Positions 1 through 42,403 of a DNA stretch of 42,403 nucleotides are shown piece by piece. The DNA comes from an uncultured Lachnospiraceae bacterium. Lineage in GTDB: Bacteria > Bacillota > Clostridia > Lachnospirales > Lachnospiraceae. Numbering within the stretch: position 1 is the first letter of the stretch; the number at the start of each line of letters is the position of its first letter. The notes under the pieces are model-generated. The model did not search any database and was not told where the DNA came from. It saw nothing but the letters and a program-made list of their open reading frames with translations. Both the position numbers and the translations under genes were made by a program. The stretch lies in NCBI GenBank assembly GCA_947626365.1, contig CANQRW010000025.1:1-42403 (forward strand). The letters are read 5' to 3'.

Positions 1-188
1 CCCCGGTTTTTGGCGCTGGCGTCAAAGGAACCTGCCGCCATGCCGCAGGATACGTCCATCAGGGGAAGGATGATCGCGCCGTCAATCTTTACGGCATCGC
101 CTACTACCGTCTTGGTCGTCACCAGTTTGTCCATCCCCTGGAACAGTGCATCCAGAGAATCCGTAATCTGTTTGCTGTTGTCTGCCAT
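1..188 (-). CDS. gerW: GerW (YtfJ) family sporulation protein, 3' part missing at window edge
   Basis: Only the first 62 codons are present; the gene runs off the left edge of the window. The visible N-terminus (begins MADNSKQITDSLDALF, then a KTVVGDAV segment and a Gly/Ala-rich stretch) matches the start of the YtfJ/GerW family, small proteins of the spore inner membrane/coat region needed for normal germination in Bacillus; that role is family knowledge, not seen here. The ATG is preceded by a GGAGGT site lying inside the last codons of the DUF2953 gene, and the two genes are separated by only one base, so they are almost certainly co-transcribed and translationally coupled. The DUF2953-gerW pairing is a common arrangement in spore-forming Firmicutes and supports the call. 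Confidence 0.85.
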   Translation of the reverse strand, partial: MADNSKQITDSLDALFQGMDKLVTTKTVVGDAVKIDGAIILPLMDVSCGMAAGSFDASAKNR

Positions 189-189
189 A

Positions 190-1197
190 TCATATACCTC
201 CATTTGCCCGGAATTTCTTTATTCTTTTCAGGGTTGCCCAGAATTTTCTGTCTGCCAGAACTCTTACGGCAATGAGAGCCAGCGTGCCCGCCCGGATTCT
301 GCCTTTCATCTCCAGCTCGCCGTCGATAATCTTATTCTCAAAATCAGGCGTGATCACCAGCTGTTCACCGTAAAGGGCATACAAAACGCTGCATACCGCC
401 ATCACCTGCCCGGTAAGTGCCGGATCGTCGAAGCCCAGGATCACATTGCCGCCGGCCTTCTGCGGAATCACATGGCGAATAATCTTCTTCACCTGCCGCC
501 ACAAAAGACTGATCGTATGCTGGGTGTCCGGATGCTCCCACAGCTTCATAAGCCGTTTTTTCGTTTTATCCGCCGCTTCCAGTTTATCACAGACACCAGA
601 AAATAGATACTCTATTTTTTCGAAAAGGTCTTCCGGAACCTTCTGGTCATCCGCAGGTTCTTCATCCTCCGCCGCTGCCTTATCCGGCTCCGGTGATTCA
701 TCTTCCTTTAAAGACTCCGCAGACGGCTCCGAGGCTGTCTCCGCTGTCTGGATCTTATCTTCATCCAACGGCCTGTCCGCAGACGGCTCCGGGGATGTCT
801 CCGCCGCTGCCTCCCGGGATTTGTCCGGCACTGAAACCTTGTCTTCCGTCCCGGTCTGTCCGTTCTCCACCCAGCCGATTTCCGACTCCGGCTCCATTTC
901 ATCCGGCTCCATTTCATCCGGCTCATCGCCGGCAGCCTTGTCCTTCAGCCGGAAAATCCGAAATCCCAGCACCTTCACCTGGGCATCAAGATCCTCATCA
1001 TATGTAATCTGCGCTGACAGCATGCGAAGCAGCCAGGTGACGCGGACCTCCCCCGCCGGCTTTTCCCTGTAGCTGCCCCGAAGGCGGTACTGGACCGGCA
1101 CCAGCAGCACCAGCAGGATCACGGTCAGCAGAAGTCCCAGAATCACCAGGATCAGGATTCCTATGATCTTCAGTATCATAAGCAGGATATGCAGCAT
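190..1197 (-). CDS. DUF2953 membrane-anchored protein (YtfI-like), sporulation-associated
   Basis: 335 residues. One strongly hydrophobic segment at about residues 5-34 is followed by VPVQYRLRG, typical of the DUF2953 family start (Bacillus YtfI), and the C-terminal half (about 200-335) holds the conserved part ending in a Lys-rich tail. The family sits next to gerW in spore formers; its biochemical role is unknown. Between about residues 88 and 195 there is an acidic, Pro/Glu/Ser-rich low-complexity linker with small internal repeats (EPDEM twice, EPSA[DE] motifs), which lengthens the protein beyond what I expect for this family. Start ATG has an AAGGA site. It is followed one base later by gerW and preceded 15 bases upstream by a 103-residue gene, suggesting one transcription unit. 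Confidence 0.8.
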   Translation of the reverse strand: MLHILLMILKIIGILILVILGLLLTVILLVLLVPVQYRLRGSYREKPAGEVRVTWLLRMLSAQITYDEDLDAQVKVLGFRIFRLKDKAAGDEPDEMEPDEMEPESEIGWVENGQTGTEDKVSVPDKSREAAAETSPEPSADRPLDEDKIQTAETASEPSAESLKEDESPEPDKAAAEDEEPADDQKVPEDLFEKIEYLFSGVCDKLEAADKTKKRLMKLWEHPDTQHTISLLWRQVKKIIRHVIPQKAGGNVILGFDDPALTGQVMAVCSVLYALYGEQLVITPDFENKIIDGELEMKGRIRAGTLALIAVRVLADRKFWATLKRIKKFRANGGI

Positions 1198-1212
1198 AAT
1201 TCCTTCTCCCTG

Positions 1213-1524
1213 TCAGGCTTTTTGCAGAAAATCGTCCAGCCGAAACGCCCCTGTCTCCTCATACATCTCTCCGACGATGCGCCCGGCAAGCCGCAAAGCA
1301 TCCCGGTACCCGTCAGCGATTCCCAAAATCAAAAGATTTTTCTTCTCATAATATTCCTGAAACAGCACAGCCGCCGGATAGATGTCAAGAACATTATTCC
1401 CGTTGGAGGGAGGCGTAATCACATAGATCCCCGGACGGATCTTTTTCTGTCGGATATTCTGAATAATGGAAAAGCGATGACGCTTTGCCTTCTCTCCCAC
1501 GTACAGATGATCGTACCAGACCAT
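1213..1524 (-). CDS. Small conserved-looking protein, 103 aa, function unknown
   Basis: A 103-residue soluble protein with no membrane segment or metal motif. The start codon is preceded by an excellent AGGAGGTGAG site, which makes it a real gene rather than a chance frame. It begins MVWYDHLYVG and contains a KIRPGIYVITPPSN stretch and a C-terminal acidic/aromatic region. I associate proteins of this shape with Lachnospiraceae genomes near sporulation genes but cannot name a family. It lies 15 bases upstream of the DUF2953 gene and 109 bases downstream of the 429-residue gene; no convincing promoter or terminator was seen in that gap, so it is probably part of the same long transcript. Confidence 0.75.
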   Translation of the reverse strand: MVWYDHLYVGEKAKRHRFSIIQNIRQKKIRPGIYVITPPSNGNNVLDIYPAAVLFQEYYEKKNLLILGIADGYRDALRLAGRIVGEMYEETGAFRLDDFLQKA

Positions 1525-1633
1525 CGCCCCTCACCTCCTGACTTTATATCACATCTATGGTTTCTCCGAATACCTTCAAACGGGAATGCGCGATCGCAGA
1601 CAAACCGCCCGCTCTCCGTCAGGCGTCTGTCTC

Positions 1634-2923
1634 TCAGTCAAACAGTTCCTTCTCAAGAAGTTCCATGCAGGCCTCCCGCTCCGCGAAATCCGTGCAGGAC
1701 AGAAGGCTTCCCTCCGCATATTCCCGAAGTTCGTCCACACTTCGAAACATCATAGGCAGCTGGGACAGAACTGAGGCCATAACGGCTCTCACAACAGGCC
1801 TCTGCATCCCGGAAAACAGTTCCTCCAACTGACCGCAGAACTCCTTTGCCTTCTCGTCCACCCATTGCCGGTCCGCCGGCAGGCTGCCTTCTTCCTCCTC
1901 TTCCAGCTCCGCAAATGGGCTGCCTGACAGAAGCCTCTCCAGCTTCCGAAGATCGCTGTCGGTCTCCTTCTCTGAAAACTGCAGTCTGGGCGCGGCAGAT
2001 TCCTGAATCCCTTCCAGCTCTGTCAGAGACTCCGTCAGGGACTCATCCACAGGCTGAACGCCGCCTTCCGCGAAAAGTGTCCGGACGCCTGTCAGAATCT
2101 TCGCAAAGACCTGATCCTCAGATACATCCGTCATGGCTTCTCTCCGGCTTATCAGCAGCACATACAAATCATCAATGATATTTTCAAACAAAAGATAAAT
2201 ATCGCTCTTGCTGTAAAACAGTTCCATCCCCTGACGGAAGCTTTCCCTGCAGGCATCATACCCTGCCTTATCCAAATTCCTGTAATCAGCGTTTCTAAGA
2301 TGCTCCAAAACCTCCGCAAGTTCCGGCTCCGCCTCCGCCATATTCTCCGGCAGCTGCACCATGGCAGCCGTCCTGAGCATATAAAACAGCCCATCCAGGC
2401 CCCTCTGGTCCGCCCCGATATAGACGCTTAATCGGTCATGGACCATACCGTAGAATTTCTGCCTGGTGTAGCGGATGGGCAGCTGGGCCACCAGGCTCCG
2501 CATGCGGCTGTCCAGAATAGCGGCGTCATTGGATGTGCCGAGAATGTCCAGGACGCGGCTGACAAATTCTTCCGGCGTATCAGAAATCGGATCCATTTTC
2601 TCAAACCGCCGCTCAATCCGGTTCAGCACATACTCATAGATGGAAAAGCAGTCTCCGTAGGCGGACAGAATCTCCATTGCCTTTCTGTTCTGCCCCCGCA
2701 GCCCGTCAAGCTGCTGCATCAGGAGGCCGTCATCCTGCTCTTCTCCTCCTGCCAGGATTCTATCCAGAATGGGGGCCAGTTTCGCTTCGCTGTCCCGAAT
2801 CAGCCCGGCCAGTTCCGGATACTCTTCCAGGCCCTCATAAAACATATAATAATTCAGAACCAGCCCGGAATAGGAAAAACGGTAAGCTGCTGACAAAAGT
2901 CTCTTTCTGTTGCGGGTCTCCAA
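1634..2923 (-). CDS. Unrecognised 429-aa helical protein
   Basis: A 429-residue, strongly acidic, mostly helical-looking protein that I do not recognise. It uses a TTG start supported by AAGGAGG seven bases upstream; no in-frame ATG with a better site is visible. There is no signal peptide or membrane segment. The region about residues 290-350 is low-complexity and Glu-rich (includes a run of six Glu), and the C-terminus ends in a Glu/Leu-rich helix. It lies 20 bases after the cinA stop and is therefore likely in the cinA transcript. Codon use and composition look like the neighbouring core genes, arguing against recent transfer. A structural scaffold or regulator is possible but there is no sequence motif to support any function. 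Confidence 0.75.
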   Translation of the reverse strand: METRNRKRLLSAAYRFSYSGLVLNYYMFYEGLEEYPELAGLIRDSEAKLAPILDRILAGGEEQDDGLLMQQLDGLRGQNRKAMEILSAYGDCFSIYEYVLNRIERRFEKMDPISDTPEEFVSRVLDILGTSNDAAILDSRMRSLVAQLPIRYTRQKFYGMVHDRLSVYIGADQRGLDGLFYMLRTAAMVQLPENMAEAEPELAEVLEHLRNADYRNLDKAGYDACRESFRQGMELFYSKSDIYLLFENIIDDLYVLLISRREAMTDVSEDQVFAKILTGVRTLFAEGGVQPVDESLTESLTELEGIQESAAPRLQFSEKETDSDLRKLERLLSGSPFAELEEEEEGSLPADRQWVDEKAKEFCGQLEELFSGMQRPVVRAVMASVLSQLPMMFRSVDELREYAEGSLLSCTDFAEREACMELLEKELFD

Positions 2924-2943
2924 CGGAATCCCTCCTTTTTCTC

Positions 2944-4197
2944 TTATGATTTGCCGTAATTATCCAGGATACAGCGGCGCAGCAGGTCCAGTCCCTTCAC
3001 TGCCGCCTGCTCCCGGATCTTATCCCGGCTCCCGGAAAACTGATACTTCTCCACCACCACATTGTCATTCATATAGCAGGAAATGTACACCAGTCCTACG
3101 GGCTTCTCCTCCGTGCCCCCATCCGGTCCCGCAATGCCGGTCACCGCCACGCAGGCATCAGCGTCGGTGGCAAACACGCCGCCCATAGCCATCTCCCTGG
3201 CCGTCTCCTTGCTGACAGCGCCGTATTTCTTCAAAGTCGCTTTATTTACATCCAGACGCTTTCTCTTGGCCTTGTTGGAGTAGGTGATAAAGCCCTCCCG
3301 AAACACCTCGGAGGCTCCCGGCACATTGACGATCCGTCCCGCCAGCAGGCCGCCGGTGCAGGACTCCGCCGTAGTCACCGTCAGCTCATATTTGGCAAGC
3401 AGGCGCACCACAGCCATCTCCAGGGTTTCCTCTTCCTTGGTGGTATACACAGCATTGCCAAATCGCTTCCGTATCTCCTTTACCACCGGCTTGATCAGGG
3501 CTGCCGCCTCCTCGTCATTCTTCACCCGGGCCGTAACCCGCAGATGAACCTCTCCCACCTTGGCATAGGTAGCGATGGTAGGATTGGTCTGGGCGTCGAT
3601 CAGATCCAGAAGCTGGCTTTCCACCTTGCTCTCTCCCACGCCGCAGATCTTTACCATGCGGGAGACGAATTTCTCCGGCTGCAGCTTCTGCAGATAAGGA
3701 AATACCTGCTCCTTAAACATAGGATACAGCTCCACCGGAGGTCCCGGCAGGAGAACTGCCGTTTTCCCGTTCTTCTCCATGATCAGGCCGGGGGCCGTTC
3801 CGTTGTGATTGTCCAAAACCAGGGCGCCATGGGGCACCATGGCCTGCTTCCAGTTGTTGTCCGTGACCTTCTTCGTGCCTATGCTTTTGAAATATTCCTC
3901 GATCATCCGGCGGCTGTGGGCATCCTCCTCCAAAGGCATATCCATTACCTTGGCGCAGACCTCCTTGGTCAGATCGTCCTCTGTAGGCCCCAGGCCTCCC
4001 GACAGGATCACGATATCGGACCGGTCAAGGGCAGTCCGCACTGCCTCGCTCAGCCGTTCTTCATTGTCCCCCACCACCGTCTGATGGTACACGGACAGTC
4101 CCAGCATGGCGCACTGCTGCGCCAGATACTGGGCGTTGGTATTAACGATATTTCCCATGAGGATCTCCGTCCCCACGGAAATCAGTTCTGCGGTCAT
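2944..4197 (-). CDS. cinA: CinA family nicotinamide-nucleotide amidohydrolase / competence-damage protein
   Basis: About 417 residues, the usual two-domain CinA length. The N-terminal molybdopterin-binding-like (MoCF/COG1058) domain shows SVGTEILMG, SGGLGPTEDD and LLPGPPVELYPMF motifs; the C-terminal CinA/PncC domain has TTAESCTGGLLAGRI and TGIAGPDGGT. In bacteria PncC activity deamidates NMN to recycle NAD by-products, and in naturally competent Firmicutes CinA is linked to competence. The start is the ATG whose first base overlaps the pgsA stop (TGATG); a GTG one codon earlier is possible, but the GGGAG site fits the ATG better. The pgsA-cinA order is conserved in Firmicutes, where recA often follows; recA is not found here. 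Confidence 0.95.
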   Translation of the reverse strand: MTAELISVGTEILMGNIVNTNAQYLAQQCAMLGLSVYHQTVVGDNEERLSEAVRTALDRSDIVILSGGLGPTEDDLTKEVCAKVMDMPLEEDAHSRRMIEEYFKSIGTKKVTDNNWKQAMVPHGALVLDNHNGTAPGLIMEKNGKTAVLLPGPPVELYPMFKEQVFPYLQKLQPEKFVSRMVKICGVGESKVESQLLDLIDAQTNPTIATYAKVGEVHLRVTARVKNDEEAAALIKPVVKEIRKRFGNAVYTTKEEETLEMAVVRLLAKYELTVTTAESCTGGLLAGRIVNVPGASEVFREGFITYSNKAKRKRLDVNKATLKKYGAVSKETAREMAMGGVFATDADACVAVTGIAGPDGGTEEKPVGLVYISCYMNDNVVVEKYQFSGSRDKIREQAAVKGLDLLRRCILDNYGKS

Positions 4198-4778
4198 CAC
4201 ATACTCCCTTCCGTCAGAACCTTATGGTTCTTGGCAATATAATCCACCAGCGAAATGATGGTCAGTATCAAAGCGATCCAGACGCAGAGAGTGGTCAGAA
4301 TCTGAACCGGCGCCGCCGGAATGTTCACAATCAGAAGGATCACCGCGAACATCTGGAAGGTAGTTTTGAATTTCCCCCAGTAACTGGCGGCAATGACTAC
4401 GCCGTTGTCGGAGGCCACCAGGCGAAAGCCGCTGATAATAAACTCACGGCTGATGATGATGATCACCATCCAGGCGGGAAGCCGTCCCATCTCCACCAGG
4501 CAGATGAGGGCCGAACAGACTAGAAGCTTGTCTGCCAATGGGTCCATGAACTTGCCGAAATTGGTCACCAGATTGTACTTTCTGGCAATCTTGCCGTCCA
4601 GAAGGTCCGTCAGGCTGGCCACGATGAAGATCACCACCGCAATGTAATCCACATACTCCATGATTCCCCCAAAAAGGGCGGTAAACCAGCCCCACTGCTG
4701 GCTGCTCCCCAGCAGAAGGATCACGAAAGGCACGATCAGTACCACCCGGAAAATCGTCAGTTTGTTGGGCAGATTCAT
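4197..4778 (-). CDS. pgsA: CDP-diacylglycerol--glycerol-3-phosphate 3-phosphatidyltransferase
   Basis: 193 residues, several hydrophobic segments, normal size. Carries the CDP-alcohol phosphotransferase signature DG(x2)AR(x8)G(x3)D(x3)D at about residues 62-86 (DGKIAR, then GKFMDPLADK). The enzyme makes phosphatidylglycerophosphate in the cytoplasmic membrane, the committed step to phosphatidylglycerol and cardiolipin. The start has a GGGAGGAG site close to the ATG. The stop overlaps the cinA start, indicating coupling; rimO lies about 110 bases upstream, with a small hairpin between them. Homologues include other CDP-alcohol transferases (for example phosphatidylserine synthase), but length, the N-terminal MNLPNKLT and the cinA neighbour favour PgsA. 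Confidence 0.95.
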   Translation of the reverse strand: MNLPNKLTIFRVVLIVPFVILLLGSSQQWGWFTALFGGIMEYVDYIAVVIFIVASLTDLLDGKIARKYNLVTNFGKFMDPLADKLLVCSALICLVEMGRLPAWMVIIIISREFIISGFRLVASDNGVVIAASYWGKFKTTFQMFAVILLIVNIPAAPVQILTTLCVWIALILTIISLVDYIAKNHKVLTEGSM

Positions 4779-4831
4779 AATTCTCCTCCCTTCGGCCGCC
4801 TTGCGCGGTCTGACTATAATTTCTTTTCATC

Positions 4832-4850
4832 CTGCCGTTTCATGCGGCAG
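4832..4850. repeat. Small inverted repeat between rimO and pgsA
   Basis: CTGCCG (4832-4837) and CGGCAG (4845-4850) form a perfect 6-bp stem with a 7-base loop. No run of T follows on the minus strand, so it is not a convincing intrinsic terminator; it may be a processing or pausing hairpin within the rimO-pgsA transcript. Confidence 0.45.
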
Positions 4851-4889
4851 AATTTATTCGTATCCGCCTTGCCGTTTCACTCGACCCGT

Positions 4890-6224
4890 CTATTCATTTC
4901 CCTCATAAATCTCGCCGATCAGATCGTACTCCGCGGCCCCGGTCACCTTCACCCGGACAAAATCTCCGCTCATCAGATCCAGATCCGTATTTACAAACAA
5001 AAGCCCATCCACGCCGGGGGAGTCCATATAGGTCCGTCCCACATAGGCGTTCTCATCGGCCACCTTTCCCTCGATCATCACTTCCAGCACTCTTCCCACC
5101 ATGGCTTCCGATTTCTCAAAGGCAATCTCCTGCTGAAGCTCCATCACCTCGTCCCGGCGCTCCTCCTTCAGCTCCTGAGGGATCTGATCCGGGAAGGATG
5201 CCGCAGGCGTGTCCTCCTCCTGGGAGTAGGCGAAGACTCCCAGCCGCTCGAATTCCATATCGTCCACAAATTCCATGAGGATCTGGTGATCTTCATCCGT
5301 CTCCCCGGGGAAGCCGGAAATCAGGGTCGTCCGCAGCGCAATATCCGGAATCCGCTCCCGCAGCCGGCCGATGATCTTCCTCAGCCCTTCCTGCGTGGCC
5401 TTCCGGCCCATGCGCTTCAGAATCCGGTCACTGGCGTGCTGGATAGGGATATCCAGATAGTGACAGATCTTCTCCTCCTCCTTAATAACGTCGATCAGTT
5501 CCTCCGTAATCTCCTCCGGATAGCAGTACTGAATCCGGATCCACTGGATGCCGGGAATCCCGCAAAGCTCCCGAAGCAGCCTGGGAAGCGCCTTCTCCCC
5601 ATACAGATCCACGCCGTAGAGGGTGGTCTCCTGGGCCACCAGGATCAGTTCCTTCACACCCTGCCCCGCAAGATGGCGGGCCTCCTCAAGAAGCCGCTCC
5701 ATGGGAACGCTTCGGTACCGGCCCCTTAGGCTGGGAATGATACAGTAGGTACACCGCTTGTCACAGCCTTCCGCAATCTTCAGGAAACTATAGTATCCGC
5801 CGGTGGTGACGATCCGCTCCGCCTCATTCTCCGGAAGCTCGTCAATGCTTCGGAAGACGTTTTCCCTCTGTCCCTTCAGGACATTGGCCAGGACCCGGGA
5901 TACTTCCGTGTAGGAAGTGGTACCCAGAACCGCATCCACCTCCGGGATCTCATCGATAATCTCCTGCTGGTACCGCTGGGCCAGGCAGCCGGTGACGATC
6001 AGGGCCTTACAGGTGCCCTCTGTCTTCCACTGAGCCATCTCAAGGATGGTATTGACGCTCTCCTCCTTGGCGTCGCCGATAAAACAGCAGGTATTGATCA
6101 GTATAATATCCGCCTGGGCCTCGTCATCCGTGAATTCATAGCCGTCCTTCCGAAGAAGTCCCAGCATATTCTCCGAATCCACCAGATTCTTGTCGCAGCC
6201 CAGGGATATGCAAAGTATCTTCAT
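4890..6224 (-). CDS. rimO: Ribosomal protein S12 methylthiotransferase RimO
   Basis: 444 residues, normal length. N-terminal UPF0004 domain with three conserved Cys (SLGCDKN, INTCCF, TGCLAQR), a radical-SAM CDKRCTYC motif at about residues 154-161, and a C-terminal TRAM domain (GEIYEGNE end). RimO attaches a methylthio group to the conserved Asp of ribosomal protein S12. The related MiaB modifies tRNA; the opening MKILCISLGCDKNLVDSE and RGRYRSVPMERLLEE wording are RimO-like. The ATG has a CGGAG site five bases upstream. It follows rpoZ by 112 bases, a gap that holds a candidate terminator and a copy of the dispersed element described below, so rimO may be partly uncoupled from rpoZ. Confidence 0.95.
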   Translation of the reverse strand: MKILCISLGCDKNLVDSENMLGLLRKDGYEFTDDEAQADIILINTCCFIGDAKEESVNTILEMAQWKTEGTCKALIVTGCLAQRYQQEIIDEIPEVDAVLGTTSYTEVSRVLANVLKGQRENVFRSIDELPENEAERIVTTGGYYSFLKIAEGCDKRCTYCIIPSLRGRYRSVPMERLLEEARHLAGQGVKELILVAQETTLYGVDLYGEKALPRLLRELCGIPGIQWIRIQYCYPEEITEELIDVIKEEEKICHYLDIPIQHASDRILKRMGRKATQEGLRKIIGRLRERIPDIALRTTLISGFPGETDEDHQILMEFVDDMEFERLGVFAYSQEEDTPAASFPDQIPQELKEERRDEVMELQQEIAFEKSEAMVGRVLEVMIEGKVADENAYVGRTYMDSPGVDGLLFVNTDLDLMSGDFVRVKVTGAAEYDLIGEIYEGNE

Positions 6225-6244
6225 GCAAACTCCGTTTCCAATAT

Positions 6245-6285
6245 AAGCAACGCGTCATTGGCGCCTTGTCCGCATACTGACGTAT
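6245..6285 (-). repeat. Dispersed 3'-end element, copy A (downstream of rpoZ)
   Basis: Read on the minus strand, i.e. in the direction of rpoZ transcription: ACGTCAGTATGC, a 7-base spacer, GCGCCAATGACGC, then another 7-mer. The core differs by one base from copies C and D. The two 7-mers can pair only partly here (three Watson-Crick and two wobble pairs). The edge lies 5 bases from the hairpin at 6291-6317. Confidence 0.7.
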
Positions 6286-6290
6286 GATAA

Positions 6291-6317
6291 AACCGTCCCG
6301 GCAGTCACGAGACGGTT
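6291..6317 (-). terminator. Candidate terminator of rpoZ
   Basis: AACCGTC (6311-6317 read in reverse) and GACGGTT (6297-6291) form a 7-bp stem with a 13-base loop; on the minus strand the stem runs straight into TTTTATC. The U tract is short, so termination may be partial. It lies about 20 bases after the rpoZ stop codon. Confidence 0.55.
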
Positions 6318-6336
6318 CCTCACAGGCATCCGAATC

Positions 6337-6588
6337 CTACTCCTCGCTATCCGCAGAATCATCTTCGCCTACAATCTTCACTTTCTGCTGATACAGCTCG
6401 TCAACCGCGATGGACAGCGGCTTCTTGCCTGCGTTGGCCGTCAGAGGCCGGTCGCCGGCAATGATCTGGCGGGCCCTCTTAGCCGTAGCAATCACGATAG
6501 AATAACGGCTCTGAACCACCGGCTCCTCGCCCTTCTCCACACCGCTGTTGGCTACCTGAATCAGATCGTGATAAGATGGATGTAACAT
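6337..6588 (-). CDS. rpoZ: DNA-directed RNA polymerase omega subunit
   Basis: 83 residues, the usual size. It begins MLHPSYHDLI and contains SRYSIVIATAKRARQI and KPLSIAVDELYQQKV, the conserved omega segments that contact the beta-prime C-terminus and help assemble RNA polymerase. An AAGGAG site precedes the ATG. The tail is short and acidic. It follows gmk by 74 bases; the gmk-rpoZ order is conserved in most bacteria and supports the call. A small GTCCTG/CAGGAC hairpin (6613-6629) lies in the gmk-rpoZ gap. Confidence 0.95.
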   Translation of the reverse strand: MLHPSYHDLIQVANSGVEKGEEPVVQSRYSIVIATAKRARQIIAGDRPLTANAGKKPLSIAVDELYQQKVKIVGEDDSADSEE

Positions 6589-6662
6589 AAAAATGCTCCT
6601 TTCTGTCTTCCTGTCCTGCGTCCCAGGACTCCTTATATCTTTTCGGATCTCTGCCGATATTT

Positions 6663-7283
6663 TCAGATACGGTTCAGTTCATCCTGAATACGGCGAATGA
6701 ACGCTCTGTTGTTGCTGACCCTTCTGTGCTGTGCCTGGATCAGCTGGTGCATCTCCTCCACACAGCGGTCCAGATCGTCATTGATCAGCAGGTAATCATA
6801 TTGTTCCATGCCTCCGGCTTCCTCCACAGCCCGTTTCAGCCTGGCCTCAATGACCTCCGGCCCTTCCGTCCCACGGCCCGTAAGCCGCCTGCGAAGTTCC
6901 TCAATGCTGGGCGGAGCCACAAAAAGCAGCAGCGCATCCGGGAATTTCTCACGGATATTCAATGCTCCCTGGATCTCAATCTCCAGAATCACGTCCCGGC
7001 CTGCTTCCATCTGACGGAACACGTACTCGCTCGGGGTTCCATAATAATGATTGACATATCTGGTGTGTTCAATCAGCTTGTTCTCATTGATCATTCCCAG
7101 AAATTCTTCTTCTGTGACAAAGAAGTACTCCCGGCCGTGAACCTCTCCCTCGCGGGGCTGTCTGGTCGTAGCCGATATGGACAGGGAATAATTACCGTAT
7201 CTGCTCAGAAGCTCCCTCATAAGAGTTCCCTTGCCGGCGCCGGAAAAACCGGATACCACTGCCAGAATCCCGTGATCGCTCAT
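6663..7283 (-). CDS. gmk: Guanylate kinase
   Basis: 206 residues, normal length. P-loop GFSGAGKGT at residues 12-20, the SATTRQPREGEVHGREYFF GMP-binding region, and the conserved EIEIQGALNIR segment. It phosphorylates GMP to GDP with ATP, feeding GTP and (p)ppGpp pools. AGGAG lies 8 bases before the ATG. It begins only 11 bases after the yicC stop. In Bacillus and many Clostridia a remA (DUF370) gene sits between yicC and gmk; it is absent here. Confidence 0.97.
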   Translation of the reverse strand: MSDHGILAVVSGFSGAGKGTLMRELLSRYGNYSLSISATTRQPREGEVHGREYFFVTEEEFLGMINENKLIEHTRYVNHYYGTPSEYVFRQMEAGRDVILEIEIQGALNIREKFPDALLLFVAPPSIEELRRRLTGRGTEGPEVIEARLKRAVEEAGGMEQYDYLLINDDLDRCVEEMHQLIQAQHRRVSNNRAFIRRIQDELNRI

Positions 7284-7294
7284 ATATGCCGCTC

Positions 7295-8173
7295 CTATTC
7301 AATATTCTGAATCTGCTCCCTGACCTTCTCGATCCCGGTCTTGAGAGCGATGGCCTTGTCAGACACCTCCAGATCACTGGATTTGGACAAAATGGTGTTG
7401 GCCTCCCGGTTCATCTCCTGCGCGATGAAATCCAGCTTTCTGCCCACACTGCCGCCGGCTTCCAGTTCCTTCCGGGCTGTCTTGAAATGGCTCCTCAGCC
7501 GGACCGTCTCCTCATCCACACAGATCTTGTCGGCAAAAATGGTGGTCTCCGTCACAATCCTGGATTCCTCCACGGCGGCGCCTTCCAGCATATCCCGGAC
7601 CTTGGCCTCCAGCTTCATCCGATATTCTTCCACAATACTGGGGGAACGCTGCTCAATCTGGTCCACCAGCTGAAGCATCTCATCCAGCTTTCCGATCAGA
7701 TCTTTCTTCAGATGTTCTCCCTCCCGGATTCTGGTCTCGACGAAATGGCCTGCCGCCTCTTCAATGGCCTCCGACAGGATCTTCCACATGGATTCCTCAT
7801 CCTCCGGGGTCTCCTCCATGGTCAGAACCTCCGGCATCCGTGCCAGCATGGACACGGTAACATCATTCTGCAGACCGAACTGCTCTTCCATCTTCTTAAA
7901 GTAACCCATATATTCCGCCGCCAGGACGGGATTGTACTTCAGGGACAGGGTCTGGGCCGTATAATCCTCGTAATTGATAAATACATCCACCTTGCCGCGC
8001 TGAATATCGTTCTTGAGAAGATTTCGGATAGCTGCCTCGAAATAGTTGAATTTCTTAGGCATTTTGATGTTCATATCAAGGTAACGGTGGTTGACCGACT
8101 TGATCTCCACGGATATTTTATACTGATCCGTGACCTTCTCGCATCTGCCGAAACCTGTCATGCTTTTGATCAT
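7295..8173 (-). CDS. yicC: YicC/YloC family endoribonuclease
   Basis: 292 residues. Typical N-terminus MIKSMTGFGR and C-terminus with EMNREANTILSKS and a short VREQIQNIE end, the signature of the YicC/YloC family (DUF1732 at the C-terminus). Family members in E. coli and B. subtilis are endoribonucleases; E. coli YicC promotes decay of the RyhB small RNA. It is first in the minus-strand run yicC-gmk-rpoZ and has its own strong divergent promoter (TTGACT, 17 bases, TATAAT). Upstream and divergent is rqcH, as in the ancestral Firmicutes yloA-yloC cluster. Confidence 0.93.
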   Translation of the reverse strand: MIKSMTGFGRCEKVTDQYKISVEIKSVNHRYLDMNIKMPKKFNYFEAAIRNLLKNDIQRGKVDVFINYEDYTAQTLSLKYNPVLAAEYMGYFKKMEEQFGLQNDVTVSMLARMPEVLTMEETPEDEESMWKILSEAIEEAAGHFVETRIREGEHLKKDLIGKLDEMLQLVDQIEQRSPSIVEEYRMKLEAKVRDMLEGAAVEESRIVTETTIFADKICVDEETVRLRSHFKTARKELEAGGSVGRKLDFIAQEMNREANTILSKSSDLEVSDKAIALKTGIEKVREQIQNIE

Positions 8174-8209
8174 AGGGGCCGGGCCTCTCTTTCGTCATAA
8201 GTAAATATC

Positions 8210-8238
8210 ATTATAAAGCAAACGGAAATACAAGTCAA
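8210..8238 (-). promoter_or_regulatory. Promoter for yicC-gmk-rpoZ run
   Basis: On the minus strand TTGACT (8238-8233), 17 bases, TATAAT (8215-8210). A near-consensus vegetative promoter ending about 37 bases before the yicC start codon. Confidence 0.85.
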
Positions 8239-8262
8239 CGCTCCTTGCAAAAAGTTTTGAAA

Positions 8263-8291
8263 TTGACGGAAAGAACCGTCCGCGCTATAAT
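8263..8291 (+). promoter_or_regulatory. Promoter for rqcH
   Basis: TTGACG (8263-8268), 17 bases, TATAAT (8286-8291). Near-consensus vegetative promoter about 48 bases before the rqcH start; only 24 bases separate its -35 box from that of the divergent yicC promoter. Confidence 0.87.
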
Positions 8292-8297
8292 GTCACT

Positions 8298-8314
8298 GGC
8301 GGCAGACTGCCGCC
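8298..8314 (+). other. Hairpin in the rqcH 5' leader
   Basis: GGCGGCA (8298-8304) and TGCCGCC (8308-8314) form a perfect 7-bp GC-rich stem with a 3-base loop at the very start of the rqcH transcript, 14 bases before the GGAGG site. It could stabilise the 5' end of the mRNA; no known riboswitch fits. Confidence 0.55.
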
Positions 8315-8339
8315 GCACAATAAATCCGGAGGAAATACC

Positions 8340-10127
8340 ATGGCATTTGACGGAATCGTGATCGCCAATTTAGTGAAAGATATGAAAGAACGTCTGGAAG
8401 GGGCCAAGATTACCAAAATTGCCCAGCCGGAGAAAGACGAGCTTTTATTCACCATCAAAAATTACAGGGAGACTTACCGGCTTCTGATGTCGGCCAGCGC
8501 AAGCCTGCCTCTGCTCTATTTTACAGAAACCAACAAGCCGGGGCCCCTGACCGCCCCCAATTTCTGCATGCTTCTGAGAAAGCATATCGGCAGCGGCCGC
8601 ATCGTAAAGGTATCCCAGCCGGGCCTGGAACGGATCGTCGAGTTTGAGATTGAGCATCTGGACGAGATGGGGGACCTATGCCGGAAAAAGCTGATCGTGG
8701 AGCTTATGGGCAAGCACAGCAATATCATCTTCTGCAGAGACGACGGAATCATCCTGGACAGCATCAAACACGTATCCGCCCAGATCAGTTCTGTCCGCGA
8801 AGTATTGCCGGGCCGGGAATATTTTATCCCTCAAACGGTGGAAAAGCTGAATCCTCTTACCGCATCGGAAGCTGAATTCGCCGACCGGATGCGCCGGACA
8901 CCTGCCCCTGTTCAGAAGGCCCTTTATATGAACTTCACCGGTATCAGCCCTATCGTGGGCACGGAGCTCTGTCATCTGGCCTCCACAGACGGCGACCGTT
9001 CCGCCAATGAATTGTCAGATACAGAACTGGTCCACCTGTATCACACATTCGCCCTCCTCATGGAAGATGTAAGGGAGGGTCATTTCACTTCCAATATCGT
9101 CTATCGCGGCGGGGAACCGGTAGAATTCGCGTCCGTGCCGCTGACGTGCTACGGCTACAGGTATGATGATGGCAATTTGGGCTATACTGACAACTCCGGC
9201 GAAAACGGATACTACGCCCAGGTTTTCGATTCCGTAAGCCGGCTTCTGGAGACTTACTACGCTTCCCGGGATGCCGTCACCCGGATCCGCCAGAAATCCG
9301 TTGACTTGCGCAAGATTGTCCAGACGGCCCTGGAGCGGAATTACAAGAAATATGATCTGCAGCTGAAACAGCTGAAAGACACGGAAAAGCGGGATAAATA
9401 CAAGATTTACGGAGAACTTCTCAACACCTACGGCTATGAACTGACCGGCGGCGAGAAGGAGCTTCGCTGTCTCAATTACTACACCAACGAAGAAATCCGC
9501 ATTCCTCTGGACCCCCAGCTGACCGCCCGCGAGAATTCTCAGAAATTTTTTGACAAATACAATAAACTGAAACGAACCTTTGAAGCCATGACGCAGCAGA
9601 CGGAAGAGACAAAGAAAGAAATCGACCACCTGGAATCCATCGCTACCTCTCTGGAGATTGCCCTAAAAGAAGACGACCTGGTCCAGATCAAGGAAGAACT
9701 GATGGAGTACGGCTACATCAAGCGCCGCCATGCCGGCGGCAAAAAGCCGAAGATTACCAGCAAACCCTTCCACTACCTCTCCTCCGACGGCTTCCACATC
9801 TATGTGGGCAAGAACAATTACCAGAACGAAGAACTGACCTTCAAGTTCGCCTCCGGAGGCGACTGGTGGTTCCACGCCAAGGGAATCCCCGGCTCCCACG
9901 TCATTGTGAAATCCGAGGGCAAAGAGCTCCCCGACCGTGTCTTCGAGGAGGCAGGCGCACTGGCCGCCTACTACTCCAAAGGCCGGAACAATGATAAGGT
10001 AGAAATCGACTATATCCAGAAAAAGCATATCCGCAAGGTAGCCGGAGCCGCCCCCGGATTCGTCATCTACCACACCAACTACTCTCTCATGGCGGAGCCC
10101 AGGGCGGACCTGAAGGAGATTCCGTAA
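8340..10127 (+). CDS. rqcH: RqcH (NFACT family) ribosome quality control protein
   Basis: 595 residues, typical length. N-terminal NFACT-N domain (MAFDGIVIANLVKDM; NFCMLLRKHI near residue 80), a central coiled coil of about residues 310-450, and a C-terminal NFACT-R domain (SSDGFHIYVGKNNYQNEELT, then WWFHAKGIPGSHV). RqcH is the bacterial Rqc2/NEMF homologue: it binds stalled 50S subunits with peptidyl-tRNA and directs C-terminal Ala tailing for degradation. Older annotations call it fibronectin-binding protein. The GGAGG site is 7 bases before the ATG. After the NFACT-N motif the sequence reads GLER where many homologues have GLDR; this conservative change may be lineage-typical. It is transcribed alone, facing a convergent ATPase gene across a large palindrome. 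Confidence 0.93.
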   Translation: MAFDGIVIANLVKDMKERLEGAKITKIAQPEKDELLFTIKNYRETYRLLMSASASLPLLYFTETNKPGPLTAPNFCMLLRKHIGSGRIVKVSQPGLERIVEFEIEHLDEMGDLCRKKLIVELMGKHSNIIFCRDDGIILDSIKHVSAQISSVREVLPGREYFIPQTVEKLNPLTASEAEFADRMRRTPAPVQKALYMNFTGISPIVGTELCHLASTDGDRSANELSDTELVHLYHTFALLMEDVREGHFTSNIVYRGGEPVEFASVPLTCYGYRYDDGNLGYTDNSGENGYYAQVFDSVSRLLETYYASRDAVTRIRQKSVDLRKIVQTALERNYKKYDLQLKQLKDTEKRDKYKIYGELLNTYGYELTGGEKELRCLNYYTNEEIRIPLDPQLTARENSQKFFDKYNKLKRTFEAMTQQTEETKKEIDHLESIATSLEIALKEDDLVQIKEELMEYGYIKRRHAGGKKPKITSKPFHYLSSDGFHIYVGKNNYQNEELTFKFASGGDWWFHAKGIPGSHVIVKSEGKELPDRVFEEAGALAAYYSKGRNNDKVEIDYIQKKHIRKVAGAAPGFVIYHTNYSLMAEPRADLKEIP

Positions 10128-10142
10128 AATAGGATTTTGCCT

Positions 10143-10226
10143 GCAGGATTCACCGCCTGCGGCGGGCCGCGTCAACGGCATCTTCAGCCCAACGGCATCT
10201 TCAGCCCCGCCGCAGCGCGATCCTGC
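10143..10226. repeat. Large palindrome with internal 17-bp tandem duplication
   Basis: Outer arms GCAGGAT (10143-10149) and ATCCTGC (10220-10226); inner arms GCGGCGGG (10159-10166) and CCCGCCGC (10206-10213). Between them a 17-base unit is exactly duplicated (10173-10189 and 10190-10206, starting CAACGGCATC). It fills the gap between convergent rqcH and the DUF4143 ATPase gene. No T tract follows on either strand, so it is not a typical terminator. Confidence 0.7.
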
Positions 10227-10292
10227 CCGAATCGTTTCCTGGTCTCCGGCCGGAAAGATACTGCACCTGTATACTCTTATTATACCTGCATA

Positions 10293-11633
10293 TTATCCTG
10301 CTTCTCCGGCTTTTTTCAGATACTCCTTCACCTTCCACACAAGATACAGAGGCACGCTGTACGTCAGCGTTTCTTCTACCGGGTTCTCCCCCGCGTTTTT
10401 CATGGAAAAACGGAATCCTATGTTCGGACTGTATTTCTTACAATACTGCCGGTAGCTTTTCGCCTGGGTGTGCAGCTCGGCCTTCGCCTCCGCGGGAATG
10501 ATCTGACCGTCATATTCAAACAGAAAATCCACCTCCGCCAAGTTCCCGGACCGCCAGAAATAAGGGGTGATCCCCAGAGCCGTAAGCTCCGTCAGCACAA
10601 AATTTTCCGTAAACGCTCCCTTATCATTCCGATAATCAGCAGAATCCTCAAGAATCGTCCGGTAAGAGACCCCGGACTTTCGCCTCAGCAGCCCCACATC
10701 AGCCATATAGAGTTTAAAATAAGCCGTGTTCGCGCAGTAAGACAACGGCAGTTCCGGCGCGGTGACCATTTCCAGCCGGTAGACAAGCCCGGAGTCCGCC
10801 AGCCACTCCAGCGCGTCCTCCAACTCGGCCGACCGCTTGCCGGCTTTCACATGGGAGAACACAAACTTATTGTTCTCCTTCGCCAGCTGAACCGGAATGG
10901 AATCCCAGATCCAGCCAAGCTTCGGAACATCACCCCTGGGAGCGTATTTCGCGAAATCACTGGCATAATCCAGAAGAAGCTGATCCTGCAGCCGCTCCAC
11001 CTGCTCAAAATTGTGAGTCTCCGCCCATTTGGCCACGATTTCAGGCATTCCGCCTACCACGTAATAATACCGCAGTTCCTTCTCCAGCGCCGCCGTATAA
11101 AACTCCGGCAGTTCCCTCCGGATATCATATTTTTCAAGTCCCCGCAGCAGCTCCGCTCCGCCATCGGCTCTCACAAACTCCGCAAACGTCATGGGGTACA
11201 TCCGCAGGCGGTCTACCTTTCCCACCGGAAATGAGATCGCGTCCCGTTTAAGCGAAACCCCCAGCAGCGAACCCGCGCAGATGATATGCAGCTGCCGCAG
11301 ATTTTCACAGAAATATTTCAGGGATGTGATCGCCTCCGGACACGCCTGCACCTCATCGAATATAACCAGGGTTTTTCCCGGAACGATCTGCCTTCCCCGA
11401 ATTGTATTGCCCAACTCGTCCAGAATTCGGTTCACGTCAAAATCATACCGAAATACAGAGGCCAGCCGGCGATTCCCCTCAAAATAGAAATAGGCCACGT
11501 CCTCAAAATAATCCTCTCCGAACTTTTTACAGATATAGGTCTTCCCGCACTGTCTGACGCCTGTCAGAAGAAGCGGTTTCCGGTCCTCCGAATCCTTCCA
11601 TGCAGCCAGCCTCTTCATGATATCACGTTCCAT
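10293..11633 (-). CDS. AAA ATPase with C-terminal DUF4143 domain, orphan
   Basis: 446 residues. An N-terminal AAA_14-type ATPase has Walker A GVRQCGKT at about residues 21-28 and Walker B LVIFDEVQACPEA near residue 95, followed by a GSLLGVSL sensor-like motif; the C-terminal half is a DUF4143 domain with an F(x)WRSGNLAEVDFLFEYDG segment, which resembles a PD-(D/E)XK nuclease-like core (E-V-D and later AEAK). These proteins are common, patchily distributed and of unknown function; some sit near toxin-like or defence genes, but nothing of that kind is adjacent here. Start ATG has GGAGG five bases upstream. The gene is isolated, has its own candidate promoter and is flanked on both sides by large palindromes, consistent with a movable accessory gene. 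Confidence 0.85.
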   Translation of the reverse strand: MERDIMKRLAAWKDSEDRKPLLLTGVRQCGKTYICKKFGEDYFEDVAYFYFEGNRRLASVFRYDFDVNRILDELGNTIRGRQIVPGKTLVIFDEVQACPEAITSLKYFCENLRQLHIICAGSLLGVSLKRDAISFPVGKVDRLRMYPMTFAEFVRADGGAELLRGLEKYDIRRELPEFYTAALEKELRYYYVVGGMPEIVAKWAETHNFEQVERLQDQLLLDYASDFAKYAPRGDVPKLGWIWDSIPVQLAKENNKFVFSHVKAGKRSAELEDALEWLADSGLVYRLEMVTAPELPLSYCANTAYFKLYMADVGLLRRKSGVSYRTILEDSADYRNDKGAFTENFVLTELTALGITPYFWRSGNLAEVDFLFEYDGQIIPAEAKAELHTQAKSYRQYCKKYSPNIGFRFSMKNAGENPVEETLTYSVPLYLVWKVKEYLKKAGEAG

Positions 11634-11694
11634 ACACGCCTCCGCTCTGTCCTCAAGCCCATTAAACTCACAACCATTTCATTCCGTTATCATC

Positions 11695-11723
11695 ATTTTA
11701 TCATGCGCGTTCTCTCATTACAA
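11695..11723 (-). promoter_or_regulatory. Candidate promoter for the DUF4143 ATPase
   Basis: Minus strand: TTGTAA (11723-11718), 17 bases, TAAAAT (11700-11695), with TG one base upstream of the -10 box (extended -10). It lies about 60 bases before the start codon and directly next to the palindrome at 11734-11785. Confidence 0.6.
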
Positions 11724-11733
11724 GTAAAACTTG

Positions 11734-11785
11734 CAAAAGTCCTATGACTTTCGCAAGTTATCTTGCGTTTTTCATAGGACTTTTG
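11734..11785. repeat. 52-bp near-perfect palindrome with alternative folds
   Basis: Arms CAAAAGTCCTATGA (11734-11747) and TCATAGGACTTTTG (11772-11785) pair perfectly over 14 bp; after a 4/4 internal loop, CGCAAG/CTTGCG (11752-11757, 11762-11767) gives another 6 bp with a TTAT loop. A competing fold pairs AACTTGC (11728-11734) with GCAAGTT (11753-11759) plus AAAGT/ACTTT, with a 6-base loop. It lies between the TSUP transporter stop and the ATPase promoter. Confidence 0.8.
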
Positions 11786-11805
11786 TGAATACAGCCTTCT
11801 TCCAT

Positions 11806-12570
11806 CTAATACACGCCCAGAATCTTTAAAAACAACAGAAACAGCACCAGCAGAATGCTGGGCCGCACGATCTTTGAGCCCTTGGTCATCACCAGGGAGG
11901 AGCCAATCCAGGCCCCGGCCATGTTGCAGGCGGCCGCCGCCAGACCCAGGGAAAAGATCACCTGTCCGCTGAGGAAATAGACGGCAAAGGAGGTCACATT
12001 GGTGGTCCAGTTGATGACCTTGGACTGGCCGTTGGCCCGCTTCATAGGCAGTTTGGCAAATACCGTCAGGGCAATGATCAGGAAGGTTCCCGTTCCGGGG
12101 CCGTAGAACCCGTCATAAAAACCGATGATCAGCGCCGCCAGGAAGGAAATCACATAAACCCTCCGGTTCAGGATCAGCTCGTCGCTGTCCTCGTCCGCCG
12201 GAAACAGTTTCTTGTTGAGAACGATAAACGCCGTCACCGGAAGAACCACGAACAGGATGTATTTCATAGCGGCCTCATCTACCGTCAGGGAAATCCGCGC
12301 TCCCAGAAAGGAGCCGATCATGGCGGCGATAACCGTAGGAATGGCCAGCCGGAGGCTGACCATTTTCGCTTTGATAAACTTTGCCGTCGCCAGAGTCGTC
12401 CCGCAGGCGGAGGACAGCTTGTTTGTGGCAATCGCCATATGTACCGGTATCCCGGCAATCATGTAGGCGGGCAGGGAAATCAGTCCTCCCCCGCCGCCGA
12501 TGGCGTCTACCAGCCCGGCCAGAAAGACCAGGGGGCAGACAATTATAAACATAACTGGTGTAAGCTGCAT
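11806..12570 (-). CDS. TSUP family (TauE/SafE) membrane transporter
   Basis: 254 residues with about seven to eight hydrophobic segments. Typical TSUP signature: two half-repeats, the first with a GLVDAIGGGGGLISLP motif at about residues 19-34, the second with GFYDGFYGPGTGTF near residues 149-162. Family members export or import small sulfur- or carbon-containing anions (sulfite, sulfoacetate, others); the substrate cannot be read from sequence. A weak AGGAAA site precedes the ATG. Upstream, a TATAAT box abuts a 24-base inverted repeat that could act as an operator. It appears to be transcribed alone, between thrH and the ATPase. Confidence 0.9.
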   Translation of the reverse strand: MQLTPVMFIIVCPLVFLAGLVDAIGGGGGLISLPAYMIAGIPVHMAIATNKLSSACGTTLATAKFIKAKMVSLRLAIPTVIAAMIGSFLGARISLTVDEAAMKYILFVVLPVTAFIVLNKKLFPADEDSDELILNRRVYVISFLAALIIGFYDGFYGPGTGTFLIIALTVFAKLPMKRANGQSKVINWTTNVTSFAVYFLSGQVIFSLGLAAAACNMAGAWIGSSLVMTKGSKIVRPSILLVLFLLFLKILGVY

Positions 12571-12605
12571 AAATCTATCATTTCCTAAACTTTAATTATA
12601 ATGTT

Positions 12606-12629
12606 GGGGTCAAAAGGTGTTTTGACCCC
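12606..12629. repeat. 24-bp perfect inverted repeat upstream of the TSUP transporter
   Basis: GGGGTCAAAA (12606-12615), 4-base centre, TTTTGACCCC (12620-12629). On the minus strand it ends 5 bases before a TATAAT (12600-12595), so it covers the region between the -35 and -10 positions of the transporter promoter. It could be an operator, a terminator-like stem or one half of a repetitive element with the next hairpin. Confidence 0.65.
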
Positions 12630-12640
12630 CTATGATGCAG

Positions 12641-12672
12641 GGATTGTTCCGCGCTTTGCGCTCCCACAATCC
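12641..12672. repeat. Second hairpin next to the GGGGTCAAAA repeat
   Basis: GGATTGT (12641-12647) and ACAATCC (12666-12672) enclose an inner GCGC-TTT-GCGC hairpin (12651-12661), separated by small TCC/TCCC bulges. It lies 11 bases from the 24-bp inverted repeat; the two together look like one composite intergenic element between thrH and the transporter. Confidence 0.6.
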
Positions 12673-12721
12673 TACGCCCGGGAAGACAGTCCGCCGGACA
12701 CATATCATGAATTCCGGCTTT

Positions 12722-13333
12722 CTAGTTAAACGGATCCAGGGCTTCCTTTATGGCAGCCAGCAGATCGTCAAACTCCTCAAATGCCTGCAGATCCGGATTG
12801 TCGGCGATGATCTTCTCCGTGCTCTTAAACAAAAACCCTGCCTTGCTGGCCCGGATCATGCCCAGATCGTTGTAGCTGTCGCCGGCGGCAATGGTCTCAT
12901 AGCCGATGGACTGAAGGGCCTTGACGGTACTCAGCTTGGACTGCTCCACTCGCATCTTAAACCCGGTCACTTCCCCGTTTTCCGCCACCTCCAGAGTGTT
13001 GCAGAAAATGGTAGGCCAGCCCAGCTTCTTCATAAGGGGCTTAGCAAACTGGGTAAAGGTGTCGCTTAAGATGATCACCTGCGTTACGCTGCGAAGCTCG
13101 TCCAGGAACTCTTTGGCTCCCGGCATGGGATCGATGGTGGCGATCACGTCCTGAATCTCCTTAAGTCCCAGACCGTGTTCCTTCAGAATCCCAAGCCGCC
13201 ACTTCATCAGTTTATTGTAATCCGGCTCGTCCCGGGTCGTCCTCTTCAGCTCCGGGATCCCGCTGGCCTTGGAAAAAGCGATCCAGATTTCCGGCACCAG
13301 AACGCCTTCCATATCAAGACATACGACATTCAT
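12722..13333 (-). CDS. thrH: ThrH-type phosphoserine phosphatase / homoserine phosphotransferase (HAD)
   Basis: 203 residues. The opening MNVVCLDMEGVLVPEIWIAF has the DxE form of the HAD nucleophile motif that typifies ThrH rather than SerB (which has DxD). Further HAD motifs are IILSDTF and AAGDSYNDLGM. Pseudomonas ThrH dephosphorylates phosphoserine and can transfer the phosphate to homoserine. The ATG at 13333 is chosen because GGGAGG lies 7 bases before it; a longer frame would start inside that site at TTG. It follows serS by 41 bases, so serine production and seryl-tRNA charging are probably co-expressed. Confidence 0.9.
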   Translation of the reverse strand: MNVVCLDMEGVLVPEIWIAFSKASGIPELKRTTRDEPDYNKLMKWRLGILKEHGLGLKEIQDVIATIDPMPGAKEFLDELRSVTQVIILSDTFTQFAKPLMKKLGWPTIFCNTLEVAENGEVTGFKMRVEQSKLSTVKALQSIGYETIAAGDSYNDLGMIRASKAGFLFKSTEKIIADNPDLQAFEEFDDLLAAIKEALDPFN

Positions 13334-13374
13334 ATAAAATCCTCCCAATCTTTCCTAATTAAAAGCGCCGGTCT

Positions 13375-14670
13375 CTATTTCTGCGCCGTCTTGGGCACCA
13401 GCAAGGTCATGCCGCCCATATACGGCTGAAGCACCTTGGGAATCCGGACCGTTCCGTCCGCCTGCAGATTGTTCTCCAGAAACGCAATGAGCATACGGGG
13501 CGGAGCCACTACCGTATTGTTCAGAGTGTGGGCGAAATATTTGCCCTTCTCTCCTTCCACACGGATCCTCAGGCGGCGTGCCTGGGCGTCACCCAGATTG
13601 GAGCAGGAACCTACTTCGAAATACTTCTTCTGGCGGGGAGACCATGCCTCCACGTCGCAGGATTTCACTTTCAGATCCGCCAGATCACCGGAGCAGCATT
13701 CCAGGGTCCGGACCGGAATATCCATGGAACGGAACAGATCCACCGTATTCTGCCACAGCTTGTCATACCACATGGGAGATTCCTCCGGTTTGCAGACCAC
13801 GATCATCTCCTGCTTCTCAAACTGATGGATCCGGTACACACCCCTCTCCTCAATGCCGTGTGCGCCCTTCTCCTTGCGGAAACAGGGGGAATAGCTGGTC
13901 AGTGTCTTGGGCAGCTGGCTCTCCGGAGTGATGGTGTCAATGAATTTGCCGATCATGGAGTGTTCGCTGGTACCGATCAGGTACAGATCCTCTCCCTCGA
14001 TCTTATACATCATAGCGTCCATCTCCGCGAAGGACATGACGCCGGTGACCACGTTGCTGCGAATCATGAAAGGCGGCACACAGTAGGTAAAGCCCCGGTC
14101 GATCATAAAATCGCGGGCATAGGCGATCACCGCCGAGTGAAGTCTGGCAATGTCTCCCATCAGGTAATAGAAGCCGTTGCCTGCCACGCGGCCCGCAGCG
14201 TCCAGATCGATGCCGTCGAAGGTCTTCATAATATCTGTATGATAAGGAATCTCAAAATCAGGAACCACCGGCTCGCCGAAGCGCTGCAGCTCCACATTCT
14301 CGCTGTCGTCCTTTCCGATGGGGACGCTGGGATCAATGATGTTGGGAATGGTCATCATGATCTTCAGGATCCGCTCCTCCAGCTCCGCCTCTTCCTTCTC
14401 AAGCTCGGCCAGACGTGCCGCATTGGCCGTCACCTGAGTCTTCACAGACTCAGCCTCTTCCTTTTTGCCCTGGGCCATCAGCTGGCCGATCTGCTTGGAC
14501 AGCTTATTGCGGGAAGCCCGCAGATTATCTCCCTCGCTCTTGGCCGCCCGGTTCCTGGCGTCCAGCTCAATCACCTCATCCACCAGCGGAAGCTTGGCGT
14601 CCTGAAATTTATTGCGAATATTCTGTTTTACAATCTCAGGGTTCTCCCTGACAAACCTAAGATCCAGCAT
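13375..14670 (-). CDS. serS: Seryl-tRNA synthetase
   Basis: 431 residues, normal length. N-terminal coiled-coil tRNA-binding arm (about residues 30-105), then the class II catalytic core with motif 2 region (ERGVYRIHQFEKQEM) and motif 3 near the C-terminus (NTVVAPPRMLIAFLENN). It charges tRNA-Ser with serine and also tRNA-Sec where present. A good AGGAGG site lies 6 bases before the ATG. The 137-base upstream region has TTGACT and TTGACA hexamers and a TATACT box, but the spacings are not ideal, and no T-box leader motif is seen. Confidence 0.97.
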   Translation of the reverse strand: MLDLRFVRENPEIVKQNIRNKFQDAKLPLVDEVIELDARNRAAKSEGDNLRASRNKLSKQIGQLMAQGKKEEAESVKTQVTANAARLAELEKEEAELEERILKIMMTIPNIIDPSVPIGKDDSENVELQRFGEPVVPDFEIPYHTDIMKTFDGIDLDAAGRVAGNGFYYLMGDIARLHSAVIAYARDFMIDRGFTYCVPPFMIRSNVVTGVMSFAEMDAMMYKIEGEDLYLIGTSEHSMIGKFIDTITPESQLPKTLTSYSPCFRKEKGAHGIEERGVYRIHQFEKQEMIVVCKPEESPMWYDKLWQNTVDLFRSMDIPVRTLECCSGDLADLKVKSCDVEAWSPRQKKYFEVGSCSNLGDAQARRLRIRVEGEKGKYFAHTLNNTVVAPPRMLIAFLENNLQADGTVRIPKVLQPYMGGMTLLVPKTAQK

Positions 14671-14807
14671 AATTTCCTCCTGAAATACATGATTCTTGAA
14701 ATTTTGTCAACAGTATACACCAAAAAGTCAAGAATGAAAACCCCCTTTTTCTCAGAATATTACAGTAAAAAATTGTGGTATCGATCCGCAGCGCAATGAC
14801 ACTCGCC

Positions 14808-15647
14808 TTATCCGCGGTTCACTCTCCTCACCAGCTCCGGCAGCGCCTTCTCAAATTTTACGCCGTACCAGTGGCTGTCATCATCCATGGTCTTTCGGAT
14901 ACAGTCCACAGTGAAATCCGCCGCGATGCCAGCCGCGTCAAAAACGGACCGGCCCTGCATCAGCGCTCCCACGAACGCGGAGGCATAGCAGTCTCCTGTC
15001 CCGTGAAAGTTTTTGGGCAGTTTTTCGTGAAAATAATAACTTGTCTTTCCGTTCTGACGAATGGCCACTCCGAGCTTGTCCGGCTCATAGCTGATTCCCT
15101 TCATGACCACACATTTCGCCCCAAGAGCGGATACTTTATCGAGAAGCTTCTCAACATAGGCCTCATCTTTCGGTTCTTCCTCGTAGGGAGTTCCGGTCAT
15201 AAAACAGGCCTCCGTAATATTCGGCAGCGTTATATCGGCAATTCCGCACAAATCTCCCATCCTGCGGGCAAACTCCTCTGTAAATCCATAATACAGCCGG
15301 CCATGATCCGCCATAGCCGGATCCACGATCCGCAGACCGCCTGGCGCCAGGGTGTCGTCCATGATCTTCTGCACATACGTAATCTGGTCCATGCTTCCCA
15401 GATATCCGGTGTAGACCGCGTCGAACTGAATCCCCTCGCTTTTCCAGTGATTGCTGATATCCAGCATATCTCCGCTCAGATCACGAAAGGTATATCCCTT
15501 GAAACCGCCGGTGTGGGTGGAAAGCACTGCCGACGGCAGGATCCCCGCCTCGATTCCGCAGGCAGAGATAATAGGCAGCGCCACAGTCAGGGAACACTGT
15601 CCCACACAGGAGATATCCTGAATCGTCAAAATCCGTTTGTCCTTCAT
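14808..15647 (-). CDS. Pyridoxal/pyridoxamine kinase (PdxY/PdxK family)
   Basis: 279 residues from the ATG at 15647, chosen because GGAGGAGGAA lies just upstream; a longer frame adds 9 unlikely residues. Ribokinase-fold signatures: QDISCVGQCSLTVALP at the N-terminus, TGYLGSMDQI, and the C-terminal anion-hole motif FHGTGDCYASAFVG with the catalytic Asp in GTGD. It phosphorylates vitamin B6 vitamers to PLP/PMP, the cofactor of serine and amino acid enzymes. It appears to be a single-gene unit between thiN and serS. Confidence 0.88.
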   Translation of the reverse strand: MKDKRILTIQDISCVGQCSLTVALPIISACGIEAGILPSAVLSTHTGGFKGYTFRDLSGDMLDISNHWKSEGIQFDAVYTGYLGSMDQITYVQKIMDDTLAPGGLRIVDPAMADHGRLYYGFTEEFARRMGDLCGIADITLPNITEACFMTGTPYEEEPKDEAYVEKLLDKVSALGAKCVVMKGISYEPDKLGVAIRQNGKTSYYFHEKLPKNFHGTGDCYASAFVGALMQGRSVFDAAGIAADFTVDCIRKTMDDDSHWYGVKFEKALPELVRRVNRG

Positions 15648-15714
15648 ATTGTTTCTTCCTCCTCCGTCTGGCATTTTGAAGTATGCTTCAGTCTAACATA
15701 GATTTGGAATGATA

Positions 15715-15744
15715 ATTATATCCAGTTTTAATATTTTAGGTCAT
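15715..15744 (-). promoter_or_regulatory. Possible promoter for the pyridoxal kinase gene
   Basis: Minus strand ATGACC (15744-15739), 18 bases, TATAAT (15720-15715). The -10 box is perfect but the -35 box is weak (three to four matches), so activator dependence or a different start is possible. Confidence 0.4.
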
Positions 15745-15754
15745 ACCAGATTGC

Positions 15755-16414
15755 TCAGTCCCGGGACTCAACGCAGATCAGGATCCCGTCTCTGAAGTCA
15801 ATCCGCGCCTCCGCCTCCGCGATCTCATTGCTGACGCAGAGTCCTGCCTCCACGCCGATCTCAATATCCTTCTCATGAAGCGGATATTTAAACCCGGTCA
15901 GGGTAATCCCCCGCACCTTCTGGCTGAACGGCAGGAAAGACACATACTTTCCGTAAACCTTTTCCCTGTCGAAGGTTTTCCCTTCGGCAAGAAGACAGAC
16001 CCGGTTGTTGGCATCGCAGATATAAGCCTCCACGCCATGGTCCAGACACAGCTTCAGAAGATGGATGTTGGACAGTTCGTGATCCAGGCGGCCTCCCGTG
16101 GCCCCCAGAATATAAATCCGCTGACAGCCCAACTTCAGGGCCGTATTGATAGCCAGTTCCGTATCCGTCTCATCCTTCTCCGGCTTATGGACGTCCCACA
16201 GGATTCCCGGCGTCTCCCGATAACGGCCAAGAACCGCCGAATCCACCGTGTCGAAATCGCCTACGACGGCCGTAGGCGCAAGCCCCAGCTTCTCCGTCAC
16301 CGCCAGACCGGCGTCCACAGAGATCACCTCATCGGCTGCCGGAGTATTTTTCAAAAAATTACCGGCGAAAGCCAGATCGATGCGTCCGCCGGTAATGATA
16401 AGTCCTGTTTTCAT
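15755..16414 (-). CDS. thiN: Thiamine pyrophosphokinase
   Basis: 219 residues. Motifs of the TPK family: VVGDFDTV near residue 50, KDETDTELAINTA near residue 80, and GATGGRLDHELSNI at about residues 103-116. It transfers pyrophosphate from ATP to thiamine to give thiamine pyrophosphate. The start codon overlaps the rpe stop (the genes share 4 bases), so it is coupled to rpe, whose pentose-phosphate pathway also needs the TPP enzyme transketolase. This rpe-thiN end of the rsgA cluster is the classical Firmicutes order. Last gene in the long minus-strand series. Confidence 0.93.
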   Translation of the reverse strand: MKTGLIITGGRIDLAFAGNFLKNTPAADEVISVDAGLAVTEKLGLAPTAVVGDFDTVDSAVLGRYRETPGILWDVHKPEKDETDTELAINTALKLGCQRIYILGATGGRLDHELSNIHLLKLCLDHGVEAYICDANNRVCLLAEGKTFDREKVYGKYVSFLPFSQKVRGITLTGFKYPLHEKDIEIGVEAGLCVSNEIAEAEARIDFRDGILICVESRD

Positions 16415-17076
16415 CTCTTTGCAAACTCCTCAAACTTTTTCAGAAATGCTCTGGTATTGGCTGCCGCATCCCCGCGGAATACGGCGGTTCCGGTCACGAT
16501 CACATTGGCTCCCGCTTCCAGGAACCGATGAATATTGTCCAGATCCACGCCGCCGTCCACCTGAATATCCATGGGAATCCCCCTGTCGTCACACATTCTG
16601 CGGATGGCTCTCACCTTATCCAGGGTATAGGGGATCATCTCCTGACCTCCGAATCCCGGATTCACCGTCATGACAAGGATCATATCCGCCAGTTTCAGGA
16701 CATGCTCCAGGGTCCGGACAGAAGTAGCCGGACTCAGTGCGATTCCCACCTTCGCCCCGCAGGAGCGGATCTTCCGAAGGGTGTGATCCAGATGACGGCA
16801 GGCCTCGGCGTGAACCGTGATGATATCCGCCCCGCACGCTCTCATCTCATCCACATAGCGTTCCGGCTCCGTCACCATCATGTGTACGTCAAATACCTTG
16901 TCCGTACAGCTGCGGACAGAGGAAATCAATGGCATCCCGAAGGAAATGCAGGGCACAAAATACCCGTCCATCACATCAATATGGATATACTGAGCCCCTG
17001 CCTGATCCACGTCGCGTATCTGCTGCTCAAGTTTCTTAAAGTCTGCTGCCAGTATCGAGGGCGCCAAAATTGTCAT
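16411..17076 (-). CDS. rpe: Ribulose-phosphate 3-epimerase
   Basis: 221 residues from the ATG at 17076, which follows an AAGGAGA site; a longer frame adds 19 residues that would overlap rsgA and lack family similarity. Contains APSILAADF, HIDVMDGYFVP, VMTVNPGFGGQ and DGGVDLDNI motifs of the TIM-barrel epimerase. It interconverts ribulose-5-phosphate and xylulose-5-phosphate in the pentose phosphate pathway. It begins 4 bases after the rsgA stop and overlaps thiN. Confidence 0.96.
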   Translation of the reverse strand: MTILAPSILAADFKKLEQQIRDVDQAGAQYIHIDVMDGYFVPCISFGMPLISSVRSCTDKVFDVHMMVTEPERYVDEMRACGADIITVHAEACRHLDHTLRKIRSCGAKVGIALSPATSVRTLEHVLKLADMILVMTVNPGFGGQEMIPYTLDKVRAIRRMCDDRGIPMDIQVDGGVDLDNIHRFLEAGANVIVTGTAVFRGDAAANTRAFLKKFEEFAKR

Positions 17077-17080
17077 AAAA

Positions 17081-17959
17081 TCAGTATCTCCTTTTATCTT
17101 TCTGTTCCTCATAGAACAGACGGTAATTGTCATAGCGGCTCCTGCTGATCTTTCCCTCGGATACCGCCCGCTTCACGCCGCAGACTTTCTCACCGATATG
17201 GACGCAGCCGGGGAATCTGCATTCTTCCTCGAAAGGTCCAAACTCAGGAAAACAGTCTTTCAGTTCATTCAGTTCCATTCCATCCACATACATGGAACTG
17301 AATCCGGGAGTGTCCAGCATGTAGGTGTCTCTGTCAATGCAGAACAGCTCCGAATGGCGGGTCGTATGCTTTCCTCTCCTTATCTTCTCACTGATGCCGC
17401 CTGTCTCCATATTGGCCTCCGGCATAAGAAGATTGGTCAGAGAAGATTTGCCCACGCCGGACGGACCGGCCAGGGCCGTGGTCTTTCCTCTCATAAGAAG
17501 GCGGATCTCATCAATCCCCTGCTCCTCATAGGTGCTTACGGACATCACCCGGTAGCCGGCAGGCTCATAGATTTTCCGGTAACGGCCGATGTATTCCCCG
17601 TCCACCAGATCCGCCTTGTTAAACGCAATGGTAACCGGTATCTCCGCCCGGTACAGCATGACCAGAAACCGGTCCAGAAGATTCAGGTTCGGCTCCGGGT
17701 CTCTGGCGGCAAATACCACCAGGGCCTGGTCAATATTGACCACTGCCGGACGGATCAGCGCGTTCTTCCGCTCCAGGATCCGTTCAATATTGCCCTCCGG
17801 CGGCTCTGTGCTGAGAACGGAAATCTCCACGTTATCCCCGGCAAGAGGCTTGATCTTCCGATTGCGGAAGATTCCCCTGGCCTTACATTCGTAGATTATC
17901 CCATCCTCGCCGCAGACATAATAAAAGCCTGCAATTCCCTTTACAATCTTTCCTGTCAT
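17081..17959 (-). CDS. rsgA: Small ribosomal subunit biogenesis GTPase RsgA
   Basis: 292 residues with an N-terminal OB-fold and the circularly permuted GTPase order: G4 FNKADL first, then G1 GPSGVGKSS and G3 LDTPGFSS. A C-terminal zinc site is visible as CRFPGCVH with a further downstream Cys. RsgA checks late 30S assembly and leaves on GTP hydrolysis; in Firmicutes (CpgA) it is a substrate of the neighbouring PrkC kinase and also affects cell wall shape. The ATG has only a weak site, but it lies 5 bases after the prkC stop and is probably translated by coupling. Confidence 0.96.
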   Translation of the reverse strand: MTGKIVKGIAGFYYVCGEDGIIYECKARGIFRNRKIKPLAGDNVEISVLSTEPPEGNIERILERKNALIRPAVVNIDQALVVFAARDPEPNLNLLDRFLVMLYRAEIPVTIAFNKADLVDGEYIGRYRKIYEPAGYRVMSVSTYEEQGIDEIRLLMRGKTTALAGPSGVGKSSLTNLLMPEANMETGGISEKIRRGKHTTRHSELFCIDRDTYMLDTPGFSSMYVDGMELNELKDCFPEFGPFEEECRFPGCVHIGEKVCGVKRAVSEGKISRSRYDNYRLFYEEQKDKRRY

Positions 17960-17964
17960 AAACT

Positions 17965-20070
17965 CTACTCTGTCGCGAAAAATTTTACCGGATAACTGGT
18001 CAGGACTTCCCCGCTGTCGGCATTCACCACTTCCACCTCTCCGTACTCCGCTCCCGGAACGATCGCCTCGATCCTGGAATATTCAATGGGGAGAAGGTCG
18101 TTGCCGTTAATCTCTCTGGGTTCCATCAGCGTCTTGTACACCGGGCCTTCCGCGGAGTCCTGACGCAGGCGGACTTCCACTCTGAATACAGCATTCATCT
18201 GTCCCGGACCGATCAGGCCCTTCATATTATAGGTTTCGCTGATAGCGGCAATGGATCTGGCAGAGGATTCTTCCGTCCCCGCACTGACCACAAAGGACAC
18301 TCTTCCCCCCTCTTCCAAGGTGGAATTAGCCGGAACGCTCTGACTGATGACAAAGCCCTCCGGAATGGTGTCGCTGAATCCGGTGGTAATGTCCCCGGGA
18401 TTCAGATTGGCATCCATGAGCCGCTGCCTGGCCTCTTCCTCCGAAATATTGTAAAGATCCGGAACCGTGCGCATCACGGGAGCTGTCCCCAGGCTGATAT
18501 ACAGCGTCACCGTATCGCCTGCCTTCACCTCCGCAGGCTCATAACGGATCACCATCTCCTCCGCGATCGTATCATTGTATTCTTCCTCAAAATTGACTTT
18601 CAGGCCGTTCTGTTCCAGGACAGAGGCCGCCGCGATCCGCTCCATGCCGTTCAGAGCCATGGCAGACAGATCGATCCGGCCGTTGCCGCTGCTGACCACT
18701 ACATTCACCGTCGAATACTTGGGCACTACCGTACCCTCTGCCGGATCCTGCGAGATCACATATCCGGATTCCACCGTATCGGATTCCACATATTCCGTCA
18801 CTTTCATGACAAGGGTGGATTCCTTCAGCTTCGCTTCCGCCATATCCACCGGAAGGTTGATGGCCCCCGGAGCGTGCACTTCCGTATCCCCTAAGGACTC
18901 CCCGGGCTGGCTCCCCACGGTCTCCATCTGGATTCCGGAAGCATCCGGCGTCTCCCCGGAACCTGACCGGAACAATCCGCCCAGCCGGGTGAACAGCACC
19001 AGAAGCACCGCCACGATCACAACCGCCACAAACAATCCCGCCCCCGTCATAAGGCGCTCAATACCGCGCCGCACTCCGTCAAAGCTGGAACTGTACTGGT
19101 ATTCCTTCTCCGGCTCCCGCCGCGCAATCATATCCTGGCCGGGATGATAGCTCTTCTGCCCCGAATTAATGATCTTCAGCTCCTCCTGGCTGATCGGCCT
19201 GGTGCTGGAAATCATATCGTCATCCGGTTCCATGGTAACAAAATTCTCGTCCGGATGAATCAGGACTCTTCTCAGATCGGTGATCACATCCGTCACGGCG
19301 GCGTAGCGCCGCTCCGGCCGTTTTTCCGTACATTTCAGGATAATATTTTCCAGGCTCACCGGAATATCCGGATTGTAATGGCTGGGCCTGGTAATCGGCT
19401 CCTCCACATGGGCCAGGGCCACAGACACCGCGTTCTCTCCCTCAAACGGCAGATGGCCGGTCACCATCTCGTACATGGTGATGCCGAGGGAATAGATATC
19501 GCTTCTCGCATCGCTGTACCCGCCTCTGGCCTGTTCCGGCGAAATATAATGGACCGAACCCACCGCAACCGACCCCTGGGTCTGGGCCGTCACCACTCGG
19601 GCGGTGCCGAAATCCGCCACCTTCACCTTGCCGTCCTTGGAGATCAGCATATTCTGAGGCTTGATGTCCCTGTGAACGATATTCTGCTCATGGGCTGCCG
19701 CGATTCCCTGGGCGACCTGAATGGCAATTCCCACCGCCTCCTTGATCTCAAGCCTGCCCTTCTTGGCGATATAGCTTTTCAGAGTAATCCCTTCTACCAG
19801 TTCCATGACGATGTAGTGAAGCTTTCCCTCGTCCACAACGTCATAGACATTGACAATATTGGGATGGGACAGCCCGGCCGCTGACTGTGCCTCCATCTTG
19901 AACTTGGCGACAAAGCTCTCATCATTGCTCAGATCTTCCTTCAGGACCTTGATCGCCACCAGGCGGTCCAGCTTATGGCATTTTGCCTTGTATACGTCAG
20001 ACATGCCGCCGGAACCGATCAGTTCCAGTATCTCATAGCGGTTCTGCAAAAACATTCCCGATCTCAGCAT
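17965..20070 (-). CDS. prkC: Stk1/PrkC family PASTA serine/threonine kinase
   Basis: 701 residues. Hanks-type kinase domain at about 10-270: Gly-rich loop GSGGMSDV, catalytic Lys 41, HRD motif around 133-135, DFG at 153-155 and an APE-like SPEQ. A juxtamembrane linker follows, then one membrane segment at about 343-361, and an outside part with about three PASTA repeats (motifs such as QDPAEGTVV and SVPANSTLEEGG) plus a C-terminal extension. PASTA kinases sense muropeptides and lipid II and control cell wall growth, germination and translation. The ATG lies within the last codons of prpC (7-base overlap), so kinase and phosphatase are coupled. The membrane topology is N-in, C-out. Confidence 0.96.
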   Translation of the reverse strand: MLRSGMFLQNRYEILELIGSGGMSDVYKAKCHKLDRLVAIKVLKEDLSNDESFVAKFKMEAQSAAGLSHPNIVNVYDVVDEGKLHYIVMELVEGITLKSYIAKKGRLEIKEAVGIAIQVAQGIAAAHEQNIVHRDIKPQNMLISKDGKVKVADFGTARVVTAQTQGSVAVGSVHYISPEQARGGYSDARSDIYSLGITMYEMVTGHLPFEGENAVSVALAHVEEPITRPSHYNPDIPVSLENIILKCTEKRPERRYAAVTDVITDLRRVLIHPDENFVTMEPDDDMISSTRPISQEELKIINSGQKSYHPGQDMIARREPEKEYQYSSSFDGVRRGIERLMTGAGLFVAVVIVAVLLVLFTRLGGLFRSGSGETPDASGIQMETVGSQPGESLGDTEVHAPGAINLPVDMAEAKLKESTLVMKVTEYVESDTVESGYVISQDPAEGTVVPKYSTVNVVVSSGNGRIDLSAMALNGMERIAAASVLEQNGLKVNFEEEYNDTIAEEMVIRYEPAEVKAGDTVTLYISLGTAPVMRTVPDLYNISEEEARQRLMDANLNPGDITTGFSDTIPEGFVISQSVPANSTLEEGGRVSFVVSAGTEESSARSIAAISETYNMKGLIGPGQMNAVFRVEVRLRQDSAEGPVYKTLMEPREINGNDLLPIEYSRIEAIVPGAEYGEVEVVNADSGEVLTSYPVKFFATE

Positions 20071-20810
20071 ACGCCCACCTCACTTATCTGCGGGTCTACC
20101 AGGACCGCGGCAATGTTGTCCTTTCCGCCGTTAGCGTTGGCGGCTGCCACCAGTTGTTCCACTTTACTCTTAAGGGAGTGATCTCCGCCAAGAATTCCCC
20201 CTATCTCTTCATCGCCTATCATGTTGGTCAGACCGTCGGAACACAGAAGAAACAGATCCCCAGGCTTCAGCTCTCTCCTGAAGAAATCCACCTGCACCGT
20301 CCGGTCCGTGCCAACAGCCCTGGTGATGATGTTTTTCTTCTCCTGATAGTCCCTGCTGCCGCGCGTCATGCGTCCCAGGGCGACCATCTCCTCCACATAG
20401 GAGTGGTCCCTGGTAATCTGGGACAGTTCCCCACTTCGGTATAAATATAATCGGCTGTCTCCCACATTGGCGGCAATTAATTCGTTATTTTTAACTGTCG
20501 CCGCCACAAGTGTGGTCCCCATGCCGGACAGTTCCTTATTAGCAAGAGATTTCTCCAGAAGTTCCCTGTTAGCCTGACGGATGCCTTCCCTCAGAATATG
20601 CACGGGATCCTTCTCCCGGTTCTTCTCCACAAACAAAATCAGGCGCTCCACAAGAAAGCGGGAAGCATAATCGCCCGCCCTGTGACCGCCCATACCATCG
20701 GCTACCATATACAGATTTTCCAGATTTCCAATCGGAGCTGACGAAGAATAAAGGTAATCCTGATTGCGGGTTCTGATTCTGCCTACATCCGTAAGTGCAT
20801 AATCCTGCAT
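20064..20810 (-). CDS. prpC: PP2C-type serine/threonine phosphatase PrpC/Stp
   Basis: 248 residues. PPM-family metal-binding motifs: VADGMGGHRAGDYAS (Asp38-Gly39), GTTLVAA, LLCSDGLTNMI, and GGKDNIAAVLV. It removes phosphate from proteins phosphorylated by PrkC, encoded next to it. AAAGGAG lies 7 bases before the ATG, and the upstream rlmN reading frame ends 4 bases earlier. Length and motif spacing are normal. Confidence 0.96.
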   Translation of the reverse strand: MQDYALTDVGRIRTRNQDYLYSSSAPIGNLENLYMVADGMGGHRAGDYASRFLVERLILFVEKNREKDPVHILREGIRQANRELLEKSLANKELSGMGTTLVAATVKNNELIAANVGDSRLYLYRSGELSQITRDHSYVEEMVALGRMTRGSRDYQEKKNIITRAVGTDRTVQVDFFRRELKPGDLFLLCSDGLTNMIGDEEIGGILGGDHSLKSKVEQLVAAANANGGKDNIAAVLVDPQISEVGVC

Positions 20811-20814
20811 CCTA

Positions 20815-21902
20815 TCACTCCTTTTCTTCCAGATAACTTCTTCTCAGCTGGCCGCAGGCTCCATGAATGTCCCGCCCCATCTCTCTTCTTATAGTAACAT
20901 TAATTCCATTTTTTTCAAGATAATTTTTGAAAGCCAGCACCTCTTTCGGGGCCGTCTGGACAAAATCACGCTCTTTAATGGGATTTACCGGGATCAGATT
21001 CACATGGCCGCAGCGGCCCTTCACCAGCCGGACCAGCGCCCTGGCTTCCTCCGGACTGTCGTTGACGCCCCGGACCAGACTGTACTCAAAGGTCATTCTG
21101 CGCCCGGTCTTCTCATAATATGTATGGCATGCATCCATAACTTCCTTCAGAGGATATTTCCTCGCAATGGGCATAAGTTCTTTTCTGGTCTCATCATCCG
21201 GCGCGTGAAGGGACAGGGCCAGGGTAATCTGAAGTTTCTCCTCCGCCAGCTTCAGCATCTGGGGAACCAGCCCGCAGGTAGATACGGTAATATTTCTCTG
21301 ACTGATATGCAGCCCTCTCTCATCTGTGATCAGCCGGATAAACCTCAGGGTATTGTCATAGTTATCCAAAGGCTCGCCGGAACCCATGATCACCACATTG
21401 GACACTCTCTCACCGATGTCCTGCTGAATCCGGTATACCTGGTCCAGCATCTCGGATGCCCGAAGATTCCTCGCCAGGCCATCGATGGTGGATGCGCAGA
21501 ACCGGCAGCCCATGCGGCAGCCTGCCTGGGAGGAAATGCACACGGAATTGCCATGCCTGTACTTCATGAGAACGCTCTCGATAATATTGCCGTCCTCCAG
21601 GGCAAACAGGTATTTTCTGGTGCCGTCTATGGCAGATACTTTCACATCCGCCTGCTTCAGCACCGTAAGTCGCAGTTTTCTTCCAGCTGCCTGCGCATGT
21701 CGGCCGGCAGGTTGGTCATCTCGGAAAAAGAGACCGCATGTTTCTCATGAAGCCACTGAAATATCTGGTTACCCCGATATGCCGGAAATCCCATATCCCT
21801 GATCTGCTCCGTCAGCTCCTCACAGGTCAGAGACTTGATATCCGGCTTCTCCTGAAACCCTGTCTCATCCTTATGCACATTTTCCGGTATCGCTGCATTC
21901 AT
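20815..21902 (-). pseudogene. rlmN: rlmN, 23S rRNA/tRNA adenine-C2 methyltransferase, split by a frameshift
   Basis: Two adjacent frames together make one RlmN. The upstream part (21902-21657) has the N-terminal helical domain (KSLTCEELTEQIRDMG, GNQIFQWLHEKH) and ends CDLRC-stop; the downstream part (21663-20815) continues VKVSAIDGTRKYLF and carries the radical-SAM CRMGCRFC motif, GEPLDNYDN and the C-terminal catalytic Cys region. The junction lies at a GAAAACTG run (about 21675-21682); one additional A would restore EEKLRLTVLKQ and a full-length protein. RlmN methylates A2503 of 23S rRNA and A37 of some tRNAs. No classical slippery heptamer fits the zero frame. Either a sequencing/assembly error or a true loss; everything else about the gene looks intact. 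AGGAG precedes the ATG at 21902. Confidence 0.88.
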
Positions 21903-21921
21903 CGTTCCCGCTCCTGCCTCT

Positions 21922-22036
21922 CCGCCACATCGCTTCTGCGGCAGTGCTCTTTCCGCCGCTATCACTTCCGCGGCAGTACTCTTGCCGCCGCTATCACTTC
22001 CGCGGCAGTACTCTTGCCGCTGCTATCACTTCCGGC
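21922..22036. repeat. 32-bp tandem repeats spanning the rsmB stop codon
   Basis: Two identical 32-base units (21953-21984 and 21985-22016), preceded by a diverged 31-base unit (21922-21952) and followed by a partial unit (22017-22036) that contains the rsmB stop codon. Each full unit carries a GCCGC/GCGGC stem enclosing an AAGTGATA stretch that copies the rsmB end. The array fills the spacer to the rlmN start. Confidence 0.85.
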
Positions 22037-23447
22037 GCATCACTGACAGGAAAAATCCGTCGCAGGGATGAATTCCCGGAAGAAGCTGAACATATCCCTG
22101 TTCCAGGGACTGGCAGTCCAGATGTCCTCCCAGTCTTCCCTTCAGATTTACCGGTTCAAATGGGTGGTTTGCGAGAAACCACCGCAAATTTTCTTCATTT
22201 TCCGCCGCGTCGATGGTACAGGTGCTGTAAACCAGCGTCCCTCCTGGCTTGACATACCGGCATACTACTGACAGAATCCGCCGCTGAAGCTCTGCCAGAG
22301 TTTTCAGATCCTCCGGATGAATCCTGTACTTAATGTCCGGTTTCCTGCCTATGACTCCCAGACCGGAGCAGGGAAGATCCGACAGCACCACGTCAGCCTG
22401 CTCCACCATGGATTCATCCAGAATCTCAGCATCCCACACCTGTGCGGTAATATTGGTACAGCCGGAGCGGGCGATATTGTCCTGAATCAGGCTGACCTTC
22501 CGCTCGCTGATATCCCGTACCAGAACATGGCCGGAGCCAGAGGATTCTTTATCTTCCGCATTCTGCCATCCCGCCGCTTTCGCAGCTGGTTCGTGCTCCG
22601 GTGCCGGCCCTCTCGCTGTTCGCTCCGCCTCCTTAAGAAGCTGAGCCGCGTGAAGGGCTTTCCCTCCGGGCGCCCCGCACACATCCAGAATCCGGTCCCC
22701 CGCTTTTATTCCGGCAGCCTGCGCCGCCAGGGCGGAACTGACATCCTGGACTATGATCCACCCCTTCTGAAACGCCTCCAGCTTCTCCAGATAGTCGATG
22801 CCTTCCAGAGAAAGCATATTCATGCTTTCTCCGAAATAATCAACAGCCTTCGCCGACACGCCCTGTCTCTCAAGGCTGTCCATCACCATCTGCCTGTCAC
22901 AGCTGCAGCGGACGGTCAGAGGACGCTCCTCAAGAAACGCCTTCAGAATTGCTTCCACCGTATTTTCGTCATAGCGCTCCAGCCACAGTTCCACTATCCA
23001 GCGGGGCATAGAATACCGTATACTGTCGTCTGGAAAGCGGATCTGCTCCTTCTGCCGGGAAATATTTCTCAATACTCCGTTGACGAAACCCTTCAGTCCG
23101 GCGAACCTGCGTTTTTCAGACAGCTTCACCGCCTCGTTGCACACAGCGGAGTCCGGTATCCGGTCCATATGAAGGATCTGATAGACCGACATCCGGAGAA
23201 GGGTGCGGATCAAAGGCTTCATCCTGGAAAGTTTCGTGCTGGAAAACTGTTCCAGCACGTAATCGATCTGAATCTGATATTCCAACGTTCCTTCCACCAG
23301 CCTGGTGATAAACGCCCGGTCCTGCTTATCCAGATACTGGTACTTGCCCAGAGCCTGGTTCAGCACCACATGGCTGAAGGAACCTTTTTCCAGAATCTCA
23401 ATAAGGATATCCAGGGCCAGTTCCCTGGAGTCCAACGCTTTAGTCAC
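22026..23447 (-). CDS. rsmB: 16S rRNA (cytosine-967-C5)-methyltransferase RsmB
   Basis: 473 residues, a little longer than usual. N-terminal NusB-like RNA-binding domain (about 1-140), then the Rossmann methyltransferase with SAM-binding DVCGAPGGKALHAAQ near residue 255, catalytic-region DLPCSGLGV and VYSTCTI Cys motifs. It makes m5C967 in 16S rRNA. Residues about 273-306 (from the segment after HAAQLLKEAER to before HVLVRDIS) form an Ala/Glu/Gly-rich insert not expected in the family, between beta strands of the core. A GTG start overlaps the last codons of yugP, with GGAGGA 7 bases upstream. The 3' end lies in a tandem repeat array. Confidence 0.94.
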   Translation of the reverse strand: MTKALDSRELALDILIEILEKGSFSHVVLNQALGKYQYLDKQDRAFITRLVEGTLEYQIQIDYVLEQFSSTKLSRMKPLIRTLLRMSVYQILHMDRIPDSAVCNEAVKLSEKRRFAGLKGFVNGVLRNISRQKEQIRFPDDSIRYSMPRWIVELWLERYDENTVEAILKAFLEERPLTVRCSCDRQMVMDSLERQGVSAKAVDYFGESMNMLSLEGIDYLEKLEAFQKGWIIVQDVSSALAAQAAGIKAGDRILDVCGAPGGKALHAAQLLKEAERTARGPAPEHEPAAKAAGWQNAEDKESSGSGHVLVRDISERKVSLIQDNIARSGCTNITAQVWDAEILDESMVEQADVVLSDLPCSGLGVIGRKPDIKYRIHPEDLKTLAELQRRILSVVCRYVKPGGTLVYSTCTIDAAENEENLRWFLANHPFEPVNLKGRLGGHLDCQSLEQGYVQLLPGIHPCDGFFLSVMRRK

Positions 23448-24159
23448 GCCGTCTTCCTCCGAACAGAATCACCAGCCTGAGAAGCTGCAGAATGGATGTG
23501 GCTGCCGCCGCCACATAGGTCAGTGCCGCCGCTCCAAGAACCTTTCTGGTCTGTCCCACCTCGTCTCCGCGAAGAATGCCCACCTGATCCAGAAGGCGCA
23601 CAGCCCTGGCCGAGGCGTTGAATTCTACGGGAAGCGTAATCAGCTGGAACAGAACTACCAGAACGAACATCCAGATTCCAATGTTGACAATGGTGCTTCC
23701 CGCTCCGCCGACCAGCAGTCCGATGATGATCAGCGGCCAGGACAGAGTGCTTCCGAAATTGACCACAGGCACAAAAGCCGCCCGCATCCGCAGGGGCACA
23801 TAGCCTTGATTGTCCTGCATGGCATGTCCGCACTCGTGGGCAGCCACACCCACAGCCGCCACAGATGCGGAGCCGTAGACCGCCTCCGACAGGTTCACTG
23901 TCTTAGTCCGGGGATCATAGTGATCCGTCAGCTGACCCTTTACCGGCTGTATCGTCACATCAAAAATCCCCTGGGAATTGAGAAGCCTCCTTGCCGCCTC
24001 CGCCCCGGTCATACCGGTCATACTGCGGACCCTGGAATATTTCTGGAACGTACTCTGCACCCGGGCAGAAGCCCACATAGACAGCGCCGCGCCGATCAGA
24101 ACCAGAAAAATCGTCGGATCCAGTCCATAACCATAGCCCATACCGTAGTAACCATACAT
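23440..24159 (-). CDS. YugP-type zinc metallopeptidase (membrane)
   Basis: 240 residues from the ATG at 24159 (MYGYYGMGYGYG), which has AAAGGAG upstream; a longer frame adds 15 residues without support. An N-terminal membrane segment, zinc motif VAAHECGHAMQ (HExxH-like, at about residue 115) and two further hydrophobic segments near residues 148-190, then an EFNASARA segment that likely supplies the third ligand. This is the neutral zinc metallopeptidase family 2 (B. subtilis YugP), of unknown substrate. It sits between fmt and rsmB, an insertion into the otherwise classical order common in Clostridia. Confidence 0.88.
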   Translation of the reverse strand: MYGYYGMGYGYGLDPTIFLVLIGAALSMWASARVQSTFQKYSRVRSMTGMTGAEAARRLLNSQGIFDVTIQPVKGQLTDHYDPRTKTVNLSEAVYGSASVAAVGVAAHECGHAMQDNQGYVPLRMRAAFVPVVNFGSTLSWPLIIIGLLVGGAGSTIVNIGIWMFVLVVLFQLITLPVEFNASARAVRLLDQVGILRGDEVGQTRKVLGAAALTYVAAAATSILQLLRLVILFGGRRRD

Positions 24160-24232
24160 AACTATATCAGCTCCTTTCTGAGTTTCATCCTTTTTATAAA
24201 TCATGCGGTCTCACACCGCATCTCTGACTGCC

Positions 24233-25237
24233 CTATTCCGCCCTGGCAAATACGGTCCCCTCTGCCACCGGATATCCCCGGAGAAAGGCATCCGCCTCCA
24301 TCCGCTTTTTCCCCTCCGGCTGCAGCTCCAGAAGTTCCAGAAGGCCGTCTCCCGTCTTCACCATCAGGGATTTCTTATCCACATGAACGACCTGGCCGCA
24401 CAGAACAGAAATGTCTCCGGAAGCAGTACCGTCATCGCTTCCCGCAGGTGCCGGATTCCTCCCATTGTCTCCGGACTCATCGCCGCCGGCTGCCCGAACC
24501 TTCCAGATCTTTAAGGTCTTTCCGTTCCAGTGGGTGTAGGTTCCCGGCCAGGGACTTAATCCACGCACCAGACGCTCAATGGCGGCGGCACTCATGGACC
24601 AGTCAATATCGCCCATGGATTTATTCAGCATTTTTGCGTAACAGGTATTCTCATCGGTCTGGGGCGTGCGCACCGCCGTGCCCTTCTCAATCTTCTCAAG
24701 GGTAGAGAGGATCAGCTTCGATCCTGCCAGGCTCAGCTTGTCGTGAAGGCTTCCGCCGGTCTCATCCGGCTCAATGGGCACCACGGTCTGTTCCAGGATA
24801 TCGCCGGTATCCAGACCCTCGTCCATCATCATGGTGGTAACGCCCGTCTCCTTCTCCCCGTCGATGATGACCCACTGGATAGGCGCCGCTCCGCGGTATC
24901 TGGGAAGCAGCGAGGAATGGACATTGACACAGCCCAGGGGCGGAATCTCAAGCACCGACTTCGGCAGGATCTGGCCGAAAGCAGCTACCACCATCACATC
25001 CGGTTTCAGGCCGCGCAGAAGTTCCACTGATTCCGGCTCGCGCACCCTGGCCGGCTGATATACGGAAAGTCCCAGTTCCAGAGCCTTCTCCTTCACCGGC
25101 GTCATCAATACCGCCTTCCCGCGGCCCTTCGGCTTATCCGGCTGGGTGATCACTCCCGCCACCTGATGTCCTGCCGACACCAGGGCTTCCAGGATCGGCA
25201 CGGAAAAATCCGGGGTTCCCATAAATACGATTCTCAT
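24233..25237 (-). CDS. fmt: Methionyl-tRNA formyltransferase
   Basis: 334 residues. Formyltransferase core with FMGTPDFS, the [16 protein letters not shown] loop (Asn105, His107) and catalytic Asp143 in DEGLDTGD; C-terminal OB-like domain binding initiator tRNA. It formylates Met-tRNA for initiation using 10-formyl-THF, which fhs (encoded at 31.5 kb) makes. Residues about 249-274, at the start of the C-terminal domain, are a Gly/Asp/Ser-rich insert (contains [14 protein letters not shown]) that the family normally lacks. The start overlaps the def stop (ATGA), so the two partner enzymes are coupled. Confidence 0.96.
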
Positions 25238-25722
25238 GCCTGCTCCTCTTCTCCTTCTTCCTCGTCATTGTCCATCAGTTCTCCCTCTACCAGGTCCACA
25301 TACAGCTGACCCTGAAGATGGGCCACCTCATGGCAGATGCATCTGGCAAGAAGTTCCTCCCCTTCCAGGACGAATTCCTTCATATCCCGGTCCAGGGCCT
25401 TTACCTTCACCTTAGCCGGCCGGGTCACGATGCCATGTTTGCCTGGCACGCTTAAACAGCCTTCCGAACCGGTCTGGCTTCCCTCCTCCTCGATGATCTC
25501 CGGATTGATCAGGAGATACTGATTGCCGTCGTCCACATCCATGACCACGATCCGCTTCAGCACTCCCACCTGGGGAGCCGCAAGGCCCGCGCCGTTCTGC
25601 TCATACATGGTATCAAACATATCGTCGATCAGCTGCCGGATCCGGGGCGTCATCTCCTTCACCGGCTTGCATTTCTTGGTCAGTATCTCGTCTCCTATGA
25701 CTCTGATATTGCGAATTGCCAT
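25234..25722 (-). CDS. def: Peptide deformylase
   Basis: 162 residues. All three deformylase motifs are present: GAGLAAPQ (44-51), EGCLS (87-91, metal ligand Cys89) and HEVAH (131-135, His ligands and catalytic Glu). It removes the formyl group from new proteins. The third motif is unusual: most homologues read HE(x)DHL(D/E/N)G, here HEVAHLQG, with Ala and Gln replacing two acidic/polar positions; the ligands are kept, so activity is likely. A very acidic C-terminal tail follows. GGGAGG lies close to the ATG; fmt overlaps the stop. Confidence 0.95.
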
Positions 25723-25750
25723 CTTGTCCTCCCATCTGAATCACAAACCC

Positions 25751-28093
25751 TTATGCAAAATCATACTGCACAGCCACGCGGCCGGACCAGGAAGCCCGGC
25801 TGCCGCACTGCTCCAGCCTGTCCTTAATTCTTATTAGTATATCATAGTTTTCATGTTTCAAATATAAAATTTTTCTGTAAATATCATTAACTTTGTAAAC
25901 CGGCGCCTCCGCAGGCCCGATAAGCTGAATTTCGGATGCCGCAGAAATGTTTCCGCTCTCTGCGCTCCTCTGTTCCGCGGAAATATTTCCGCCTGCTGCA
26001 CCTTTCTGTTTCGCGGAAATATTTCCGCCTGCTGTACTCCTCTGTTCCACGAGAATGCGGCAGTCCGCCGCGGCTGCTTCCGCCTGCCGGTACAGTTCCT
26101 CCACGGCTCTGTTCAGAAGCCGCTCATCCCCGCAGGAAGCCGTCACCGACAAAAGCTGATACTCCGGAGGATAGTGAAGAACCCGGCGGTAGGCCATCTC
26201 TTTCTCAAAAAATTCGTCATAATCCTGTCTGGCCGCCGCGGTGATGGCGTAATGGTCCGGACTGTAGGTCTGGATAATGACCTGTCCGGCCTGTTCCCTG
26301 CGGCCCGCCCGGCCCGCCGCCTGGGTAAGCAGCTGAAAGGTCCGCTCTCCGCACCGGAAATCCGAAGAATACAGAGACAGATCCGCCGCCAGAATCCCCA
26401 CCAGCGTCACATTGGGAAAATCATGGCCTTTGACGATCATCTGGGTCCCCACCAGGATATCGGCCCGGCCGTCTGCGAAAGCCGACAGGATCTCTTCGTG
26501 TCCGCCTTTCTTTGAGGTCGTGTCCAGATCCATGCGCAGAACCCCTGCCTGAGGAAACATCTGCCGGACTGCCGCCTCGATCTTCTGGGTGCCCGTCCCG
26601 AAACCGGCGATATAGGGCGAACCGCATGCAGGACATTTGGCGGGAGCGGCCGTCTCATATCCGCAGTAATGGCATTTCAGCCTTCCGTTCCGGTGAAGGG
26701 TCAGGGTCACGTCACAGTGAGGGCATTTCACCGCTTGTCCGCAGGAACGGCAGGACATAAAATTGGAATACCCACGCCGGTTCAGAAACAGCATGATCTG
26801 ATGTTTCCTTCCCAGTTCCCTCTCTATGGCCTCCTGGAGACGGCGGCTGAAAATCGACTTGTTGCCGTCTTTAAGTTCCTGGCGCAGATCAACCACGCTC
26901 ACCTCCGCCATGCGGCTGTGGGCGCTGGCCCGCTCCCGCAGGCGGTAAAGCCGGTAGACACCAGCCAGAGCCCTGGAATACGCCTCCAGGGACGGCGTCG
27001 CCGATCCCAGCACCAGGGAAGCGCCGCTTAACCGTGCCCTCTCCCACGCCGTTTCTCTGGCGTGATACCTGGGAGACAGTTCGCTTTTGTAGGCGCTTTC
27101 ATGCTCCTCATCAATGATGATCAGACCCAGATCGGAAAACGGCGTAAACAGAGCCGACCGGGGGCCGATCATTACCCGGACCTGTCCGTTTCTGGCCCGC
27201 TCAAACTGGTCGTACCGTTCCCCTGCCGACAGCCTGGAATTGACCACCGACACCATTTCTCCAAACCGCCGGTAGAAGCGGAGAACCGTCTGGTATGTAA
27301 GGGCAATCTCCGGAATCAGGACAATCACCTGCCTGCCCCGGGCAAGCACATGATCGATCATCTCCATATAGACTTCCGTTTTGCCGCTGCCGGTAATCCC
27401 ATAGATCAGGGAAGTCTCCCGGATTCCCTCGTCGTAGCGGCAGCGGAAATCCTCAAGGATCGCCTGCTGTTCCGGATTTAAATCCACCAGCTTCCCCATT
27501 TTCTTTCCGGGAACCTGAGGATTGCGGAAAACCGTCTCCGATTCCAGCCGGATCTGCCCCTTTTCGATCATCGGTTTCAGGGTTCCGGCAGTCAGATGCA
27601 TCTGATGAACCGCGATTCCGTAAGGAATCCTGACATTCTCCCGAAATGCCTTCAAGAGCCTTTCTCTGGCCCGGTAACTCTTTCCTGCCGCCTCATCGAT
27701 CGCTGCTTCCAGCTCATCTTCGGACAGCGCGCAGATCAGGCACCTGTTCTCCTGGCGGCGCACCTTCTGCTTTACAGGGAGAACCGTCTTCAGGGCCTGG
27801 TTCATGGTGGAACCGTACCGCTCCTTCATCCACCAGGCCAGCTGAATCAGCTGAGATTCCGCAGTGACGCTTCCCTCCACGATTCCGGCAATATCCTTTA
27901 CCTGTCCGTCCTTCCACAGAGACCGGGGCATGGTCTCCACCACATACCCCTTTCTCAGATGGTTTCCGGCGCCAAAGGGAATCCACACCTGGACCCCTGC
28001 CTTTATCTCCCCTTCCAGTTCCGGCGGAATCCGGTACTCAAAAACCCGGTCCACCTTCTCATGGGAAATGTCAATGATGACGTTGGCATACAT
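25751..28093 (-). CDS. priA: Primosomal replication restart helicase PriA
   Basis: 780 residues. N-terminal DNA 3'-end-binding domain (YANVIIDI), helicase core with Walker A GITGSGKTEVY, DEEH box, and helicase C-terminal motifs (QMIVKGHDF, TQAAGRAGR). The zinc region has eight Cys in four pairs (CRSCGQAVKCPHC, CHYCG, CPACGS). It reloads the replisome at collapsed forks. Near the C-terminus (about residues 683-718) three 12-residue repeats of the type EQRSTAGGNISA are inserted before IQLIGPAEAPV, the final domain; this is unusual. The start lies inside the end of murF (23-base overlap). Confidence 0.96.
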   Translation of the reverse strand: MYANVIIDISHEKVDRVFEYRIPPELEGEIKAGVQVWIPFGAGNHLRKGYVVETMPRSLWKDGQVKDIAGIVEGSVTAESQLIQLAWWMKERYGSTMNQALKTVLPVKQKVRRQENRCLICALSEDELEAAIDEAAGKSYRARERLLKAFRENVRIPYGIAVHQMHLTAGTLKPMIEKGQIRLESETVFRNPQVPGKKMGKLVDLNPEQQAILEDFRCRYDEGIRETSLIYGITGSGKTEVYMEMIDHVLARGRQVIVLIPEIALTYQTVLRFYRRFGEMVSVVNSRLSAGERYDQFERARNGQVRVMIGPRSALFTPFSDLGLIIIDEEHESAYKSELSPRYHARETAWERARLSGASLVLGSATPSLEAYSRALAGVYRLYRLRERASAHSRMAEVSVVDLRQELKDGNKSIFSRRLQEAIERELGRKHQIMLFLNRRGYSNFMSCRSCGQAVKCPHCDVTLTLHRNGRLKCHYCGYETAAPAKCPACGSPYIAGFGTGTQKIEAAVRQMFPQAGVLRMDLDTTSKKGGHEEILSAFADGRADILVGTQMIVKGHDFPNVTLVGILAADLSLYSSDFRCGERTFQLLTQAAGRAGRREQAGQVIIQTYSPDHYAITAAARQDYDEFFEKEMAYRRVLHYPPEYQLLSVTASCGDERLLNRAVEELYRQAEAAAADCRILVEQRSTAGGNISAKQKGAAGGNISAEQRSAESGNISAASEIQLIGPAEAPVYKVNDIYRKILYLKHENYDILIRIKDRLEQCGSRASWSGRVAVQYDFA
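25941..26048 (-). repeat. Three 36-bp in-frame tandem repeats inside priA
   Basis: Units 25941-25976, 25977-26012 and 26013-26048, encoding 12 residues each. Two units hold the perfect 16-base palindrome GCGGAAATATTTCCGC; the third has a 2-mismatch version (GCAGAAATGTTTCCGC). Unit length is a multiple of three, so the frame is kept. Confidence 0.9.
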
Positions 28094-29732
28094 AATCTGC
28101 CGCTTCTCCTAAATTCATACTGTTGGAACCCTTAAACAGGACGCAGTCGCCCTCTCTCAGTTCCTTCTCCAGCCATTCCATCATATCTTTCTTCTCAGAC
28201 TCCGCGAAATGGCGGACCTGAAGACCGTTTTTCACGTTCCTCTCTTCCGTCCCGGATTCTGCCTGCCGGCCCGCGGACTGTGACGCCTCATGGCCTTCCG
28301 TTCGGTCAGTTTCCCGTTCTGCCTTCCTCCGGTCCGCGGCCCAGTCCAGGGCTCCTGTCTCGATATCCTCGGCCAACTCCCCGTAAGTCACAAGCAGATC
28401 AATGGATTTTGATGCCAGATAGGCGCCGGCTTCTCTGTGGAACCGGGGGCTTTCCCCGCCCAGTTCCTTCATATCGGCCAGAACCGCGACCCTTCTCTTC
28501 ACATCCTCGACGGCATCCAGAATGTCAATCGCCACCTTCATGGATACGGGATTGGCGTTGTAGGAATCATCGATTACCGTGATTCCGTCTGCATGATGAA
28601 CCTGCTGGCGTCCTTTCATGCCGGCGTATTCGCCCAGCTTCGCGGCTGCCGCCTCCAGCGAAACTCCGTAAAGATCCGCCACAGCCAGAGCCGCAATGGC
28701 ATTGAGAATCTGATGGGCCCCCATGACCTTCAGACGGACCGTAACTGTGCGGGGCGTGCCAGCACATGGCATAGCTTCCGGAATATCCCCGGCGCCCGGC
28801 AGCCCGGCGCATCGTCTGTCTTCCTGAAGTTTCCCGGCGCATTGTCTGTCTTCCTGAAGTTCCCCGGCGCCGGTGTCCCGCCGGCATACTGCCGTAAACA
28901 CCGGATATCCTTTCTCCGTATGGATATCCACAGCCCGGTAATCACAGTTGTCCCCGGTTCCGTAATAGATGGTCCGGAAGCCTTCTCTGGCCCTGGCTTT
29001 TGCCAGGAACGGATCATCACCGTTCAGCAGCAGGATTCCGCCCTCCTTCAGTCCGTCCTGAATAGTCATCTTCTCCCGAAAAATATTTTCCTGGGAACCC
29101 AGCTGATTGATATGAGCCACCCCGATATTGGTAATCAGTGCCGTCTCCACCTGGGCCATCTGCGCGATAACCGTCAGTTCTCCTGGTTCGCTCATCCCCA
29201 GTTCGATGACGCCAATCTGGTCTTCTTTATCGATATCCGTGATGGTAATAGGCACTCCCACCTGGCTGTTGCGGCTGCCCCTGGTCTTGTATGTCCGGAG
29301 TCCGCCGGACAGCGCCGCCGCCACCATCTCCTTGGTGGTGGTCTTGCCCACGCTTCCGGTGATTCCCACCAGCGGCAGCGTCAGTTTCTTCCGGTACCAG
29401 CGTCCGATGACCTGAAGAGCCAGCTTGGTATCCTCCACGGCAATCCACGCCTTGCCAAAACCCGCCTCGCCGGAATCGCTTATGGGGACCGGCTCCCGGC
29501 CCGCTCCCGCCGGCCCGTGTTCACTGGTCAGCACCGCCACAGCCCCATTATGCAGGGCCTGGGCGATAAACCGGTGGGCGTCCACCTTCTCTCCGATCAG
29601 CGGCACGAACAGATCATTGCCCTCCATGGTTCTGGAATCCAGGCTGATGTGTTCCACCGGCGCATTCTCATCGCCGCACAGCAGAATACCGCCGCATGCC
29701 TTCACAAGATCCTTTACCGTCGTATTCTGCAT
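28071..29732 (-). CDS. murF: UDP-N-acetylmuramoyl-tripeptide--D-alanyl-D-alanine ligase
   Basis: About 553 residues, some 100 longer than typical MurF. Mur ligase domains: N-terminal (ISLDSRTM), ATP-binding GITGSVGKTTTKEM near residue 125, and C-terminal VLADMKELG. It adds D-Ala-D-Ala to the UDP-MurNAc-tripeptide in the cytoplasm. Extra length comes from two low-complexity inserts: about residues 286-328, built of roughly 10-residue units (ELQEDRQCAG type), and a Glu/Arg-rich stretch at about 475-515. The ATG at 29732 has a GGAG site and lies 2 bases after the murE stop; a GTG two codons earlier is less likely. The 3' end overlaps priA. Confidence 0.94.
   Translation of the reverse strand: MQNTTVKDLVKACGGILLCGDENAPVEHISLDSRTMEGNDLFVPLIGEKVDAHRFIAQALHNGAVAVLTSEHGPAGAGREPVPISDSGEAGFGKAWIAVEDTKLALQVIGRWYRKKLTLPLVGITGSVGKTTTKEMVAAALSGGLRTYKTRGSRNSQVGVPITITDIDKEDQIGVIELGMSEPGELTVIAQMAQVETALITNIGVAHINQLGSQENIFREKMTIQDGLKEGGILLLNGDDPFLAKARAREGFRTIYYGTGDNCDYRAVDIHTEKGYPVFTAVCRRDTGAGELQEDRQCAGKLQEDRRCAGLPGAGDIPEAMPCAGTPRTVTVRLKVMGAHQILNAIAALAVADLYGVSLEAAAAKLGEYAGMKGRQQVHHADGITVIDDSYNANPVSMKVAIDILDAVEDVKRRVAVLADMKELGGESPRFHREAGAYLASKSIDLLVTYGELAEDIETGALDWAADRRKAERETDRTEGHEASQSAGRQAESGTEERNVKNGLQVRHFAESEKKDMMEWLEKELREGDCVLFKGSNSMNLGEAADYVCQRHH
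28803..28870 (-). repeat. 30-bp in-frame tandem repeats inside murF
   Basis: Units 28803-28832 and 28833-28862 differ by two bases, and a third begins at 28863; a more diverged relative lies to the left. Each encodes 10 residues and keeps the reading frame. Confidence 0.85.
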
Positions 29733-29734
29733 AA

Positions 29735-31339
29735 TCACTCTCCGCCTTTCTTTCCGCTTGTTTCCGCTTCCAGCTTCGCCACCACTTCCTCAATCACCTG
29801 CCGGTCCAGGAAGGGATACCGGACGCCGTTGATCTCCTGATAATCCTCATGTCCTTTGCCGATAACCGCTATCATATCTCCGGGCTGGGCGTGAACAATG
29901 CTGTACTCGATGGCTTCCCGCCGGTCCGGAATCTCGATAAACGCTCCGCCGGTCTTCTCGATGCTTCCACGGATATCTGCCAGAATATCTTCCACCTTCT
30001 CATAGCGGGAATTGTCCGCCGTCAGAATACAGAAATCCGCCAGTTTCCCTCCAATCTCACCCATGGAATAGCGCCGGTCCCTGGAGCGGTTGCCGCCACA
30101 GCCGAAGACGCACACCAGCCGTCTGGGATGATACTCCCGCAGGGTCAGCAGCAGACTTTCCATGCTGACCGCATTGTGAGCGTAATCCACAATCACCGTA
30201 CACCGGTCTGACGTATGGACGATCTCCATGCGGCCGTTGACATACAGATGTTCCAGGGCGTGGCAGACTCTGTCCTTCGGCAGATCAAAGAAGCTGCACA
30301 CCGCCATGGCCGCCAAAGCGTTATAGACATTGAACCGGCCGGGAATATTGACCCGTACCTCCAGTTCATACTTTCCCTCCACCTGAAAATCCAGGCCCAC
30401 GAAATCCGGCTGGGACACATATTTGATATCTTTTGCCATAAAATCCGCCGGGGTATCAAGACTGTAGGTATAGATTCTGCCGGCCGGTCCGTGATTTTCC
30501 TCCATCGAACTGCCTTTCGCGGCACCGCGGCCATTCTCATCAATGCTGCCGTCCGCCGCGGCGCCACAACCGCCCTCCGCCGCGCATTTCATCACAGCCT
30601 CGTAATGCTCGTCATCCTTATTAATCAGGCCGACTCTGCAGATCTTCAGCAGCTGGGACTTATAATACAGATATTCCGCGAAATCCGCGTGTTCATTAGG
30701 ACCGATATGATCGTTAGAAATATTGGTAAACAGTCCGTAATCAAACCGAATTCCGTCTACCCGGTGCATCTTAAGGCCCTGAGAGGACACTTCCATGATC
30801 ATATACTGGCAGCCTTCCTCTGCCATCTGCGCGAAATACCGCTGCAGCTCATAGGATTCCGGTGTGGTGTTCATGGTCGGATAGGTATGCTCCCCGATGA
30901 CAGCGCCCGCCGTGCCGATCAGTCCCACCTTCTTGCCTGCCGCTTCCAGAATCGCCTTGATCATATAGGTGGTGGTGGTCTTCCCCTTGGTTCCCGTGAC
31001 GCCGATGCAGGTCATCTTCCTGGCAGGATAACCGAATCTGGCAGCCGAAAGATGGGCCAGGGCAGACCGGCCGTTGTCCACCTGGATCACGATCGTATCT
31101 TCCGGCATTGCTTCAAGTTCTTCTCCTGCAAGCTCCTTCTCCACCACCAGGGCACGGACTCCTTTTTCCAGCACCTGGGGAATGAATTTGTGGGAATCCA
31201 CATTGGACCCGGCCATGCAGACAAACACGGTCCCCGGCTCCGCCTTTCTGGAATCGTAGATAACATCCCTGACCTCCACATCCGGATTCCCCTTAAGGAT
31301 CCTGCAGGAAATCTCACTTAAGCCTTGTTTCAGATTCAT
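29735..31339 (-). CDS. murE: UDP-N-acetylmuramoyl-tripeptide synthetase (MurE)
   Basis: 534 residues, longer than the usual near-490. Domains: N-terminal UMAG-binding (VIYDSRKAEPGTVFV), ATP loop GVTGTKGKTTT at 113-123, and C-terminal substrate domain. Adds the third amino acid of the peptidoglycan stem. The amino-acid pocket motif reads DNSR (442-445), close to the DNPR of meso-diaminopimelate enzymes and unlike lysine-adding ones, so meso-DAP is the likely substrate. At about residues 256-285 a Gly/Ala/Ser/Glu insert of two 13-residue units is present. GGAGG lies 6 bases before the ATG. It leads the 13-gene series that reaches thiN; no strong promoter was recognised. Confidence 0.94.
   Translation of the reverse strand: MNLKQGLSEISCRILKGNPDVEVRDVIYDSRKAEPGTVFVCMAGSNVDSHKFIPQVLEKGVRALVVEKELAGEELEAMPEDTIVIQVDNGRSALAHLSAARFGYPARKMTCIGVTGTKGKTTTTYMIKAILEAAGKKVGLIGTAGAVIGEHTYPTMNTTPESYELQRYFAQMAEEGCQYMIMEVSSQGLKMHRVDGIRFDYGLFTNISNDHIGPNEHADFAEYLYYKSQLLKICRVGLINKDDEHYEAVMKCAAEGGCGAAADGSIDENGRGAAKGSSMEENHGPAGRIYTYSLDTPADFMAKDIKYVSQPDFVGLDFQVEGKYELEVRVNIPGRFNVYNALAAMAVCSFFDLPKDRVCHALEHLYVNGRMEIVHTSDRCTVIVDYAHNAVSMESLLLTLREYHPRRLVCVFGCGGNRSRDRRYSMGEIGGKLADFCILTADNSRYEKVEDILADIRGSIEKTGGAFIEIPDRREAIEYSIVHAQPGDMIAVIGKGHEDYQEINGVRYPFLDRQVIEEVVAKLEAETSGKKGGE
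30494..30571 (-). repeat. Two diverged 39-bp in-frame repeats inside murE
   Basis: Units 30494-30532 and 30533-30571, each encoding 13 residues (GCGAAADGSIDEN and GRGAAKGSSMEEN). DNA identity is moderate, so the duplication is older than those in priA and murF. Confidence 0.65.
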
Positions 31340-31396
31340 AAAAAACCTCCGCCTGTCATAATCTTATAGTATTCGATAAAAGAGGAATTGCGCCCT

Positions 31397-31430
31397 GCAT
31401 ACTGGCGCTTTATTTGCATACTAACGTAAT
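31397..31430 (-). repeat. Dispersed 3'-end element, copy B (downstream of fhs)
   Basis: On the minus strand: ATTACGTTAGTATGC (31430-31416), 7 bases, then GCGCCAGTATGC (31408-31397). The first half of the core is kept; the second half (normally GACGC) is replaced by a copy of the TATGC end. It lies 2 bases beyond the hairpin that follows fhs. Confidence 0.6.
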
Positions 31431-31432
31431 CG

Positions 31433-31481
31433 AAAGGCATCCGACAGGATCCGCCGGAAACGGACACTGCCGGATACCTTT
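31433..31481 (-). other. Long hairpin downstream of fhs
   Basis: Outer stem AAAGG/CCTTT plus ATCCG/CGGAT with one mismatch, then CAG/CTG and TCCG/CGGA inner pairs and a 7-base loop. It follows the fhs stop by about 50 bases on the minus strand. No T run follows, so it may act as a processing stem rather than a strong terminator. Confidence 0.5.
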
Positions 31482-31529
31482 TCACACAGGCAGAAACATG
31501 CTCCGCACGTTTGCCCATTCTTTTATCTG

Positions 31530-33200
31530 TCAGAACAGTCCTACGATCTTGCCTTCCTCGTTCACATCGATGTTGTCCGCCGCCGGCTTCTTGGGAAGTC
31601 CCGGCATAGTCATGATCGCGCCTGTGATGGCCACCACGAATCCTGCGCCTGCGGACACATATACGTCGCGCACATTGATGCGAAAGCTGGTGGGACGGCC
31701 CAGCTTATTCTGATCGTCAGACAGAGAATACTGGGTCTTGGCCATGCACACCGGCATACGGCCGAAGCCCATGTCCTCAATCTGCTTTAACGCCTTGGCA
31801 GCCGCAGGGGCGTAATCCACGCCGTCGGCTCCGTAAATCTCCCTGGCGACAGTCTCGATCTTCTCCTTCAGGCTCAGTTCGTCGCTGTACAGCGGATGGT
31901 AATGGCTCTCCTTATTCTCCAGCGTATCGATTACCTTCTTCGCCAGAGCCTCGCCGCCTTCGCCGCCTTTAGCCCACACCTCAGACAGAGCGAATTCACA
32001 GCCTCTCTCCTCACAGAAGCCGCGGATAAATTCATATTCCGCCTCCGTATCGGTCAGGAAGGAATTCAGAGTCACAACCACCGGGACGTCGTATTTCTGA
32101 ATATTCTCAATATGCTTCTCCAGGTTTACAATACCCTTCTTAAGAGCTTCCAGATTCTCCGTCCCAAGTTCCGCCTTCGGCACGCCGCCGTTGTACTTCA
32201 GGGCTCTTACAGTCGCCACCAGCACTACCGCGTCAGGCTTTAAGCCCGCCATACGGCACTTGATGTCCAGGAACTTCTCCGCTCCCAGGTCAGCGCCGAA
32301 TCCGGCCTCCGTCACCACGATATCCGCCAGCTTCAGGGCTGTCTTGGTAGCCCTCACACTGTTGCAGCCGTGGGCAATATTGGCAAAGGGTCCGCCGTGA
32401 ACCATAGCGCCGTTGTGCTCCAGAGTCTGAATCAGATTGGGCTTAATGGCGTCCTTCAAAAGCGCCGCCATAGCTCCTACCGCGTTCAGATCCTTTGCCG
32501 TCACAGGCTGCCCCGCGTAATTGTAAGCCACGATAATGCGGCCCAGACGCTCCTTTAAGTCCGCCATATTGTCAGCCAGACACAGAATCGCCATGATCTC
32601 AGAAGCTACCGTGATGATAAAATGATCTTCACGGACAAATCCGTCCGCCTTGGCCCCCAAGCCGATCACAATGTTGCGGAGGGCCCGGTCGTTCATGTCC
32701 AGGCACCGTTTCCACAATACCTGGCGGGTATCAATGCCAAGGGCATTGCCCTGCTGGATATGGTTGTCCAGAAGAGCCGCAAGGAGATTATTGGCAGAGG
32801 TAATGGCGTGAAAATCTCCCGTAAAATGCAGATTCAGATCTTCCATGGGAACCACCTGGGCGTATCCGCCCCCGGCTGCTCCTCCCTTGATGCCGAAGCA
32901 GGGACCTAAGGACGGCTCACGCAAAGCCAGCATGGTTTTTTTATTCAGACGGTTCAGGGCATCCGCAAGACCGATGCTGGTGGTGGTTTTGCCCTCGCCG
33001 GCAGGCGTCGGATTGATAGCCGTCACAAGCACCAGCTTTCCGTCCTTCCTGTCCTTCACCTGTTCCCACAGTTCATCCGTCAGCTTTGCCTTGTACTTTC
33101 CGTACAGTTCCAGGTCGTCCTCTGAGATTCCGTACGCAGCCGCAACCTCTCTGATGGGCAGCATGGCCGATTCCTGTGCAATTTGAATGTCTGTTTTCAT
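31530..33200 (-). CDS. fhs: Formate--tetrahydrofolate ligase
   Basis: 556 residues from the ATG at 33200 ([10 protein letters not shown]), which follows AGGAGG; a longer frame adds 22 residues without a good site. ATP-binding [20 protein letters not shown] near residue 60, [22 protein letters not shown], and the end [10 protein letters not shown] are hallmarks of the family. It makes 10-formyl-THF from formate, THF and ATP for purines, fMet-tRNA and, in acetogens, the Wood-Ljungdahl path. It lies 81 bases after ftsK with no clear promoter between. No THF riboswitch is seen. Confidence 0.97.
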
Positions 33201-33281
33201 GTACAATCCTCCTGTAATAAATGTCTTCTTGTTAAGCTGTTCTTTGGTTTCTGACAGCAGTTGCACCTTTTTCTTTTTCCG

Positions 33282-36200
33282 TTACTCTTCCCGCATCATG
33301 GCCTCAAACTCTTCCAGGGTCATTAATACCTTTCTGGGCTTGGTGCCCTCTTCCTCGCCTACAACGCCTGCCTCCGCCAGCTGGTCCATGATCCTGGCCG
33401 CGCGGTTGAAGCCGATCTTGAACATCCGCTGCAGCATGCCGATGGAACCCTTCTCCTTCTCGATAATGAATTTGCCGGCCTGGGCAAAATATTCATCCCG
33501 GTCGCCGCGTCCGTCGCCTCCGATCATCGACGCAGGCATAGCGATCTGATTCTGAATCTCCTCGCTGTACTCCATGCCAAGTTCCTGCTTCGTCAGGAAA
33601 TCCACTACCCCGGAGACCTCGGAATCGGATACAAAAGCACCCTGGACACGCTTGGGCTTGGTCATGCCGGCCGGATAGAACAGCATGTCGCCCTTGCCCA
33701 GAAGCTTTTCCGCGCCTACCATATCCAGAATCGTACGGGAATCCACGCCCGATGACACCGCAAAGGCGATTCTGGAAGGCACGTTGGCCTTGATCAGGCC
33801 CGTGATGACATCCACGGAAGGCCTCTGAGTCGCGATCACCAGGTGGATTCCGGCGGCTCTGGCCAGCTGGGCAAGACGGCAGATAGAAGCCTCTACCTCG
33901 CCGGGAGCAACCATCATCAGGTCGGCCAGCTCGTCGATGATAATGACGATCTGCGGCAGCTTCACCGGTTTATTCTCATCCTCGATATCTTTGATGGCTT
34001 CCACCTTCGCGTTGTATCCCTTCAGGTCCCGGACATTGTACTGGGCAAATTTCTTGTAGCGGTCGTCCATCTCCGCCACCGCCCAGTTCAGGGCCCCGGA
34101 TGCCTTCTTCGGATCCGTCACCACCGGAATCAGAAGATGGGGAATGCCGTTGTACACGCTCAGTTCCACCACCTTCGGGTCCACCATGATGACCTTTACG
34201 TCATCCGGATTGGCCTTGTAAATGATGCTCATGATCAGCGTATTGATACAGACGGATTTGCCGGAACCGGTAGAGCCTGCGATCAGCAGATGAGGCATCT
34301 TGGCAATATCCGTCACCACCACCTGTCCGCCGATATCCTTGCCGACCGCGAAGGCCAGCTTGGACTGGCTGTCCATAAATTCCGGCGTCTCCAGCACTTC
34401 CCGGAGATACACTACATTGTTCTCCTTATTAGGAACCTCAATGCCCACGGCGGATTTGCCGGGAATCGGGGCTTCGATTCGGATATCAGCGGCCGCCAGA
34501 CTCAGTTTGATATCGTCTGCCAGCCCTACGATCTTGCTCACCTTCACGCCCTGTTCCGGATGAAGCTCATACCGGGTAACAGAAGGTCCGCAGCTGACGT
34601 CAGTCACCGTAACGCCTACGCCGAAATCCCGAAGCGTCTGCTGCAGCTTGATCGCCGTCTCCCGGTACTCCTTGTCTGACTGGGTGACATTGCTGTTTCC
34701 GCGCTTCAGCAGGCTGATGGGCGGGAACTTGTATTCCTTCTTAACTGCCGGCTTCTTCGCGATCTCCGCATCCACGCCGTCGTTTTTGGTCTCTTTGACT
34801 TCCTGACGCTTCGCTTCAATCTTCTTGCGGAGCGCCTCCGTATCGCTCTCGATGATCTTACCTGTAGCGGTAACGATACGTCTGCTTCCCTCCGACATAA
34901 TCAGCTCGCCATCTGCCGTCACGCCCGCCGGCAGATCATTCCCGGCCGGCTCCTTAGGCATACCGTCCGCGGCATACGCCTCCGTACCATCCGCAAAGTT
35001 TTCCGCCATATCATCGGCAGCAGGCTCCTCCGGCATCGGGGTATCCTCCCTGCCGCCTGCATCCGCGCCATACCCGGCAGCGGAATCCTCTTCCGGGACG
35101 GAAACATCTCTGAATCCGCCCGTCTCCCAGTCGGAAATCTCTGTCCCGGGAACATTCTCTGTGGAAACATTCTCCGTATCAAAGGGAACCCTATCATCCT
35201 CCGGGTCTATGTAAACCGGAGGACGGTTGATATTGCCCGTAAATACATCGGCCGAATGCCAGCCGCCTCCGGCCGTATTTTTCGGCAGAAGATCGTCCAT
35301 AAACGCCTGGTTGCCCACTTCCGGATCAAATTCTGGCATGGCAGTCTTCTTTCCTTTGCGGCTGCCGGACCAGATAACAGGACCTGGCACCGGATCCTCA
35401 TAATTGCCTCCGGCATCACGGGAATCCTCATAATCGCCTCCGGCATCATAGGAATCCTCATAATCGCTATCAGAATTGCAGGAAATGTCCTCATAGGAAT
35501 CGCTGCCGTATTCATCCGCCGCCGGTCCTTCCTGCATCTCCATCCGGTCTGTCCTGCGCTCATCGTACTCCTCATCATAAGCCTGTCCTGCCATATCCGT
35601 TTCCGGAACCGGCAGCGCCTCCAGCTTGGTGGAATTCAGATTCACGCCGCGGACCTTCTGTTCCTCACGGAGCCTGCGCCGCTCTTCCTTTCGCTCCTGG
35701 TGGATCTCATGGCGCCGCTCCGCATCCTCTCTGGCATACTGATAGGCCTTTCCGCCGCCTCGCTTTACGGCGGAGACCACAGATTTCTCCGTGATGCACA
35801 CGATGCAGATCACCAGTCCCACCAGAAGAATCAGATAAGCTCCCACCGTACCCAGAACCGAACCGATCGCCAGCACCAGAATCCCTCCCAGCGCTCCGCC
35901 GCCCGCGCCGCTCCTGGCGCAGTTCGCGTAAATCTCGCCTATCTTCATTCCCGGCACATAACCGCCGCCGAACACCAGCTGGGCCAGCCCACACAGGATG
36001 CACACTCCGGCGATCACTGCCGTCATCTTAATCCTGGCCAGAGCGCTTCCCCGGTTAGCCATAATAAAGCACGTCCCCGCAAACAGGAGAATAGGCGCGG
36101 CGTATCCGATCATCCCGAAAACGCCCAGCTGCACCGTCCGAAGTACATCTCCCAACGCCCCGCAGAGACGAAAATTACACAAAAAGCACAGCACCGCAAC

Positions 36201-36341
36201 TGCAAACGAGGCGATAATCGCCACCTCTGTATAGATAAAACTGTCCTCCTGCTCCTGAACCTTTCTCTGATTTCTTCCCTTTGAGCCGGAACCTGTCTTT
36301 CTGCCGCCTGTCTTCCTGCTGTTCTTTGATTTACCAGCCAC
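33282..36341 (-). CDS. ftsK: FtsK/SpoIIIE family DNA translocase
   Basis: 1019 residues. Four membrane segments at about 36-57, 72-95, 106-126 and 150-182, a long acidic Pro/Glu/Gly-rich linker (about 230-530), then the motor: Walker A GSTGSGKS at 689-696, Walker B IVIIIDELADLMM, and a C-terminal winged-helix gamma domain that reads KOPS/SRS sequences. It pumps chromosome DNA through the division or sporulation septum. The linker is unusually long and holds 10-residue tandem repeats. GTG start, supported by AGGAGG 9 bases upstream and by a good promoter. The neighbouring tepA-spoIIIE order is seen in Bacillus. Confidence 0.95.
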   Translation of the reverse strand: MAGKSKNSRKTGGRKTGSGSKGRNQRKVQEQEDSFIYTEVAIIASFAVAVLCFLCNFRLCGALGDVLRTVQLGVFGMIGYAAPILLFAGTCFIMANRGSALARIKMTAVIAGVCILCGLAQLVFGGGYVPGMKIGEIYANCARSGAGGGALGGILVLAIGSVLGTVGAYLILLVGLVICIVCITEKSVVSAVKRGGGKAYQYAREDAERRHEIHQERKEERRRLREEQKVRGVNLNSTKLEALPVPETDMAGQAYDEEYDERRTDRMEMQEGPAADEYGSDSYEDISCNSDSDYEDSYDAGGDYEDSRDAGGNYEDPVPGPVIWSGSRKGKKTAMPEFDPEVGNQAFMDDLLPKNTAGGGWHSADVFTGNINRPPVYIDPEDDRVPFDTENVSTENVPGTEISDWETGGFRDVSVPEEDSAAGYGADAGGREDTPMPEEPAADDMAENFADGTEAYAADGMPKEPAGNDLPAGVTADGELIMSEGSRRIVTATGKIIESDTEALRKKIEAKRQEVKETKNDGVDAEIAKKPAVKKEYKFPPISLLKRGNSNVTQSDKEYRETAIKLQQTLRDFGVGVTVTDVSCGPSVTRYELHPEQGVKVSKIVGLADDIKLSLAAADIRIEAPIPGKSAVGIEVPNKENNVVYLREVLETPEFMDSQSKLAFAVGKDIGGQVVVTDIAKMPHLLIAGSTGSGKSVCINTLIMSIIYKANPDDVKVIMVDPKVVELSVYNGIPHLLIPVVTDPKKASGALNWAVAEMDDRYKKFAQYNVRDLKGYNAKVEAIKDIEDENKPVKLPQIVIIIDELADLMMVAPGEVEASICRLAQLARAAGIHLVIATQRPSVDVITGLIKANVPSRIAFAVSSGVDSRTILDMVGAEKLLGKGDMLFYPAGMTKPKRVQGAFVSDSEVSGVVDFLTKQELGMEYSEEIQNQIAMPASMIGGDGRGDRDEYFAQAGKFIIEKEKGSIGMLQRMFKIGFNRAARIMDQLAEAGVVGEEEGTKPRKVLMTLEEFEAMMREE
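35393..35467 (-). repeat. 30-bp in-frame tandem repeats in the ftsK linker
   Basis: Units 35393-35422 and 35423-35452 plus a partial third (35453-35467), encoding DYEDSYDAGG-type decapeptides at about residues 294-316. The difference between units is four bases. Confidence 0.85.
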
Positions 36342-36377
36342 TATCTATTGCCTCCTTACGAAATTGCCTCAAAATAT

Positions 36378-36406
36378 AGTATACAAAAAATGGGAGCAAA
36401 TTGCAA
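36378..36406 (-). promoter_or_regulatory. Promoter for ftsK
   Basis: Minus strand TTGCAA (36406-36401), 17 bases, TATACT (36383-36378), about 37 bases before the GTG start. The same box pair and spacing recur upstream of the SEC-C gene. Confidence 0.8.
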
Positions 36407-36440
36407 GGCTATCCCTCCGTTTCCCGCAGATTGATTCAAC

Positions 36441-36488
36441 GGCGTAATACAAAAAACGCGTCACTGGCGCGTTTTTTGCATACTGACG
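36441..36488 (-). repeat. Dispersed 3'-end element, copy C, with perfect bidirectional hairpin
   Basis: Minus strand: CGTCAGTATGC (36488-36478), AAAAAAC, GCGCCAGTGACGC, GTTTTTT, GTATTACGCC. The two 7-mers and the core ends make a perfect 10-bp stem around the loop CCAGTGA (36467-36461), with A and T runs on either side, so it could stop transcription in both directions. Confidence 0.75.
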
Positions 36489-36498
36489 CAACAGACAA

Positions 36499-36519
36499 GG
36501 ACGCCGGATTCCGGCGTCC
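36499..36519 (-). terminator. Intrinsic terminator after tepA
   Basis: GGACGCCGG and CCGGCGTCC make a perfect 9-bp stem with a 3-base loop, followed on the minus strand by TTGTCTGTTG. It lies 7 bases after the tepA stop codon. The T tract is interrupted. Confidence 0.7.
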
Positions 36520-36526
36520 CGCAAAA

Positions 36527-37240
36527 TTATTTTTTTTCTCTTTCTCTCTCCTCGATCATCCGGTGGAGCTTCGCAAGGGCCTCCCGGATCCCGCCCACCT
36601 CGTTGATCAGCCCCTGCTCCACCGCTTCCCGCCCTACCAGCACAGTGCCCAGGTCCCTGGTCAGCATCTCCGTATTCAGCATCAGCTTCTTCACCTGGTC
36701 ATAGGCAATCTCCGCGTGATTGGCGATAAAGTTCAGGATACGGTCCTGAATCATCTCAAAATATTCGTAAGTCTGGGAAGCGCCGATGACCATCCCCGTC
36801 ATCCGCACCGGATGAACCATCATGGTCCCCGTGGGAACAATAAAGGAATAATCCGTGGACACTGCCAGGGGCACTCCGATGGAATGGCTGCCCCCCAGGA
36901 CCAGGGACACGGTGGGGACGCTCAGGGATGCGATCATCTCCGCGATGGCAAGTCCCGCGTCTACATCTCCTCCCGACGTGTTGAGAAGCACCAGAAGCCC
37001 CTCCACCTCATCATTATCCTCAATGGCCGCCAGACTGGGAAGAACATGGTCGTATTTGGTGGTCTTGGCACTTCCCGGGGCATTCTCATGGCCCTCCACC
37101 TCCCCAATGATGGACAGCAGGTGAATCTTTCTTCTGCTCCGGTTCTCTTCCAAAGTCAGCTGGCCGTATTCCTCCAGTTTCTCGTCCTCTTTCTCCTGAA
37201 TCTCCTTCTCATCTTTTCTATCTTCACGATCCTGATCCAT
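36527..37240 (-). CDS. tepA: ClpP/TepA-type protease homologue
   Basis: 237 residues from the ATG at 37240, 9 bases after AAGGAG; the longer frame would need a TTG. The first about 35 residues are charged and Glu/Lys-rich. Then the ClpP fold: LLVLLNTSGGDVDAGLAIAE, GGSHSIGVPLAVS with the likely nucleophile Ser120, and MMVHPVRMTG with His143. This matches B. subtilis TepA (YmfB), a ClpP-like protein reported to aid protein secretion and germination. It differs from true ClpP by its charged N-terminus and the HSIG nucleophile region. It lies upstream of ftsK on the same strand, separated by a terminator and element C. Confidence 0.87.
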   Translation of the reverse strand: MDQDREDRKDEKEIQEKEDEKLEEYGQLTLEENRSRRKIHLLSIIGEVEGHENAPGSAKTTKYDHVLPSLAAIEDNDEVEGLLVLLNTSGGDVDAGLAIAEMIASLSVPTVSLVLGGSHSIGVPLAVSTDYSFIVPTGTMMVHPVRMTGMVIGASQTYEYFEMIQDRILNFIANHAEIAYDQVKKLMLNTEMLTRDLGTVLVGREAVEQGLINEVGGIREALAKLHRMIEEREREKK

Positions 37241-37335
37241 GGCACGACACTCCTTCAATAAATTGCTTGATTAGGGATAGTCTGCCTGAAAATATCAGAA
37301 ATTATACGGACGGATCACGCGCGGACACAGCAATC

Positions 37336-37896
37336 TTATTTGCCGGAATAGGAACCGCGTTTCAAAAGCCTTCGCATATACCGAAATGTCTTCTTCTCTC
37401 CCTCCCGGCTGAGCATTGTCAGAATCTTCTCCAGTTCCCCTGCCGTATCCGGATGGATCAGCGGCCTGACGTAGGGCTTCTCCCGCTCATAGTATTCCAG
37501 GGCGCTGGAATCGGTATAATCCTTTCCCTTATACACTCTGCAGGCGGCAATCCGGTCCATGACCATCTCCACAAGATAATTGACCGGCATAGGGTGACCT
37601 ACCAGCCCCTTCTCCTTGTCCAGGGAGAAATCAATCCAATACTCGAAATGGTGCTTGTTTCTTCCCTTATGATGAAGCCAGGCCGTGGAAAATCCTTTTT
37701 GCTCCCTCTCCGCGGCGTTGGGACTCCGGGTCCCCTGATAGTATTTCACGCCGACGGCAAACTCCTCCGGAGAGTACTTGGACATATCATGGAGAAGTCC
37801 CTGACGGAACAGGCCGACCCGGAAGCAATTAATCATAACCAGCCATTTATGCTCCGTAATTGTACAAAAATGTTTCCATGCTTTTTGATGTTTCAT
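37336..37896 (-). CDS. DUF5662 family protein
   Basis: 186 residues from the ATG at 37896, preceded by AGGAGG; a GTG six codons earlier is less likely. A soluble, His-rich protein: HxxxH near the N-terminus, LLHDMSKYSPEEF (an HD-like pair), WLHHKGRNKHHFEYW and a further MVMDRIAA segment. The spacing of H, HD, HH and D resembles HD-domain-like metal hydrolases, so a metal-dependent phosphohydrolase is possible, but the function is unknown. It is divergent from cspA and lies 95 bases upstream of tepA. Confidence 0.75.
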   Translation of the reverse strand: MKHQKAWKHFCTITEHKWLVMINCFRVGLFRQGLLHDMSKYSPEEFAVGVKYYQGTRSPNAAEREQKGFSTAWLHHKGRNKHHFEYWIDFSLDKEKGLVGHPMPVNYLVEMVMDRIAACRVYKGKDYTDSSALEYYEREKPYVRPLIHPDTAGELEKILTMLSREGEKKTFRYMRRLLKRGSYSGK

Positions 37897-37978
37897 CCGA
37901 GGTTCCTCCTGCACTTTCTTGATTTTTGAAAATCTTGCATTTTTTCGGATACTTTTCCCGCATTTTTTGCGAAAATAT

Positions 37979-38007
37979 TTGACACTTTTTTACAATTATG
38001 CTATTCT
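37979..38007 (+). promoter_or_regulatory. Promoter for cspA
   Basis: TTGACA (37979-37984), 17 bases, TATTCT (38002-38007), with TG one base before the -10 box (extended -10). The leader is about 50 bases long, without the long cold-shock 5' UTR of E. coli cspA. GGAGGT at 38051-38056 is the ribosome binding site. Confidence 0.85.
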
Positions 38008-38064
38008 TAACACAGTTGCAATATTTGCACCAGAATCATCATTTTCATTTGGAGGTAACTTATC

Positions 38065-38265
38065 ATGAGCAAAGGTACAGTTAAGTGGTTTAACAATCAG
38101 AAGGGATACGGCTTCATCTGTGATGAGCAGGGTAATGATGTTTTCGTTCATTACTCCGGGCTGAACATGGAAGGCTACAAGACCCTGGAAGAGGGCGCTG
38201 CCGTTGAATTCGACGTAGTGGAAGGCGCCAAGGGACCACAGGCTACCAACGTTACAAAACTTTAA
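38065..38265 (+). CDS. cspA: Cold shock protein (CspA/CspB family)
   Basis: 66 residues. Single cold-shock domain with RNP1 KGYGFI (about 14-19) and RNP2 VFVHY (about 27-31); binds single-stranded RNA/DNA as a chaperone that melts structures in mRNA. It starts [12 protein letters not shown], the classical form. Own strong promoter and terminator make it a single-gene unit; short, highly expressed genes of this type often have near-consensus signals, as here. Confidence 0.96.
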
Positions 38266-38332
38266 TTCTCAAGCGACAGTGTACCTTTATTTATGTAGTA
38301 ACAATATAGCGCACACCGTGTATGATCGCGAG

Positions 38333-38361
38333 AAGGACCGCTCAGGCAGGCGGTCCTTTTT
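38333..38361 (+). terminator. Intrinsic terminator of cspA
   Basis: AAGGACCGC (38333-38341) and GCGGTCCTT (38350-38358) form a perfect 9-bp stem with an 8-base loop, then TTT (TTTTT counted from the stem end). It lies 67 bases after the cspA stop. Confidence 0.88.
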
Positions 38362-38367
38362 GTATCT

Positions 38368-38417
38368 GCATGCGAGCGGAGCGCCAGTGACGCTCTGCTC
38401 GTATTACGTCAGTATGC
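38368..38417 (+). repeat. Dispersed 3'-end element, copy D (downstream of cspA)
   Basis: Plus strand, the direction of cspA: GCATGC, GAGCGGA, GCGCCAGTGACGC (38381-38393), TCTGCTC, GTATTACGTCAGTATGC (38401-38417). The stem GAGCGGAGCG/CGCTCTGCTC (one mismatch) encloses the same loop CCAGTGA as in copy C, with different paired bases. It begins 7 bases after the cspA terminator. Confidence 0.75.
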
Positions 38418-38426
38418 AAAGCGCTG

Positions 38427-38457
38427 TTGCAGAATATTCACCGCAGCAATTCTGCAA
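38427..38457. repeat. Inverted repeat between element D and hslO
   Basis: TTGCAGAAT (38427-38435) and ATTCTGCAA (38449-38457), 9-bp perfect stem with a 13-base loop. It lies 12 bases beyond the hslO stop and is followed by TGACCCCCTA, a 10-mer also present next to the palindromes near 12.6 kb. Confidence 0.6.
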
Positions 38458-38469
38458 TGACCCCCTAGA

Positions 38470-39351
38470 TTACCTGACTGCCTTCTTTAAAAGCTCCTTC
38501 AGCTCTTCCACCGTAAATGTATACTGTTTCCCGCAGAAATGACAGCCCGCCTCAATGGGCTTACCATCCCGGATCATCTCTTCCAGATCCTTTTTCCCAA
38601 TGCTGATCAGCGCTTTTTCCACCCGGGCCTTATCGCAGCCGCAGTAAAACCGGGTATCCAGCCTGTCGTTTATCTCCAGCCCGAATTCTCCCAGAAGCTC
38701 TCCCAAGATATCCTCCGGCGTCATACCGGCGTCCAGAAGGGATGTCACGGAAGAGATTTTCCCGATTTTTTCCTCCAGGGCCGCAGCAGCCTCATCGGAG
38801 GCCCCCGGCATCATCTGGATGATAAAACCGCCTGCCCTCCGCACCGTGTTGTCCTTGTTCATCAGCACGCCCAGGGCCACAGAAGACGGCGTCTGCTCGG
38901 AGGTAGCATAATAATAGGTCAGATCTTCAGCAATCTCTCCCGTCACCAAGATGGTCTGTCCCACGTAGGGTTCCTTCAGACCGATATCTTCAATCACACT
39001 GAGCACGCCGACGCCCAAAGCGCCGCCTACATCCAGCTTTCCCCTGGCATTGGGAGGCAGCATCACCTGGGGATTGGCCGCATAGCCTTTCACATTTCCT
39101 TTAGCGTCTGCCGTCACCGTCAGACTGCCGATAGGTCCGTCGCCCTGAATCTTCAGGGTCAGAAGGTCTTTCTCGCCCTTCATCATACTGCCCATCATGG
39201 CGCCTGCCGTCATGAGACGGCCCAGAGCCGCCGTCGCCACCGGGCTCAGGTTATGATTGACCCGCCCTGTCTCCACCAAATCCCTGGTGGATGCGGCAAA
39301 AGCCCTTACCTGCCCCTCTGCCGCCGTAGCGCGAATGATATAATCCGACAT
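38470..39351 (-). CDS. hslO: Redox-regulated chaperone Hsp33
   Basis: 293 residues, normal length. N-terminal domain with GRVNHNLSPVATAALGR and a long central beta domain; C-terminal zinc site CxC (FYCGCDK) and CxxC (GCHFCGKQ) about 30 residues later. Reduced and zinc-bound it is inactive; oxidation by peroxide or HOCl plus unfolding frees Zn and activates holdase activity. It lies 38 bases after the methyltransferase gene, probably in one transcript with it, and is convergent with cspA. Confidence 0.96.
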   Translation of the reverse strand: MSDYIIRATAAEGQVRAFAASTRDLVETGRVNHNLSPVATAALGRLMTAGAMMGSMMKGEKDLLTLKIQGDGPIGSLTVTADAKGNVKGYAANPQVMLPPNARGKLDVGGALGVGVLSVIEDIGLKEPYVGQTILVTGEIAEDLTYYYATSEQTPSSVALGVLMNKDNTVRRAGGFIIQMMPGASDEAAAALEEKIGKISSVTSLLDAGMTPEDILGELLGEFGLEINDRLDTRFYCGCDKARVEKALISIGKKDLEEMIRDGKPIEAGCHFCGKQYTFTVEELKELLKKAVR

Positions 39352-39389
39352 TGGATTTCCTCCTTCTCAGCCTTACATGCAGTCTGCCG

Positions 39390-40157
39390 TCAGAACCGGC
39401 AGTCCGCCTTTCCTCTTTCCCTCAGGATCACATAGATTCTCTCACTGTCCTCACGCGGCTTCTCTCTGGAGAACGCATCGTAAGCCGTCACAAATTCCAT
39501 CCCGGCCTCTGCCGCCGCCCTCCGGATCTCCTCCAGGTCATAGGCCCGCTGGAAATGAGTCTCCTCGTACCGGCGGTACTGGTCTCCCTTTTCCCGGACA
39601 AACAGCGTCAGATCATACTCGTTGATTCGGCTGTCTGAATCGTAATCGTTCTCCCAGATAAAACTGCAGTCCTCACGGTTCTCGGCAATGATGCTGTCCC
39701 CGATCACCTGTTCATACTTGTAAACCGTATTCAGATCGAAAATAAACACGCCGCCCGGGTCCAGATAATTATTGACCAGCCGAAACACCGTCACCAGGTC
39801 CTCATAATCTGTCAGGTAATTCATGGAATCGCACAGGCTTACCGCGGCGGCCACCGTGCCGTACAGCTCAAACTCCCGCATATCCTGGAGAAGATACAGA
39901 ATATCCAGGCCGGACCGGTCACGCTTCTCCACAGCAATCTGAAGCATATCCTCCGACAGATCCACGCCGATCATGTCATAGCCCCGGCGGGCCAGAATCT
40001 CCGTCAGGCTGCCGGTCCCGCAGCCTAAGTCCAGCAGGAGCCCGTCCCTCACTCCATAGTCTTCCAAAAGTCCGCAGAGAAATTCCGCCCACTCCTCATA
40101 AGGTACATCATCCATCAGTTCGTCATAGACTTCCGCAAAACCGGTGTAGGCTTCCAT
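39390..40157 (-). CDS. Class I SAM-dependent methyltransferase
   Basis: 255 residues from the ATG at 40157 (MEAYTGFAEVYDELMDD), which has GGAGG 8 bases upstream; a longer frame adds 14 residues. Rossmann SAM motif LLDLGCGTGSLTE near residue 50, followed by GVDLSEDML and the motif IV-like region CDSMNYLTD. The substrate is unknown; the family (Methyltransf_25) acts on small molecules or tRNA. It is followed by hslO and preceded, after a 195-base gap with degenerate repeats, by the SEC-C gene. Confidence 0.85.
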   Translation of the reverse strand: MEAYTGFAEVYDELMDDVPYEEWAEFLCGLLEDYGVRDGLLLDLGCGTGSLTEILARRGYDMIGVDLSEDMLQIAVEKRDRSGLDILYLLQDMREFELYGTVAAAVSLCDSMNYLTDYEDLVTVFRLVNNYLDPGGVFIFDLNTVYKYEQVIGDSIIAENREDCSFIWENDYDSDSRINEYDLTLFVREKGDQYRRYEETHFQRAYDLEEIRRAAAEAGMEFVTAYDAFSREKPREDSERIYVILRERGKADCRF

Positions 40158-40242
40158 CTCCGCTTCCTCCCTGTTCTCGTAACCAAAGGCAGAGCCCATC
40201 CTGCGATGTCTCTGCCTTACTGTTACCTATCTCTCTCCCGCC

Positions 40243-40344
40243 GCCGCGCCTTTTGCCTCTGCAAAATGCCCCGGCTTTCCTTAATCGTCATTGACTGCCG
40301 CGCCTTTTCGCATCAGCAGGCAATCACTAACTGCAGCGCCTTTC
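40243..40344. repeat. Degenerate direct repeats between SEC-C gene and methyltransferase
   Basis: The 12-mer GCCGCGCCTTTT occurs at 40243-40254 and 40297-40308, and a 2-mismatch form (GCAGCGCCTTTC) at 40333-40344, immediately after the SEC-C stop. Flanking bases also show partial similarity (ATCACTAA vs GTCATTGA). Confidence 0.5.
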
Positions 40345-40351
40345 CGCTTCC

Positions 40352-40861
40352 TCAGGCGTTCCTTCCGCAGCACTTCTTATACTTCTTGCCGCTGCCGCAT
40401 GGACAGGGATCATTGGGGAAAATCTTAGGAGCCTTGCGGATGGTTCCGGAGGCCTTCTGATCCTTGTAAAGCTCCTTCCGGCGCTCCTCGGTCAGAATGG
40501 AATCCCACTGAGGCAGATTGTACAGCCAGTCCGCCTTGGCCTCCACCATATGCCAGTACAGCTTCTCCGGATCGATCTGAATCTTCACCGGAGTATCCTC
40601 CTCCATGGTGTCGATGGGGTTCTCATAGCCCTTCAGGCTCTCGTTGATCCCATCCAGGAACCCGGTCATGATCAGGATCTCTGTGTTGAACTTCTCAGCC
40701 AGTTCCTTCACCGTGCCCTCGATTACCTGCTCCGGCTCGGCCAGAATCTGCTCATAAATCCCCTTCTCAATCGCGAAATAACCGGACCACATCTTCTCTC
40801 TCTGCTTCGCGTCCAGGCCGTCGCCGTAGGCCATATTCCGCCATGTCTCTAACAATGCCAT
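40352..40861 (-). CDS. SEC-C motif protein, 169 aa
   Basis: 169 residues. The C-terminus holds a SEC-C zinc motif ([14 protein letters not shown]), as at the end of SecA, where it binds zinc and SecB/ribosomes. The rest is an acidic helical domain beginning [17 protein letters not shown] associate this architecture with small conserved proteins of Lachnospiraceae that lack a defined role. A promoter (TTGCAA, 17 bases, TATACT) lies about 95-120 bases upstream, with an untranslated leader holding a small GGCTC/GAGCC hairpin. The start has a weak AAGGAAGGA site. Confidence 0.83.
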
Positions 40862-40955
40862 AATCTTCTATCCTTCCTTCTTACGCATCTTCCGTCAAAC
40901 GCTGCTCCGCAGGCGAACCGCGCCGCGCTGCCGGCTCTTACCCGAGCCATACCCT

Positions 40956-40984
40956 AGTATATAACAAGAGAATTGTTTTTGCAA
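40956..40984 (-). promoter_or_regulatory. Promoter for the SEC-C gene
   Basis: Minus strand TTGCAA (40984-40979), 17 bases, TATACT (40961-40956); leader about 90 bases. Boxes are identical to the ftsK promoter. Confidence 0.75.
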
Positions 40985-41037
40985 CGAAAATTCAACTTTA
41001 TTTCCACTCCTTTACCGTGTAGCAACACAAACTTTCC

Positions 41038-41065
41038 TTGACATACCCCCCCGACGTTGTACAAT
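41038..41065 (+). promoter_or_regulatory. Promoter for the GT2-GtrA gene
   Basis: TTGACA (41038-41043), 16 bases including a C7 run, TACAAT (41060-41065). It overlaps an upstream TTG frame start, which supports the ATG at 41114 as the true start. Confidence 0.75.
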
Positions 41066-41113
41066 GAACTCGCCAAAAAAGGACTTTACCGCGATACGGA
41101 GGAAATATTCCAG

Positions 41114-42187
41114 ATGCATACTGCCACGGAAATAACTATACCCATTATTATTCCGGCATATGAACCGGATCAGCGTCTTTTATATCTTCTGAAAAACCTG
41201 ACGGAAAAGAACCTTTCGATGACCGTGATCGTCGATGATGGAAGCGGTGCGGAATATCAGACAATCTTTCAGGAATGTGAAAGAAAGTATCATGCCGTTG
41301 TTCTCCGTCATTCCGCCAATACCGGCAAAGGAAGCGCCCTTAAAACCGCTTTTTCGTACTGCTTAGAGCACATGGACCCGAAAGGCTGCGTCACGGCAGA
41401 CGCCGACGGACAGCATACGCCGGCTGCTATCGCGGCATGCCGGGACGCATTGCTGCGAAATCCGAATACGCTTGTTCTGGGCGTGCGGGATTTTTCGAAG
41501 GATACGGTTCCTTTGAAAAGCCGGTTTGGCAATCAGTTTACCCGAATAGTTTTCCGCATACTGTTTCGAAAAGATATATCCGATACGCAAACCGGTCTTC
41601 GGGGTATTCCTGCTTTTTATATGAGGGATCTGCTCACGCTTCCGGGAGAACGATTCGAATTTGAGACACAGATGCTGATTGACGCGATAAAAAAGCGAAT
41701 TCCGCTCACTGAGATACCGATTGAGACCGTCTACGATTCCAAAAAACACCATGGGACTCATTTCCGGCCGATCATGGATTCGCTTAAAATATATATGTCT
41801 TTCACTCCGGCCTTTGGCAGATTTATTTTCTCCAGCCTGTCCTGCAGCCTCATCGATCTGGCTCTGTTCCAGATCTTCTGCAGCGTCATAAAAGGCTTTT
41901 CTGCCGGGTTCGGATACGCGGCTGTTTCTTCCATCGCGGCCAGGATCATTTCCGCTGCCTGTAATTATCTGTTCAATTATAAATTTGTTTTCGAGAGCAG
42001 AAAAGCTCATTCCCGGTCAGCTTTAAAATATACGATTTTGGCCGCGTTCCAGATGATCTGCAGCGCGTTTTTGACCACCGCGGCATTGTACCTCACCCAT
42101 GCCGAACCGGAACTGCTGGCGAAAATCCCTGTTGACACCGTTTTATTCTTCTTCAGTTACAGGATACAGAAAAAATATATTTATTGA
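41114..42187 (+). CDS. GT2 glycosyltransferase fused to a GtrA-like membrane domain
   Basis: 357 residues from the ATG at 41114, 11 bases after GGAGG. An N-terminal GT-A domain (about 1-225): IIIPAYEPDQ, VIVDDGSG, the metal-binding DADGQH (about 96-101) and TQTGLRGIP, resembling dolichol/polyprenyl-phosphate sugar transferases (DPM1/GtrB type). The C-terminal 120 residues (about 235-357) have four hydrophobic segments and FNYKFVF, the GtrA flippase-like family. The likely job is making a polyprenyl-phosphate-linked sugar and helping it cross the membrane. DNA here is visibly AT-richer with more A/T third positions than the core genes. It is followed 13 bases later by a membrane protein gene, probably the transferase partner. 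Confidence 0.88.
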   Translation: MHTATEITIPIIIPAYEPDQRLLYLLKNLTEKNLSMTVIVDDGSGAEYQTIFQECERKYHAVVLRHSANTGKGSALKTAFSYCLEHMDPKGCVTADADGQHTPAAIAACRDALLRNPNTLVLGVRDFSKDTVPLKSRFGNQFTRIVFRILFRKDISDTQTGLRGIPAFYMRDLLTLPGERFEFETQMLIDAIKKRIPLTEIPIETVYDSKKHHGTHFRPIMDSLKIYMSFTPAFGRFIFSSLSCSLIDLALFQIFCSVIKGFSAGFGYAAVSSIAARIISAACNYLFNYKFVFESRKAHSRSALKYTILAAFQMICSAFLTTAALYLTHAEPELLAKIPVDTVLFFFSYRIQKKYIY

Positions 42188-42200
42188 AGGAGACGCCTGT

Positions 42201-42403
42201 ATGATTCAGTTAAAAAAATGGAAATGTCCATTATTCGCCGCTCTGTGTACCATGTTTTTTCCCATATGGACCGCTGATCACGGTTTGGGATTTTCCAACA
42301 GCATTTTCCCTCTTTTTCTGTTCGCCGGCCTGCTGTTTCTGTTTCAGTACCACGGCAGAAATCAATACGACAGACGTATGCAATATTATACTTTTGTATT
42401 GGG
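42201..42403 (+). CDS. Polytopic membrane protein, 3' part beyond window
   Basis: 67 codons are visible. An AAGGAGA site precedes the ATG by 7 bases and the gene starts 13 bases after the GT2-GtrA stop. Begins MIQLKKWKCP, with two hydrophobic segments (FAALCTMFFPIW; FPLFLFAGLLFLF) separated by a short outside-facing loop. Too little to name; a multi-pass glycosyltransferase of a GtrC-like type would fit the neighbour, by inference only. The AT-rich composition continues. Confidence 0.75.
   Translation, partial: MIQLKKWKCPLFAALCTMFFPIWTADHGLGFSNSIFPLFLFAGLLFLFQYHGRNQYDRRMQYYTFVL

Follow-up and report, generated by a model that had tools for sequence, protein, structure and literature searches.

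The repeat that stands behind rpoZ, fhs, tepA and cspA in a 42,403-nucleotide stretch of DNA (the window) from an uncultured Lachnospiraceae bacterium raises the question of whether it is a mobile element that targets terminators or a signal acting at RNA 3' ends. All four sites listed in an earlier note are present, three on the minus and one on the plus strand, none of them (0/4) within a called gene, and Pfam assigned the upstream genes to Rpb6 (rpoZ), FTHFS, Clp protease and the cold-shock domain. The copies also lie just past a same-strand hairpin, 8 nt beyond it in the three minus copies, and at cspA some 3 nt separate the hairpin from the degenerate tail (bounds mostly by eye). The features are as follows.

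6240..6283, minus strand: unit A behind rpoZ, 44 nt, with tail ACGTCAGT, a hairpin with arm mismatches and the end ATATT (fold z -0.12, no better than shuffles)
6292..6316, minus strand: terminator-like hairpin behind rpoZ, ACCGTC...GACGGT, then TTTATCAT (printed sequence, bounds by eye)
31401..31427, minus strand: unit behind fhs, truncated by loss of its right half, ACGTTAGTATGC-AAATAAA-GCGCCAGT (fold z -0.01)
31436..31478, minus strand: terminator-like hairpin behind fhs, then TTTCGATT (printed sequence, bounds by eye)
36446..36489, minus strand: complete unit behind the ClpP-like (tepA) gene, with a 14-bp hairpin (MFE -16.7, z -3.3)
36498..36520, minus strand: terminator-like hairpin behind the ClpP-like gene (from the sequence)
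38333..38358, plus strand: cspA terminator hairpin, AAGGACCGC...GCGGTCCTT, then TTTGTATC (printed sequence, bounds by eye)
38370..38405, plus strand: hairpin of the first unit behind cspA, its tail degenerate (MFE -23.4, z -5.0)
38406..38465, plus strand: second, tandem unit behind cspA, with tail ACGTCAGTATGC (38406-38417) and another hairpin module, GCGCTGTTGCAG...CTGCAATGACCCCC (from the sequence)

The shared motif is a genuine repeat, but its extent had been drawn differently: the full unit runs from ACGTC to GTATT, is strand-asymmetric and measures 44 nt, made up of the tail ACGTCAGT, a 14-bp hairpin and a final T, with the hairpin laid out as ATGC-N7-GCG[CCAGTGA]CGC-N7'-GTAT around a 7-nt loop. 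The seven variable bases are there as described, but they form the left arm of the stem, whose right arm lies past the core. Copy D, at cspA, had been read as a symmetrical unit in reversed order; it is a tandem arrangement, in which a hairpin with a degenerate tail is followed by the tail and the different hairpin of a second unit, and a symmetric palindromic unit is thereby ruled out. In the window, ACGTCAGTATGC with up to 2 mismatches gave 8 matches against 1.7 expected (0/100 shuffles reached 8), although 3 of the 8 are not units, and the core GCGCCAGTGACGC alone was not striking (20 matches with up to 3 mismatches against 12.5 expected, a level that 3 shuffles reached).

The two-part pattern with up to 3 mismatches has 159 matches in the genome and its reversed control none, which rules out a chance repeat. 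Two tail types occur, A (ACGTCAGT, with CGTC) and B (TCC, without it), and the TT target is common to both. The right arm carries at least 5 T in 78 of 104 units, so that many units resemble terminators themselves. Neither the window nor six unit loci gave an Rfam match at gathering score, which rules out a known RNA family, and spread by phage was rejected as the exact pattern was absent from viral contigs. Integron attC-like sites were considered as well and not favoured. Among 295 genomes of the order a model of the unit matched only its own genome (21 candidates scored per genome under stricter filters, so that weak relatives could escape), so a wider clade was rejected as well. Within the genus the high per-genome counts are lower bounds, 150 first-look candidates having been scored in each genome.

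Tabulated across the genome, as had been proposed, the copies are not random with respect to gene ends or orientation. All 86 arrays are intergenic by their first base (733 kb examined, coding fraction 0.905; genes were called by a purpose-written codon-score script, not a standard gene finder), and 73 of 85 share the orientation of the upstream gene, which is on the opposite strand in the other 12. A simple hairpin ends within 18 nt upstream of 56/86 arrays, compared with 9.5% of 1500 random intergenic points, and at least 4 T stand among the last 8 upstream bases in 76/86 against 20% of such points. Furthermore, a fold of -12 or lower is found in the 60 nt upstream of 78/86 arrays, compared with 52% of 704 points lying similarly far downstream of genes, leaving 8/86 arrays with no such fold. 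TT directly precedes 76/86 arrays (each of the two positions is T in 81/86), and at relatives' loci the first units follow TT in 94/99 A-type and 21/23 B-type cases. An array is taken to begin at a unit with no recognised neighbour in the 60 nt upstream of it, and decayed units may therefore make up some of the 5' flanks. The unit is thus a 44-nt element that follows terminator-like hairpins on their 3' side, at ...TT|, mostly in the orientation of the upstream gene.

One clean empty site bears on how the units arrive there: L129 reads CTCTTT|unit|TTGTG and L286 reads CTCTTTTTGTG, with flanks 90-91% alike. At this site the unit is an exact 44-nt insertion into the T-tract of a terminator, without target duplication; the remaining pairs of occupied and empty sites are ragged-ended. 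Turnover between species is fast. In unbiased comparisons of 13 arrays with a relative (those under the G023 stretches, picked regardless of units; absence meaning more than 6/25 mismatches) the unit was present in 2 and absent in 11. In the larger set of 24 arrays for which an orthologous interval exists, where loci outside the 13 were fetched because they held units or as model hits, a same-strand unit occurs in at least one relative in 11 and a unit on neither strand in 12. Between species, units have been exchanged, lost and recombined, and mosaic stems are the result. Arrays are built head-to-tail, the next unit beginning right after GTATT, and in 18 unit pairs less than 60 nt apart the spacing is 44 nt in 12 and 43 nt in 6.

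All these data suggest that the units are probably copies of a small, non-autonomous, REP-like mobile DNA inserted behind terminators in the manner of IS200/IS605 elements. The genome-wide copies, their placement, the clean empty site, the species turnover and the tandem arrays lend good support to the earlier proposal of a REP- or MITE-like element targeting terminators. In the broad sense of REP (a palindrome of 20-50 nt, in high copy number and mostly intergenic), the unit qualifies with its 44 nt, 159 copies and 86/86 intergenic arrays. It does not fit a MITE with terminal inverted repeats, since its ends are not inverted repeats of one another, the ATGC/GTAT stem foot excepted, and the clean site lacks a target duplication.

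Members of the IS200/IS605 family generally transpose without target duplication. Like them, the unit has a hairpin and inserts on one strand immediately 3' of a short, T-rich target, as the single clean site and the TT at 76/86 arrays indicate, and terminator-TT sites are also those that the resident IS200 of the genus uses; unlike them, it has a single hairpin, no gene, and ends (ACGTCAGT.../...GTATT) that differ by eye from those of the genus IS200 (ACGGGCTTTAGCC.../...GGCGACT). All nine IS200 left ends follow a foldable stretch and TT, four of these being the GTATT ends of units, with left boundaries set by hand (the IS starting ACG, ACA, ATA or CA) and counts that have no shuffled control. 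At their right ends 2/14 abut ACGTCAGT, and in L113/L240 the IS200 is sandwiched by GTATT and ACGTCAGT. IS200 ends occur in 7/16 unit-bearing and 0/10 unit-free genomes (Fisher p 0.023, kinship uncorrected), leaving 9/16 unit-bearing genomes with none. Y1 transposases as a class were rejected as trackers of the units, being found in 5/15 of the unit-bearing genomes searched and 5/10 of the unit-free ones.

An autonomous version of the unit with an internal gene was also rejected, as no element with unit ends and a transposase gene was found in the examined part of the genomes (in one set of 14 stretches, L293-L304 served only as BLAST targets). The sole transposase flanked by unit parts (L113) is the IS200 with its own ends sitting inside an array, its TnpA of 153 aa being encoded at L113:1429-1890 on the minus strand; the unit pair of L060 has a short ORF between its members that looks PIN-like by eye, that of L291 holds no transposase-like ORF (by eye), and at ten Y1 loci units adjoin the IS and never form its ends. 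In addition, inspection revealed no IS608-like complementarity between guide and target, and the two tail types have the TT target in common despite their different tails, both of which count against such a mechanism.

Our best guess is that the units are mobilised by an IS200-type route, in which single-strand transposition (HUH, one tyrosine) would insert them at the T-rich 3' foot of a terminator. The end of the unit, with its hairpin, T-rich arm and GTATT, may imitate the end of a terminator and would then serve as the next landing target, giving rise to arrays. The enzyme could be the TnpA of the genus IS200 acting in trans, or a related transposase that did not turn up. Copies would build up behind terminators because insertion there does no harm, and the pattern can be accounted for without invoking a host function. 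A bolder and tentative version, which we consider possible and hardly more, is that the unit is a selfish terminator-homing hairpin of a new kind, which mimics the shape of a terminator, builds arrays, takes different modules (CCAGTGA, GGGGCTGCTGCAG) between constant ends and is moved in trans by IS200 TnpA despite the unlike ends, terminators acting as docking sites for the units, IS200 and a group II intron. In either case, this Lachnospiraceae genus combines a REP-like family and a resident IS200 with a common landing site, a hairpin and then TT, and because the site is shared, the question of what moves such repeats could be addressed using a single protein and a handful of oligonucleotides. 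The sharing also suggests that unrelated mobile elements commonly land at terminators. A literature search found no title or abstract opening on insertion of IS200 or REPs behind terminators, a result that leaves most subscription papers aside and does not prove absence.

Among the alternatives, it is unlikely that the units are classical REPs moved by a RAYT that has since been lost or was missed. The comparison with REPs draws on PMC3733652, PMC6006769, PMC8266576 and PMC3116915. Short intergenic palindromes with an unpaired 5' tag, high copy number, an imperfect stem and a place at gene 3' ends are REP-like features that the units display (PMC3733652, PMC8266576). The GTAG REPs and REPINs are described there as non-autonomous intergenic hairpins thought to be moved by HUH transposases, the RAYTs (PMC8266576, PMC3116915), and the unit is likewise a non-autonomous intergenic hairpin; however, its tails are ACGTCAGT or TCC and not GTAG, and its arrays run head-to-tail, whereas REPs pair in inverse orientation (PMC8266576). 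The RAYT partner that had been suggested was sought and scored above the curated cut-off (NF047646) in 0/26 genus genomes, in MAG assemblies that may lack repeats. The CGTC-REPs come closer, sharing with the unit small size, high copy number, an intergenic position behind genes, an unpaired 5' tag with CGTC and AT in the first two stem pairs (PMC3733652). Neither a mover nor a dedicated transposase is known for them, and Firmicutes are not among the five phyla in which they are described (Di Nocera et al. 2013, PMC3733652). They are further described as having the tag directly 5' of a stem of 8-9 bp, a loop of 4-5 nt, a CCA tail and mostly head-to-head dimers (PMC3733652), unlike the unit, with its 14-bp stem, 7-nt loop (CCAGTGA), T end, head-to-tail arrays behind terminators, CGTC standing 3 nt off the stem in type A and no CGTC in type B.

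It is quite unlikely that the unit is a second hairpin behind the terminator that halts read-through or sets RNA 3' ends and is kept by selection, the other reading offered earlier and now disfavoured. The co-orientation with genes and terminators, the T-rich right arms and the 14-bp stem, whose cells changed on both sides number 60 where shuffles give 20.7, agree with such a signal. However, the covariation alignment (A1, 40/197 distinct units) consists only of units with at least 5/7 arm pairs, so the test leans to pairing, and pairs changed on both sides number 7 against 5.8, equalled in 50/500 shuffles. Insertion of entire stems, which fall into a small number of distinct types, accounts for the paired changes, and mosaics pair worse: among 88 units with a 7-nt right arm the two arms match at 7/7 positions in 51, at 6/7 in 22 and at 5/7 or fewer in 15. 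Caution is called for here, as whole-unit insertion, and not selection on RNA structure, can be the source of paired changes when a hairpin is repeated. In addition, the unit is kept at only 2/13 unbiased sites, whole stems are swapped, some stem types (GAGCAGA/TCTGCTC, for example) lack a T-tract, and the ratio of tandem to convergent gene contexts (52:18) matches that of random gene ends (122:44).

Group IIC introns also settle behind terminator hairpins, with which they share their orientation. The group II intron of the genus does likewise, as do most units, which is why the machinery of group II introns, or some other route through RNA, was considered as a means of spread for the units. 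The left end of the intron stands behind hairpin-T tracts at 10 scored junctions, 3 of them on units (10/16 fetched loci were scored, the others being short of the full left-end motif or of upstream sequence; there is no shuffled control), and its reverse transcriptase/maturase is confirmed. Group IIC introns are kilobase-sized ribozyme retroelements, whereas the unit has 44 nt. This route is very unlikely, given that the intron junction is TTTTT..|GTATG and that of the unit ..TT|ACGTC, that Rfam found nothing in the window or six unit loci, and that the intron left end occurs in 6/16 unit-bearing and 2/10 unit-free genomes. Group II maturases were rejected as trackers of the units, their domains occurring in 2/10 unit-rich and 5/10 unit-free genomes, a comparison that is weak because repeats collapse in these assemblies. 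As to the intron loci outside the scored set, L308 does not follow a hairpin, and L307, L311 and L312 do so by eye.

When the copies were read in register, the N7-core pattern from which the search started turned out to be the left portion of a 44-nt hairpin unit, extending from ACGTC to GTATT and built as follows:

Parts of the unit, in order
tail ACGTCAGT, unpaired
left stem ATGC-N7-GCG
loop CCAGTGA
right stem CGC-N7'-GTAT
final base T

N7 and N7' are complementary for the most part. At the stem foot ATGC/GTAT, 37 of 40 aligned rows carry a G-T pair and three carry G-C. The hairpin is therefore strand-asymmetric. The predicted fold of the window copy at 36446-36489 is exactly the unit hairpin, and two of the four window copies, those behind rpoZ and fhs, are decayed and fold no more stably than shuffles. 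A-type units carry the ACGTCAGT tail, an example being window 36446-36489. In their consensus, TGACG where loop and stem meet is the reverse complement of the conserved tail CGTCA, which makes an alternative fold or a tail-loop contact possible. This complementarity cannot be essential, since it is missing from the B type, in which TCC replaces ACGTCAGT.

The genome-wide search proposed in the earlier note found further copies: G000, the genome of the window (3.50 Mb, 144 contigs), gave 61 + 98 matches at up to three mismatches and none to the reversed pattern. Among relatives, the pattern matched 14 of 41 genomes, every one from the same genus as G000. A covariance model, with 150 first-look candidates scored per genome, matched 16 of 26 genomes of the genus and gave zero matches in ten. 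Of the 16, ten had between 57 and 166 matches each and the remaining six between 1 and 12. Under stricter filters than those of the genus search, 295 genomes of the order yielded a match in G000 itself only. The named records with the pattern, at least 74 stretches, were uncultured Lachnospiraceae MAGs labelled Lapin, and no viral contig held an exact unit pattern.

Placement was analyzed in 733 kb of G000, comprising the window, regions surrounding listed copies and 400 kb taken in order from contigs C1-C3. This DNA contained 104 units grouped in 86 arrays of one unit or several in tandem. All 86 arrays started in intergenic sequence by our own gene calls (coding fraction 0.905), and their orientation was biased, 73 of 85 being co-oriented with the upstream gene (p 8e-12 against one half) and 12 opposite. 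A simple hairpin ended at most 18 nt upstream in 56/86 arrays, compared to 9.5% of 1500 random intergenic points, and at least four T were found among the last eight bases in 76/86, compared to 20% at random intergenic points. Additionally, a fold of -12 kcal/mol or lower was present within 60 nt upstream of 78/86 arrays, versus 52% of 704 control points lying comparably far behind genes. TT directly preceded the unit in 76/86 (each of the two positions, taken singly, was T in 81/86), with A at position -3 in 44/86. In the relatives' loci TT also preceded the first unit in 94 of 99 A-type cases and 21 of 23 B-type units.

Comparison between species showed insertion and turnover of units. At L129:19090, plus strand (L-numbers denote individual DNA stretches from G000 or relatives), G000 reads CTGCTCTCTTT-unit-TTGTGCAGG, and the empty site in G023, a relative, reads CTGCTCTTTTTGTGTTGG (L286). 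This is a clean 44-nt insertion, ACGTC to GTATT, into a five-T run with zero duplicated bases; the flanks are 90-91% identical on each side, and an additional 2-nt difference just upstream is separate. At L148, L154, L158 and L159 the relative has, by eye, a recognisable terminator without the unit, with junctions untidier than at L129. In G023 intervals orthologous to 13 arrays, on stretches chosen irrespective of unit content, the unit was present in two and absent in 11 (flanks 74-97% alike); in one of the 11 (L193 vs L271, flanks 96-97% alike) the other hairpin module, described below, occupied the same left junction. Furthermore, both species bear a unit at the identical place with wholly different stems (L127:16496, flanks 96% and 85% alike), and two duplicated stretches of contig C119 of G000 bear differing stems.

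There is also a second repeat family, which forms a long hairpin (GGGGCTGYTGCAG...CTGCARCAGCCCC) and is found both alone and between the unit's tail ACGTCAGTATGCAAA and end TTTGTATT.

Sites of the second repeat family
window 38406-38465
near L129:11421
near L133:555
near L152:2543
near L158
near L193/L271

Neighbour spacing in 18 unit pairs less than 60 nt apart was 44 nt (12) or 43 nt (6), the following tail beginning right after GTATT. The stems belong to a few discrete types (AAACAAA/TTTGTTT, AAAAAAC/GTTTTTT, GAGCAGA/TCTGCTC, AAATAAA/TTTATTT and AAAAAGA/TCTTTTT). Where the right arm was 7 nt long (88 units), seven positions paired in 51, six in 22 and five or fewer in 15, and some stems were mosaics joining the left arm of one type to the right arm of another. 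Because the types are discrete and mosaics occur, two-sided stem changes are better explained by ready-made insertion and recombination than by slow in-place compensation. When L175 is compared with L075, one species has two tandem units where the other has a single one with the first unit's left arm, an arrangement consistent with unit loss via recombination between cores.

Regarding the movement of units, we favour single-stranded transposition of the IS200/IS605 type, in which the target would be the T-rich foot on the 3' side of a terminator hairpin and the unit's own end would serve as a further target for the next insertion. What was observed is insertion at one clean site, turnover, the junction bases, the bias in orientation, tandem arrays and a target shared with IS200; both the enzyme and the single-strand route are what we infer. 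For IS608 and REP transposases, PMC6006769 and PMC8266576 describe how the cut site is selected by a guide tetranucleotide located 5' of the hairpin; we could not obtain the TT target by applying this rule to the unit tail, which is the weakest point of the mechanism. A RAYT partner, suggested by the earlier note, was not found above cut-off in any of 26 genomes. An IS200 element encodes a TnpA of 153 aa (NF033573 at 161 bits; 40 bits with the REP transposase model, under its cut-off of 80), and its left end occurs at nine places in five genomes. With the boundary placed by us, all nine come after a stretch whose fold reaches -14.9 or lower and which ends in TT, a count made without a control and in which the L234 hairpin is the least regular. 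IS200 shares its target with the unit: the GTATT end of a unit directly precedes it in 4/9 left ends, at L113 it occupies a unit boundary, with GTATT on one side and ACGTCAGT on the other, at L237 a complete unit adjoins its right end, and 2/14 right ends adjoin ACGTCAGT. Its ends were found in 7/16 unit-bearing and 0/10 unit-free genomes (p 0.023, kinship ignored). Against IS200 as the mover, its ends are unlike those of the unit and none were seen in nine of the 16 unit-bearing genomes, an absence that is weak evidence because MAG assembly tends to collapse repeats and contigs break off at several of the IS200 ends. Taken as a class, Y1 transposases do not follow the distribution of units (5/15 unit-bearing vs 5/10 unit-free genomes). 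At L292 (contig C111 of G000), IS200 tnpA fragments flank three consecutive tyrosine-recombinase-like genes, named by eye, in a Tn554-like arrangement.

If the term is used broadly, the unit is a REP. It resembles the CGTC-REPs in its CGTC tag and in having AT at the foot of the stem; PMC3733652 records these REPs from five phyla, Firmicutes not among them, with their transposase not known. We did not assign the unit to the CGTC-REPs because its stem, loop, end, array order and B-type tail differ.

A group II intron of the genus (left end GTATGRCGGGCAYGCCGTCAGTCTG; reverse transcriptase/maturase in L307:2002-3063, TIGR04416 at 415 bits) lies directly behind hairpin-T tracts at 10 junctions scored, of 16 loci.

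Group II intron loci
L305, L306, L307, L309, L310, L313, L314, L315, L317-L319

It sits on a unit in three cases, twice on the unit's opposite strand, and at least one further intron locus (L308) is not behind a terminator. Lastly, about 86 nt before a terminator shared by L035 and L128 are identical in species whose overall similarity in this region is about 74%, and perhaps correspond to an unannotated small RNA or leader.
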